Shown here: positions 1 through 64,000 of the stretch, piece after piece | Layout: every line of letters starts with the position of its first letter | How positions within the stretch are numbered: position 1 is the stretch's first letter | Origin: Heterobasidion occidentale | Lineage: Eukaryota; Basidiomycota; Agaricomycetes; Russulales; Bondarzewiaceae | DNA length: 64,000 nt | Assembly: GCA_039111635.1 (NCBI GenBank) | Contig: JBCAQO010000007.1 | Coordinates: 1,488,001-1,552,000, forward strand | Direction: 5' to 3' | Translations under genes and position numbers: made by a program | Notes under the pieces: generated by a model | Told to the model about the DNA's origin: nothing | The model's database searches: none | Seen by the model: the letters and a program-made list of their open reading frames with translations, nothing else

Positions 1-564
1 TAGGCTTCGATATACCTGCTGGGCGCTGTTCGAGGTTGCGTAGGCAGGAAGTCTGTCTCCAGGGTGCCCACACCATCCACCCTCTGGCCCCAGTCCGCGA
101 TAGTATGGGGAGGCGGGAGGTGACAGGGAGGAGGTTGGGACTCTAACACTGGTGGATGAAATCATGTGTCAGTCTTGATGTCTCCCATGCCACAGCGTGC
201 GAGGACAAACTTACGATCTGGGAAGCCTTGAAGGATCGTGTGCTTACCACGATGCTTGCTCTGTCTTGGCGATAACGCCGGATCAATATTGCAATGGGCA
301 AGGACGAGGAGAAGGAAGGTGTGCTAAGGTTCTACAAGAGGCGTCAGGGAGGTGTGCAATATGCGACAACTAAGATCAAACACACCTTGAGAGCGGGCCT
401 CGATTCGAGATGAGCTAAGCCTCCTGCGGAGATGGCAAGTCCGCGAACGAGAAGCGCGTGGCGTCGGAGGCGTCGGAGGCCAACAGTATGTCCGACCCCG
501 CAGGCGACAGAGCATTGCGGACCCCTTGGACGATCTCCGTGGCGAGTGTATCGAAGTCAAACAT
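1..564 (-). pseudogene. EGN/QGP family member G (partial, frameshifted)
   Basis: On the minus strand an ATG at 564 opens MFDFDTLATEIVQGVR, followed by an Ala/Ser/Asp-rich stretch and FADLPS. The same stretch occurs on the plus strand at about 1835-2415 (member E), including both intron positions and the downstream PPPHTIADW-like segment. The left edge ends inside the PQ(A/T)xPSR block shared with members C, D and E. Relative to E one base is missing near 415, giving a stop right after the FADLPS segment, and the second exon contains further stops. I see a decaying copy cut by the window edge. A consensus error could account for the first break but not for all of them. Function unknown; members A, B and D carry C2H2 fingers further downstream, which would lie outside the window here. 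Confidence 0.55.
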
Positions 565-1812
565 TTGAAGAGTGGGAGGCGAAAGTATGAGGGTAAGTCT
601 CGAGGTGGGTTGGTGTCAGACAATTCGGGTGGGGAGTTGAGCATCATCATCAGCTCGCGCCCCCTCCTTTATAGACTTCTGACCCGCTCATGAACAAAGG
701 AACCTCCGTCTCCACTGTCGTTGGTGGCAAATGCTGTGAGCAACAACGGCATCCGCTTCCGAGGTCCAGCCTCCGCCGACGCGTCACTCTTGTTCTCGTG
801 GTGGAGAAGCGCTGTGCCACCGCCTCAAGCCATTTAATTTCAGGATCTCTCGATCGTCCGGCGCCCATGACCTTTGTAATGAGGCAATCTCGCTTGTGCC
901 TCTGGACACGACGACCAATGGGACGCATCACGACTCTCAGGGTGTTCGCCACCGGTTCCGTTCTGAGGAAGACGGAGGGCTTCTTTAGGTCTCTCGGTCA
1001 ACGGGGCTCTTCGACTGCTCTTCGGGGTCCCCTCGTCATGATCACCCGAATACGTATGTGTACGTGTACGTACGCGTCTTGTCATCTCCCTCTGGACGCT
1101 TGATCCAGGCAATGGCCCGACATTCCGCGTTGTTCCCTCCTCGAAGGCTTGTTCTCACGCGTGATTGCGTGCAGCAACCTCGCCTCATCGCAGACCGATC
1201 ATCCCGCCTCGACTGACGCCCCAGTGAGAACGACATACCCCCCCTTCACCACACCGAGGACAACGATGCCACCCTGAATCATAGCTGCGAGGGTGGACGT
1301 TCGAAGCCAGGTGCGATCCACAGGCCGTAGTAGAGTGAAGTTAGGGTCATGGGCGGCGAGATATAGGCCCTGTACGAGGTGTGCCAGTCACGATAAGTCC
1401 AGTCGTTCACATTACTGTCCCAACGCCAAATACTACTGCACAAAATATGAGTCGTGTTTGTTCTGTTCAGCAAAACCCTCTCAGATGCTGCACTCAGATT
1501 GCGAGCGCGCCTCCAGCTACAACCGCCGTTCGAAAGTTGTATGATTGTTTTTTTCCACGTCCAGGTCATTCCCGTCGGTGCCATGTCAGGCGGAGAGGAA
1601 ATCGCTCGAAGAAATTTGACAGTCAGCACGATGACAAGACACCGCGGAGGCTTCGCGGCATCACTATTTGATACACACTCCTGACGCCGCCGTAATATTT
1701 GGGACAAAAAAACCCGTCAACTGTTCAACGAGAAACTCGAATTTTCGGTGCAGAGGCACACTTCGGTTGAGGACAACGGTCCCTTATATAGCATAATGTC
1801 CAGTATTATCAG
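565..1812. other. Spacer between divergent copies G and E
   Basis: About 1.2 kb between the two head-to-head copies. Open frames here overlap one another on both strands, have no recognisable domain and no consistent splice signals. A TATATAG string near 1783-1789 lies about 25 bases before the E homology begins and may be its promoter element. Nothing else seen. Confidence 0.4.
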
Positions 1813-2802
1813 GTGAATAAACCGCGCAATACCGTTGAACTCGCGACGGAGATCGTTCAAGGGGTGCGCGGTGCGCCTGCGGGGTCCGATATCCCACCGG
1901 CCTCCGACGCCTCCGACACCAAGGTCTCCTCCGACGCTTCCGCTGCTGCCCTCCTCTCCGAGTTCGCGGACTTGCCGTCTGCACAGGGAGCTCCAGCTGA
2001 TCTCGAATGGAAGCCCGCTTGCAAGGTATGTTTGCCATCAGTCGTCGCATATCGGACACCGCCCTGATGCATCTTGTAGAATCCCAGCACTCCGTCCTTC
2101 TCCTCAATGTTGACCATCGCAACATTGACCAACGCGATATCGCCAAGGCAGAGCAAGCATCGTGGCAAGCACGCGATCCCGTTCTCAAGCCTCCCAGATC
2201 GTAAGTTTGTCCTCATCCGCTGTGGCATGAGAGACCTCGTGACTGACGCATGATTTCATCCACCAGTGCTAGATTCCCAGCCTCCTCCCTATCCCCTCCC
2301 GCCTCCCCATACCATTGCGGACTGGTGCGAGAGGGTGGATGGTGTGGGCACTCTGGAGACAGACTCTCCACCTGCGCAGCCTCAAGCAGCGCCCAGCAGG
2401 ATTATCGGAGCCAGTGGAGACACCGAGGGCAATGCCCTCGCCACGAACAACTCAACAACAAGAACTCCCAACGTCGAGGAGTTCCCCGCAGTCGGACCAG
2501 TTCCCGTCACTGTACAGCCGTCGGCACAAGGACATCTAACCCCGAAGCGACATCGGCCCCCCGCTCAGACGCCATATATGGCAGCCAAACACAGTGGCCA
2601 GTCCTTCTCTATCCCGCGGTTGACAGCTACGGGTTGTCCACCCACGCTGACACCGAGTCCGACCCCGACGAGCCATCGCGGTATTCTACATACGCCGTGC
2701 ACGAGTACCGATCCCAGTAGCCAGTCCTTCTCTAAACCCGGTATTCGCACAGCCCATCGCCCAGCGCTTTGCGACGATACCGCTGTCCAGCCTGAAGCCT
2801 GA
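1813..2802 (+). pseudogene. EGN/QGP family member E (finger-less, start lost)
   Basis: Reads VELATEIVQGVR, then SDASDTKVSSDAS, FADLPSAQGA and a donor near 2025 (AAG|GTATG). A middle exon follows, with acceptor near 2081 and donor near 2202, then a third exon from about 2267 with PPPHTIADW, PPAQPQAAPSRIIGAS, GDTEGNALATNN and VEEFPAVGPVPV. The last blocks match member D (PPAQPQAGPSRLIEAS, SEGIALNPHN, KEEFQATSPAPANV). No in-frame ATG precedes the homology (GTG at 1813; an upstream ATG at 1795 meets a stop). The frame ends at 2802 without C2H2 fingers, whereas A, B and D each have two. Short imperfect repeats occupy the place where fingers would be. Either a truncated relic or a finger-less member that uses an undetected upstream exon. 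Function unknown. Confidence 0.45.
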
Positions 2803-2960
2803 GACCCATCTGCACGCCGCACATGGCTATCGATGAAGGGGATGACTGCCTCCGTCGTCCCGCCGTCGACCTATCTTTCAGCCAGCCAGCACCCGCAGGG
2901 CTTCCATTGGCGCGCGCACGATACCGCCCCCGTGTTCAGACACCGTACATGACTATCGAA
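2560..2960 (+). repeat. Imperfect short repeats in the tail of member E
   Basis: Three related stretches of about 25 bases begin near 2566, 2811 and 2936; each is an 'agacgcc-catatatgg'-like string followed by a CNATCGA-like end. A second pair around 2596 and 2719 shares GCCAGTCCTTCTCTA. Together they look like degenerate tandem duplications replacing the C-terminal part of the family gene. Confidence 0.35.
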
Positions 2961-4685
2961 CGCGACTGGAAGGATCCTATCGTGCCTTCCCTCCGCGCAT
3001 CATCATCCAGGAGCTCTTCGTCCTCGTGGCCATTATCAGGGACGAATCACAGCGCGCGTCTGTTCGGTTCGACACCTGATGGTCAACCGCGGTACGGTGG
3101 TCGCCTTGACTCTCGCCGTGCTGTGATGCGATCGTTCGCTCAGAAACCATCATTGCCAGAGACTTCGATCTCCGCCACGGAGTGCCGAGCTGAACACCAT
3201 TCAACTGTGAAGATCGAGTTGAATTCGGCGGTCAACGATAGCATGGCCGTTAGCTGACGGCGCATTTCCAAGGCAGCATTCGCATCAAACAGCGCACAGG
3301 ACAGACAAGCACGGCGGCCAGCGCTCCGCGGCATCCTGTCATTGCTTCAGCTAGCGACACACACTGCAAGAAGGCAACAGCGCCGCCGGAGGCAGGGAAC
3401 GCTGAAATGACTAGCCTACAGGTTGGAGGGCGGGGTGGATTGCGATTTCGCCGAAGACTGCCACAGGGATGAGTCTGCGCTCAGGGCACGCTGCAGCAGG
3501 GATAGGCGCTTCAGCGCTTGGATGCAACAGGGCGCAGGCTCTGCTCAAAACATGGAAGGGGGCGGGTTGCGGCGTACTCGCGAAAGGGTGGGGACATGGG
3601 GACAGAGGCAGAATGGCTAGGCATGGAGGGATCGAAGTGAGTCGTGTTCTATCTTCTCATCGTTCGATGGTTGTTAGATCGGGTACTCACCGGCCGTGTT
3701 TGACATAGACTTCTCATCATCGACCAGAGGAGTCACCCATGCCCACGTTCTCTATTGTAAGGATCAAGACTTGACCATAAATGGGGATTCGCCCATCTGC
3801 CCGCCTCGCGGCGGGTGCAGCGCGGAATTCAGTGCCGAGTTCGATGTCGTGGGGAGCGAGAACGGCGATTGAGAAAATCCATGGGGGAAGAGAGATCTGG
3901 GGGGGCGGGACCTTGGGCGGCGGTGTTCGTTGGATGACAAGTGACTTTACTTACATGCTCGATATCTACCAGCCGATGCGTTCTGTTTATGAGATCTCTC
4001 CTTTTTTGGCGTTGAAGACCCCGCGCTGGGTTTGAGCTCGAGTATCACAGTGACTAAGGCCTCCATCAAGGACGCCTACTCTCGCCAGAGTCTTTGATGG
4101 CAGATTCGCGGAAGGGGCACGCGGACTGTTGCAATTGTATCAGAGACCACCTCGGGCGCTCCATGTGCGCAGAACGATCGTAGCATCTGTGCCCTGCAAA
4201 GACTTGTTGTCATCGTTGCCGATCTTCGTGGATAGAGGATGGGGTTGCGACAAGAGCTTTGAGGATAAAGTTCTCACGCACTGGCACACACGACGATCGA
4301 CGAAATGCCGTCTGCGTCGCGCATTCAATTTGTGGCGCGCGTGACCATTGAATATCGTCGCTGCCCTTGTCGAAGAGCGTTGTACCGACACTGACACCGC
4401 TGAGTCTATGCGTCGCTGCCGATCCAAGCTGCTCACGCCTCCCAACAGGTTTACGGGCATCGATTCAGACCGGTGGACGTGGTCCTCTTGTCAGTCTCTC
4501 AGCAGCTCCTAGTAGCCTAGCGCACACAGTCTGGATCCGGCAACCTTGCGAGTCAACTCATCTTTGTCGTCCGCTGTTGACGCGATTCAATTAGGACGCG
4601 AAAGATTACAACAGATTGTAATCAATATACAAAACAACCCGTCAGCGATCAACCTGTCTATCAAATTGGTGAGCCAGCTCGCTAC
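2803..4685. other. Gene-poor stretch
   Basis: No conserved protein, splice-consistent exon chain or RNA gene recognised. Several open frames up to about 140 codons exist on both strands but show no domain and overlap each other. The 3880-3920 part is G-rich (runs of GGGGGC/GGGCGG). Confidence 0.4.
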
Positions 4686-6733
4686 TCAGGGTACGGCTAT
4701 CCTCCATTTGATTTTTTCAGGGCCATGGCGGTCAAACGAATGTTTCACCTGCAACATTGGAGTCAGTTATGAATCAACGTAGGCAGCGAGATAACGTACT
4801 GCTGCTCTCCAGTCCATGGGGTCAGTCCATCCTTTCGAGTAGCATTTCACACACATAGTCTGACACTGAGTCTGTCCATACCCTCCCAAGTCGTACGATT
4901 TGGATCGACCCCGCACGCGTGCATCAATTCTAAGACCCTTTCCGGCTCTCGGCAAACCTTGAGATCATCCTGCCATTGCGTCCGCTTGCATGCAATCTTT
5001 GCTGCGTGTTCATACACAGAACCGTCGATTGCGAGGTCACTTTTTCAGACTTTCGAGGTGTGTAGTCCTCGCCGTGGCAACAGTGTGCGAGAGTTCATCA
5101 TATGATGATAGTACTGCGTAGCAACAGTTCATGCAGGTCAAGATCACAGCAGGATGATCGAGCGTGCCAAGCGCAGCGAAGATAGGAAGGAGGATGTAAT
5201 TCTCCCGAGCAATGATAGCTGAGATCTCATTTTTCCATTGAGCCCAGATGGAGGGAAGAAACTCGCGCAGACGAGCCATGGCGGCCGAAGTGACACTTTT
5301 GTCCAGTGGCAAATCAAGTACCTCTCGAACCTGTGGCATCAGTATGATGTCGATGTATCTGTTTGGATGAATATTGGGCAGCTCATCTTTCATCTCGTCC
5401 AGGATGGAAATAAGGGCGGAGAATCGACCGATGAGCGCATTTTTGCGTTTGTGACTCTCAATGTTTGACATGATTTCGCCTATGTGATCGGAAAGTGGTT
5501 GCTCTATTTTTATCCATTCTGATATTCTTGTCAGGTTATAATGATGAAGAGTGATCGTTACTGGAGCGAACCTGAGGTTGTGAATTCTTGGGGGAGTTGG
5601 ACGACTTGGTGACAGATGAGAGCCCGTCGGACGTCAGGGATTGAAAGTTGTTTCTTAAATCCCGCTCTCTCAAGGCGGTCGAGAATTCTGTGAGCAAAGG
5701 TAAAGAATCTCAGAATGAGTGTATAGCAATCACGAAGCCACTGACTGTGGTATCCTCCGGCTTCGAATCTGTGCATGATCCTTTTCTCTTTGCTTCTCTA
5801 GTGCTTCTTCCTCTTTTTTCTTCCTCTTCAGGGCCCGAACGAAGCGGTGTCTTGCCCAAGATATATACTCCGGTTTATCCTGCAAGCCCGTTAGCTACTA
5901 TCTCAACTAAGATACAACGCACAAACCCATTGGCCGGTGTCCTGTCTCTTCATCAAAAGCTGTTCTAAATGGTCGTTTTGGTCATCCTCGGAGAGTGACG
6001 GAAGTGTTTCTCGAAGAGCGAAAATAGTAGCTTGTACCATCCCTTGCAAGCGGCAGAACCTTTCTGCCCGCTATATTGTGGTAGAAGGTGGCGATGTCGT
6101 CCATCGCATCTTTCCATGATTCTCCATCGAACTCCTTGGGAGGCCGCGGCTTGCTCTTATAATATCTGTACGACACCGTTAGATCCTCGCAGGCCTAGTG
6201 GCGCTAGGTCCTGTTGAATCTTACTCACAAATTGTCTTTACATCGGGAACAGAGTCGCCTTCGATCTTGCCATATGATCTGGGCTAGACCTTCGTCGTCG
6301 CAGTTCTACATGCGTCAACCGAATGAGTCAACAGCGTGAAAGTGCTCGATGTTCGATCACGCTGACCTCGCACCATGGCTCAAACATCAAGCTAGTATAT
6401 CGAGCCTCACACATGTTGCTAGGGCATTCCGGCAGGCCACCTATGTTTTTGATCACAGATTTCCATAACGATATTGTCCGTCGACTCATGAGAGTGTTAC
6501 GGAGCCACTTGTTACTCTGTGCTACATGTAGTAAGTCAATTGGTCGCGCGTATGAGAGTATCTAGATGTTGGGATATTAGCCAATACTGAAACTGAGCTC
6601 TAGAGATAATAAACCTCAAGTAGTATCTCGATAGGAAACACGGATAGGCTTGAGTGGCGTTTGTGACTGCAGCTTGGAAGTCTGTATAGGTAGGATTGGA
6701 GCCCTTTTTCTTCTTAATTCTTCGAGGAGCCAT
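4686..6733 (-). pseudogene. F-box protein paralogue, decayed
   Basis: A minus-strand copy of the F-box gene at 59794-61979. It starts with MAPRRIKKKKG (intact copy MALRKSKRVK) at 6733. In order it keeps LPECPSNMCEARYTSLMFE, the NCDDEG exon, YYKSKPRPPKEFD, the LSIPDVRRALICHQV segment and a long exon with KNALIGRFSALISILDEM, HPNRYIDIILMPQVREVLD and LGTLDHPAV. It ends with MDWRAA at the same splice point as the intact copy's MDWRTA, then a short last exon to TGA at 4686. Breaks: one base short after KGWYK near 6028 (the continuing frame reads IFALRETLPSLSEDD, matching the intact gene), another in the SHxCHG segment near 5085, and a further shift before GSVYEHAAKIACKRT. The F-box itself (intact copy PLEILFEIFSYVDAVDLL) is poorly preserved around 6550-6650. 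Most likely a pseudogene. Confidence 0.7.
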
Positions 6734-8119
6734 TGACAGCAAGTTATAAGGTCTGAAGAGCGGTGAACGGGAGGTATAAGTGTGGCACCAAGCAGTGAGT
6801 AGCAGAAGGTAGCGGAGTCAACGCTTGGGAAGCCACCGACAGAAAGCGGTGTTTCAACCTTCGAGCCCATATAAGGCAGAAAAAAAGCCCAAAATGAGCC
6901 TGTTTAAGCAGCATTTTCTCGATTAAGTGTAGATATCGACCAATCCGTACCAAATGTTGGATCCCCGCGATAGTGTTGCTCCCGGCAGTGAGCCGTCTGC
7001 TCGAACAGCTCGCGCCGGACGCAGTGACTTGGAGAAGCCACGGATGGCGACGGCATCCTCTTCCCTCAAGAATGAACCATCTAAAAGGCACGACCCTGCA
7101 TGGGTGCGTGAAGGACACTTCTGAATGCTTGAAACCTGGGCTACGCTCTCAAGAAGTTCTCAAGAGCGGTGCGAAATCCACACCACTACCTTTCAAAGTC
7201 AATCTGCGCACCTTCATTGCCAACGACCTCGTATGCTATTCAGAGGAGCAGTTGAAGTCGTGGCCTCTTCTCAAAGACCGTTGCTGGTGGAATCGACCTT
7301 CATTATGTTGCGATGATGCTAGTAGATGATAGAGCCTATCATATTGTGAGCAGGTATTGTAGGCACTGATGCCTCACGTATCTTTCAGAGTCTTCGAGGA
7401 TCCTTGCAAATACACAATGGTCACGATTTCAGACGAAGCACGATGGGCCGAGGGTGGGCAAAGAGGGACCCACTTCATCTGGCGAAAGAGGACTCGAAGT
7501 GACAGTATTCAAGAGAGGCCGAGAACATGAGATGCATACGAGCTCCTGTAATTGAGCTAGGACAAGGACCTCGTCATCGTATTGAGCGTTCGCCGACACG
7601 ATCAGCGGAACTCTCAGAGTCAGAGACGCTGATGACTAACGATCGGTGCGATCCGCTGATTTTATCTCTTTCTCCCCCAACACAACTCGATGAATTGCGT
7701 TGCAACAGTCGATTGGACAAGTCAAAGACACCCACGCAGAACAAATAAGCCAAACGATAGAGATCAGAAAGGGCCGCTCCATCATCATCCTTGCCAGTCT
7801 CCCGCCGCTCCCTTCCTCGCCTCGGACACGATACAGAGTCACAGACTTGACTCTTCCTTGCAAGCTCCCTGTTGTACTTCAGTTCCAATGATCTCAGGCT
7901 GTCCCTTGCGAACACGACGTGACGCCTCCGCATCGATCCGAAAGAGAGAGGGAATGCAATGAGTCATACTGCATCGAGCGAGACTGAGCGGCTGAAGATG
8001 GTCAAGGAATGGCAAGGTGAGTAAGCATGAAATCGATGAGGGCGTGGCATGGAGTATGGCATGGGGGACGTGACAAGGATATCGAGGGTGAAGAGTATAA
8101 AAGCTCCACTCACCTGCGG
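6734..8119. other. Spacer with one small uncertain open frame
   Basis: Upstream of the F-box relic and downstream of member A. A plus-strand ATG at 6954 opens a 56-codon frame to 7124 (starts MLDPRDSVAPGSEPS) with a protein-like composition but no recognised domain and no clear continuation, though open frames in other phases run on to about 7330. I cannot decide whether this is a short gene, a first exon or chance. Confidence 0.25.
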
Positions 8120-9248
8120 TTATAGATGCCTCTTCTGGTGTCGTTGAAGCGCATCTTTGCGACCAAACTTCCGCTCACACCCCACTTCCGTGCATACCCA
8201 GCTCTTTTCGGGCCTTGGCTCTGGCCTGCGTCCTTCCCTCGCTGCCGCCTCTTCCAACAGTCTGAAGTGTCTGTCAGACCTGAAGTGGCGATCTCGCTCG
8301 TTCACCCGGCCAAACCCTTGCCAACAGCTGAAGCACTTGTACTTCGCTGTCTCGAATGGTGTCTGATTCGGGCGCCCGTTGTCCAGCTCTCCGGAGCTCG
8401 TCGACTGCGATTTGGATGGCCCTTGTCTTAACACGAGTACAGACTCGGGCACTAGATCGTCTTCGGAGACTTCTTCTTCGGAGTCGGCGGTGTTCGATGT
8501 GCTAGTGTAAATGGCGAGGGCATTTCCCTCATTGCTGGCGGGTGTCCCATAGGGTCCGCCTTGCCTTGGCACTGATGGAGCCACCCATGTAGACTCCAAA
8601 CCCTTGGCATACTTGTGCGATGCCCTGTTGTCGCAGCGGTCTGGCTCCTCCGTTCGTCTCTTCCGACCCGCGATGGCTGGAGGCGGAATGCTCATCTCGC
8701 GCTCTAGCGCGATGGCTTGAAATTGTTGAATGTGGTGAGTACAACATTCAGTGCGAAGTAGGTGCCAGAGACGCAAGTTGTTGTAAAGTTGTTGTCAGGG
8801 CATGGGGAGGGGTGCGATGTTACGTCAGGGAAGGAGACAGGGGTAGGGATACACGCGGTGGTCAGGCGCAGGTGAGTTTTGATAATGCGATAATAGATCA
8901 GAGTCACACCTAGGTTAAACGATCTGAACGCACCGTTGTGGTAGCCCCACATCAGCCGCTGGCAGTACTTGCCAGGTGGTCACTGGCACGGAAATGTCAT
9001 AGATGCTGGTGACATCGTAGGGCTTGGAGGCGGCTCGACCCTGCTGACAGTGAGTATCATGCATGCTCATGTACAATTATGTGCCATGCACTTACATGCT
9101 CCTCTTGCGGAGGCGATGATTGGTCTTCCGTAGGCAGGTTTGCCTCGCTTGAGGCGTTCGGCTCATCAGTTGTAATAGTGACACCCATGTCGTTGAAAAA
9201 TTCGTCGTGGAACCAGAATCTCAATGGGTCGTTCGCGGGGAGAGTCAC
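8120..9248 (-). CDS. EGN/QGP family C2H2 zinc-finger protein A
   Basis: Probable nucleic-acid-binding protein with two C-terminal C2H2 fingers: C-x2-C-x12-H-x5-H (CFSC...HFRSDRH) then C-x4-C-x12-H-x3-H (CTEVGC...HQKRH), ending three residues later at TAA (8120-8122). The large last exon also carries a basic GRKRRTEEP patch, the EGNALA block, a Glu/Asp/Ser-rich acidic stretch and a QGPSKSQ block, all shared with B and D. The first recognised exon (from about 9248) reads LPANDPLRFWFHDEFF and aligns with B's DDALREWFEESFF. It has no in-frame ATG (GTG at 9248) but is preceded by a usable acceptor (GATCAG), so the true start is probably in an upstream exon. A middle exon lies at about 8940-9050 (SKPYDVTSIYDIS). 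A transcription-factor role is inference; fingers and linker blocks are seen directly. Confidence 0.7.
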
Positions 9249-9418
9249 CGTGCTGATCGTCGGTGGCGGTAAAGATAGACATTGGCTAAGGTGCGGGTGA
9301 GGATAGGTAGAGAATTAGTAGGGTTTCTAAAGTCAGCTCTCACCTGTTTACTCGGCGTTATAACTGGACCAACAACGGGATCAACAGGCAGGCTTCTTTG
9401 ACATACCCAAGGACCCCA

Positions 9419-9791
9419 TCAACCGCGATTCCAGACTCCAGGGGCGATGTGTTCTCCCCTGCTTGCTTTGTCTCGCTCGGCGTTAGGCGCACCAGCTCCC
9501 CATTGTGCCCCACCACACACCCGGCGGTATAGCCGGTATGGCAAATTTCGCACTCCGCCTACGGTTCTTCCTCGAACAGAAGCTTCCGCCAGCCTCATGC
9601 TTCGCCCATCGACCGAAGGCATCGCAATTGCAGGATATACCAGGGGATCCCTGTGATAGGTGATCGATACCCTTCGATATCGGCGCATGTGTCTTGGCAT
9701 TCCTCATGGATCGCATTCTGGAAGCGGGTTGAAAACCCGTTATACGTGCTGATGCAGAAATCCCCTTCGTTGATCTAGACTTTTTAGGCAA
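9419..9791 (-). other. Conserved coding-like block upstream of A
   Basis: This minus-strand stretch is homologous to 11190-11450 on the plus strand, at the equivalent place upstream of member B. Shared peptide-level pieces are N-R-R-R-S-A-K-F (B: N-Q-R-S-V-K-F) and ERDKASRGEHI (B: KRDKASTGERI). In the second piece most base differences are at third codon positions and silent. Together with the missing ATG of A's next exon, this suggests an upstream coding exon or a conserved upstream open frame, not plain spacer. Exon limits not resolved. Confidence 0.4.
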
Positions 9792-11072
9792 TCGTCAGTG
9801 GCGAGCAACCTCCCTTTGAGTGCCGGCAACACCCGCACTGCAGCACGAGTTTCTGTTCTGGCAATGACGTAGCCGCTTCATGGACGGTCGAACACAGTGT
9901 TGCAGACAGTCGGATCAATAATAGCACTGGGATGGACGGCTGAGGTGTACGTATTGAGCGCTCCCCATTTCTCTTCCCCCAACTACCCCACTGCAACCAC
10001 AAAGACGCACACGCGAAGGTGGCTAGGTCCACCCGACCGGACCGTACTTGAGCATCGAATTGTGCAAATGCTCCCCTCCTCCCAAATTCACTGCTGCTAT
10101 CTTCAAGGGCCTTTCTGGAAATCACACCACTTTTATGTCGAATTGACTTTGTTCTATATACTCTGGCACTCGTCGTACGGACACAATAGCTTTCCGCGCC
10201 AATGTATTTCCGGCGCGATTCTGCTACGTATCGTAACTTCTGAGCTGTTCGTAGCATTTATCTAATTGACGCCGCGAAACCTCCGCGGTAGCCAGAAAAG
10301 CGTTCTCGTCATCATGCTGACCGATGCAATTTCAAGCCTCAGCTAGATTAAACCAAGTACATGAACTCGACCATCGAGCAAAAACTCAGACCAACAAGTC
10401 CTGATTATTCTTGCGTCTAAGGGAACCCCAGAAAGGGTAAAGAGCAGTGATGACAACGGTGCCGTATCCACTAGCCGAACGGCATCATCCGCAGGTGCTG
10501 GACCGGCAACCGCCCACCTTTCGTGGGTGTTCATCCTGAGGGCTCGTAACACAGCGCTTTCTGAGGCCGAGAGGGTCGTCCACCATACGCTTATGACCTC
10601 GGCCGTCATGACGAGTAGAGGAGTTCGTGCACTTTTTTTTAGAAGGACCGCATACAACTGACAGACACACGGATCTAGTGATACGAGTCGCCAATTATTT
10701 CTACGGAGGGACAAAATGCGCGCACCACCGCAGAACACATGAGCCAAAAAAGAGGGGATAGGAGCAGAACACAGCTTCAAGGCGTAAGCACAATCTGGTC
10801 GGGCAGACAATGCCCTTCTTCGCACTTGTTTGTTCGATGAGAGACGTGGGCGGAAAGAGACTGGGGCGTGCTTCTGCGCGCTTACCGCATGGTACGATAC
10901 GTACACGCCGACCTTCCCGCTCCACTGTTCTTGATTGCCGTCAACACATTGTCCGACTGCTGTAGTACACTGCCATATTCTTTGACTCCAGGACAAAGGA
11001 TTACACTGAGGAAAATGCGCGTCTACAACGGATGATTAGTAGCCCGAAGTCCTTTGAGCTGAACATGTCTAG
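9792..11072. other. Central part of the A/B divergent spacer
   Basis: Between the two divergent members. The longest frame (10343-10996, minus, 217 codons) begins with TTG and has only one late internal ATG; it has no recognised motif, so I do not call it a gene. No promoter element or repeat stands out. Confidence 0.3.
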
Positions 11073-11550
11073 ATGAGGGACTTAATTTTTCTCCATTATT
11101 GCGCGGGAGGACCCTCTTCCATAAGGCCATCGATTATGAGTCTTACCTGCGAAAGATCTGCAAGAGATTACGAGAATCTTCTGGTGAGTTCTCACGATTC
11201 GGTTGACCAGGTGCACGCACGAGGCTGGCTTGGAGACCTTCTACTTGGGAACCAACGGAGTGTGAAATTTTTCGAATTCCATTTGCATGTAGCCAAACAG
11301 CGTCGCTGCCACACTGTCGGACCGGGGGCGACGACACAGTGGGAAAAAGCGTCTGGTCTCTCCGCTGCTAAGCGAGACAAGGCAAGTACGGGGGAGCGTA
11401 TCTGCTTTCAAATACGGAATACGGCTGATGAGGACCTTCAAAGAAGACCAAGAAATGGTGGTCTTATCAGGGCGAGAAAAATCAGAGTTGACTTCAGGAC
11501 CCACCCCTTCAGAACCCACACACATTCCCTACGCATAGCTTCACTCTACG
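11073..11550 (+). other. Conserved coding-like block upstream of B
   Basis: Counterpart of the 9419-9791 block. An ATG at 11073 opens a frame that stays open to 11579 and includes SVKFFEFHLHV and AAKRDKASTGERI. A different phase at about 11100-11165 reads FHKAIDYESYLRKICKRL, also protein-like, followed by a GTGAGT donor. The region probably contains one or more real exons belonging to B or to a small separate gene. The chain cannot be fixed by eye. Confidence 0.35.
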
Positions 11551-12915
11551 ATGTCACCAGTAAACGTGCGCAGCTATAGACCACCCCATGACGACGCCCT
11601 GAGGGAGTGGTTCGAAGAGAGTTTCTTTGACAGATTCTCCGAAGACGAGGACAGTGGGACTGACCCAGTCCTTGAGCCTTCACAAGAGACAATCGGTAGC
11701 AATGAGATAATCATCCTTGGCACGGCTGTAACTCAGCACAAAGAATCCGGAAATGTGAGTACACTTCAAGCGATTCCGTATCATCAGCACACTTACCACT
11801 GAACAGCGTCAGGACGCCACTATGGCCAATGAGTTGATAAGCCTCGCCGCAAGTCCGGGCACCGGCAACAGCTATCACTCCTCCCCTGTACCAACTTTGC
11901 TAGCCTGTGTAGATCCGCACTGTGTGGTACAGGGTCTTCGCGATGCAAGTGAGTTGGAATTTGATCAACTCATTACGATATATACTTATGAACCATCATA
12001 TCATTGCCTTCGCCCACGGTCCTCCCTCCACGGTCCTCCCTCGAAACATCTTGGACATCGTCGCGCACATGACTGTGGAACTCGCACTCAGCTCCGCTGT
12101 CACCACCGCACCCGACAAACCTTTCCGCAGTGATCGTGCGGAAGACAGAAAGGAACTCTTTGCCACTATCAACTGCATGGACAAAGAGAAAGGCTCAGGA
12201 GTTCGGCCGCTTGGACAGTAGGTCGTTCCCCAGGCGCGTGCGGAGATCGACGAGGGGCATGGTGGATTTTGCCCCTGCACCAACAAACATCCAACGAAGC
12301 GTGCTTCCCGGAGCCTCCATCGACCATGAGGGTAATGCCCTCACCCAGAACAAACAGAAATCAAGCACGATCGGCTTCGAGGACAAGGTTCCCCGAGGCC
12401 AACTCGTCCCCGACCACGTCCGCATGTCAGGACAAGGGCCGCTACCATCGCAGCCCACGGCGGTCACGCAAACAGACAACGGCGAGCCCAAGCAGACGCG
12501 GTCCAAGACTGGCAAGTACAAGTGTGACGTCTGTGATGACGAGTTTGGCAGAAAGTACGAATGGCGGCAGCACTTCGTAACCGACAGGCATCTCAAGCAA
12601 GCGGCTCTGGGGACAGACGAGGAGGCACAGCCAAAGCCGAGGCCATTCGCGTGCATGAAGGGGGGCTGCACAGAGTGCTACGGGCGGAAGGACGAGGTCT
12701 TGAGACATGTGCGACGTAGGCATCCAGAGGTCAAGCTGCCGCCGAAGAGGGTGCGATCTCGCAAGGGCAAACGAGGTGCGTCGAAGCTTTATATGTGCCA
12801 TCCCTCCCTAAGATGCACGCCGCACGCCGTGTTCTTATCGATCGTACACTCACTCACCTTCCTCAGACCCATGACATCCTATAGCCCTCTCTCCTTCTCG
12901 CTCGGATCAATGTAG
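11551..12915 (+). CDS. EGN/QGP family C2H2 zinc-finger protein B
   Basis: ATG at 11551 (MSPVNVRSYRPP). Exon 1 carries DDALREWFEESFFDRF then an acidic stretch, with a donor after KESGN at about 11754. Exon 2 (from about 11809) reads RQDATMANELISLAAS to QGLRDA. The large exon from about 12130 has KRKAQEFGR, a DHEGNAL block, QLVPDHVRMSGQGPLPSQ and two fingers: C-x2-C-x12-H-x5-H (CDVC...HFVTDRH) and C-x4-C-x12-H-x4-H (CMKGGC...HVRRRH), followed by a basic tail PPKRVRSRKGKRG that looks like a nuclear localisation signal. The frame then runs to TAG at 12913; a GTGCGTC donor right after the basic tail (about 12775) suggests the real C-terminus is in a further short exon. Nuclear DNA binding is inferred from the fingers and basic tail. 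Confidence 0.7.
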
Positions 12916-13545
12916 ATACTCAAACAGATGCCACCTCTCGCCTTTGTCATCGTTCGCCACAGGATTTCAATGCACGGCAACAATGAGGCCTAGAGGCAGT
13001 GAACTGTAGAAACGACGTTAAGCATGACATTGCATCACGGCTGCCTCCATATTGCTTTCAAAACGCATACCTATCCATACTTATCGCTCTCTGATGGCTA
13101 GCTCATATATAGAGAATTCAAGTTGAATTCATTGGGGGAAAGTTGTGACCGACGAGACGAATGGTGTGTGGCAAACCTGCAGACCGCTCATTGTGGCACT
13201 CAGATCATGAATCGGTTCGCTGAGCTCGATCAGGTGACCATTTCTCCTCCACAGTGTGAGAAATTATGAGCACTTTATGCGGGACCAGAAGTGAGATTGG
13301 CCTCTGCAGTGTTCTCGTTTGAATAGCTCAAAGATAACTGTACGATCGCCTCAGCCTGCAGCTTACCGGGAGGCACACACAATCTCCTCCTTTGGGCATA
13401 TTGGCATCGCTACCCAAGTGCGCCCAACTTTCTGCAACCCGCGCATCGACCAGACCAAACCCCCGCACTCGCAGATACAGAGTCCAGCATCTTCAGCACT
13501 CCCTCCCCCTCCCCCTCCCCCTCCCCCTCCCCCTCTTCGATTCGT
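12916..13545. other. Spacer between convergent genes B and the 13.5 kb gene
   Basis: About 630 bases at the 3' ends of two convergent genes. Apart from the CCCCCT repeat listed separately, I see no gene or RNA. Terminators of this type cannot be recognised from sequence with confidence. Confidence 0.35.
13501..13536. repeat. (CCCCCT)n microsatellite
   Basis: About six head-to-tail hexamers of C5T. The array starts about ten bases past the stop codon of the minus-strand gene that ends at 13546, so its 3' untranslated RNA would read repeated AGGGGG. Confidence 0.9.
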
Positions 13546-15641
13546 TTATTCCAGCACGATGACATCCACCCCCCTCTCCTCGTCCTCTCCGAAGCCCTGC
13601 GTATTGTACCCGTACCCGCTCACGCCCAACGGACCCACGGGGATCTCGACAGGTGTGCGCGGTGTCTGAGGGATCGATTGTGTTGACGAGCGCGCGGTGG
13701 CAGCGCGGCGGGCGCGTGCACGGTTGGGTGCGTAACGATTGGGCGCGGTGAGGTTGCGGTGGATGGAGTGGGGGCGACTGTGTTGAAGACGAGGCAGGGC
13801 GAGTATACAAAAAAGAGAATAAGGCAGCTGAGAATCATACGACCGACAGAGCCTAAAAACACTTACCGAAGAGGGGCAATGAATAAGGAGAGCCGTCGGT
13901 AGACGGTCGTCGCGACAATAGCCCTGCGCGGACAGGTAGTCAGATGAGGCAGTCGAGATAGGGTAGGATACATGATGTCTCATGGAGAGGCGAGAGGAAG
14001 TGGGCTTACATTACTGTCACTGAAATCATGCGTGAGGTAGAGAGTGTCAGTAGCGCGGGATGCAGCCGAAAAGCTTACAATGTGGAATTTGGAACATCTA
14101 TCAGGGCAAATTCACATGATGGTCAATCATCTAATCAGCTCTGGTGTGTAAGCGCTCGGATACTCACGAAATTCCATGCATCTATAAACCCAAGCCAAGC
14201 GGATGAACACGCGCATATCCTGCTTTGGATTCAGGCGCGACACATACCACTGATATTCAGGCAATTCAATACCTACGATTACGCCCGAGGAGAGAAACAC
14301 TGAGTTGATCCATAGCCTTTGAGAAGAGAAAATAGAGAATCTGGAACGCACTGCAGCCGGTACCTCAGTAAGCAAGGCGAAGGAGATCCACGCGATACCC
14401 TGAATGTACACACAACACACACAGAACCGATCAGACTTTCGACAGCCAAAACCCTTGCATTTCAAAACAAGGCCTCCACGCACCTGCACGAAAAGCACCC
14501 TCCAAAGGGCGGTTGAATTTCGCTTATGTAGCACGCCGGCGAACATGACCGCAAGTAGCACGACGTCCGTTGCCAGGTTCGCGATTACGCCGGCGCGCAT
14601 TCGTATAGTGTTGCGCGCGACGCAAGAGTTGCCCGTCCAGTGCGCGTCAGCCTTCATAAGGGTGATATGAGTACGCTGGAGATGAATAGGTGGTTGAGGG
14701 GTGGATGGGTGTGACATACCTGCTGGATACCTGGCAGTGCAGCATATACAATGAACGCTGTTCAAAAAAGAGGAGATAAGACACGCACTGTACAATGCGA
14801 ACGCGACATTCGTGAGCCAAACAGTGGTCGTAAACGCTAGCACTAGTTTGTGGCGACCCCAAATCGCGACGCTATAGAAAGATCACGTCAGAGGATATGG
14901 AGGCAAAAATGACGGAGAGACCAGACAGACGTACCCGCGAAAGAGAATGAGGAGCGACGCGAGCGCGAGTGCACCGTATGAGAAGACCTGGAGTGCAGGC
15001 GGTCATGTGAATGCATGCGAAATTGACAAGGCATATATATGTGTAAAAGAACAGAGGAGATCAACATGATTTCGGAAGACCAAGTGAAAGGGTTGTGCGT
15101 ACAAGGAGACTGCGCAACCATCCCTATATGCGCAGGCAGATGGAGCAGACAGAGCTATATTTAGATAGACGCGGAAGGGAAGAGAAGACATAGAGCGCAT
15201 TCACCTTACAGGAAACCTGCGAAGAGACATTGAAACCGACAAAGGCAATCACAACAGCTATGAGAGTAGTGATGCGGCATGCAACATAGACCTGCGCGGC
15301 GTACGTTGAGCGCAAACTGGACGAAAGAGAATATAAAGAGGGGGAAACGCACGCCCATCGACCGCCGCCATGGCCTCTTCCGCATATAGACATTCCACTC
15401 AAACCCAACGCTCGTCACGAATTCCCATCTGCACGGGATATGGAGGCAGCATCAGCAAGTATGGCAAACTTCGACGAAGAACGCATACATGTATATTCCG
15501 CCAAAGATGTGAACAAGCTTGACGGTAGCGACTGTGCACAGATCAGAGCGTGCAATCAGAATAGCTGGATAGGGAAGGACAGGGAAGGCTGATGATGATG
15601 GACGTACGAAGCTCGAGGTCGGTTGGCGCGCTCGTGCTCAT
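13546..15641 (-). CDS. Multi-helix membrane protein, basidiomycete family, copy 1
   Basis: Minus-strand gene rebuilt from about ten short exons. The start at 15641 reads MSTSAPTDLELLATVKLV, then HIFGGIYIWEFVTSVGFEW and MRKRPWRRSM, a helix ending RITTLIAVVIAFVGFNV, then FSYGALALASLLILFRG, a helix from VWLTNVAFALYS and an extracellular-type loop with Cys (NSCVARNTIR). Next come ATDVVLLAVMFAGVL, GIAWISFALLTEVPAAV, MFQIPHLTVMAIVATTVYRR and a basic then acidic soluble tail ending DVIVLE, TAA at 13546. This helix pattern and the W-E-F..GFEW..PWR signature belong to a large family of uncharacterised integral membrane proteins in Agaricomycetes. The gene at 18920-21080 is a paralogue with the same exon boundaries. 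Role unknown; a receptor-like seven-helix fold is only an inference. A C5T repeat lies just past the stop. Confidence 0.7.
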
Positions 15642-17191
15642 GAGGCGTGCTGTGCTGAAGCGCCGACAAAGCGCGTATCACACTATATCGGGCACTGCGC
15701 TCTACTGGAATAGATAGCGAGCGCCTGACGACAGGAAAAATGAGCGGGAAAAGAGAGAAAACGCAGACGAAGCGGGAGGGGAAGAAGGGGAAGGAAGCAG
15801 GCGGGGACTGCACGAGCGCTGATGATACGGCCATGCGAAGCGAGACGAATCGGATCCGTTGAATTCGAATAGAACTTCCACCCGCCCGTCACGCGATGCA
15901 CCATCTACCGCGACATGAACAGTGGATGAGAGTCAGTGCCACGAATGGGTTCGAAGATCCACACTGCGCTGGTCGCTTCTGCCGGCGTTCGCAATGGTCG
16001 CAGGCAGCTCTTGAGGACGACTGTTCGGGGGAGTCGAACCGCGATCGCGATCACGGTCTGTTCAGATCTCTGACGATCTCACAGGAACCCTCGACCTCAT
16101 CTGAATCATGCTACCTTCTACCGGCATGTGAGCATCCTCAACATCCTCATAAGTCGTTCCCCGTTTTCTCAGTCTTATGATCCCCCTCCCTCCCAGGAAT
16201 ATTACAGGCTATATAACAGCATAATCGACGAATGCGCCAGTCCGTGCTCTTTAATCCGCGCTTCCCATCGTCGCCGACGTCGGACGATGGCTCTCCAGCT
16301 CCTTGCGCACCCTTTAAGCGCGTCCTCGGAGCATCTTCATGTAGCGAGTCAATTCGTCGCTCTATTCATATGTTCCACCGTGTAAACTACAAAAGGAATC
16401 GTGAGTAAATGCTTATTTCACATCAACAACAGCAATGGGAAATAATAACTTATAACGACTCACTCGAAGCACGCCTGGCCCTGTCGCGCGGCCACCAATC
16501 CACCACACAATCTGATGTTTGAATACACCAGAAATGCCCCTTCACAGTTCGAATGACACGGATAATCGACTTATCGACATCTGCGCTGTGATGAAGCCTT
16601 GTGCGTGTGTATTGATGGGACAGGCGGCAGTGAAGAAGTGACACATTGCCTCTGTAGGGTGTCTGTTCCGCTACCTTCTGAAGACCAGTGTCTCTGGATG
16701 AGTACCATCTGGAATCCATAGTGTAGGACTCGCTCGGTCGGTGGTGGAGGCGGTAATAGAGGCGAGTGATGGATACCGTGGCCGGATAGTCCGTTATATG
16801 CCCCATTGAGACCGTTAGAGACAGGTTTTTGAATGAAGAATGCATGCCGAACCGGACAGGCCTAAAGACGAACAATAGCCGCCCGCTGCATCACGGCGCT
16901 CGCTGCGACAACGTCGCACACATGGACATCCTGGTGATTCCTCATCCCGAGTCCGGCTACCTCATTTCTGCCCCCATCGCAATGACCCACTTGACTGACT
17001 GCACTTCTTGCTCGCTCCAATATAGGACGGCGGCGTGAGTAAGAGTGGCGTGTGCGTGGTGTTCACCGGCTGATGTCCTCCCATCCCTAAATTTGATAGA
17101 GAGATGCGGCAGAAGCGCGAGCCCTGCATCCAAACGTGACCGCGAATCGGGTTCAACAGACCCCCGAGTGGACCGCTCTGGTACGATCCAG
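15642..17191. other. Intergenic region
   Basis: Upstream of the first membrane protein gene and downstream of the small gene at 17192-18049. A 141-codon minus-strand frame (16450-16875) and others show no motif or splice-consistent neighbours. Nothing supportable. Confidence 0.35.
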
Positions 17192-18049
17192 TCAGGCTTG
17201 TCCGTCGGTCTGTAGCTGTTCATCCCGCGGGGCGGCTGCAGCTAGGTTTCTCAGAAGCCTTGCATTTGTTATGCGAAGAAAGGCCTGAAGTAGAAAACAT
17301 GTGTGACTGAATGGTGGAGGTGAGGAAGTACAAGGCAGTTGTCGACTTACTCTGTCCAGATGACTTTTGGTCGAGTCCAAAGGAAACTCGAGCATCGAAA
17401 GAGGGCGTCTATTGCTGAGTAGACAAGCATACGAAAAATGCTAGCGTTGAGTCCTCGTTCCCTATCTAGTAATAACAAGAGACTCACTTCGACCATCTGC
17501 GCCCAACGATCGCGAATCGCCCCTTGTTCTTGGTCTCGACTGTAAAATCAGGATCGAATCCCGTCGCTGCCAGAGTGAGGTAGTTTGACCAATCCTTCTG
17601 CTATCGGGATCAGTTTGACGCGGCGAACAACGCTCGTCATCATACCACCTCGCGTCGGGCGTACGCGGGAGCGGCCAGTATACTGTAGATATGGGCAGGT
17701 GGGTTTTCGAAGTATGCTGATCCCACTCCACCTTATTGAGCTCCCCATACAGATAGCCGAAGGCCAGTGAGTTTGATTGGAAGCTGTGGACGACGAGGTT
17801 CCGCGGGCAAACGAGCGGTGAGCATTCTCTGCAACAATGTTTGGACTGTCAAGCTCACCTCGATGGCATTTGCAGGATCCCAACTTTCGACTGCACTCTC
17901 ACGTAAGTCACGGATGCAAGCGCGCCAACGCCCTTGGGTGAGAGGGTTTCAAAGGGTCCTAAGATTGATAATCAGGGTGCATCTCATCCAAGACTCTGAC
18001 GACCGGTCGATACACCTACTAAGGCTTCACCACCAAGAGAACTAGACAT
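17192..18049 (-). CDS. Small six-exon gene of unknown function
   Basis: Splicing by eye gives an uninterrupted protein of about 165 residues. It starts MSSSLGGEALVG (ATG at 18049), continues PFETLSPKGVGALASVTYV and SFQSNSLAFGYLYGELNK, then KDWSNYLTLAATGFDPDF, ETKNKGRFAIVGRRWSNN and LDRAFLRITNARLLRNLA, ending DEQLQTDGQA with TGA at 17192. Donors GTGTAT, GTGAGC, GTATAC, GTGAGT, GTAAGT and matching CAG/TAG acceptors keep frame throughout, so I trust the model although the third intron (about 17607-17693) could be placed differently. No signal peptide or membrane helix is evident and no domain is recognised. A TATAAAA string on the minus strand near 18275 is a candidate promoter element. The gene sits between two related membrane-protein genes on the same strand. 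Confidence 0.55.
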
Positions 18050-18356
18050 CGCGAACGTTGGGTAGCGAGGGACAGACACACGCCAGGGAGGTAGTGTTCG
18101 TATCTGTGATAGCAGTGGCATTTAGTCCAACGTCGGTTCATGTGCCACAGGGAGGGACCCACCCAACCTGGGCTTTGACCTACGAGAGCGTGTGTGCAGG
18201 TCGGTAGTTATGGTGAGTATCAGTCAAGGGGGTAGAGGAGACGAGTGAGTGCTTCAATTTTCCACTGCTCTTTTATAGAATCTTTGGACAAAGCACCGCC
18301 AAAGTTCAAACATTTCTATCTTCATTGGAGCTCGTGGAGTGGCTTTCACTACTGAT

Positions 18357-18618
18357 TCACGCGGATGAAGCCGACTTCTCCGTTGTTGCTTTTGGATGCA
18401 TTGTGCGCTCAGCTCGCTTCTGCCTTGTTAAGCCTTCCTTGAAAATTTCGTCTGTCAAAGCTGATGCCTCACGAAAGTTCAGCGACATCTTTCTTGTTCT
18501 CTCCCTCTATGACGTGGGCAATCAAGCTTTCTTTTGTGAACCTACGGCTTTTTGACTTCCTCCTGTGATATCGATTTCGCTGCTGATGTGATCGAGCAAG
18601 ATCTGGTTCGCCAATCTA
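18357..18618 (-). other. Possible short coding exons, unresolved
   Basis: Minus-strand pieces with a protein-like look: LANQILLDHISSEID near 18618-18574, ESLIAHVIEGENKKDVAEL near 18525-18470, and, in the next phase, REASALTDEIFKEGLTRQK up to TGA at 18357. The last two would join if one base were removed near 18475. I do not recognise the protein. It could be a small gene with a sequencing slip, a relic, or chance. The rest of 18050-18919 holds no other supportable feature. Confidence 0.3.
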
Positions 18619-18919
18619 GATCACGAAGACGGAACTATCGATCGACACCTTGTTCTTTCCGAACCCTAAGCACTCCCAGATCGCTCAAGATCTGCTCCCG
18701 GAACACTTCCTGTGCGGGAACATCACACCTGCATTCGTTTTGCAATCAAGCTTTACGATTGATTGAATCGAGGCAGAGAGGAAATCTATATCTACACGAA
18801 TATGATACAGTCAGATATGAAGTGCTTGCAGGTCGATACCGAGCGGTAGCAGGTGTTCAAGCACAAGGTATATATAACGCCTGGTTCGGACGAAAGAGAC
18901 TCCATCCTGAATGAAGCCA

Positions 18920-21080
18920 TCAACGAAATCCCTGTAATATCGCAGGAGGATACCCTACTGTCCTCGCTTGGCTAGATCCACCGACCGCGCTGTCATCCAC
19001 ACCACTCCTCCCGCCGGACCCCGCTGAACCCAAAGACTGGGCATACTGGGAATACCGGGGTGGCTCTCCAAGCTCTATAGCAAGGTCCTCATTCAAATCT
19101 CCATTGCGGCCTAACCTATGCTCCGCGATTTGTCCACCATGCTCGAGGACGAGATCCTCCAGCCCTGTTGCGGACTCGCTGATCGGGGTCAGCGGATATT
19201 CCATCAAGTCCTCCTCGCGGTACCGCCCGTATGATTTTGGAAACTGCACGTCAAGTGAGCTCAGCCCGAGATTCGAGAGCGTCCCCGTTGTGGCGCCTGA
19301 TCGCATGTTCAACGTTGTGCGATTCCGCACATCGAGCGTGAACTCAGGATTCGTGGCGAATTGGAAGTCGGAGAGGTAAGAGGCGCTAGGAAGAGCAGGT
19401 GAGCAAGCAGGACAGGCAATTGGAGTGAAGAGAAAGGATACAGGAAAGGCGCAACCTACCCAATGACAGGCTTCCGGGCACGTTGTTGCAAACTGCGATA
19501 TATCCGAGTGGCAGCTATCGTCCTATGCGATCGATGGTGAATGATCTTCTGGTGAGATATTTTTAAAACAAATACAGTGAAGTAGGAACGTACGTGAGTA
19601 TCACTGCACCAACCATGTTAGGTACCGGCAGTTCAAGTTAGACAAAGAGGGAGGAGAGAACATACATGCAGGAGTTTGGAACATCTATGAATCATTTGTG
19701 GCGGATATTTCGCGTCAATAAATAATTGTGTTTCTTGATCGAAGAGCTCTAAGATAACATACCAGGTTCATCGGAGCTACGATTCAAGAATTGCAACAGG
19801 TAGAGAGACATCGCGATGAGCTTTCAGTGCCACCGATTTCGAGGCTTTACGTACCATTGAGGTTGAGACTCAAAAATGTCTACAAATGCAGGGTGAGTTA
19901 TTTAAGACAAAATGATGTCACGGTGAGGAGGTGACCCACAACAGGCAGAACTTGTGATATTGTAGCTAGCGCAATCCATATAACTCCCTTTTGAAGTCCA
20001 TCTTGTTGTCAATGTCCAATCCCGGAGCAAAGCTGCCACCAAAGCTCACTTGATAATATGTTATCCTCCAAATTGGTCCGTCCTTTATTTGTCGCACGAC
20101 GCCACCCAGCATAGCCAACAAAAGGACTACGTCGGCGCATAACGTCACGATAACACTGTCTCGATTTTTTTCAGCTCCCGTGATCGCACATACTTCTCTG
20201 ACTGGTTCCACTGCGCATCCATCTGATTTGGGGTTAGTGATCACATCAAGATATATCAAAAAATGTAAGGGCTTGCTTTTGTCATTCCTAATTTGTGGTT
20301 TCAGTGACGTTGAGTAGACGAAAAGTTTCAAAGGTGGATAGCATACCGTAAATCAAAAAGGCGACATTCATGAGCCATACCACGAACAAGGTCCCGACGA
20401 CGACGGCTCGACGCTCCCAAAGAGCTATTCTAGAGAGCGAAAATATCTTCGCACTACGTATCAGAGACATAAGAATGCACTCACGAGCGCATAATTATCA
20501 GGAGCGAAGCGAGTGCTAATCCTGCGCTCGAGAAAAACTGAATGGTACGATACGTCAGTGCCACGCACAGCAAAAGAACGAGCAAACGATTTGCCATGAG
20601 TGAAAGTAGCCATGCCTATTATGTTTTGAATCGTCATCCATCAGGATAAGCAGTTAATAGGGAAAGTGCCCGATCCCACGCACCCTACAGTTAAATGCGT
20701 GCATCACATTGAACCCAATGAGGTCACAAATAACGGCGGTCAGAGTGGCTAATCTACAGCTGATGTATAGCTGTAGAGCTTGCTTCAGCACGCGCAGGGT
20801 GGAGGCAAGCAAAAGAGAAATGCGCACGGCCATCTTCCATCTCCAAGGCCTCCTCCGCGTAACAATATCCCATTCGTAGCCAATGGTGGAGAAAAATTCC
20901 CAGCTACATCCAGAGCATAAGCGGATATCCAGCCGACAGGTGTAACACGCCGCACAGAAAGATCCCATCCAACGTGTGTATGAATTTGATCAAGGTATCT
21001 TTGCAGAGGAAACAGTCCATCAGTCGACCCGATAACGAGGAGATTGGGAGGGGCGGAGGAAATGGAAACGCGACGCACAT
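18920..21080 (-). CDS. Multi-helix membrane protein, basidiomycete family, copy 2
   Basis: Paralogue of the 13546-15641 gene in the same orientation. Exons read DTLIKFIHTLDGIFL, then WEFFSTIGYEWDIVTRR (first copy WEFVTSVGFEWNVYMRK), RPWRWKMA, SCRLATLTAVICDLIGFNV and ALASLLII-type helix sequence. These are followed by RRAVVVGTLFVVWLMNVAF, a Cys-containing loop (GCAVEPVREVCAI), CADVVLLLAMLGGVV, MFQTPA, TIAATRIYRSLQQRARK and a long soluble tail (SYLSDFQFATNPEF to ILQGFR, TGA at 18920). Introns fall at the same places as in copy 1, including one right after the PWR..M motif. I chose the ATG at 21080 (MCVAFPFPPPLP), but an upstream exon is possible because copy 1 starts differently. The tail is rich in Ser, Gly and Glu and about 140 residues long. 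Function unknown; plasma-membrane location inferred from the helices. Confidence 0.68.
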
Positions 21081-22380
21081 GATTGATCTGCAACGGTCTG
21101 GGGATCTCTCCAAGTCACCATCTTGGACGAGTAGTCCGAAACCACGAATTAGAGCAGACCAGGAAGATTCCGGGATAGAGGGCTCGTGAGCGGGATCATC
21201 AACATCAACGAAGGCCGGAAGAGTGGAACTCGGAAGCTGCAGACGGATCAGCACAGCCTATACGAATATCTAGGTTAGGGCCGATGTAGACCATACACGT
21301 AACGCACCCTCAACGAGTCTTCAACGTGCAGAGTGGGCCCCGAGGGCACAAACGACGGCGGTGAAGGTGCTCAGACAAGGAAGACAAGAAAAGCGAGAAC
21401 AAGGAGGTGCGTCCCAGTCGAGGGGGTACAGAAGCAGGCTCAAAGGGGAAATTAGTCACAATTATGCGCGCGATCTCGATTATTGCGGGCACGCCTGCGG
21501 AGTGCCTGCGGGAATTTTCCTCGACGATGTCCACACTAGCCCTCACTTCTCCGTCACTGACTTAAAGGCTTGACTTCATTCACTGTATCTTCGAATTGGA
21601 GGGCTTCACGCAGAATGATACGGCATTGTGCTACTCACCGATAGGCGCTAAATGGATCTCGGTACGACGGTATCATCTAAAATACCATCTCCCGACTTCT
21701 TATAACACTGGCTTGGCCACTGCATGACATTGACAGGGTATGCCGCGATGAGAAGAAAAGGGATTTCCTCTTGATAACTCCACCTTCATTGTCACTTCAT
21801 TATGCATAGAAATTTCGTCCACAAGCCAAACCCGCTTTGAGTCGAAGATGCATAAAAGAGGCAGCTGCTAGGTTATCATACGATATGTTTCCGTCAGTCT
21901 GTGCTAATCAACAATGTATCGATTGATACTCAGTCTGCATACAGTCAGGATATCTCAAGTTGTTGTCATATAGACCTCAAAGCCTCGCTTACCATCGACC
22001 TCAAGAAACATACGTGATCGACTTCGCAGCCCCACAGCACATCAATGTCGAGGCTGACGATTTGCTCTCACATCCAGAGTCGGTGGAGAGAGACTGACAT
22101 AGGGACTTATCGAGCGCTAGAATTCGTGTTTGGATATAGGCCTTCCTTGAGATATAAGTCAAGGAAAGAGGAGCCTGTCACAAGGTGCGGCCAGCAGCGT
22201 GTTTGTTTTATTTTCTAGCAAAATTCTTCTTCACTGAAAAATTTCAAGGTCAAATGATCCTGGTAATGAACATGTGGACCGTCTGATGTCGGGTGTGCAG
22301 CACCCATACGCAATGCTTCGGCACACACGAGGAGAACAAAAGGAAATTGATCCTCATATCTGGACGCCATTGTCATTCCA
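21081..22380. other. Intergenic region
   Basis: No supported gene. Open frames of 60-80 codons at 21310-21573 overlap on both strands and lack motifs. The stretch becomes AT-rich towards the start of the hydrolase repeat array. Confidence 0.35.
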
Positions 22381-22823
22381 GTGTTATTCGAAGTTCCAAC
22401 TTATGAGCATGAACGCCGGTAAGGAATACAGTGATATCATAGAAGGTCAGAGATGGTGGTAGTGCAGGCTAGCAGCGCGCAGGTTCACAATTATTTGACC
22501 ACACCTGACGCTACAGAAGTTCGGGTCGAAGCAACTATCATTATGCGTTTTCGTGTCATGTTGGCCGATATCGCATGTTCACTGCGTTCTTTATTTGTGT
22601 GTACAGACCGCGTCACCGCAAGTCTCTGCCCGCCTTCATCTTTTCGTCTTTACAGAGGATAGCCAAATACAAGAATGTCATCTCTCTCACTTGGCTTCCC
22701 GGCAGCCGAACCGGGATTTGATGTGGGTCCTCGTGTTTCAGTGCATGAAGCTGTGGTTGATCAGCATGACTTCGTAAGACTCATGACTTGGATAATCGGA
22801 TCTGTCCGTTGATCATGACTTCA

Positions 22824-22829
22824 TATAAA
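22824..22829 (+). promoter_or_regulatory. TATA element of hydrolase copy 1
   Basis: TATAAA whose first T lies exactly 41 bases before the ATG at 22865; the same element and spacing recur in the other two copies. Confidence 0.6.
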
Positions 22830-22864
22830 GGCGTATACATATCTGAAGAAATCCCATACCAAAG

Positions 22865-24292
22865 ATGTCCCAATACGCTCACCTCTCCACCCTCGATCCT
22901 GAGTATGCTGCTGTCAGAGCGAGCATGCCAGTTACCAGCGCTATGCAGACGCAAACTGATATCCCTACAATACGTGCCACGGGTGTAAAGATGCGAGCAG
23001 CACGCCCGGCGCCCAGTCTTCCTGCAGGTATGGACATGTATGAAAGACGAGGGCACAAGACAATGATGAGAGTTCCATCCAGATCATGACTATCGCATCG
23101 AGAACCGTCAGATAAGCGTTGAGGGAGGTGATATTACAGTAAGGTGCTATGTGCCGACGCTAGTCGCGAACGAGATATTTCCGCTGTTAGTTTGGTATCA
23201 TGGCGGAGGTGCGTCCACCTCACTATTGTGGACGGATGGCCTTGTATTGAATGATAATGATCAAGGATGGGTGGTCGGAGACCTTGACATGGACGACAGC
23301 AACCTGCGGATTGTATGCGTTGAGAGGCGCATCTCGATTGTGAGCGTCGACTACAGGTGGGTAACAATCTTCAAGTGCAGAGTTTGGAAGAGCTAAGCTT
23401 TACCCTGTGCATATATAGATTGGCTCCAGAATTTCCGTTCCCGGCAGGTGTCAACGACAGCTACACTGCCCTCAAATGGGTCTGTACCTATGTTTATCGA
23501 CAGCGCAGTACTCAACTCAATCGAATCTTCAGGCAGCCGAAAACGCCGAGACACTTTTGGCTTCCCCCTCAAAAGGTTTCCTGGTCGGAGGGGCTTCAGC
23601 CGGTGGGAACCTTGCAGCAGCTATGACACTTCGAGCGCGAGACGATGCATTCTTCACTACCCGGCCGCTTACGGGCCAACTACTGCAGTATCCAGTTGTG
23701 TGCCACCCCGATGCGTATCCTGAGAGGTATATACCAGCTGGTTGTCTGTCCTTGTGCGCTGCCGAAGCTGACTTTCACAACGAAAGATATAAAAGTGAAC
23801 TCCTATCTATAGAACAGAACAAAGACGCGCCGGTCATCGGTAGAAGGGAGGTATACTGGTGTATCAGTGCGTACCAGATGTTCTTGTCTGGCTATCTAAC
23901 ATGTAATATTGTTCTATGAACTCGCATAGGTCTGCTGAAACCGCCAGCAACTGATCCTGATTTTTCACCCCTTCTGGCGACATCGCATGCCGGATTGCCT
24001 CCAGCGTGCGTGCAGGTGTGCGGGCTGGATCCCCTGCGCGACGAAGGGATACTCTACGAGAAATTCCTTAAGGAGCAAGGCGTCAAGACTAAGTTGCACA
24101 TGTACGTCATTTTGTTTTGTTTTTACCTCCCTTCGAGAAAACAACTGATGGGCAATGATGTGCAGATATCCGGGCGTACCGCACGGAGTGAATGCGATCT
24201 TCTCTGAGCTCAAGGCATCGAAGCAATTTGAGAATGACTTTAGGGAAGCAATCGGGTGGATGATCGGCCTCTCCGCTCATCAGGTCGAATAG
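22865..24292 (+). CDS. Alpha/beta hydrolase (HSL-type), tandem copy 1
   Basis: Probable carboxylesterase/lipase-like enzyme of the alpha/beta-hydrolase fold-3 group. Exons in order: MSQYAHLSTLDPEYAAVR; DHDYRIENRQISVEGGDI to VWYHGGG, the oxyanion-hole motif; DDSNLRIVCVERRISIVS; LAPEFPFPAGVNDSYTAL; a nucleophile elbow GGASAGGNLAAA (G-x-S-A-G-G); QLLQYPVVCHPDAYPER; KDAPVIGRREVYWC; CGLDPLRDEG with the catalytic Asp; and YPGVPHGVNAIF with the catalytic His, ending TAG at 24290-24292. About eight introns of 50-65 nt fit with GT-AG ends; the intron after TALKW has an unusual GTCTGT donor that is kept in copy 3. No signal peptide, so probably intracellular. Substrate unknown; fungal members of this group act on short-chain esters or in secondary metabolism. 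The frame is intact by my reading. Confidence 0.82.
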
Positions 24293-24965
24293 TATGCAAG
24301 CTAAAGGATAGATGTACGTACGAATTCAATGAGAGTAGTGATTCTGCGAGATAGGGAGAACTTAGTCGTACTGCTGAGTAGATGAGGAACGGCTGAAGGG
24401 GAGCGGTTGACCGGTAAGGAGATAGTCTACTAGACGGACTTCAGGATGAGCAGACTGTGCACTTGTAAACTTGTAGACGTCTACCAACACATATAGACTT
24501 TGGGACGCCGGGGGTCCCGGCTTCTCCGGAAGGCCATACAGTACCAAACAAATGTCCGGACATTGAGTCATTGCCGCTCCGGCGCTGTTCGAAGTCCAAG
24601 AGCATGAATGCCGGTAAGGCATTCAGTGATATCACAGCAGGTCGTAAGTATGAGGTGGCGGTAGTGTTGACCAGCAGCGCTTCAAAATCATCTGACCTGA
24701 CCTTGCGTTTCGCTGTCATGATGGCCGACATCGTGTGTTCCTTGTATAGACCGCAAGCCCCCGCTTCCGTCTTGACAGAGGATAGCCAAATACCATCTAT
24801 CTCACTGGGCTTCCTGGAAGCCGGACCGTGATATAAGTTCTCGTGAGTCCGTGCATGAAGCTAAAGCACTCATGCGGCTGGGTGATTTGTGAGCGTTTTC
24901 ACGGTGTATGACGCTGTGTGACTCATGACTGGTAGAATCGGATCCGTTCGCTATTCATAGATCCC

Positions 24966-24971
24966 TATAAA
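24966..24971 (+). promoter_or_regulatory. TATA element of hydrolase copy 2
   Basis: TATAAA, first T 41 bases before the ATG at 25007, as in copies 1 and 3. Confidence 0.55.
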
Positions 24972-25006
24972 TGCGTATACATAACTGAAGAGATTCCATA
25001 CCGAAG

Positions 25007-26396
25007 ATGTCTCAATACGCCCACCTCTCCACCCCGATCTTGAGTATGCTGCTCTCAGAGCGAGCATGCCAGTCACCAGCGCTTTGCAGAGCCTATGCAA
25101 CCAGATCTCCCTACAATGCGTGCTGCGGGAGTAAAGATGCGAGCAGCACGCCCGACACCTAGTCTTCCTGCAGGTATGGACATAGTTGAAAGAAGGGGGC
25201 ACAAGACAATGATACGAGTTCTACTCAGATCATGACTATCGCGTCGAGGACCGTCAGATAAGCGTCGAGGGGGGCAAAATCACAGTAAGGTGCTATGTGC
25301 CGACGCGAGTGCGAACGAGTTATTTCCGCTATTGGTCTGGTATCATGGCGGAGGTGCGTTCAACTCACATCTGTAGACAGACTTTCATGTCTTGAATCCG
25401 TCTTATCAAGGTTGGGCGGTTGGGGATCTTGACCTTGACGACAGCAACCTGCGGATTGTGTGCGTTGAGAGGCGTATTTCGATTGAGAGCGTTGACCACA
25501 GGTAGGTGACAATCTTCAAGTGCAGGCGCAGCAAGAGCTAAGCTCCACCATATACATATATAGACTCGCTCCAGAATATCCCTTTCCGACAGGCGTCAAT
25601 GACAGCTACACTGCCCTCAAACCCTCAGGCAGCTGAAAACGTCAAAACCCTCTTGGCCTCTCCTTCAAAATTTTTCCTGGTAGGAGGGCCTTCAGCCGGC
25701 GGAAACCTTGCAGCGGTCATGGCACTTCGGGCGCGAGACGATGCATTTTTCATTACCCGGCCACTTACAGGCCAACTACTGCAATATCCAAATGTGTGCC
25801 ATCCCGATGCGTATCCTGAGAGGTAGATACTAGCTAGCGGTCTATTCATGTGCGCCGCCGAAACTAACTCGACAATGGAAGATACAAAGATGAACTGCTC
25901 TCTTTGGAACAGAACAAAGACGCACCGGTCTTCGGCAAAAAGGAGATATGCTGGTTTCTCAGTGCGTATCAGGTGTTCTTGTCTGCCTATCTAACAATCA
26001 ATATTTTTTTTCGAACTTGCATAGGTCTTCTGGGACCGTCAGCAACCAATCCTGATTTTTCGCCTCTCCTGGCGACATCACATGCCGGATTGCCTCCAGC
26101 GTGCGTGCAGGTGTGCGGGCTGGATGCCCTGCGCGACGAAGGGATACTCTATGAGAAACTCCTCAAGGAGCAAGGTGTCAAGACCAAGTTGCACATGTGC
26201 GTCATCTTAGCTTCAGCTCTCTTCAGAAAACAGCTGATAGGCAATGATGTGCAGATATCCGGGCGTACCGCACGGAGTTAATGCGGTCTTCTCTGAGTTC
26301 AAGGCATCAAAGCAATTTGAGAGTGACTTCAGAGAAGCGACCGGATGGATGATCGGCCTCTCCGCTCATAGGTCGAATGATATGCAAGCTACATAA
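25007..26396 (+). pseudogene. Alpha/beta hydrolase, tandem copy 2 (broken)
   Basis: Aligned with copies 1 and 3, this copy has several lesions. It has one C fewer in the run after CTCTCCA near 25034, shifting the frame within the first exon. A base is missing near 25306 (GACGCGAGTGCGAACG). About 60 bases are deleted at 25622, removing the TGG codon and donor of the intron after the TALK segment, so reading runs into TGA. A shift near the end changes the C-terminus (SAHRSNDMQAT). The catalytic parts are still recognisable: WYHGGG near 25339, GGPSAGGNLAAV near 25686 and CGLDALRDEG near 26119. The deletion cannot be a base-calling slip, so this copy is very likely a pseudogene although its promoter TATA is kept. 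Confidence 0.8.
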
Positions 26397-26912
26397 AGGA
26401 TGGACGTACGTACAAGGTCAATGAGAGAGTGGTAATTCTGCGAGACAGGGAGAACTCAGTCGGACCGTCGAGTCGATGATATTGAGTCATTGCCGCCCCG
26501 GTGCTGTTTGAATCCCTAACTTAGGAGCATGAATACTGGTAAGGCACACAGTAAGTATGAGGTGGCGGTCGTGCAGGCTAGCGCACAGCGCTCCATTTTA
26601 AGTTCATCTGACAACACCTGACCTTGCACAGGTTTGGGTCGAAGCGACGCGGTATGCTGTCATGTTGGCCGATGTCGCGTGTTCCCTGCGTTCTTGATGT
26701 GTAGAGACCACAAGCCTCAGCCCACTTTTCATCTTTACAGAAGATAGTCAATTACCACAAGAATACCTTCTCTTTTATTGATTTGATGTGATGTGTCCTC
26801 GTGGTTCAGCGCAGGAGGTTGAAGCGCTCATGCAATTGATGAGCTTTACGGTGTGTGACCTTGCATGACTCACGACCTGTAAAATCGGATGTCTTCGGTG
26901 TTCATCACTTCA

Positions 26913-26918
26913 TATAAA
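26913..26918 (+). promoter_or_regulatory. TATA element of hydrolase copy 3
   Basis: TATAAA, first T 41 bases before the ATG at 26954, as in copies 1 and 2. Confidence 0.55.
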
Positions 26919-26953
26919 TGAGTATACGTGATTCAAGAAATCCCATACGAAAG

Positions 26954-28365
26954 ATGTCCCAATACTCCCACCTCTCCACCCCCGATCCTGAGTATGCTGC
27001 TCTCAAAGCGAGTTTGCAAATGCAACCAGATCTCCCTACAATGCGTGCTGCGGGAGTACAGATGCGAGCAGCACGCCCGGCGCCCAGTCTTCCTGCAGGT
27101 ATGGACATGTTTCAAAGTTGGGGGAGCAAGACTATAACAGGAGTTCTACCCAGATCACGATTATCGCGTCGAGGACCGTCAGGTAAGCGTCGAGGGGGGC
27201 GAAATCCTAGTAAGGTGCTATGTGCCTACGCCAGTTGCGAGCGAGTTATTTCCGCTATTAGTCTGGTATCATGGCGGAGGTGCGTCCAACTCACTATTGT
27301 AGACGGATTTCCTTGTCCTGAATCCGAATGATCAAGGATGGGTGGCCGGAGACCTTGACATGGACGACAGCAACCTGCGGATTGTATGCGTTGAGAGGCG
27401 TATCTCGATTGTGAGCGTCGACTACAGGTGGGTAACAATCTTCAAGTGCAGACTCTGCAAGAGCTAAGCTCTACTCTCCACATGTACAGACTTGCTCCAG
27501 AGAATCTGTTCCCCACAGGCGTTAATGACAGCTACACTGCCCTCAAATGGGTCTGTACCTATGAGTCCATCACTTATCGACAGCGCAGTACTCACCCCGC
27601 TCCCTCAATCGAATGTTCAGGCAGCCGAAAACGCCGAGACGCTTTTGGCTTCTCCCTTGAAAGGTTTCTTGGTAGGAGGGTCTTCAGCCGGCGGGAACCT
27701 TGCAGCAGCTATGACACTTCGAGCGCGAGACGATGCATTCTTCACTACCCGGCCGCTTACGGGCCAACTACTGCAGTACCCACTTGTGTGCCATCCCGAT
27801 GCGTATCCTGAGAGGTAGATACTGGCTAGTGGTCTGTTCCTGTGCACCGCCAGAACTGACCTGACAACGAAAGATACAAAGATGAACTCCTCTCTATGGA
27901 ACAAAACAAAGACGCACCGGTTATCGGTAAAAAGATGATATACTGGTGTATCGGTGCGTACCAGATATTCTTGTCTGCCTATCTAACAATCAATATTGTT
28001 CTACGAAATTGCATAGATCTGCTGAAACCGCAAGCAACTGATCCTGATTTTTCACCCCTCCTGGCGACATCGCATGCCGGATTGCCTCCAGCGTGCGTGC
28101 AGGTGTGCGGGCTGGATGCCCTGCGCGACGAAGGGCTACTCTATGAGAAACTCCTCAAGGAGCAAGGTGTCAAGACCAAGTTGCACATGTGCGTCATTTC
28201 GGTTTCACCTCTCTTCGAGAAAACAACTGATGGGCAATGATGTGCAGATATCCGGGCGTACCGCACGGAGTGGACTCACTCTTCTCTGAGCTCAAGGCGT
28301 CGAAAAAAATTGAGAATGACTTCAAAGAAGCGATCGGGTGGATGGTCGGCCTCTCCGCTCATTAG
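26954..28365 (+). CDS. Alpha/beta hydrolase (HSL-type), tandem copy 3
   Basis: Same exon chain as copy 1: MSQYSHLSTPDPEYAALK, EDRQVSVEGGEI, LFPLLVWYHGGG (oxyanion hole), DDSNLRIVCVERRISIVS, LAPENLFPTGVNDSYTAL, GGSSAGGNLAAAMTLRAR (nucleophile Ser), QLLQYPLVCHPDAYPER, KDAPVIGKKMIYWC, CGLDALRDEGLLYEKLLK (Asp) and YPGVPHGVDSLF (His), ending in TAG at 28363-28365. All catalytic elements are present and I see no frame break. Differences from copy 1 are scattered, with a shorter N-terminal segment (LQMQPDLPT replaces a longer stretch). Likely a functional esterase-type enzyme; whether it differs in substrate from copy 1 cannot be told. Confidence 0.82.
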
Positions 28366-28603
28366 ATTAGATGAAATGGGAGCTCAAGGATGATTTACGT
28401 ACCAGTTGCGCTATTTTTTGTTCGAGTATTCTTTGACAGAACTTTCCGCGAAAGATCTCCATGTTTCATACCTGTGGCAGCATGGCACCCTGTCAGGAAC
28501 CTAGGATTCGGGCGGCGATGCATGGCGACCAAAACAAAGGAATAAGATAACCTAGCAAGGAATACAAGCAAGACATTGAGCCGCTACAGCTATACCGACG
28601 ATA

Positions 28604-29860
<1,257 letters not shown>

Positions 29861-31798
29861 GCTAATCTTGGATTTTGAGACGTTTTCGCAAGATAGACGG
29901 TCTGTAATACCGGACTGGGTAGCTTGTCCCAGTGTACTTGTGCTTTCGTTTTCGTGGGGAAGGGGGGTGGCCAAAGCTAGCAAGCGTAAAATGACGAGTG
30001 GCAAACCTCGGCAAACGCCGTAAGTCGTAATCGTCAGCAGACCGACCCTTCAAGCGAGTCTGACGGACTTACCACTCGACTTGCACTCCTCAATATTGCC
30101 GGCTTGGTTCTGTGTCAGCTTTACTATCTCACAACAACCTTCATGTTTCGTCATTCAATGGCTTCAAGAACTACTGTGATGAGCTGCGCTCAACCTGACG
30201 CATGGATCATCTCCTCTTCTGTCGCTTCATCTCGCCTCAATATTGTACGCAGAGTTCTTGATCATGTGTTCGACACAGATATGTTCTGTAACGCAGTTGC
30301 GCGCTGGAGGCTCTCGCATTCTACATCCCGGATTTATCTGTGAGCCTCCCCATTACCTGTCCGTGTCCCCTCAGATAATTGGCTTCGAAGAGTTGAATTA
30401 CCCTGCTTACCTGCTTGGTTCTTCCTAGGATCTTCTTAGCAGTAGCAGCCTGTCCTTGGAAAGTTGTAGTGAGTTCCTCTGCGATTCAGATGAGTCTTCG
30501 TAAACCCTCTGGCAGAGATTTCAGAAGCGCACCGTGGGCACATGGCTGTGTCGCTGTTTTCGAATCATGCTCAAATGGTACCTGTCTCCGCTGGCTCAGT
30601 GCTGCGCTGCGCTTGTCGTAATCAGGCATAAGCTGAGATAGGGACTGAGTGATATCAGGCTGGTCTGCCCTTTTGCCTTTGATACATTGGACACCCTCTG
30701 TCGCTTCTGGCTTATTGCTGGGCATTTGATTGAGATCACGCCAGTCCAAGTGAGAGTCGAGTGACATAGTCCGTGGCTGAAGCTTTGTGGTCAGGATCAC
30801 TAGACATCAAGGAGCCGATAATCTGCATGATTTTGAGCTGATTGTTGAAGTTCACAGTGAGTGGTCTCAATCTCGTGCGAATACATGTACGGATCATGAT
30901 ATCATTGTTAGGGTCATTCGTCATAGGAAGGCGGTCGGTGGAAATTGCAGACAGTCAGCTGGTATGGTACAGAATTATCATGTCTCAATGACACTGTCAC
31001 ACTGATCTGCATTGTGCATAGCCGAGGGACAAACATAGGTTCACGCCACATAGATTCAGACCGAATGAGCTAAGTCTGAACTTGAAACTGGTCTGAACGA
31101 CATGGGTCCACACCCCGGTCTGCAGCGTGTTTGGCGAGCAATTCAAGCGCAATAAGCACACATTTCTTCACCATATTTCATCGCATTACCACCATGACTT
31201 CGCCACTAGAATTGTCCCGACCTGTGTAGGTATTGCCGATTGGCGAATTGATGGAGGTCCATAACGAATGAACTCGATTGTGCGGATGATGGAGAAGGCA
31301 GATGTGAGTAAGATCATCAGTAATAAAAACTTGACAATTCACGTTCCAAGCCTTAGATCTTCAAGTGATGAAGCAGATGAGCATTTAGCGATGCGCTATG
31401 ACAGTAGGTTTACGAACATGGCATTGAACAAAGAGAGACAAGCGTTTGATACAGCGGATGGCAATAGGTGACTACATCTAGTCGATATGACCTGCGACAT
31501 CGGATGAAGAAGCGATACAAGGCCATATACGTTGATCTGTTTGTCTTATCGTCTCTCTCCTCCACCCGCCATCTCTACTCCGGTATCGACTCCATTGCCT
31601 TGTATTGGTGAAACAATGCAGTTTGTTTCGCGAACTTCGTGTTGAAGTCATCATGCCTATCTCTGATTTGGGTATACCGTTCACAATAAAGTGCTGCTCA
31701 CGATGCCTATAAATACTTCACGCTTTGCCAGATTAATCTGCGCCGTTTCTGCAGACGTGATATACACGTGGACTAGTCGAGAAACGCGTTGGATCAGG
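29861..31798. other. Region without a resolved gene
   Basis: Upstream of DIM1 and downstream of family member C. Minus-strand pieces around 30486-30925 (for example DLNQMPSNKPEATEGVQC, then a GTACCA donor-like end) could be exons, but I could not build a chain. No C2H2 fingers are found here, although member C would be expected to have them. Confidence 0.3.
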
Positions 31799-32466
31799 TT
31801 ACAGGTGCGACGCCCAGGTTGTAGGGGACGACGTCTGCGGGGGTACAGGCCCTTGACTAAACATTTGTCCGGTGGTGGAAGCTAGGCTGTCGAGATGGTT
31901 TCCTGGCCGATGCTGTAAATTCTCGTTGTAGCCTTCGCTTTTGCAGGCTCCTACGAGCCCGGTTGGCTCTGCTTGCGGTTGCATAGGTAGAGAGGCCCTC
32001 TCTGCTGTTCGCATATTACCCGCCCTTCTGCTTTTTGAAGAATACCACTCCGCACTGGCATCCTCCATTTTCTGCTTCTTGCCCACATTTGAAGAAATTG
32101 AGGCTGACTTGACAGGGACTGGTGATACGTATTTGGCGGTGGCAGGGATTGGTAAAGTGTGCGTCACAACCTCTTCATTTGCTGATAATGAAAGCGGCTC
32201 ATTGGCAAAGTTATGACAGGAGACTTACTAGATGGAGCCGGAGGCGGAGCGGCTTCTTGGGAGGTGATTTTCGCGCCAGATGGTAATGCCTTAATGGAAG
32301 GCGAGGCGCCAGATCGGGAGATAGAAGTACTTGGAAGCCCGGAGTCATAGGTGCGGTACAGGCAATTTTCGCCAGAGTCTTCGGGTGGCATGAGGTTGAG
32401 TAAATGGGTGCATATTAGAGAGATGAGCGCCCAGACGTTGGCGATCGGCTGGTCAGAAGGAGGCAT
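31799..32466 (-). CDS. EGN/QGP family member C (no fingers found)
   Basis: ATG at 32466 starts MPPSDQPIANVWALIS, resembling member D's MSSSDRPFADWYEIIV. Exon 1 ends in an Ala/Pro/Ser-rich stretch with a GTAAGT donor near 32224. Exon 2 from about 32166 matches D block by block: LPIPATA, GKKQKMEDASAEWYSSKS (D: GTKRKADEGSDDWNRSKS), MRTAERASLPMQPQAEP and GQMFSQGPVPPQ (D: RLWGQGPFPTQ). The frame ends at 31799 right after the QGP block with no finger, and none is visible downstream. Either the C-terminal half was lost, or a GTAACC donor just before the stop leads to an exon I cannot find. Conserved basic KKQK/SKSRR clusters suggest a nuclear protein; the function is unknown. Confidence 0.5.
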
Positions 32467-33412
32467 GTTCTACGTTGTAGGAGAGTGTCGAGAGTGTGGA
32501 CCGCTATAGTCCAATGAACGAGAAGCGGGCTGTGAGGCTCGCTCAATTCCACCAGTCCTTATATGACCTCTCTTTAGGACGGGCCAAGAGGCGGGAACTT
32601 CCCGAACCACGGAGATCACAGCACGAGTCCAAGAGCAAGGTTCTCGCTCGCTTTTGCACATTCGGCCACAGCAGTCCCACCGGGGATCTTCTAGCCACCT
32701 GCCCTAAGGCCTCTGTCTATCTGATGGTCAGCCACAACTTCTCAATATTATCTTGACTGTTGAAACACTCCTAATTCAAGAACTTCTTTTGTTTTGAGAC
32801 ATGATTCAGATAGGCCCGTTACAGACTCGAGCTCTGGCCCTGAATGAGGGAAACCTTTTATTCTGCGCACTGGACAGTAAATGCAATAAGCCATGTGGGA
32901 CTCATTTTCTATGTGCTGATTTACATCGGTGTGGTGGTCAAGTGGTCTTTACCTGATTTCCTCGTGGTTTGACCTATTTAGTTGTCACTGCTCCCTGTCT
33001 CGTGCGATACACCTAGTGGCTCGTGGCACGCTCTGTTCCATCAGTAGCGCCACATTGACATTAGGCGAGACTCAAACCGCTTCTCTTGAGTACAGTACCA
33101 CAGACCAGCGAGCCTATCATATCGGTTCGCTGCGAACGACACGTCCTCGATCGAGCTTCTGGCCTGCTCGTATTTCTCAGCCGACCTTACAAGGAGTCTG
33201 TCAGCTTGTGGCGCCCGGGCGAAGGCGACTCCGCCTTTCCGTGGACTTGGTTTTTGAAAATTTCCCGCTTATATCGGGAGGGCACTCTATTCAAAAGCAT
33301 GCAATCGGCACATTTCATCAGTGTGTAACATTCTCAACACCAGGATTGGCAGATCGGCAACAGTGGAATGTCAATGTCTGTGCACGGGCAATAACAACAA
33401 GTGAGCTCGACA
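32467..33412. other. Intergenic region
   Basis: Between two minus-strand genes. A 213-codon plus-strand frame (32929-33570) overlaps the 3' end of the histone chaperone gene antisense and shows no motif, so it is not called. Confidence 0.35.
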
Positions 33413-35073
33413 TCACTCATCTAACTCGTCTTCCTCTTCTTCGTCGACGTCTACCTCGACTGTACGCTTCGGTCGTCCGCCGCCGCCACCAATCAAATCG
33501 TTCACGACCATGCCTACGGCCGCATCCATGGCAGCGCGAGACATTCGCGGCATCGCACCAGGGCGCATGAGTGGATGATGCTTTGGGTCCATCTCTTCCT
33601 CGTCGTCCGACCCGGCATCGTCGTCGGCAGAGCGCGCAGATCCACTCTCACTCCCTTCTCCTTCATCCTCATCTCCTCCCTCGTCCCCACTACCCTGGTT
33701 ATCATCTGAGCCCTCGTCCCCACTCTCGCTCGACGGTGACCCGCCGTCGCTGCTCGAAACCTCAAAATCGGAGTCTTCATCGTCCGAGTCTCGAAGCACA
33801 TCATCACCTTCCTCTTCATCTGCCTTTTTCCCCTGTGCATTACTGGAACTGGGAGCTCCATTCGTACCGCCCTTATCCTTTCCACCCTGTGCGCGTCCAC
33901 CAAAGAGATGACGGTGCTTCCGCACCCACTCCCGTATGTTGTCCTGCTCGCGCCCATCGACCATGCTAAATTCTGTCTCGTCACCCTCTTCTTCCTCCTG
34001 CTCCGAGTCCACGCTCGTATCCTTCCCTTCTTTCGCAGCTTTTCGGGTAACGAAAACAGAGCATGTCCGGCCTGTGGCGCTCAGCAGCCGTACTGCTTCT
34101 CCTCCCTGCGCTTCTCCTCCTTTCAGGTCGTCGAGGGTCCAAAACTCACAGGGCTTGCTTTCTCCTAGCAGGCCTTGTTTCAAAAACCATAGCGTGCCTT
34201 CCTTCGCGCCTCGGTACGCTGCAATCCCTTGCTCTTTTGAGTTGGAGCGGAATGCGTCAAGGTTCGGCTCAAAAACTGGGCACGATGTGGGGAGACGGCT
34301 CAGTAAAGCGTCGATGGCTCCGCGAGTCAATGACTTCGGCGGATAAGGGTCTTTGCATATCTCAGCGTCGTTGGCAGGACCTTCGTATCTAGTGACCGTC
34401 ATGGCCGAAGTGCATGTCGCGTCGAGACCAAAAATTAACTGGAAGTGGTCGGGAGAGGTATTAGACTTCGAACGGGCAGGGCGTGGAGGATTATCATGAG
34501 ACATAAGGATGACCGTCCAGTGAGGCTTGAATTTACCACGCGTGGGGAGAACGAAAGCGCGAGCAAGGGAAGCCACAGGGAAAGATGCCTCAACCGCTCC
34601 TGTGATGGGTGTGTAAGGCGAAGCGTGCGCACACCCAAGGTGATGTCAACTTTCTTCCGTACAGGTGATGTCACAGAAATCGCGTGCAGGGTGCACAGCG
34701 GACAATCATCCATCGAACTGAGACCGGGAGCTGCATCTGGGCGCAACACGTCTGGTAATCTGGGCTTCTTAGACGCTGGAGGGGGAGACGGAGTGCGTTT
34801 TCTTTTCGTCGATGTAGCCTGCGACGATACAGGTGATCGATCAATGATGGTTTGGAGAGCAGAGTGGAAGGATGATTGGTTCTGAGACCAAGTGGCACGC
34901 GTTTGTGAGTTGGCTGTTGATGGACATGGACTGTTTGTCACGAGGCGGAGGATGCTGTCAACGAGGAAAGATGTTGAATTAGGTTTTATAAGGTTGTGGG
35001 TCGCGGATTTGTATTCCTCTGGGATACAGTCAACTAGGGCCTGGAGGTATGGAGTGGCGCAGGAGGTGGACAT
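33413..35073 (-). CDS. RTT106: Rtt106-like histone chaperone
   Basis: Histone H3-H4 chaperone type with tandem PH-like (Rttp106) folds acting in replication-coupled nucleosome assembly. MSTSCATPYLQALVDCIPEE (ATG at 35073) begins a helical N-terminal region, followed by a KRKRTPSPPPASKKPR nuclear-type signal, the first PH-like part with VRKKVDITLGVRTLRL, ARAFVLPTRGKFKPHW and FQLIFGLDA, a second with EGTLWFLKQGLL and EFSMVDGREQDNIREWVR, and then a very acidic Asp/Glu/Ser tail of about 150 residues, ending EEEEDELDE (TGA at 33413). About 550 residues. At 34603/34604 one base is missing between LRLTHPS and TGAVEASFPV: the two halves are in different phases. A 35-nt GT-AG interval there could be read as an intron, but it would delete conserved sequence, so a one-base loss is more likely. 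Upstream 1.3 kb is shared as divergent promoter space with the Rds1-like gene. Confidence 0.75.
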
Positions 35074-36440
35074 CGCTATGTAGTTTGAGCTACAAGACAC
35101 CTGTGAATCGTCCGGAAGGACAAACACATCAGAAACGAACACATTCAAGCAGAGAATGTCCGCGTTGGACTGGAAGGAGGGCGCACGGCGAGGACAACAT
35201 CACGTACAGGAATTATTTGATACGCTTGCAGGTATTGATCGCGATCAGGTCCAATTCAAGACTACAACTTGTTGTTTTCTTTGCACTATTGAGTGGGTTC
35301 AAGAGTCAGGAGACAGGTGTCCAGAGTAAAGGTCAAAATGTGGGCCGGTGCAATGTGTTGTACTTTGTGAGATATGCGGTCGGGGACTGGTCGGGGTAGT
35401 TGAGACGTTAAGCGCCACCAGCCGACACGCGTCGCGCAACGTGCAACGCGTGAAACGCGCGTTTAACATATGAAATTCACTTCGTTCTTCCCACCTCAGC
35501 AAAGTACTGCAGTACTGCGGCACGTCTCCTTGCGTACCCTTTATCTCACTTGAATATCTCTTGATTTCCTTCAACTTCGAATCCAACTTGCAGTGCTCCC
35601 AGATGGCCGCCTTGATGAAATACCTGAATAGTTCACTGCCATTCCAGGCGGGAAACGTGTTTTTCTACAATGCAGACCAGCTGGCGACTTGACATCTGGC
35701 TCGCAATGTCGATCCATGGATGCTCTCGAACCTAATTAGTATATTTTGTTCTTCCTGAAGGCGGGTCGTGGACTCTAGCCCGAGGATGACATGGTCCACT
35801 GGCGGAATTTCTCAATCTAATGCATTTTCAATGTTGACTGGTACGTTCTAGCAACCTCACCTCGTACTCTCCACACCACACTTGCACGTCGTGGTGATGT
35901 ATATCGCCGTGAACCCTGATACGTCGAGCTTCGACCATTGCATCCCCATACTATTACAGCAGAATTTTTTACAAGTTCCTCCCGTATTAAACTTGCGCCG
36001 CGCTGCGCCCAACTCTAGTCACGACGGAAGCGGCCCCTTTTCCGGAGATTCTACGGTCGTGCTTCAAAGCTGTAGCGCACGCAGTGTCGACCCCTGTGAC
36101 TATTTCGAGACATCCGCACTACCGGCGAGCTCAGCATCCTCCTCTTCTTTTCGTTCTCTTCGGAACATCCTGCCGGGCGAATTTCGCGCATTCTACCTCC
36201 ACTTGGCTCCAATCCATCACGTGAGACTTGTTTCCGACCTCGTTGGAGAATGCTGGTCGATCTGGACACCACCGCCACAGACCCATTCTATTTCCACGCT
36301 TGCCATCGTGAAATGAAATCGTAAGCAGGTGGGCTCGGTCGCGAGAGATGCGGATGTCATTGAGAACGTCATTGCTCCCTGCTCTCTCAAAACCTTGAGC
36401 GCTGCAACATTGAGTCCCGAAAGTTCTTTCTTCACGCACC
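35074..36440. other. Divergent promoter region
   Basis: Separates the minus-strand chaperone gene from the plus-strand Rds1-like gene. Open frames in 35299-36565 lack motifs and overlap each other. A CT-rich stretch precedes the 36441 start; no clear TATA box is seen. Confidence 0.35.
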
Positions 36441-38160
36441 ATGCGATCTCTGGAACTTCTCTTCGTGTTCTCTTTCCTGTCGCTCACGCGCGGGGCGTAC
36501 CACGCCCCCGTACGTCGCCAGGACTCTTCTTCCATCCCCGCTACAGGATCCATCGGGCAAGTCACCTCTGTCCTTCAGTCCATTCTATCCTCCGCAACAG
36601 CGGGGTCGTCGACTGCTTCTTCTCAAGCTTCATCATCGTCTTCCGCTTCTTCAGAGTCTTCATCGTCAGCCTCTTCTTCCTCTTCTTTCTCTTCTGCGTC
36701 CTCTTCCGCTTCGTCTGCCGCTGCTGGCAACGCTACCTCCTCTTCCGCTCCTCAGTCTTCGTCTACGACATCTGTCTCGACGGTCTCTGCGTCTGCTGCC
36801 CCTAGCCCTACCCCTGTGTACGCACCTCAGGGGGGTATAGGGTTCAACTCTACGCCCTCTTACAAACCACAGTCGGACTTCGATTTCCAAAGTCTGAATC
36901 TTGCGTTGCATCAAGAGCTCATCGAGCTTGATCTTTTCCGTCATGGCGTCGCCGTCTACAATCAGACCGACTTCTCGAACGCGGGCTTGAACGCGCAGGA
37001 CATGTATTTGCTGCAGTTCATGGCGAACCAAGAGGTAGCCCATGCGACGCTGATCTCCAATATCTTGTACCGTGAGCGTTGTGCGCTGCTCTGTCCCCGA
37101 GAAGTTCGCTGATTATCTGTACAGCCAATGTCACGCAGCCGTGCACATACGTTTATCCCAACTTCACAGACCTTCGAGCATACATCGACTTCAGCCAAAG
37201 GGTGAGCTCTTTGGCATCTCCTCTCGTCTGTGCGTGCTCACCAGTCACTTCAAGCTTACTCGATGGGGCGAGTCGGGTGTTTACGGTTTCCTCGGCCATC
37301 TCGACGCTCAAGATACGGCTTCTTTGCTCATGGACTCCATCGCGACCGAAGCACGCCAACAGATGATATTCCGTCAGTTCGAAGGGTTATTCCCCATGCC
37401 TGTGCGTTGTCTCGCTATTTCTTGCCGCTTTTAGCACTTCTCATCATTTCTGCAGTATGACTTCGTCCCTAGTATCACGCAAAGCATGGCATGGACTTTG
37501 CTGGCGCCATTCATCCAATCTTGCCCCCAGGGCAATCCGACAGTCAAGTGGCAGAACTTCCCCGCCCTTACTATTTTGGTATGTGTACTCTTCCGCCCTC
37601 CAGTCATATAATGACGTCTTATCTTTATTCACAGAACAATCCGTACTGGCCTGATCTTCCGCTCGACAACAGTTCTCAGCCTGCGATCACACAAAACCGC
37701 ACCCAGGTAACGTATCCTGGGCGCGAAGTTTCCCTCAGCTGGGAGACGCCTGGCAAGCAAGTCGGGTTCAACAACTCGTTCACGACGAATTCGACAGCCG
37801 GTCAACCTCAAGTAAATTCTACAATCATTGCTTCGAAGCCTCATTCTCACGGTGTCACTTTTGTAGTTCGTCGCTTGGATTTCGCAACTCAACACCACGT
37901 ACACCACCCTGAACAACATCAACGGAACCAACGCTACAACCATTCAGCCGGGCGGTACTGTATTCGAGAACAGCACTTCGTCGTTGATCAATGGCACGAT
38001 GTATGTAACTCTTTTTCTTGCCTCAGTCGGACTCATAATAACTCTCTCCTCAATCAGGTACTTGCTGATCACAGACGCGGCACCTTATGTGACGCCTTAC
38101 AACTTGTCACAGATCGAGCCGCACATTGTTGCCGGCCCTGCGATTTACCAGGCTGGCTGA
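36441..38160 (+). CDS. Rds1-like secreted ferritin-fold protein
   Basis: Secreted or wall-attached protein of the fungal Rds1/ferritin-like group, linked in yeasts to stress and nutrient response; biochemical role unknown. Seven exons join without any frame break. The signal peptide MRSLELLFVFSFLSLTRG is followed by a Ser/Ala low-complexity stretch (about residues 55-125, probably O-mannosylated). The ferritin-like helices come next: FDFQSLNLALHQELIELDLF, LNAQDMYLLQFMANQEVAHA, LTRWGESGVYGFLGHLD and IATEARQQMIFRQFEGLF, with Glu and His at the expected helix positions. WTLLAPFIQSCPQGNP, WQNFPALTIL, SLSWETPG and many N-x-S/T sites follow, and the protein ends HIVAGPAIYQAG (TGA at 38158-38160). 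Introns are near 37071-37132, 37200-37255, 37399-37456, 37580-37634, 37812-37866 and 38003-38058. Confidence 0.85.
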
Positions 38161-40401
38161 GGATGGACACAGTTGCACACAGACAATATGCGCCTTCACA
38201 AAATTGGACGCTTCACCCTTGTTTCTTTGTATGTTTTATTTGTATTATACGTCTTTTTACTGCTATTGAAAAGAAAACGTTGCGAGAAAATCTTTGCCTG
38301 CAGTGGGCAAATTGAGTTGAAAGCTGAGGAGTTGTCGTCTGCTGTATATCATGCGGCCGCAAGCGACCAAAAATTCATACGTTTCCTGCTCCCTAGTGGG
38401 TGTTCGGTTGCCCGCGAATTGGTGCTTGATGCGCGAATCTTTGATGGCTTTTCTACTAGATACGTCGCCTTCACGGGCTGAATGAGGGTAACATGGTCAC
38501 GGTAATTTCCCAAGGTCTTCAGATGAATTGTCCGCCGACAAAGTCAAGGTACATTTAGACGCAATCAGCTCACCTTTCAAAGCCAATCGATATCTCTGAT
38601 ACCAATACCTTCTTCGTACACCAATGGAAGATGTGCAGACCAGCCGTAAGTGTACCATCATTCAACGTTCGATTCCTAGTTGCCCTTCCAGAAATGTCTG
38701 TTTTGACGAGACGTACAACCTCGGTACTCCCTTCGGTCACGTCTGATCATTTTTTTAACCACCGGGGCCGTTCGATTTTGGCTTACATGTAGGGGTCCTG
38801 TTATAGACCTGCGCCCGGAGTTTGCGATCAGCGCGCACATACAATGCATCTTTTGACGCGCGTAGCACCATGCAAGCGCGACATTTCTGGGCAGATCAGC
38901 ACCACTCATGAGAATCACAGACTATTTATTTCAACACCTTTTGATTTAAGAGCACTAACGCTCGCCGTCAAGGAGCATTCTGTCGACCCCACACCTTTCC
39001 ATGCATCTATCTCATCACGAAACAGCGTTCAATTCAGGATGACTTCCACGAGGGGATATGCACATACCTCATGCTCTATTAAAAGCAAGCCTTCAGCGGA
39101 CCCGATCCTCCCCATACAGCTGTCTAGCGTCCGAAACGCCGTAGACACTCGAGATTCCACACAGCGCCGCCCTTCGAACAGCCGATGTCGCATGTGCTGA
39201 AACGCATTTGGGGAATTAGACTTGCCCTACTCGCCCCTGCCACGTTGCTATGCACCGCCTTGCGCGTAAGTGACGACAGCTGCAACCTCCAGAAGTTAGG
39301 TTGCACTGAATTTCAATCTGAGAGAACATGCTGAAAACTCATTCCGTCGTCACTTCATCAGGGTCGGATGTGATCCCGCAGGGCCTGCGCGCGGCTGCGG
39401 CGCAGAAGCGTGTGCGCGCGACGCCGCGCCGAGTCCCGACGGGGCTTTTGGCAAACAAAGAGACAGATTTTCCATTGTCGACTATCGTTTGCCGCGCGGG
39501 AACGTCAATCGCAGATCTCGGTCGCAGTAGAGCGGATATATGCAGCGGTGGTCACTCTTGGTCACTGTGAAGATTTTGTGAAGTGAGATGGGTTCGATGC
39601 CAGTGGACATTGTTGGCGCAGCTTAGCGCCCGAGGCCGGCCGGATCGTGCATTGTTCGGTTTTCGGCGCCTCCGACGGTGTTGTTCTGCTGCAAGGCAGA
39701 ACCGGCATACTCGGGAACTGATTTGATGCAGCCTGCATGAAGGAGGCGCGAAATTGGTAAAAGCGCCCAAGATGCCTTGTAGTAGCAACTGTAGTAGCGC
39801 CTTCTGCAGCTCTTGGTAAGCTTGAAATCTGCCGAGTCCTCTTGATAAGGTAGAGTGCAGAGCTCAAGTGACGGAGGGTTGCACCACATTGTTCTGTGTG
39901 AGTTTTCTTACACCATGAGGAATACGAGTGGTTCAACATTGGCCAAGGAACGAGTCGGGTGGACTGTTCTGGGCCAGCGCGTCAGGGGGATGTGGCTATG
40001 CTGATCAACAATCCGTGCGAAACCGAGTATCCGACAAACACGAGTAGATTAGTACGAATTTAGGCTCAAATACCTCGGCAATCTGGCAAAATCTACTACG
40101 TATTCGGCAAGGGTTGCCAAAGATCGGGTTTTGACCGTTTCCCAGGCACTTGTTGAAAGACTCCCACGAGGCCGTATCGAACTGAATCTGGCGTTCGGGA
40201 TGCTGACATTCGGTTGAGTGTCAACTCCTCCTGACGCCGGTGCGAGTCCGCGCGCCGTGTGTCTCGGCACTGCCTGACATATAAGCCCGACATTCCTTGC
40301 TTGTCTCCGTTTTCTGCCCTCCACTCTTCACCTCCTCAACACCCCTTTTCGTCCAAATTTTCGGACGTCCAGTGACAGAGTCCTTCAGAAGTATCGTTCC
40401 C
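38161..40401. other. Intergenic region
   Basis: More than 2 kb without a supported gene. 39370-39440 is GC-rich with many CG dinucleotides. Open frames of 80-125 codons near 39328-39939 overlap on both strands. A CT-rich stretch at 40300-40370 precedes the next gene and resembles a fungal promoter pyrimidine tract. Confidence 0.35.
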
Positions 40402-41238
40402 ATGCTTGACATTCATTCATACGATTCTTTTCCTGCGCCCTTCGCCGAGCCTGAAATGGAGCAATACTACCACACCCACTCTTCTCCCAGCAAGCTGCCG
40501 CAGCAGATGTACAATCCCCCTTATAGTCCCTCTGCATTCACGTTCGACCCCTTTGCTGAGGATGATGACATCCAGACGTCCTCATCGTCAGACAGTCACA
40601 GTCCTGTTCCGCAGTCAGCGCTTACATATGGGGATAGGAGTTACGGTCAGCTTCAACGTTCCTCTAGACAGCGGAGAGATCAACAGGCAGGAGGGGAGGT
40701 GCAGAGGCATCAGAAGGTTGAGTTCTTGAGGCAACGAGAGTGGATGCGGCGAGTGGTCGCTTGGGTCGACCACGTGAATTCTGGCATCGTATGTGTTCCT
40801 CTCCTCTCCCATCTATCCCCAGCGAATTTTGGATCTGTTCCCCCAACGACGAGCATCCTTGTTGACCGTACTGTGTTGCCAATTCTGCAGGCCGATCATC
40901 ATCACTATTTTTATACCCCGTCGCCATCGGCGCCCGTGCCCGATACCCTTTACTACAGCTCTAAGGAGCCCGAGCCCGACTTGCCCCTATACGATGAAGA
41001 GCCCTACTTGATTTACAGTACCCCGCTTCCAAACTCGGCTTCGTCCCAGACTTCGCTTGGCATCAGCGGCTATATCCCCTCTTCTCCTGTCTCGATACCC
41101 TTCCCATCGCCGGTTCCATCAATGTCGCCATCTACCATTGCGCCCGTCAAGGCTTCCCCTGGAAGACGGGTGCACTCACGGGTACCCTCGCTAGATTCTA
41201 TCAGGGAGGAGGACGAGGAAGTCGCAGTGAAGATATGA
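40402..41238 (+). CDS. Unknown protein, Pro/Ser/Tyr-rich
   Basis: ATG at 40402 opens MLDIHSYDSFPAPFAEPEM, then a Pro/Ser/Tyr-rich low-complexity part (PPYSPSAFTFDPFAEDDD), a basic and aromatic helix-like patch VEFLRQREWMRRVVAWVDHV, an intron (donor GTATGT near 40790, acceptor CTGCAG near 40890) and a second exon with YTPSPSAPVPDTLYY, EPDLPLYDEEPYLIYSTPL and a Ser/Pro tail. It ends EEDEEVAVKI with TGA at 41236-41238. The intron length keeps the frame open. No domain recognised; the only candidate for a folded element is the W-M-R-R-V-V-A-W-V-D-H patch. The next gene, in the same orientation, has a similar Tyr/Pro-rich start, so the two may be distantly related or merely share composition. Confidence 0.6.
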   Translation: MLDIHSYDSFPAPFAEPEMEQYYHTHSSPSKLPQQMYNPPYSPSAFTFDPFAEDDDIQTSSSSDSHSPVPQSALTYGDRSYGQLQRSSRQRRDQQAGGEVQRHQKVEFLRQREWMRRVVAWVDHVNSGIVCVPLLSHLSPANFGSVPPTTSILVDRTVLPILQADHHHYFYTPSPSAPVPDTLYYSSKEPEPDLPLYDEEPYLIYSTPLPNSASSQTSLGISGYIPSSPVSIPFPSPVPSMSPSTIAPVKASPGRRVHSRVPSLDSIREEDEEVAVKI

Positions 41239-41845
41239 CTCGGTAGGGCATGGGATGACAAACAAAATTGACAGGGTGTGAGGATTTTAGACCACGGACT
41301 ATCTTCGTTTTTCTTCTCTTTGCCTCTGGGAGGTGGGATGTACAGAATTCTCTCGTGCTTTTGCGTTTTTCGTCTTGCATCATGGTATGCCGTCTAGTGT
41401 ATCGTTCGATAATCCATGTATCAATAGCTGTGCCAGTATAATCGGCTGCGTTTTTTTTTTCATTTGGTCCGCCATACTCCGATTTTTGATAATTCTCGGA
41501 GGTGCGCTGACAACGTTGTCGCAACGTTTCGCTTACGCGTCATGGATGACGATGACGATGACGGCCACGGCTTCGATGAGACCTCGGTCATATAAAATCA
41601 CGGAGAGTAACATAAGATCACACCGAGTCACAGGAGGTCACAGCACCAAGTTCCAGAATTTCAACACGGACATTCATGGATGTTCGTCGCTGCTTCCGTT
41701 CTTCTCCTCGAAAGACAGAACGCTCTGGAAAATCCGTCGTGATGTGTATTTATGCCGTGAGCTACGGCCGTATTTCTCTAGCTCGTTGTCAAACGTTTCA
41801 ACCCATTCCACCTGCTGCCTTCTCTACTCAGATTATTCATCGCTG
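41239..41845. other. Spacer between two plus-strand genes
   Basis: About 600 bases. An open plus-strand frame runs through much of it into the next gene, but the reading before 41846 has no homology signal. No TATA element stands out. Confidence 0.3.
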
Positions 41846-42919
41846 ATGTTGTACTACAGCCCTTCGCGCTCGGTCTACGACTACGATCAGCCATATAGTG
41901 TTTATGGTTATCCTTCCCCGTATAGTCCTGCACCTACAGGCCATCGCTCAAAGCCAGTGCCCTCATTTCCTCCAGCAATCGCAAAGCGAGCGCGGGAGGA
42001 TTATCTTGGACGGCTCCGGGAACGTCAGGCGCGCGCATATCTAAACCGTTACGATGACGACCTATACGACGATGATGTTTGTGATTCAGAATATCACGGT
42101 GGGCTGAAGTCTGACAATTGGGCGATGCAAGAACGGAAGAGGGAGATGGCGCAGGAGGCACAGAGATGGAGGGAAGCTGAGGCTGAACGTCAGACTCGGG
42201 AGGTGCTGGAGTCACTTTATCGTGGGGACCGTGGACGCGGTGCTGAAAGAGCCCAGGTATGTATCCTCCTATATCTTATGTTTCCAGAGAGTTTTATTCA
42301 CGGGCAGGGTGCCCGACTTTCATAGGCCAAACATGCCGCTGCTCGGCGAGCACCTTCACGGAATCACACGCGCCACATGTCATCCTCGCATACGACACGC
42401 TCCCCACAACCACCATCCCATTCGAATGATTCGCGTTCTCCGTCTCCCCCTGTGCAGACACCATCCCCTTCTCAGGAATCGACTCTGTCCGAGCTGTCAC
42501 CCTTAGTCGAAGAGCAGCAAGAAGTAGGCGCCAAGATCGCAGCGTTCTACCGCCGCAACAAGGCTCTCGCTTCCGTCCGAGCGGTCCACGACAAATTTGG
42601 GATGCTGAAACGGGCCTTCGTGCGCCCATCTATTCTGGATTACGAAGGCGCCGATAAATCGATCATATCGGTTCCCACGTTATACTCACCTTCAACTCTT
42701 GTTGAGGATTCCACACTGGATGTAGAGGAGACCGAGGAGCAGCGCCCCCGCCTGGCGTACACACCTTCAAATGCAGCTGTGCACGCCTATGCGGAGGAAT
42801 TAGTGCGCTTGTTGGGCACTCTGGACGCCGTGCAAAGCTGGGGCGACAAAAGGGTTAGAGATGCGAGGCGGGAAGTTGTGCGTGCCGTTGAGGCAGAAGC
42901 CGGATTACTGGACAGATAG
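41846..42919 (+). CDS. BAG-domain co-chaperone-like protein
   Basis: Likely Hsp70 nucleotide-exchange partner. I chose the ATG at 41846 (MLYYSPSRSVYDYDQPYSVYG). Exon 1 carries a Tyr/Pro-rich N-terminus, then a charged helical segment (KREMAQEAQRWREAEAERQT) and ends AERAQ; the intron is about 42256-42324. Exon 2 has a Ser/Pro linker, a helix EEQQEVGAKIAAFYRRNKAL, and a C-terminal BAG-type helix bundle: NAAVHAYAEELVRLLGTLDA, then VQSWGDKRVRDARREVVRAV and EAEAGLLDR, with TAG at 42917-42919. The spacing of LDAVxSxGDxxVRxxRRxVVRxVE is the usual BAG signature. The long unstructured N-terminus is typical of Agaricomycete members. No transmembrane part. The Hsp70 link follows from the domain and is not shown here. 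Confidence 0.72.
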
Positions 42920-44770
42920 TGGAAGCTGGTGTAAGTGGAAACAGCAGCAAAGTTCATCCGAGGAACAGATTGACGCGCGCTTGCATACATCTGGTTCTGC
43001 AGGGTCCTCCAGCGCGCTTGTGGGAGACGGAAGGCCGGATGCCAGAGAAATGGAGGATGTTGAGTCAGCGGATGTGGTTGGGGCAGCTGAGGATTCCCAT
43101 CTCAACCCAGTGTCATGACGTCCTTCCGTCATTCAGAGCCTCTTCCTGAGCCATCGATGACAATCTCTTCATCGTCGCCGAACGCTCATTCTCGATGGTA
43201 ATCGACGTCAGCGACTTGATAGTTGGGCACCCAAGTACAACTCAGTCATGTTACACCAATCAGAGACCCCGACCATCTTCCTCGGAAGACACTAGTTGGT
43301 TCCACCACATCCTGATTATCAACACCTTTCGAACCTGTTAGCCCGCGCCTGTGGACAGCCCGGACGTTTGAAAAGTTGATCTTCGAAGTTAGGCAGGCTC
43401 ATTGAACCTATTGATCGCCTGCTTCTCGACTTTCGGCGTCGGTATTAAGGCTTTGGAGCAGGACATGTGTGTCGGTGCGTCGAGTGTGATGGGGCTAATA
43501 CCTTTCCTCATTTGTTCAATATCATTGGTTGCTTACTGAGACTACCATTCATTTCGAACCCTTCGATCATATCTTACCTGCTGAAAGCAACAACGAACAT
43601 GCATGGACACGGTCTCAGAGTCCCATTTGATTTCCTTTCTAGATGCCTTAAAGTCGCGGCAGGTGAGCAACACCTGATCTGTGACTTGATGAATCTTTTT
43701 CTGACTTCACGCTCCCTTCTAATAATCGATCTGATTCTGTTGCTCCAGTACAGCCGAGCATGCGCCCGAACGAGCGTGAGATGCAAACATTCAATAGAAG
43801 GGTGCTCTAGAACAAGTTCTCCTCTTGATGATCACGGTTGCAGGTAGAGGTCCCACAATAGTGATTATCGCCGATATACGGTGGGAGTTCAAGCACGAAT
43901 TTAGCCCTTTCAATATGCGGATCTCGTGGAGCATCAAACTCTTCTAACAAGACAGATTGATTATTATTACGCAACATTCCTAAGAGGCATGAGTGGCACA
44001 CAGCGCATTGAACACTTGAACAACAGTTGATTGGGCGGAGTACACTCCATCTACCATCCAGGGGTAAGAGTTTGCAAAGTGATACAAAGCTCTATATCCT
44101 GCCTTGCGCCATCTACATAATTCTTGTGGTATTGTTCCTCGGATTCTACTACCCTGCCAGGACAATAAACGGGATCCAATACTGTTCCTTGGAACGTATT
44201 TTTCAGCCACTTCCTCAGCCCTAGTTTTCGTCTTGTGGTTGCGGTCTCGTGGTACCTTGCGGTGAGCTTCAATTGCATTACCTCATCATTTTTCTGCTTC
44301 GGTCCAACAGGGCTTCGCAAGATGCAGTGTTTTCAAGCATCGATCGTTTTGTGTAGGTGGATTTGGAATAGTACGGGATGACTTCCTCAGTGCACACGGA
44401 TTAGGCTCGGAACCCATGTGAGCATCTTGCCTGACATGGCTGCTCAGCGCTCAGGGCTCGCATAGCTGATGCTCGGGCGATCTAGGCTGTCCCCTCTATT
44501 CAATAGCGGACCGGTAACTCACTAGACAATCGGATTGGACGTCTTCGCAGTGGCAGGTTGCCACAAACGTTGCGTGTTTCTAGTGTGTGATTGGGTTGAG
44601 CTCTCATTCGATGACAACTCTTGTCTGTGTTCCCTCGCTGACTATCACCTATTTGCACCGTACAGCCTGATGCGCCGATGTCAGTTTGTTCTGCGAAGAT
44701 AGAGTTCCGGTGAAGATAGAGCGGCAATGCATTCTATCTTTGCATGGTGCTCGGCTCATGCCCACTTTTC
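42920..44770. other. Intergenic region
   Basis: Almost 2 kb with no supported gene; frames of up to 126 codons lack motifs and ordered splice sites. Nothing else recognised. Confidence 0.35.
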
Positions 44771-44825
44771 GACGTATAAGATGTTTCGAACGTTGCTGCG
44801 TGGCATCCCATTCCCTCGCACAAAG

Positions 44826-46554
44826 ATGGTCAGCGCAGTAAGTGCAGCTGCAACTCAGTGAGCGAATATCTGCATCTTCAGTTTTCTAAATTAAAGATTG
44901 ACTTCGAGCTTCTTCCAATTCCGCGTTCAATACTCCACTATCGGTGAGTGGTTCTCATAAATGGTTCGTAGCGCTGCTTTTCCCACGAGACTTTCCTCAG
45001 CTCTCCTCTGGTATGACTACATCCTAACCTTTCCCGACGAGGTCAAGTACATGTGGAGAAACAAAAAATGGAGACTTTCAACATTCCTCTACATAGCATG
45101 TCGCTATGCATTGCCTGCCAATATCCTTTATCTATTGGCAATAGCTCACAAACTCGGTAGCAGGGTAAGCTTATATCAAGGATGTTTGAATGAACTGTAT
45201 CCTCATACAATTACACAGTGAGCGATAGCATTAGGCGCGGAACAGTATTGACCTGAGATATGCGCTTTAGCTGTGATAGATGGTACAAGATCATCGGGGC
45301 CATCAGCGTCATTGGCAGGGCAGCGGTCATCAGTGAGTTTCGTGTCGGACGATCTGATTTCAAGGGTTCATAGACGACCGCACAGCGGTCTTCACAATGC
45401 GAACGTACGCTGTATGCGCTCAAAACCGCCTCATTCTTTACGTCTTAGGGGCGATCGGGCTGACATGTGTTGTCCTTGATTGTGTGGGTTCCTTTCATTG
45501 TTTGGATGGCTTAATTACAACGCGCATCCTCCAGCTTCATGTGCCTGGCCTACGATGTCAGGTCTCTTCCAGCATTAAGATGTAAGTGTCTTCCAATTCG
45601 CCGAACACTTATTTGCTCATTTGTTCCTTCAGTGGTAGGGAATCTCACGGACTTTCGGCTCTGCCTTCATCTTGCTCAACCGCTCGTCAAACAGCTAACA
45701 CACTTTTATCCATCCTCATCTGCGTCTTCGAATCCGTGGCAGCCATCTTTACTGTCATTAGGAGTTTCCAAGCCATCCGAGTACGCGGCAAAGGCAAGCT
45801 ACAGAAGCACACGCTTCATTATCTCTTGTTGGAACAAGGTGAGCTCCGTATTATGTCTGCGAATTTGGCTGGCTTTATTTGTGAATAACCATACGCGTGT
45901 AGGTGTACTCTATTTTTGGTGAACATCACGCCACCTTCGAGTTTCACTTTATGATGAATTGGGTATTCTTATAGCGGCGTATCTTTCTTTACCATAGCTT
46001 CTGTGGTTGTGGGATTTGTAAGTCTTAGATTTCGCAATCTGACAGCGTTCATTGACTTAATACGCATGGATAGCGGTCGCCTGTAAAAATTTCTCTTCCA
46101 TGCGATTCAGTAGCCCTGGAGTTGATGGTTCCGTGCGCAGGGTGGCTCGTTTCAACACATCCTCAATGCGTTTACCCTCCCGTACGCCATGACCTCATTC
46201 GAATGCTCATACTCTCACTATATTCGATCTATCTATTTGGTTTCCAGACTGTGTGGTCTTCTCACCGCTCGGTTCCTACTTCACATTCGCGCTTACGATA
46301 CCAAGAAATTCTACATCTCTCGCGATGGACGTGCCCTGGAGGCGCACACGCTCTCCATCTTTCAAGCTGTCGGTGGGCGCGTGGTCTCCGACTTTGGAGA
46401 AGACCCTGTTACGCGAGCGGAATTCGATAACGAAGCAGCGCCTGAGCATATCGCTATGTGCGATGCCACGCTTCAGCGCGGCAGAGGTGAATATATCGAA
46501 GAGCAAGATCGAGGTTTTGTTCATGGTTCTTCGCCTTTGGTAACTACTGTATGA
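44826..46554 (+). CDS. DUF6533-type seven-helix membrane protein, copy 1
   Basis: Member of the large Agaricomycete family of predicted seven-helix proteins. The start MVSAVSAAATHF (ATG at 44826) is followed by FQFRVQYSTIALLWYDYILT, the DUF6533 core FPDEVKYMWRNKKWRLSTFL and CRYALPANILYLLAIAHKL, CDRWYKIIGAISVIGRAAVI, TMRTYAVCAQNRLILYVLG and LTCVVLDC. NTLLSILICVFESVAAIFTV, SFFTIASVVVGF and GLLTARFLLHIRAYD follow, then a soluble Glu-rich tail ending SSPLVTTV (TGA at 46552-46554). About ten introns fit with GT-AG ends and no frame break. TATAAG at 44775-44780 lies about 50 bases before the ATG. Role unknown; the fold is receptor-like by prediction only. Confidence 0.78.
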
Positions 46555-46839
46555 TTCGGTTGTTGTGAAATCAGACTGAATGATAGGACCCTCGAAATCT
46601 GTTGTCTATCTTGTGATACTTGTGGCTTACTCTCAGCTACTGCGCCAGTTGAGCGAATTTGTAGAATATTCACCTGCATGATGTTGCCATGTCATCTTTC
46701 CGTGTTGGATACGTTGTAGATTTTATGTTTGACAGAGCGTCTGGGGGAATATTAAGGTTAATCGGCTTTAGTTCGGGATCGGTTTAGTCCGTGGCGTTGT
46801 TGATCACAATTCCTCCAAGACACTCTTACAGAGTCTTAC

Positions 46840-48030
46840 CTTCTTATCGTGAGCTCTACTGAATGAATTTCAAATTGAGGCACTTAGCTTCGCTGGATTT
46901 GAATTCTTGACTTTGAACTCCCATTGCAAAAACACTGGAGCTAATAGTCGTTGAACGGCTCGGACTCACTCCACTCCTGGGAAGATAGTGATTCACGCGA
47001 CTACGACACTTGGTCTTGTTAATCCCGCTCATCGCCGGAGCTAGAGACCAAATCGAATGGAGGCGGGTCTCGGGGTCAACTTTGGCGGGGCAGAAATTGT
47101 CTAGGCGTCTTATGGTGTTTGCGGTGAGATATCTCCCGCTGTCATCTGTGGTCTTACCATTCCTATTGCTGGCTAGGAATCGTTCATCTCATAGATCTCT
47201 GTCAGGCTCTGTCACACTTATCATCGTTTCCCATGCCCTGTGGGGTTCGACGCAGGCACACACTCTTTTCATAGCCCGTAACAATGGTGGTGGTCTCTTT
47301 GATCATCATGCTGCTGGAACTCGTTGTCGCCACAGCTCCCTGAGGAAGTTCTTGCTTTGGATTGACTCGGCTATGATCATCTCGTGCGATACTATCATTC
47401 ATCGAAGGGGAACTGCGCAACAAACATGTGTTGCTGGCTCCATCATGATCCTGCTGTGGTCAGCTTCTATCGTCTGGTTATCTCTTCCACCCATAGAGGC
47501 TCTCCCCGCTGACATCACCAGTACGAGCGTGAAGCTTTGTCAACGCAAAGGCATTGATGGAGACGCCGAGGTCCTCTGCGAGAGAAAGTCATTGGTCCGT
47601 CGACTTGCAGGATGGGGTCTGTCTTGCCATCTCGATCTGTGATGCTATGCGTAGCTCACAATGATGAACTTGCGTTGCAACGTTGCGTAAGGCAATATTT
47701 GGTGCATGCCCCATGTAGTCTGATGTTTCTTTTGGTCGATGTGTTTCGATGCGTGTGAGTGCAGCGTCTGTTTTCTCAATATAGAATTGTGGATAAAGGA
47801 ATTCACGGGCCAGACGATCTGGATTTGGGTGGCATATGATCGTACTCACGGCGAAGCCAGGTCTGAAACAAAGCTTGTCCGCAAACGTTCCTCGTGGCCT
47901 GCCCGCGATTGGCTCTTCTTAAAGCGCAGGCGTCCATGGCCTTAGGTATCTCATGGACCAGGAGTCAGCCGCGCGCTTTGTGCGAACATGGAGCGTTGTC
48001 TGGCCATCTCAGCAGCTGATGATGACATCT
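46840..48030. repeat. Duplicated tail segment R1
   Basis: Related to 50240-51435. Begins with a string around TTGAACTCCCATT at 46914 and ends near the GCGAACATGG string at 47980. A long plus-strand frame (47010-47642) starts with TTG and is broken in the sister copy, so I do not call it a gene. On the minus strand both copies share an ATG (47936 here) with MDA..., RANRG and NVCGQALF, but substitutions between copies are not mainly silent. Probably non-coding or decayed. Confidence 0.6.
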
Positions 48031-48096
48031 CTGATTCGACCATTTCAGCGCCGCATATTACTTCCCCATTCTCTTGAGGGGCGAGTCACGCCTGTC

Positions 48097-48103
48097 TATA
48101 AAA
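48097..48103 (+). promoter_or_regulatory. TATA box of DUF6533 copy 2
   Basis: TATAAAA 49 bases upstream of the ATG at 48146, in a CT-rich context. Copy 1 has the weaker TATAAG at the matching place. Confidence 0.55.
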
Positions 48104-48145
48104 CCCTTCTACTCTCCAAATGGCATCGTACACTTCTTCTTCAAA

Positions 48146-49934
48146 ATGCCGAGTGCAGTCAGCACAGCTGCAACACAGTGAGTGCACAAAACCTTCCCCC
48201 TCAGTCTCATTTAACTCCTTCCCTATCAAGCTTCCTCCAGTTTCGAATCCAATATTCCAGCATCGGTAAGCTCTGCGTTGTTATCGTCGACCCTCTCTCC
48301 TTCTCATGGGTCACAATATAGCTCTTCTATGGTATGACTATGGCCTGACGTTCCCGGAGGAGGTCAGGTACATGTGGAGGTCCAAAGAATGGAAGGTGTC
48401 GACTTTCCTCTACATTTTCTGCCGCTATGCGCTGCCAGCAAATCTGCTTTATCTGCTCGCTATTGCGAATAAGTTGGGTAGTAGGGTACGTCATTCCACT
48501 TACTTATCGCAATCATCGCACACGCTAAAGTCAATTCTTACCCATGCATAGCACGTTTTTATCTTTTGCGGTGATCTTAGACCAATCAAATGATGCCTCT
48601 CTTATCAACAGCTGTGATACATGGTACAAAATCATCGGTGCTATCAGTGTCGTCGGCAGGGCTTCGGTCATCAGCAAGTGCTCCTGCCATTGTACATCTC
48701 CCCGATGCTGAACTCGATTTTGCAGCCGTCTTCGCGATGAGAACTTATGCCGTCTGCGCCCAGAGCAAGCTGGTCTTGTATGGCCTGGGAGCCATTGGGC
48801 TCACATGTGTGGTTCTCGACTGTGTCAGTAGCTTCGCCGTGTCTGATCCTTCTGCTACTACTGATGTCGAGCCCTTATGACCTCAGTTACACGTTCCAGG
48901 GCTGCGATGCCATGGATCTTCCAGCATACAAATGTACGGCTTGTCATCTCTTTGTAATATTTAGCCATCTGATTTGCGCTTGCTAGCGGTATGGATTGGT
49001 CTTCATAGCATTGATATCTCCTTGGTGACCATCTTGAGTTCTCTGATCACTACAGCGAACACCCTGCTTTCTATCCTCGTCTGTGTCTTCGAGTCTATCG
49101 CAACTGCACTAACCGTCTTCCGGAGTGTCCAAGCTCTGCGCGCGCAAGGTCAGAGCCGGAATAAGAAGAATACATTCATTACTTAGTGCTCGAACAGGGT
49201 GTGCTCTATTTTGGGTGAGTACTCGACGTTCTTGCCACTGATATCTCGAGCATCAACCGATGACCGTTCTGGTATCTAGTGTGGTATCGTTATTCACGAT
49301 TGCGGCTGTGATCCTTAACTTTGTATGTTTTGTCTGTCAATCATTCTATGTACTGCTAACGTATCCTAAATCTCTAGCGTGCACCCGTGCGTAACCTTGC
49401 TTGAAGTGCTGGCCAGTATGCTGAACAGACCCTGTTCAATCCGTAGGGTGGCTTCTTTCAACGCCTACTGAACGCATTTACACTCCCGTAAGCCTCTGTC
49501 AGGCCCGCATCCTTGACTAGACTAAATTGCATGCATGCATTGGATTCTCAATCAGGGTCTCTGGTCTTCTCACTGCGCGCTTCCTCCTCCACATTCGTGC
49601 ATACACCGAAAATAGCAGTGCTTCACTGTCTAAAACAGGTGGTCAAGCGCGCGAACAGCACACACTCTCCGCATTCCAAGCAGTGCGTGCAAGGGTTGTG
49701 GATGAATTCGGAGAGGACCCTGTTGCAAGGGCTGAGCAAGATCAGGCGGAGGAAGGGGATACAGGGCTTGGTATAATAGAGGTGGACAGAGAAAGCGGTA
49801 GATGGATTGAAAGGAACGGTGGGCTGACCGGGGCAGCGTTTGAGGGCGGTAAGAGTGATGATCTCATGGAGGGTTCGAGCGCGGGCAGAACTTGGAGCGA
49901 GAGTCGGAACGAGATCCAGACTCATGATGTCTAA
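48146..49934 (+). CDS. DUF6533-type seven-helix membrane protein, copy 2
   Basis: Tandem paralogue of the 44826 gene. MPSAVSTAATHF (ATG at 48146), then LQFRIQYSSIALLWYDYGLT, FPEEVRYMWRSKEWKVSTFL, CRYALPANLLYLLAIANKL, CDTWYKIIGAISVVGRASVI, AMRTYAVCAQSKLVLYGLG, NTLLSILVCVFESIATALTV, SLFTIAAVILNF and SGLLTARFLLHIRAYTENS. The hydrophilic tail ends SRNEIQTHDV, TAA at 49932-49934. One intron starts with GC (ATCA|GCAAGT near 48674) where copy 1 has GT. Near 49170/49171 one base is missing: the frame would stop after NTFIT, but with one base added it reads YIHYLVLEQGVLYFG as the family expects. Copy 2 is therefore either slightly damaged or carries a consensus error. Role unknown. Confidence 0.72.
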
Positions 49935-50239
49935 ATGAGGCCTCAGGCCACATACTTGATATCCAGTCGTAGCGAATTTACCTCGCATGTGGTTTGTACA
50001 GCGTTGTCTCTTGTCGTCTAGCCTTGATCGATTGATCACTGAGGGAGCCAAACGCGACGCGCAAGGAGCACTGCAGGTGTGGCAGTCCTCATGTGCTTGT
50101 GGAATGGCGTGAGGGGCTGTGAGGTAGTCTCCGTTGCTGACCCTATCACAGAAGACAGTCGTTCTGTGTATAGCTGTGAGGGGGCCTCGTGAGCAAGCGG
50201 AGCGAGCCTCGCCTCGGCGCGCCCGGCAACTCCGGGTAC

Positions 50240-51435
50240 TCCATGAATTTCAAATTCAGGGACCTTGCCTCGCTGAATTTGAACTTTCTGTTTTGAACTC
50301 CCATTACAAAACCACTGGCGCTAGAGTCGTTGAACGGCTCAGACTCACTCCTTCCCTGAGTGACTACTGATTCTCACAACCACGGCAATTACTCTTGTTA
50401 ACTACCCTTATCATGGATCTAGAAACCAAATGGAGGTGGAATCCCGGTTTGATAGTCAACTCTGGTGGGGCAGAAGCTGTCGCGACTCTAGACGTCATAT
50501 GGTGTTTGCGGTGAGGTATGCCCTGCCGTCGTTTGTGATCTTACCATTCCTATCATTGGTGAGGAATTTTTACATCTCACAAAATCGTCTCAGGCTCTGT
50601 CACAGCTATCATCGTTTCTTTTGCAACTACCGCTCCAAGGCGCTCTATGATTCCCCTCTGGGGTTCGCCTGATGCACTCACCTTCTATACCTCGTAACGG
50701 TGGTGGTGGTGGAAATCGTTGTCACTGCAGCTCCCTGAGGAAGATGTTGATTTTGGATTGACTCGGCTCTGATCATCTCGTGCGATATTATCATTCACTG
50801 AAGGGGCCTGTGCAACAGATGTGTTTCTCTCGCACTATGCTCCATCATGATTCTGCTGTGGTGAGCTTTTATTGTCTGATTATCTCTTTCACCCGTAGAG
50901 GCTTTCCCCGCTGACCACATCACCAGGAGCGTGAAGCTTTGTCAACGAAAAGCCATTGACCGAGTCGCCAAGGTCCTCTGTGAGACAGAATCATTGGTCC
51001 ATAGACTTACAGGATGGGGTCTGTATCACATATCAATCTATGATGCCATGCATAACTCACTTAACATGCTAAATTTGCATTGCAACGTTGCGTAAGACAA
51101 TCTCTTGTGCATGTTCCTGATGATTCTTCTGGTCGACATGTTCTGATGTGTGAGAGTGCAGCGTCTGTTTTCTCAATATAGAACTGCGGAGTAAAGATCA
51201 TACGGGCCAGGTGCTCTGGTTTCGGTGACATATGATCGTACCCACGACGAAGCCAGTTCCGAAACAACGCTTGTCCGCAAACGTTCCCCAAAGCCCGCCC
51301 ACGATTGGCTCTGCTTATAATGTATGCGTCCATGGCCTTGAGAATCTCACGGACCAGGAGTTAGCCGCGCGCTTTGTGCGAACATGGAGTATTATATCGC
51401 CCGTCGCGATCAAGCTCATTGAGGAAGCGAACTGA
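50240..51435. repeat. Duplicated tail segment R2
   Basis: Sister of R1 (46840-48030), similar along its length with small insertions and deletions. It carries the same minus-strand ATG region (MDA..., RANRG, NVCGQALF, then PQFYIEKTDAALS from 51333 down), which stays open longer here than in R1. No promoter or splice pattern supports a gene. The short stretch between the end of copy 2 and R2 (49935-50239) holds nothing recognised. Confidence 0.6.
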
Positions 51436-51745
51436 TACTTTTAGATGATTAGGGGGTGCGACGGGTGTTTATTGTGTGATAAGCAACCACACCAGACCTC
51501 TGGACCATTCTCAGTTGCTAGCTATTGTACATACCGTCTTGCGAATTTTAATTTTCGGAGCTAAAACAGTTCCCCGAGATGAACTGTATTGGCTAGCCTA
51601 GCCATTCGTCGCATAACAAGGAACTTCCGCGATACACTATGCTGCATGTCGTCGTGTATCCAAGATTGTGCTGTGTGCGAATTGACAGCGACCATTTGCC
51701 GCTTCATTAAAGCACGAACACGCACATTTATTTGCCTGATAAATC

Positions 51746-52360
51746 ATGTATGCTTTAATCACTGATTGTCCTCGTCTAGATTCTCAGACCAGTCAATGCG
51801 GCAGACCATGGTCATTGAAGACAAGCCCTGTTGAAGAAGACCTTGTTGAGGACCTCGTAGACAACTCCTTTGATAGTGATGATTGTTTGTCAGGCCATGG
51901 CTCCAAACCTCGTAATCAATGTCCGCGAGACGGACCTGAAAGATGTCCTAGGAAGAAGAGATCCGTGAGATTCATAGTACATGAGCACGAACCAGACAGG
52001 AACGGAGCAGCTATGAACTATATAAGTTCAGTACACATCTCCCACTGTCCGCAGAGGCAGAGAATTTATTTGATCAGAAGGCGACAACTCACTCTAAGAG
52101 TCATGAACAATCAGAACATTGTCCGGCCACTTCAGCTGGTCGGCGGGCAAATCGAGGTCGATGTGCTAGTGAACATATCAGGTCCGTGTGTCGTGTGGGG
52201 ACAAGGGCCTTTGCCATCGCAGCTGACTGGCACAGTACAAGAGGACAGTTCTCGGGCCGCAAGAGCATGGCAATTCCTTCAGGAAAGATGTTGTCAGGAA
52301 ACAAAACTGAAAGCAACACTTCACAACCGACTAGTCAAGAATGCCTGTAGGTCAAATTAG
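51746..52360 (+). CDS. Diverged EGN/QGP family member F
   Basis: An ATG at 51746 opens a 204-codon frame. Its only clear family block is CVVWGQGPLPSQL (B: VRMSGQGPLPSQP; D: RLWGQGPFPTQ). Upstream there is an acidic patch SPVEEDLVEDLVDNSFDS and a basic RCPRKKRSVRF patch, in the order found in other members. The EGNAL block and the C2H2 fingers are missing, and the protein stops about 45 residues after the QGP block. Whether this is expressed is uncertain; it may be a relic or part of a gene whose other exons I cannot see. The 51436-51745 stretch upstream holds nothing recognised. Confidence 0.4.
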   Translation: MYALITDCPRLDSQTSQCGRPWSLKTSPVEEDLVEDLVDNSFDSDDCLSGHGSKPRNQCPRDGPERCPRKKRSVRFIVHEHEPDRNGAAMNYISSVHISHCPQRQRIYLIRRRQLTLRVMNNQNIVRPLQLVGGQIEVDVLVNISGPCVVWGQGPLPSQLTGTVQEDSSRAARAWQFLQERCCQETKLKATLHNRLVKNACRSN

Positions 52361-52862
52361 GGGTTTTCAGAGGAGCACGACGCCATGACCAAAGAAGTAT
52401 AAAGAGTGGGGGGAGGGGGTTGAGACAGACTCGACTTTAGTTGGTGGCAATATATATCTTCGCGTTATCGTCTCCACTGGCTAGACATGATGAGATGAAC
52501 ACTGGAGACTTGAAGTGACAGTCGCAAGCCAATTGCAAGTTGGCGCAGGCTGCAGCTACTCAGGCTGGCCAACTTGGGCCTTAGGGGTCATCAAAATCTT
52601 GTGGAGAAACTGTCGGAAAGGACAAAGACTTAAACCCGATGTCGTTATTTTGCTACAACTTGATTGACAAAGCGGAATAACTGAAGAAATCTTCGCCCTT
52701 TTCTAAGGAAATTGACATCATATTCCTCGGAAAAACCCATCACTGCAGTGCGGACGCGGAGCCGGGACTCGACGCCACTTATATGACTGCAGAGTCTTGC
52801 TCACTGCCCGAGAACGACCTACGTATCAATTCAGAAAACGTCTCATCATATTCACCCTCATA
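52361..52862. other. Promoter region of eIF2D
   Basis: About 500 bases before the eIF2D start, with a TATATG-like string near 52779. Nothing else seen. Confidence 0.35.
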
Positions 52863-55580
52863 ATGTTCAAAAAACCGCTCGGAAACACCAAGACCTCCGG
52901 TGCGCAACCCCAACTTTCACCACCTTACTGCCATGACTCTTCATCCACCTCACGATTCGAATGTGACCTATCCTCACATGCCCCATCACTCTCCTCTATG
53001 CTTTACTTGTAGCTCCCCTTCGCAGCTCCGACCGGCGCAAGCTCAAGCAGCGCGTTGCGCAGACCTTTGCTCTCGACTCCGATGCTGCCGATATCCTTGT
53101 GCCCGACGGGATCCTCGCAATGAAATACAGCACACATACTGGAGAGAATGGTGTGCGTCTCTTCTCTTTGTTATTTGCACATTATCCCGTTCATCTGCGG
53201 CTTGTATCTTCAGATGCTGTACCTCTCACCCGATAGCACGCGCAATCCGCTCTGGTTCACCGTTGGAAAGGGTACAGATGAATTGGTGCCGACAGGTATG
53301 TTCAACTTTGAAATTCAATGCATCCCATTTCTCGGTGTGGACAATTCAGTTGATATGTCTGGCGATGGGGATATAGTGTATACTCTTTGGAAACAGCCTA
53401 CTCTCCTCCCTACCCTGTCCACGCCCTCGGCTGTTATACCGATTCTTATTGGCGGCGCAGACCTTATGATTCCTGGAGGTACGCCCACAATACACCATCT
53501 CCCTCTACCCGCGCTCGACCCACATGCGCGTGTAATCTAGTCGTCCACATCCCACATACCCAGTCCCTGCAGCAAAATGCGCTCGTTTCCATCACGCAAT
53601 ATCAGCGCTCTCTCAATGTTCGCGGACCGCCACTCGCAGTTGGACGTATGGCGCTTGACGCTACTGTGCTCGCAGAATCTGCGAATGAGGATAGGAAGGG
53701 ACGCGCAGTATACGTTCTGCATACGTGGAAGGACCATTTATGGGCCATGGGGAAGGGAGGAGACGTACCGCCAGCCGTCGAGGTTGCGGCTGGTAAGGAA
53801 GCAGTGGTAGAAGACGAAAGCGGAGAGGAGGAGGGTGAAGATGTCATAGAGGAGAAAGCGGACGAGAGCGTGCTGCAGGCACAGGAGGAGGAGCATTCAA
53901 CTACCGAGATTATCGAATTGAAAGACAGGAGAGAGTTGGAATCCACTGATGGACCCACTGTCGCTGATCCCACTTCTGTCGCTGATCCCACTTTCGCTCC
54001 CTCTGATCTCTTGTGCGCACGTTATCGCCTGAAGGTACGCAACTCTTTTTCACCGTCCGTCGTTGTCTCTTCGTTATACTTGGCAATTAATCGAATTTCT
54101 CTTTAGATGTATCCACTCTCCTTCGTACCGCGCTCCTACAGGCTCTCTCAACAGCTTTGTCCAAACTTCCATCATCGGCGTTTCCGATACCAGCGACGAC
54201 GTTTTACACGAGCCATATTCTGCCTTTCCGACCTTCGAACGTTCCTGTCGTGTCCTCAACATCATCTCCACCGTCCAATGTATCTTCACTGTCAGCACCT
54301 TTGGCGTCAGATGCTGAGCCAAGCTCGGAATCCGTAGCATCCTCGTCCACACCCGCCGCCTCAGTGACGTCGGCGCAAACCTCACCGCAGACGCCGATCG
54401 ACATCAAACACTCTTCCCACAAGTCGCTCTCTCATTTCCTCCGCACATCCGAGCGCGCTGGCCTACTCCGCCTCAAAGACGCGCGGCCCGACGCCGCAGT
54501 GGTTTCTGTGAATTCCGCACACGCAGATGTGCTCGCGCACAAGAAGTTTCGCACGGTGAATGATGCAGAAGAGAAAAAGAAGCGGACGGAGGCGAGGGAG
54601 AAGGAAAACACGAACGCGGGGGCGATATTCAAGTTGAGAGATTGTGGAAGCCTACGGGTGCCGGCGTGAAATTGTTCGAGGGGGCGGGGTTGTCGTACGT
54701 TCCTCCCTCTCTATTTGCATCACAACGATGCTACGGTTTGATATACTGGCGCGCGCTGACTGACTTGACGTGCGTTTTCAAAGAACTAGCACCCTTTATA
54801 CCCGCACGGACCTCAAGAACTTCCTATCTTCGTATTTCACAACCCACGATCTCGTTAGCCATGTCGACCAGCAATACATCGACACACATGCTGATGCCGC
54901 TTTACGCACTGTATTGTCATCCAAGCCGCTCGACAGCTCTGGCTCTGGCTCTGGCTCTGGATCTGCAACCAGTCAGTCAAGCACTGGCACTGGAGAGTGG
55001 GCGAGGCGCGACGATGTGCTAGATGGACTCTGCGCTCGGATGCAGGCGTGGTATCGTATTGAAAAAGAGGGCGAGGAGCCAATCACACGGTATGCATGCT
55101 TATTTTCTCTCTCTTTTTTCTCCGCCCTTGGCGCTTCCTCTTGCGACTGAGACTGACTACCCCCCCTCCCTTTTATGCCAATGCATGTGCAAGCAGTAAG
55201 GGGATCGTGCGACCCATATCGGTGATTGTCAAGGCGCGCAGAAACAAAGCGGTTACTCTCATCCTAGGCATCGAGCCATTCTTACTCTCCCCGACCGCGA
55301 TCGCGGATGCACTACGTGCTCGTTGTCAGTCGTCGACTTCGGGTGCGTTCATCCTCATTGTTCGCGAGTTGTCCATCTGATCATCACGGTCTGTTCGCTT
55401 TCTTTCTCGTCGCATCGCGATTTTGTCGATTCAGTGAGCCCTACGCCCGATCGCAAAGAGGGTGAAGAGGTGATGGTGCAGGGAAAACAAAGCAAGGCTG
55501 CGCTGGATATTTTGCTCGCCCACGGCGTGCCGAAACGTTGGATCGAGGTGGCTGACATGGATGGCAAAAAGAAGAAATAA
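52863..55580 (+). CDS. TMA64: Translation factor eIF2D (ligatin/Tma64)
   Basis: Ribosome-recycling and non-canonical initiation factor. Exons: MFKKPLGNTKTS; LRSSDRRKLKQRVAQTFALD to ILVPDGILAMKYSTHTGENG (PUA N-part); MLYLSPDSTRNPLWFTVGKG; VYTLWKQPTLLPTLSTPSAV with GGADLMIPG; NALVSITQYQRSLNVRGPPL (PUA end); and an acidic insert rich in Glu. DVSTLLRTALLQALSTALSK and IDIKHSSHKSLSHFLRTSER (winged helix) follow, then LWKPTGAGVKLFEGAG, STLYTRTDLKNFLSSYF (SWIB/MDM2-like), a Ser-Gly repeat, and the SUI1 domain GIVRPISVIVKARRNKAVTL with GKQSKAALDILLAHGVPKRW, ending KKKK, TAA at 55578-55580. Frame problems: a base missing at 54641/54642 (LRE|LWKP); one G short at the donor near 54034; and the junction into QNALVSIT near 53568 is off by one. 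These look like sequence slips in a conserved gene. Confidence 0.85.
54936..54966 (+). repeat. (GGCTCT)n repeat coding Ser-Gly
   Basis: About five GGCTCT hexamers inside the eIF2D reading frame, encoding alternating Ser and Gly between the SWIB-like region and the SUI1 domain; a likely length-variable linker. Confidence 0.75.
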
Positions 55581-55831
55581 GTTCGGCCTCAATGAGGGAT
55601 GCAGATCGCTGGGTGTACGAATAACATGCACTATGTAGCGCGAAGCTAGCGGGATACTGTGATAAAGTATTGTTGTATTCCTATCTAACGTACAATTGTC
55701 CTTACTACTCAGGTCACACTAACGATCATCCGATTGCAGTCCTCATGAACGAGGTATGAAAGTTGCTAGGATGAGCCATGCCGTTCAGGGAGAATTTGCA
55801 CGCGAGGCTCACGGTAATGAGGGGAAACGTT

Positions 55832-56578
55832 TCACATATTCTTGAAAGACGTGGAGAGAGGTTTCGTGGACAGATTGGGTTTAGGCTGAGATTTGGGGTC
55901 ACAGCGCATTGAGGAGGATATAATGGGATTGTAGAGATCGAACTTACCGGGCCAGTCAGCGGTGCGAGAGGTGGCGGCAGCGTGCGACGCCAGCTCGCAC
56001 TTAAATTCCCCATGCCAGCGATCTCCGGTGTCAGGTGCACATCGGCACTTATTGGGCCCACAGGTCGCCCAAGATATCGCGAGAAAAACTCGTCCAGCCA
56101 GCTGAAGAATGCCTGCTTATCCTCCGTAGACAGGTTCGACCAGTCGATTCGATCGGCCGACTCTCGTTGTTCGTCCCCGTATGCTCGGACGAAACTGCTG
56201 CTGTGATCGATGGTGGAGGGGCTCCTCCGCGGTAATACGGGTGGGGGCGCTGCGTCAGGGCGCGAGGTGCGATGGACGGGCGGTGGAGGTGGGCGCGCAG
56301 AGACAGAGGCGGATGAAGACGATTCGACGCTGCGGGAGCTGGTCGAGCGGAGGGGTGGGGGTGGTGGGGGTGTTCTCTTCGCGTATGGGTCGAAGCCCGT
56401 CTGGGCACTGGGCGTACTCTTCATGCGATCACGCGTGGTTGAGAGCTTGCTCACGCTCGCATCTTTGGCTTTGACGGCCTTGGACTTGAGGTCTGCGACT
56501 GGCGAGGACTGGGATCAGACGTGTTACGATGCGATGGAGTGCGAGAGATGTGAATTACTTGCCCGAGAATGGAGCCAT
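55832..56578 (-). CDS. Proline-rich conserved protein
   Basis: Minus strand. A likely start is MAPFSGK at 56578, followed by a short intron and SSPVADLKSKAVKAKDASV, STTRDRMKSTPSAQTGFDPY, a run of prolines and PPPPPVHRTSRP-type segments that look like SH3 ligands, then a compact conserved helix IDWSNLSTEDKQAFFSWLDE, FFSRYLG, and a last Pro-rich part. A donor GTAAGT after PLTGP (about 55948) and an acceptor near 55838 give a tiny last exon (NM, stop at 55832). The first-intron junction is off by one base as written. The helix W-S-N-L-S-x-E-D-K-x-A-F-F is what I would expect to be the conserved core in relatives. It may serve in an actin or endocytosis scaffold, but that is a guess from the Pro-rich content. 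Confidence 0.5.
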
Positions 56579-57097
56579 GACTGTTATGTAGAGAGAGGGA
56601 GAGAATTCTCGATGAGCACCGTAGGAGAGCACTCGGTGAGATCAGACAAACAGCAATGCAGTCGATGGAGACCGTGGGAATCAGTCTCACTAGGACCTAC
56701 TTGTCGGCACGCCTGACTTCCTCCTCTCACCTCGTCGCGGCCATCTTTTTCGCTCTGTTAAGTTCGCTCCACTCTGCAAAAGAAGGTTCCAGATCGCGCG
56801 AGGGGCTAAGCAGAAAATGAGAAATAATCAACAAATCATGTAAGTAACATACATTGCAACGAAGTCTGTATCGTAGTGGTATCGTAAACAAAGTCCCCTC
56901 CATTGATTAGACAGATCATACAATACTTGTCAAAATCCTCGTCGAGGATACTAAGCCGCGCGCTTCCTCCGCGAACAATCGTATCGATCCGAGGGAGAAA
57001 CTGGAAGAGACAAGTGGGAACATGAGCTATCTGAGACAGCTATCGATGAAGATCACAATGAGCCACCAAAGGACCATTGACCAGTTCCTCTTCGCCT
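56579..57097. other. Spacer
   Basis: About 500 bases between two minus-strand genes. No supported gene or element. Confidence 0.35.
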
Positions 57098-58649
57098 TCA
57101 CCTTGCATTGTCCCCATTCTCACCTCCTGCGTCGCCTTGCCACCCCTCACCCGCCATGGCGCCTCCTTGCCCTCCAATTCCGTGCGCTGTCTTCCTGTGT
57201 GTGACCAAGCTCGAGCGATTCGAGTATTCCTTGCCACACTCAGGATGATCGCAGGGGAATTCTTTCGGCGGCAACGTTGCGTACCCATTCAGCAACAGCA
57301 CGCGCTTCGTGTGTGTCTGCCTTCGTTCATGCGTGGTGAGTTCTCTTATCGTGCGGAAGCCGAGAATGCAGATATGGCAGTTGAACGGGCCGGCATTGTA
57401 CGGTGTCTGGCCTTTACGCAATGGAACGGGAGGGAAGAGGTATGCCCGTTCTCGAGCCACGAGCAGCATCTCAGGAGTGATGCCAATCATCGAGACTGAC
57501 GGGAAAGAGTGCGTGGCAGGATACAATGTTGATGGGGAAGGAAGTGATATCGGTGGTGCACTTATCCCATGGATATCGTATTCTGGCCCGTTCACAGATC
57601 GAATCGTCGTGGCAGAGGATGACTGGTTGGGGTCTGGTGTCGAAAGTGCACTGCGCGGGGATGGCATTGGAGCGGAGGGGACGGTCATCTGGTCAATGTG
57701 AGAGGGCTGCGTGGCTGCGCAAGGCGCAGAAGACCCTGTCGAGAGAGAAGAAACCGACGTTGAAAGCGGAGACAGCGTCGAAGCAGAGAACGAAGTCGGT
57801 TGGCCGAGAACCGAGGTCTGCGTTGGGAAAGGCCCTTGGCCCCACAGCCGTACATTGGCGGGAGCGGGACTAGTGGCCTGGAATTCCTCCTTGAAACTGG
57901 AACCTCCTGTTGTAATGTTGTGTGGATTGAGGGCAATGCCCTCGCTATCTTCCGAGGCTTCGATGAGCCTGCTAGGTCCCGCTTGTGGTTGGGCAGGCGG
58001 ATGGACCCTTTCCGCCACGCGCATGGCTTTCAACCTACTGCTTTTTGAACGATTCCAGTCATCACTGCCCTCGTCCGCTTTCCGTTTCGTTCCCGCAATG
58101 CTCGGAGCCGCATCTGATTCCCTAGGGAGCAGAGAGGAAGCGGTGGCAGGGGTGGATAGAGGGTTGGGTGCCACCTCTGTGCATCCTGATCAAGAATTGG
58201 GCGTCAGCGTCGGTGTGGTACTAATCACAGTGGTGGCAAGTGGAAACTGGCACCAGGATCGGGAATTCACCTAGTGCGCTTGGGATCGGCAGTGGAACAG
58301 CTGCTCGAGGCGAGGGTACCTCACTTGGCCTCGGCGAGGCCTTTGCGGAGGTGAATAGAGATGTGGTGGCAGGGAGCTCTGTACTTGGGTGTGGCATGTC
58401 CTCTGCAGGCTTGTCCTAGTTTCTTCGAGAGGTCAGTGCTGCACTCGCTATCCTCAACAGTATGATACTTACCTCTGAGTTTGTGGCAGGCGGGATCGGA
58501 CTCGCAACATTGCCTGCAACTGGTGTCGGAGTTGGAGGCACGGTGGCGGCACAAGTAGAGGGTTCGGGTGGTATCTGACTGCTTAACCAATCACATCCCC
58601 AGACGATAATCTCGTACCAGTCGGCGAAGGGTCTGTCAGAGGATGACAT
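57098..58649 (-). CDS. EGN/QGP family C2H2 zinc-finger protein D
   Basis: Best preserved family member here. Exon 1 (ATG at 58649) reads MSSSDRPFADWYEIIVWG and a Pro/Thr-rich stretch to NSE, then GTAAGT. An exon DKPAEDMPHPSTELPA follows, then, after a junction I could not fix (about 58175-58330), the long exon with GTKRKADEGSDDWNRSKS, RVAERVHPPAQPQAGPSRL, SEGIALNPHN and RLWGQGPFP. A Ser/Pro/Thr-rich region of about 150 residues leads to two C2H2 fingers: C-x2-C-x12-H-x5-H (CHIC...HERRQTH, starting 93 residues before the end) and C-x4-C-x12-H-x4-H (CDHPEC...HRKTAH). A Gly-rich tail ends GENGDNAR, TGA at 57098. Probably a nuclear DNA- or RNA-binding protein; targets unknown. An F-box gene of the family seen broken at 4.7-6.7 kb lies next to it. 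Confidence 0.75.
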
Positions 58650-59793
58650 GATATAGATGAAGTGTATGTAAGATGTGGACTCGGGAGTGGGTGAGTGGGT
58701 GGTCAAAGTGCTTTCCTTCCTTGTTCGCCGTCGATTTATAGACTCCCCGCAGACGGGCTGTACAAAGAGACGGGGGTCTCCGAGCTTCCGGATGCGGTTT
58801 CTCCACGTTGTTGGGGCTGTAGCACTGCAGTACTGAAAGGAGGCGTTCACGGGTTTGACATTCACGAGCCGACCGGACGGCGCTCCTTTGTTGACTTTCG
58901 ACGCCAGCGGGCCAAGCGACGGCCAAGCGCTACAGATCGATCGTGATCGGGCATTTCTTCAGCTTCTGAGCTGTTTGAGGCGCACGCTTTGTCTCAGAGG
59001 TGGACCAACCAGGGCCTTTGAATCGGTCCGGTGTTTATGCATGGTGCGCCGGCAGAGAGTGTGGCATTTCTCTCGGCGCTTTCTGTTGGCAAAATGCTAG
59101 TGCGTCTCCTCAATCAGTGTGCCTACGCTCACTTTCAGGATTGGGACATCGAGAGATGCTTGATGCAATGCATGTATCGCAATTGCCACAGCATCAACAC
59201 CCGTACTTGACAACTCTCGGATTCATGGCGGTTGTATCCGTATGATTGTCGTCTCTATATTGTATATATTTTCGTAGTGGTCGCTCCATTGCGCGGGATG
59301 CTGCTTGCAATGATTCAAGTAGTATACTTAGCCTCGAAACGGTTCAGAGATGCGAGGATCAACGATCGATGTAAGTCTCACGATGGAGGGAGGCAGAAGA
59401 ACATCGAGCTATCTCTCTATATCCCTAATTTATCACAGCAGGGTGTTGGTATTATGTTTTGAAGGTAATTTTCTTTAGGAAATCGCGAGGGATTATGTCC
59501 GCCGAGGTCTATCGCTCTCGTACCAGGCGACATGAGCTGTTGGACTTTCAATATTCAATGTCCACGGCTCGTTCGTTGCGGCCGGGCAAGCCGCGTAGGA
59601 GTTCGGATTGATTGGCCGTGTTTGAGCCTAGCCGAGGTCCGCCGAGATCCAGAACTATTGCGCACGTGCCGACGCGCCGCTGGACGCGACGCTTGCCACC
59701 GCGACCTTTCTTGTCTTCCCGCCGCTCGCCACTCGCCCGCCCTCCACATTCGCTATCAACCTTCATCTTCCTCCCGCCCTTGTTTAGTTAGCC
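58650..59793. other. Divergent spacer between member D and the F-box gene
   Basis: About 1.1 kb serving both gene starts. A TATAAA-like string on the minus strand near 58735 lies upstream of D. Open frames in 58695-59100 have no motif. Confidence 0.35.
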
Positions 59794-61979
59794 ATGGCTC
59801 TTCGCAAGTCAAAGAGAGTCAAGGTTGACAGGCTTGCGTCCCCAGACCCCTCAGTCGCAGAGGTCATCACACCAGATGAGCGCCACCCAAGCTTGTCGGT
59901 GTTTCCCCTCGAAATACTCTTTGAAGTCAGTCATATCCGTGCACATAGCTAAAGACTTCTAACGGATGAGCGCCGCTTGCTGTGCAGATATTCTCATACG
60001 TTGACGCAGTCGATTTGCTCAGTGTAGCACGCAGCAACAGATGGCTCTGGAGCACTCTTGCAGGTCGGCAGGCGTCTTCCTTATGGAAGATTACAATGAA
60101 ACCCTACGAAGATCTGCCGGAATGCCCAAGCAATATGTGCGGGGCTCGTTACACAAGCTTGATGTTCGAGGTGCATTGCGAGGTGCGTAACCGAGTCTCT
60201 GGTTCCTTTCCTACTGTTACTCATACACTTGGCGCATGAAGAACTGCGATGATGAGGGCCCTGCTCAGATTATATGGAATGACAGATTGCGGATTTGCTC
60301 CCGATGCAGAGAGAGCTCGTAAGAACTGCTGTCCTGCACTTAGCAATGTTGACCGTCAGACTCTGAAATTATTACGTAGATACTCCAAGAGCAAGCCTCG
60401 GCCTCCTAAAGGGTTCAATGAAGACGAGTGGGAACGGATTATGAACGCCGTTGTTACTACTTCTTTACTGCAGTCTTCACATAGCTATCGCGTCAACAAC
60501 AAGGGATGGTACAAGCCTATCATTAATTCCCTTCGGGAAATCCTTCCTGCGCTCTCTCCGGACGAGCAGAAGGCTCATATCAATCAGGTTTTGAAGAGAC
60601 GATGGAAGACGGAGAAATGGGTTCGTGCATTGTATATCATTTTTGATGAGGACTGATGGTATTTGCAGAACGGTTGGGAATATCATCGTTGGACAGCGGA
60701 CCGTCTTTTCTGGGCTCAGCAGAAGAAGGCAGCAGAAGAAGCAGCGATCAAAAAACAGAGGAAGAAAGAGCACGCACAGATCAAAAGTCGGAGGACTTCA
60801 CAGTTAGTGTCCTCTTGATCTCTATCGACCCCTACCCGACATCCCTTGCGCAGGATCATCGACCGCCTCGTGAAAGCAGGATTTAAAAAACAACTTGCTA
60901 TTCCCGATGTTCGACGAACTTTTATCCGCCACAAAACTTTCCAAATTCCGCAAGAATTAGCGGAATCAGGTTTGCGCTACGACCGACTCTCAGTATTTTG
61001 GAAGACTGACTCCAATGCTAGAGTGGCCAGAAATTGAATCACTCCTGTCCGATCGCATAGGCCAAATCATGACGAATAACGATGAGCATAAGGGCAAAGA
61101 TGTGCTCATTGGTCGCTTCACTGCCTTCGTTTCTGTTCTCGACAAGATGTCAGAAGAACTGCCGGATATTCATCCTCACAGATACATCGACCTCATCTTG
61201 ATGCCTCAGGTCCGTGAGGTACTCGACTTACCACCAAACAAAAAGGTCACTTCCGCTGCCATGGTTCGCTTGCGCAAGTCTCTTCCCTCCCTTTGGGCTC
61301 AATGGAAAAGAGACATTGAAGATTCCATTGCTCGTCAGCACCACATTCTCCTCCCTATTTTCGAAATGCTTGGCACGCTGGATCATCCTGCTGCTCAATT
61401 CACGTGCAGGTTTTGCTACTCGAAAGAGATATTGACTTACAATGAACTCTTCTCACACAATTGCCACGGCAAGGATTACCAGCCGAAAAAGTCCGATGGA
61501 CAGACCTCGGCGATGAATGGGTCTGTGTATGAATATGCAGCAAGGATTGTGTGCAAGCGCACGGAGTGGGTGGAATTTCTTCATGTTGGCTGTGCAGCGC
61601 AGCGAACGATAGAAGCGATGCGCGCATGCAAAGTTGAACCAGAGAGCAGCACTTGGGAAGATATGGATAATCTCGATGCTGCCCTCGTCTGTTCGATATG
61701 TCAGGCGAGAGGACTCGGTGTCATAATGGACTGGAGGACCGCAGTAAGCAGTCTCACTGTCTCTTCGGTCCATGCATAACTCATTCTTCACCGTGACAGA
61801 TGGCCCACGGGTCTCAGCATCATCTCTTTGAAGATATCGAGTGGAGTCTCGCTACAAACCTTGACTGGCCAGTCTCCTCAACTGATCCAGAATTAACAAG
61901 GCAATGGGGGTCACAGGAGCTAGAAGAACAGGATTCCAATGCAGAATGTTTTGTTGATTATTCTCCACTCCTCCGATAA
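59794..61979 (+). CDS. F-box protein, intact copy
   Basis: Substrate-recognition subunit type of SCF ubiquitin ligases. MALRKSKRVKVDRLAS (ATG at 59794) is basic, then the F-box spans the first intron: LSVFPLEILFE, IFSYVDAVDLLSVARSNRWL and WSTLAGRQASSLWK. Further exons: LPECPSNMCGARYTSLMFEV, NCDDEGPAQIIW with C-x2-C (RICSRCRES), YSKSKPRPPKGF, NSLREILPALSPDEQKAHIN, NGWEYHRWTADRLFWAQ with a Lys-rich coiled stretch, LAIPDVRRTFIRHKTFQ, HPHRYIDLILMPQVREVLD and FTCRFCYSKEILTYNELFSH (a C-x2-C...H-x3-C pair). CSICQARGLGVIMDWRTA and a last exon MAHGSQHHLFEDIEWSL follow, with TAA at 61977-61979. All nine junctions keep frame. The central region matches basidiomycete F-box proteins of unknown target. Orientation is opposite to the broken copy at 4686-6733. 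Confidence 0.8.
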
Positions 61980-62643
61980 TTTTTTATGCATTGAATGAAT
62001 TACGACGCTACATAGCTTCTCGATATGACTATTGGTCAGCGATCTGCTTTCGCACCCAATAAGTCCTCCAATTTATCAGAGAGCTCCGGAAGTGAGTTGG
62101 GATGCCGTTTCTGGAAGGGATTGGGTCCTGGGCCTGAGGCCTGAGTAGTAAGTACGCTCGTTGATTTTTCTGCAGGAAAAGCGAACCGTCTCCACGAAGT
62201 CTGATCTACCCTTCTGACACAATTCAAAGCCCTACCATCGGTGTTCAAGGTGGTTACGCATGTCTAGGCGGCTGAATCTATTTCGGGTGAGAAACATGAC
62301 ATTGGAACAAAGCAGATCATTATGCAAGTGCGGAGGCAACCGGTGCATAAGAGAGATCCAAAGTGCTGATGGCGGGACAATCGATCCAAATTCCGACAAG
62401 AGACGACTCTGAAGCGCTGAAGCGTTGCGCTCGGGTCGATGGGGCTGGCAGTCACTGTTTGGCCGCCGGCCGCAAGAAATAGCAGACCTACGCGCCCTGT
62501 ACTGTGTCTACTACAGTGGCGAGGACGATTCGCTATATATACAACTTTTTATAAATATCCCAGATCTTTCAGTAGTACATTGCCATATTCGCGCTTTCAT
62601 GGTAATTTCCCTCGTCATAAACATACATATTCCTTGTCAAGGC
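61980..62643. other. Spacer between convergent genes, with a possible small minus-strand exon
   Basis: Minus strand 62268-62036 reads TCVTTLNTDGRALNCVRRVD, then SWRRFAFPAEKSTSVLTT and LPELSDKLEDLLGAKADR, TGA at 62036, preceded by a CTAG acceptor. A TATATATA string near 62532 on the same strand could be its promoter. A first exon with ATG is not evident. It looks more protein-like than chance but stays unproven. Confidence 0.3.
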
Positions 62644-64000
62644 CTACGTCCCAATCTTGAGCACCTTGACATAAAAATCGAGCTCGCTTTGAACCGAGTC
62701 GATGATGTTGTCTGCCTTCTGGAATCCGTGCCCCTCCCCTTCGTAAAGCTTGTACTCCACGTAGCCATGCTTCTTTTGGATGACCTTAACGATCGTCTCT
62801 GACTGCTCTGGAGGCACGACAGTATCTCGAGAACCTTGCAGGACCTTAAAGAATGTTAAGATTAGTGCAAAATGAGTGCACAAACAACGTACGAGTAGAG
62901 CGGACTTGATCCTGTCGGCATTGTTGACAGGCGATCGATCATGGTACACGTTGGGCACCTGTTGCGATGTTCCCCGAGTAGCTTCTCCATATAGTGGCTC
63001 TCAAACTTGTGCGTGAATTTTTCGAGCTGGAGGAGATCGGATATTCCGTAGTATGACGCTCCGGCAGTGAAGTATTCGTTGTCGGGCGCTGGGCGTTTGC
63101 GATGCAGGCCAGTACCGTATAGCCTCCCGAAGAACCGCCGCGAATGACAGTTCTAGCAGGGTCAATGAGGCCTTGCTCGCCGAGATCCTTGGCAGCGAAT
63201 ATGGTGTCGTGTACGTCCACGATTCCCCATTGTTTCTGGAGCCGCTTACTGGAGACAGTTGATGTCACAAATCAGCGTCGCATTGATTGGAATCGATTGA
63301 GAGGGATAGCTGGGCCTACATGTACGCGCGACCATAGCCTGATGACCCGCCGTAATTAACATCAAGCCTTGAAAAACAGTTGGTTTTGTTTCGAGATAAT
63401 CAGAGGGAATACTGATACCAGGCGAATCCGCGACTTGTGAAAAGTTGTTTTGTCCAATTAAGCCTCTGACTCTCCATGCTCGTCGGCCCCCCATGTACAC
63501 CGACTACACAAGGCGGCTTCTCTCTAGGAATACTAGTTCCCGAGTATCCAGGGTTTTTCGGAGCATAATACACGACATGCACGGGCTCTTTCTCAGGAAG
63601 AGGATAGATGGTCTTTGGAATAGGCGGTGACAAATAGGTGGGCCAGGAGTTGTGAGAAGATGCGGTCTTCAAAATCTGGTACTCAGGAGGACCAGATGAA
63701 GACAAGGTGCAAAATACAACCGCATCGTTGTCGTCGCTCCTCTGGCCTATAAAAACGAAGCCGGTCTTGCGGCCTCCTACATAACCAATGTCTGGTACAT
63801 CTACAAAAGGACAATCGAGCTCGATAGGACTAGAATTGGGCGAGAGATCGATGAGGTAGAGTACGGTGCGGCCACCACGATAGGCTGCGAAAAGACCTCT
63901 ATCGTTCAACAAAGTGAATGGCGAGTGAGCCAGTGTCCACTGAGGAGTGCCGAAGTCCTCGCTAAGAGGGTTCGCGAGAAGAGGGATAGCATTGTTGGAA
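62644..64000 (-). CDS. S9-family serine peptidase (prolyl oligopeptidase type), partial
   Basis: C-terminal half of a dipeptidyl/acylaminoacyl-peptidase-like enzyme; the N-terminus lies beyond the right edge. From the edge: beta-propeller sequence (WTLAHSPFTLLNDRGLF, DVPDIGYVGGRKTGFVFIG), the catalytic-domain start PCVVGVHGGPTSMESQRLNW, LDVNYGGSSGYGRAY, WGIVDVHDTIFAAKDLGEQG, the nucleophile motif GGSSGGYTVLACIA, SYYGISDLLQLEKFTHKFES, the Asp motif QGSRDTVVPPEQSETI and the His motif YEGEGHGFQKADN, ending VKVLKIGT with TAG at 62644. Three introns fit. Two one-base losses: at 63083/63084 (QRP|DNEYFTAG) and in the CCCC run at 62972-62975 (LLGGTSQQVP expected). Both sit in conserved sequence and in the same gene, suggesting consensus errors. 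Cytosolic or vacuolar peptide cleavage is inferred from the family. Confidence 0.82.

What the first reader, a model, noticed from the sequence alone, without database searches (positions are those of the whole stretch)
1..58649. Seven-member dispersed family with conserved linker blocks and optional C2H2 fingers
Members G, E, A, B, C, F and D (1-564, 1813-2802, 8120-9248, 11551-12915, 31799-32466, 51746-52360, 57098-58649) share an ordered set of blocks. These are an N-terminal D-x-P/A-L/F-x-x-W-F/Y patch (A, B, D, loosely C), a basic K-R/K-x-E/D-D patch, PQAxPSRxIxAS (C, D, E and the left edge of G), E-G-N/I-A-L (A, B, D, E) and (W/S)GQGPxPSQ (A, B, C, D, F). Only A, B and D keep two fingers of the form C-x2-C-x12-H-x5-H and C-x4-C-x12-H-x3-4-H. 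I know no named family with these linker blocks. Seven loci in 64 kb on both strands points to a recent lineage-specific expansion, possibly of DNA-binding regulators.
Basis: partly seen in the sequence, partly recalled or inferred. Interest (0 to 1): 0.75.

Follow-up and report, generated by a model that had tools for sequence, protein, structure and literature searches.

The report
Zinc-finger genes with embedded hairpin tag
A basidiomycete fungus carries dozens of related zinc-finger genes, and inside their protein-coding sequence nearly all that were examined keep the same stretch of about 135 letters, with a small hairpin, whose DNA letters are preserved better than the protein they spell, as if it were a shared control tag.

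Summary
The family is real. In the own genome (45 Mb, basidiomycete near Heterobasidion) protein searches give 68 merged places, many in clusters, some probably haplotig copies. No Pfam family covers the linker; only C2H2-type models hit, at the fingers.

The surprise: EGNAL and GQGPxPSQ are the two ends of one ~44-codon block conserved as nucleotides rather than as protein. When codon positions 1/2 differ between subfamilies the third base still agrees in 51% of cases (29% expected); fingers and flanks lie near expectation. EGNAL is written as a hairpin, GAGGGC-AAT-GCCCTC: the five outer pairs form in 34 of 34 sequences, with two double changes and seven G-U cells. A more open A-rich strand follows. 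Fingerless members keep it too.

Best reading: an RNA element in the coding sequence through which one trans-factor controls the family. RNA over DNA is favoured, not proven. Whether other genes carry the element is open: the genome-wide pattern search did not complete.

The parts
1..161 (-). Member G: the part of its open frame (G000:C7:1487397-1488161) inside the window; an exon-1-like peptide lies upstream at about 415-564. The conserved element of G lies almost wholly left of the window.
   Evidence: L061:1730-1893
2254..2799 (+). Member E: fingerless family ORF, 182 aa, shorter than G's (a stop and a change of frame against G before the QTPY end).
2425..2567 (+). Nucleotide-conserved element in E; hairpin GAGGGC-AAT-GCCCTC at 2425-2439.
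8123..8794 (-). Member A: ORF with two C2H2 fingers (8267-8335 and 8126-8194).
8387..8530 (-). Nucleotide-conserved element in A; hairpin at 8516-8530 (sixth pair missing).
11551..11799 (+). Probable exon 1 of B: acidic, aromatic N-terminus (MSPVNVRSYRPPHDDALREWFEESFFDRF...); frame shown to its stop, splice site not mapped.
12073..12912 (+). Member B: main ORF, 280 aa, fingers at 12523-12591 and 12652-12723.
12328..12471 (+). Nucleotide-conserved element in B; hairpin at 12328-12342.
31799..32224 (-). Member C: decayed copy related to D, no fingers found; element remnant 31817-31954 without the hairpin.
52167..52240 (+). Member F: fragment holding only about the last 45-50 nt of the element; a possible finger-1 shred follows in another frame (E 0.72, weak).
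57101..58189 (-). Member D: main ORF, 363 aa, fingers at 57311-57379 and 57182-57253.
57800..57943 (-). Nucleotide-conserved element in D; hairpin at 57929-57943.
58416..58649 (-). Probable exon 1 of D: MSSSDRPFADWYEIIVWGCDWL..., shown to its stop; splice site not mapped.

Best explanation
A mostly clustered family of two-finger C2H2 proteins, probably nuclear regulators, in a basidiomycete near Heterobasidion. Their mRNAs share a cis-element of about 135 nt inside the coding sequence: a 5-6 bp hairpin with a triloop (GAGGGC-AAU-GCCCUC), then a more open A-rich strand (about ACAWCAAGAAC), then conserved UGU and CAAGGGC patches. Supported by the statistics here: the block is selected as nucleotides, and the hairpin is kept beyond what the encoded residues require. 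Inferred: the sense RNA is what is read. Inferred further: one trans-factor (an RNA-binding protein or a small RNA) recognises it and sets stability or translation of the paralogs together. Fingerless copies keep the tag and may act as decoys.
For: Third base equal when positions 1/2 differ: block 0.511 against null 0.289 (z 25); finger 1 0.349/0.302, finger 2 0.335/0.306, KR patch 0.360/0.281, 25 aa after the block 0.314/0.294 (33, 31, 24, 18 and 33 sequences). It holds with one sequence per subfamily (16) and the block's own codon usage as null (0.497 against 0.290, largest of 1000 nulls 0.329) and without the hairpin codons (0.478). Between the C3 and C6 clusters third-base identity has one peak along the ORF, at the block (0.68-0.80; 0.24-0.63 elsewhere), while amino-acid identity in the middle of the block (0.45-0.58) is like that of other regions (up to 0.56); only the EGNAL end is higher, 0.73. 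Site rates are uneven (variance/mean 2.21; uniform-rate simulation 0.69). Hairpin: 170 of 170 cells of the five outer pairs are standard in 34 sequences; 34 of 34 stems complete, against a mean of 4.3 and a maximum of 12 in 2000 synonymous redraws. On 32 sequences the covariation score is reached by 1 of 500 shuffles and by no slid control (the tool warns that this is not a probability). Predicted hairpin probability 0.944 against 0.118 for recoded sequences of the same protein, above 0.9 in 29 of 33; the 23 nt from +18 to +40 more open, 0.742 against 0.554. All seven one-sided departures in the five outer pairs are C-to-T on the right arm (G-U in RNA) and both left-arm departures are matched on the right, which fits sense RNA better than a DNA dyad. 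The encoded block is predicted disordered (pLDDT 40-43, thin alignment).
Against: RNAalifold finds no consensus structure beyond the hairpin. Only two members have both sides changed in the five outer pairs; 7 of 34 lack the sixth pair; in one of 33 the hairpin scarcely forms in the fold calculation (minimum 0.015). Finger 1 and the KR patch also lie somewhat above their nulls (z 3.8 and 5.6), so shared ancestry adds a little elsewhere too. No Rfam family. One finger-bearing locus, L030, has no element in the 3.3 kb held. No expression, splicing or small-RNA data. Loci were found by protein similarity, partly to the block itself. Occurrence outside the family was not tested genome-wide.
Confidence: 0.5

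Rival explanations
1. The element acts as DNA: an enhancer or transcription-factor site inside the exon, the palindrome being a dyad site bound by a common factor or by the family's own fingers (autoregulation).
For: GAGGGC occurs as an inverted pair and AAGGGC/GAGGGC again near the 3' end. The two double changes also fit a symmetric DNA site. Protein-coding exons with enhancer activity are known (PMC3342275, start of abstract seen).
Against: One-sided departures in the five outer pairs are all C-to-T on one arm, 7 cells against 0 on the other; the cells are not all independent events. Base-contacting residues of the fingers differ between subfamilies while the element is fixed, and fingerless members keep it, which argues against self-binding.
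Confidence: 0.27
2. The block is a protein motif kept by selection on the peptide.
For: Frame open in 34 of 34 copies while none of the other five frames is open in all; gaps inside the 44 codons are of three bases; non-synonymous divergence is lower than in the region before it in all six groups.
Against: Third bases stay fixed where residues change: A in 16 of 16 at column 36 (Q, R, K, G), T in 15 of 16 at column 30 (A, T, H, S, N). dN/dS in the block is 0.5-1.3 because dS is depressed. The peptide is predicted disordered.
Confidence: 0.1
3. The block is simply younger than its surroundings, spread by gene conversion or as a cassette among paralogs.
For: Clusters do show homogenised stretches: fingers of C6 with dS 0.08, linker and fingers of C12/C40 with dS 0 and 0.04. 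In the block tree L058 and L062 do not sit with the groups I had put them in, and C6 has support of only 65.
Against: Uniform youth would give even rates; some sites have 0-1 change and others 10-16. The block tree keeps C3 (95), the C7:1.9 Mb trio (94) and C12/C40 (94) together.
Confidence: 0.08
4. A second gene overlaps the block in another frame or on the other strand.
For: Would also lower synonymous change.
Against: Every other frame has stops in many copies; the best is antisense frame 2, open in 20 of 34.
Confidence: 0.03

Closest known systems
C2H2 zinc-finger proteins (Pfam PF00096 and relatives)
   Same: Two fingers near the C-terminus; all 15 members of alignment A2 match PF00096 at E up to 0.5; D reaches the curated cut-off.
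   Different: Finger 1 has Hx5H in 22, Hx6H in 9 and Hx3H in 1 of 33 members, and Gln for the last His in 1; fingers are 6-26 residues apart in the 26 where both were counted; A and B are below the Pfam cut-off; the shared linker block is not in Pfam.
Lineage-expanded zinc-finger families: mammalian KRAB-ZFPs (PMC5363842) and insect ZAD-ZNFs (PMC7655104); listing and start of abstract seen
   Same: Lineage-specific expansion of zinc-finger genes.
   Different: No KRAB or ZAD match in Pfam for the members scanned; two fingers only; a nucleotide-conserved element in the coding sequence.
miR482/2118 targeting of plant resistance genes (PMC4700956, start of abstract seen)
   Same: A large gene family under negative control by one small-RNA family; that the site lies in conserved coding nucleotides is recalled, from no call.
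   Different: There a short small-RNA site (recalled); here ~135 nt with a hairpin, and no small RNA is known.
Basidiomycota C2H2 surveys (PMC12295980, abstract and passages seen; PMC11433517, listing and start of abstract)
   Same: Describe C2H2 families and clade-specific expansions in mushrooms.
   Different: 'Heterobasidion', 'Russul' and 'hairpin' do not occur in the main text of PMC12295980; no such linker element in what I saw.

Membership tests
C2H2 zinc finger (PF00096) | Two Cys and two His with Cx2-4Cx12Hx3-5H | tested here: met
   A, B, D in the window. Of 36 open frames examined, 33 have a finger-1 match; of these 23 have Hx3H or Hx5H, 9 have Hx6H, 1 ends in Gln. Finger 2 of the strict form in 26 of 33; 6 frames have a form with two extra residues.
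C2H2 zinc finger (PF00096) | Score at or over the curated cut-off | tested here: inconclusive
   Of 6 window proteins D is at the cut-off, A and B below it, C, E and F have no hit.
dsRNA-binding U1/jaz-type finger (PF12171) | Profile match of finger 1 | tested here: not met
   Spacing is alike (recalled), but only 2 of 15 members match at E up to 0.5, best 3.5e-5.
Structured RNA element | Base pairs kept through change on both sides | tested here: met
   Hairpin only: 3 of 6 pairs with double changes, 96.4% of cells paired in 32 sequences; nothing beyond the hairpin.
Structured RNA element | Known Rfam family | tested here: not met
   No match at gathering score in the window; around E's element only scores far below gathering, E 0.7 or more.
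Structured RNA element | Transcribed and folded in cells | not testable with these tools
   Needs RNA-seq and chemical probing.
Transcriptional activator | Acidic-hydrophobic N-terminus | tested here: inconclusive
   15 of 15 N-termini picked by eye have net charge -2 to -10 with 2-7 aromatics; start codons and splicing not confirmed.

The most novel reading that the evidence does not exclude
A new class of family-wide RNA tag: a hairpin plus exposed strand embedded in the coding sequence of dozens of lineage-restricted zinc-finger regulators, read in trans by one factor, with fingerless paralogs kept as decoys that titrate that factor.
Probability: 0.35. Interest if true: 0.82.

Novelty: new variant of a known kind. 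Interest (0 to 1): 0.66.

Why it matters
Large, fast-evolving regulator families need a way to be kept in check. Here a single nucleotide tag, preserved across subfamilies whose proteins have diverged strongly, would be such a handle, and it can be tested directly by synonymous recoding. It also warns that 'conserved linker motifs' in fast-evolving proteins can be nucleic-acid elements in disguise.

Tried and rejected
Linker as known domain: Pfam shows C2H2-type models at the fingers and otherwise only weak matches. Known RNA family: none. tRNA: none. Overlapping frame: rejected. Cassette or gene conversion: the site-rate test speaks against it; the tree is less clear than I first wrote, so I raised this rival from 0.07 to 0.08. 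Intron: argued against by the open frame in 34 of 34 and three-base gaps; not settled without transcripts. Self-recognition by the fingers: disfavoured. Structure search of the model of B (mean pLDDT 53.9): 177 matches at E up to 10, none at 0.001 or below; the 50 listed are C2H2 proteins, nearly all bound to DNA and one to RNA. Literature: searches listed nothing that I could recognise as this linker or element; this covers open-licence PMC papers only. One paper was opened, PMC12295980 (outline with abstract, and passages); the others are listing entries.

Rows dropped or treated apart: L055 and L057 were left out as near-copies of L056 (L053 was kept); 33 references were computed and 32 given (L057 left out). 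L010, L030 and L064 lacked the residue pattern at first; L010 and L064 were added later, L030 has no block. In one search the 15 peptides were picked by eye; for other members no clear one was seen, and A's N-terminal patch has no in-frame Met before it. In one search the coordinates come; those fall at the same places by eye.
Full report
Where it is. The window is G000:C7:1488001-1552000 of a 45.05 Mb assembly in 159 contigs. It lies among ordinary genes: of 20 other ORFs scanned, matches over the Pfam cut-off are abhydrolase_3, Rtt106-like, ferritin_2, BAG, RrnaAD and eIF2D winged helix. The host is a basidiomycete near Heterobasidion: the H. irregulare protein P0001 matches C3:156405-158408 in four pieces at 65-84% identity. 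The species is not known to me.

The observation. Exact patterns place EGNAL/EGIAL in E, A, B and D and two fingers in A, B and D. A protein profile built from 27 members outside the window recovers B, E, A and D at 47-66 bits; 20 shuffled windows reach 15.3 at most. G is the left-edge twin of E (84%). C and F fall to chance in the protein profile but are recovered as fragments by a nucleotide model (35 and 23.3 bits, E 3.4e-6 and 0.0015). C lost the hairpin; F keeps about the last 45-50 nt. So five members and two relics.

How large the family is. Small contigs (C30/C47, C31, C40, C91/C119) probably repeat chromosomal loci, distant entries may be other C2H2 genes, and near neighbours may have been merged, so this is a rough number. 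Clusters stand at C3:132-185 kb, C6:180-240 kb, C7:159-256 kb, C7:1.49-1.55 Mb, C7:1.91-1.93 Mb, C7:2.20-2.28 Mb, C12:723-775 kb and C13:1.23-1.29 Mb. In a database of 5.8 billion proteins three searches gave 5, 4 and 1 hits (in the first two only about 8000 candidates were scored): two named from H. irregulare, the rest unnamed contigs.

Anatomy. Where an exon 1 is clear it begins with an acidic, aromatic peptide (15 picked examples, net charge -2 to -10). The main frame then has a KR-rich patch in many members, the block, a linker of very variable length, a QTPY-like motif and two fingers. E, G, C13:1285530 and C12:723238 have no finger-1 match in the DNA held (for E, G and C13). A finger-bearing relative of A and B lies 2.5-3 kb from the fingerless gene on C12 and C13, and A lies about 5 kb from E and 8 kb from G (positions), as if such pairs had been duplicated together (inference).

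The element. Within clusters dS of the block is low: 0.26 against 1.10 before it in C6, 0.36 against 1.10 in C3, 0.11 against 1.00 in C7:1.9 Mb, 0.29 against 0.57 in C7:0.2 Mb, 0.10 against 0.34 in C12/C40, 0.08 against 0.23 in E/G. The fingers of C6 (0.08) and the linker and fingers of C12/C40 (0, 0.04) are lower still, a sign of local homogenisation there. Across 16 subfamilies third bases in the block agree where the first two differ: 0.511 against 0.289 expected. Four control regions lie at 0.314-0.360 against 0.281-0.306; finger 1 and the KR patch are somewhat above expectation (z 3.8, 5.6). One sequence per subfamily and the block's own codon usage give the same answer. Along the C3-C6 alignment there is one peak, at the block. 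At seven codon columns (2, 3, 11, 12, 30, 36, 42) the third base is the same in 14-16 of 16 subfamilies although three to seven different residues occur there.

The hairpin. EGNAL is spelled GAGGGCAATGCCCTC or a variant. In 34 sequences all 170 cells of the five outer pairs are standard: 163 Watson-Crick, 7 G-T. Two members changed both sides (L010 AAGGG/CCCTT, L049 GAGGA/TCCTC). The sixth pair holds in 27 of 34. Redrawing synonymous codons 2000 times gives 4.3 complete stems on average, 12 at most. This null ignores shared ancestry, but elsewhere third bases between subfamilies are close to random. On the alignment of 32 the covariation score is reached by 1 of 500 shuffles and by no slid control. 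In 33 folds the hairpin has mean probability 0.944 against 0.118 for recoded sequences (29 above 0.9, one at 0.015), and the strand from +18 to +40 is more open than in recoded sequences, 0.742 against 0.554. The block is not merely young: changes per site are overdispersed (2.21 against 0.69) and 16% of sites have at most one change against 1.5% simulated. The block tree keeps C3, the C7:1.9 Mb trio and C12/C40 together with support of 94-95, C6 with only 65, and places L058 and L062 apart from the groups I had assigned.

Specificity. Model R1 over 180.5 kb held here hits 34 distinct loci in full (87 bits or more) and the relics C and F; the remaining rows score 15.2 bits or less, E 0.098 or more. 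Of the 34 loci 31 were in the alignment that built the model; L053 and L055 are near-copies of a member of it, and L064, which was not in it, scores 128 bits. L030, which has fingers, has no element in the 3.3 kb held. Whether other gene families carry it is open: the genome-wide pattern search did not complete in 21 attempts.

Mechanism. The encoded stretch is predicted disordered (thin alignment of 12), so a nucleic-acid role is the economical reading. Stem departures on one side only are all C-to-T on the right arm and fit G-U pairs in the sense RNA; they are few and not all independent. Finger contact residues vary between subfamilies while the element is fixed, and fingerless copies keep it, so a shared external factor is likelier than the proteins themselves. 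This step is inference.

Verdict. Family: real, larger than supposed, and not simply recent. The interest lies in the element.

Noticed in passing
window 22545-28391: Three tandem copies with a period of about 2 kb; the one ORF tested, 23419-23919, matches abhydrolase_3.
   Followed up: no
window 44999-51401: Stretches of a ~3.4 kb segment occur twice, 74-93% alike; the one ORF tested, 46992-47642, has no Pfam match.
   Followed up: no
window 4952-6435 and 60114-61590: Distant inverted pair, 72-80% alike, near the two ends of the window; the two ORFs tested have no Pfam match.
   Followed up: no
G000:C6:179-240 kb (L009-L014): Six paralogs whose fingers are almost identical (94% of residues, dS 0.08) while the rest diverged strongly; looks like local gene conversion of the fingers.
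   Followed up: partly
G000 small contigs C40, C91, C119, C30, C47, C31: Close copies of loci on larger contigs or of each other, probably haplotigs.
   Followed up: no
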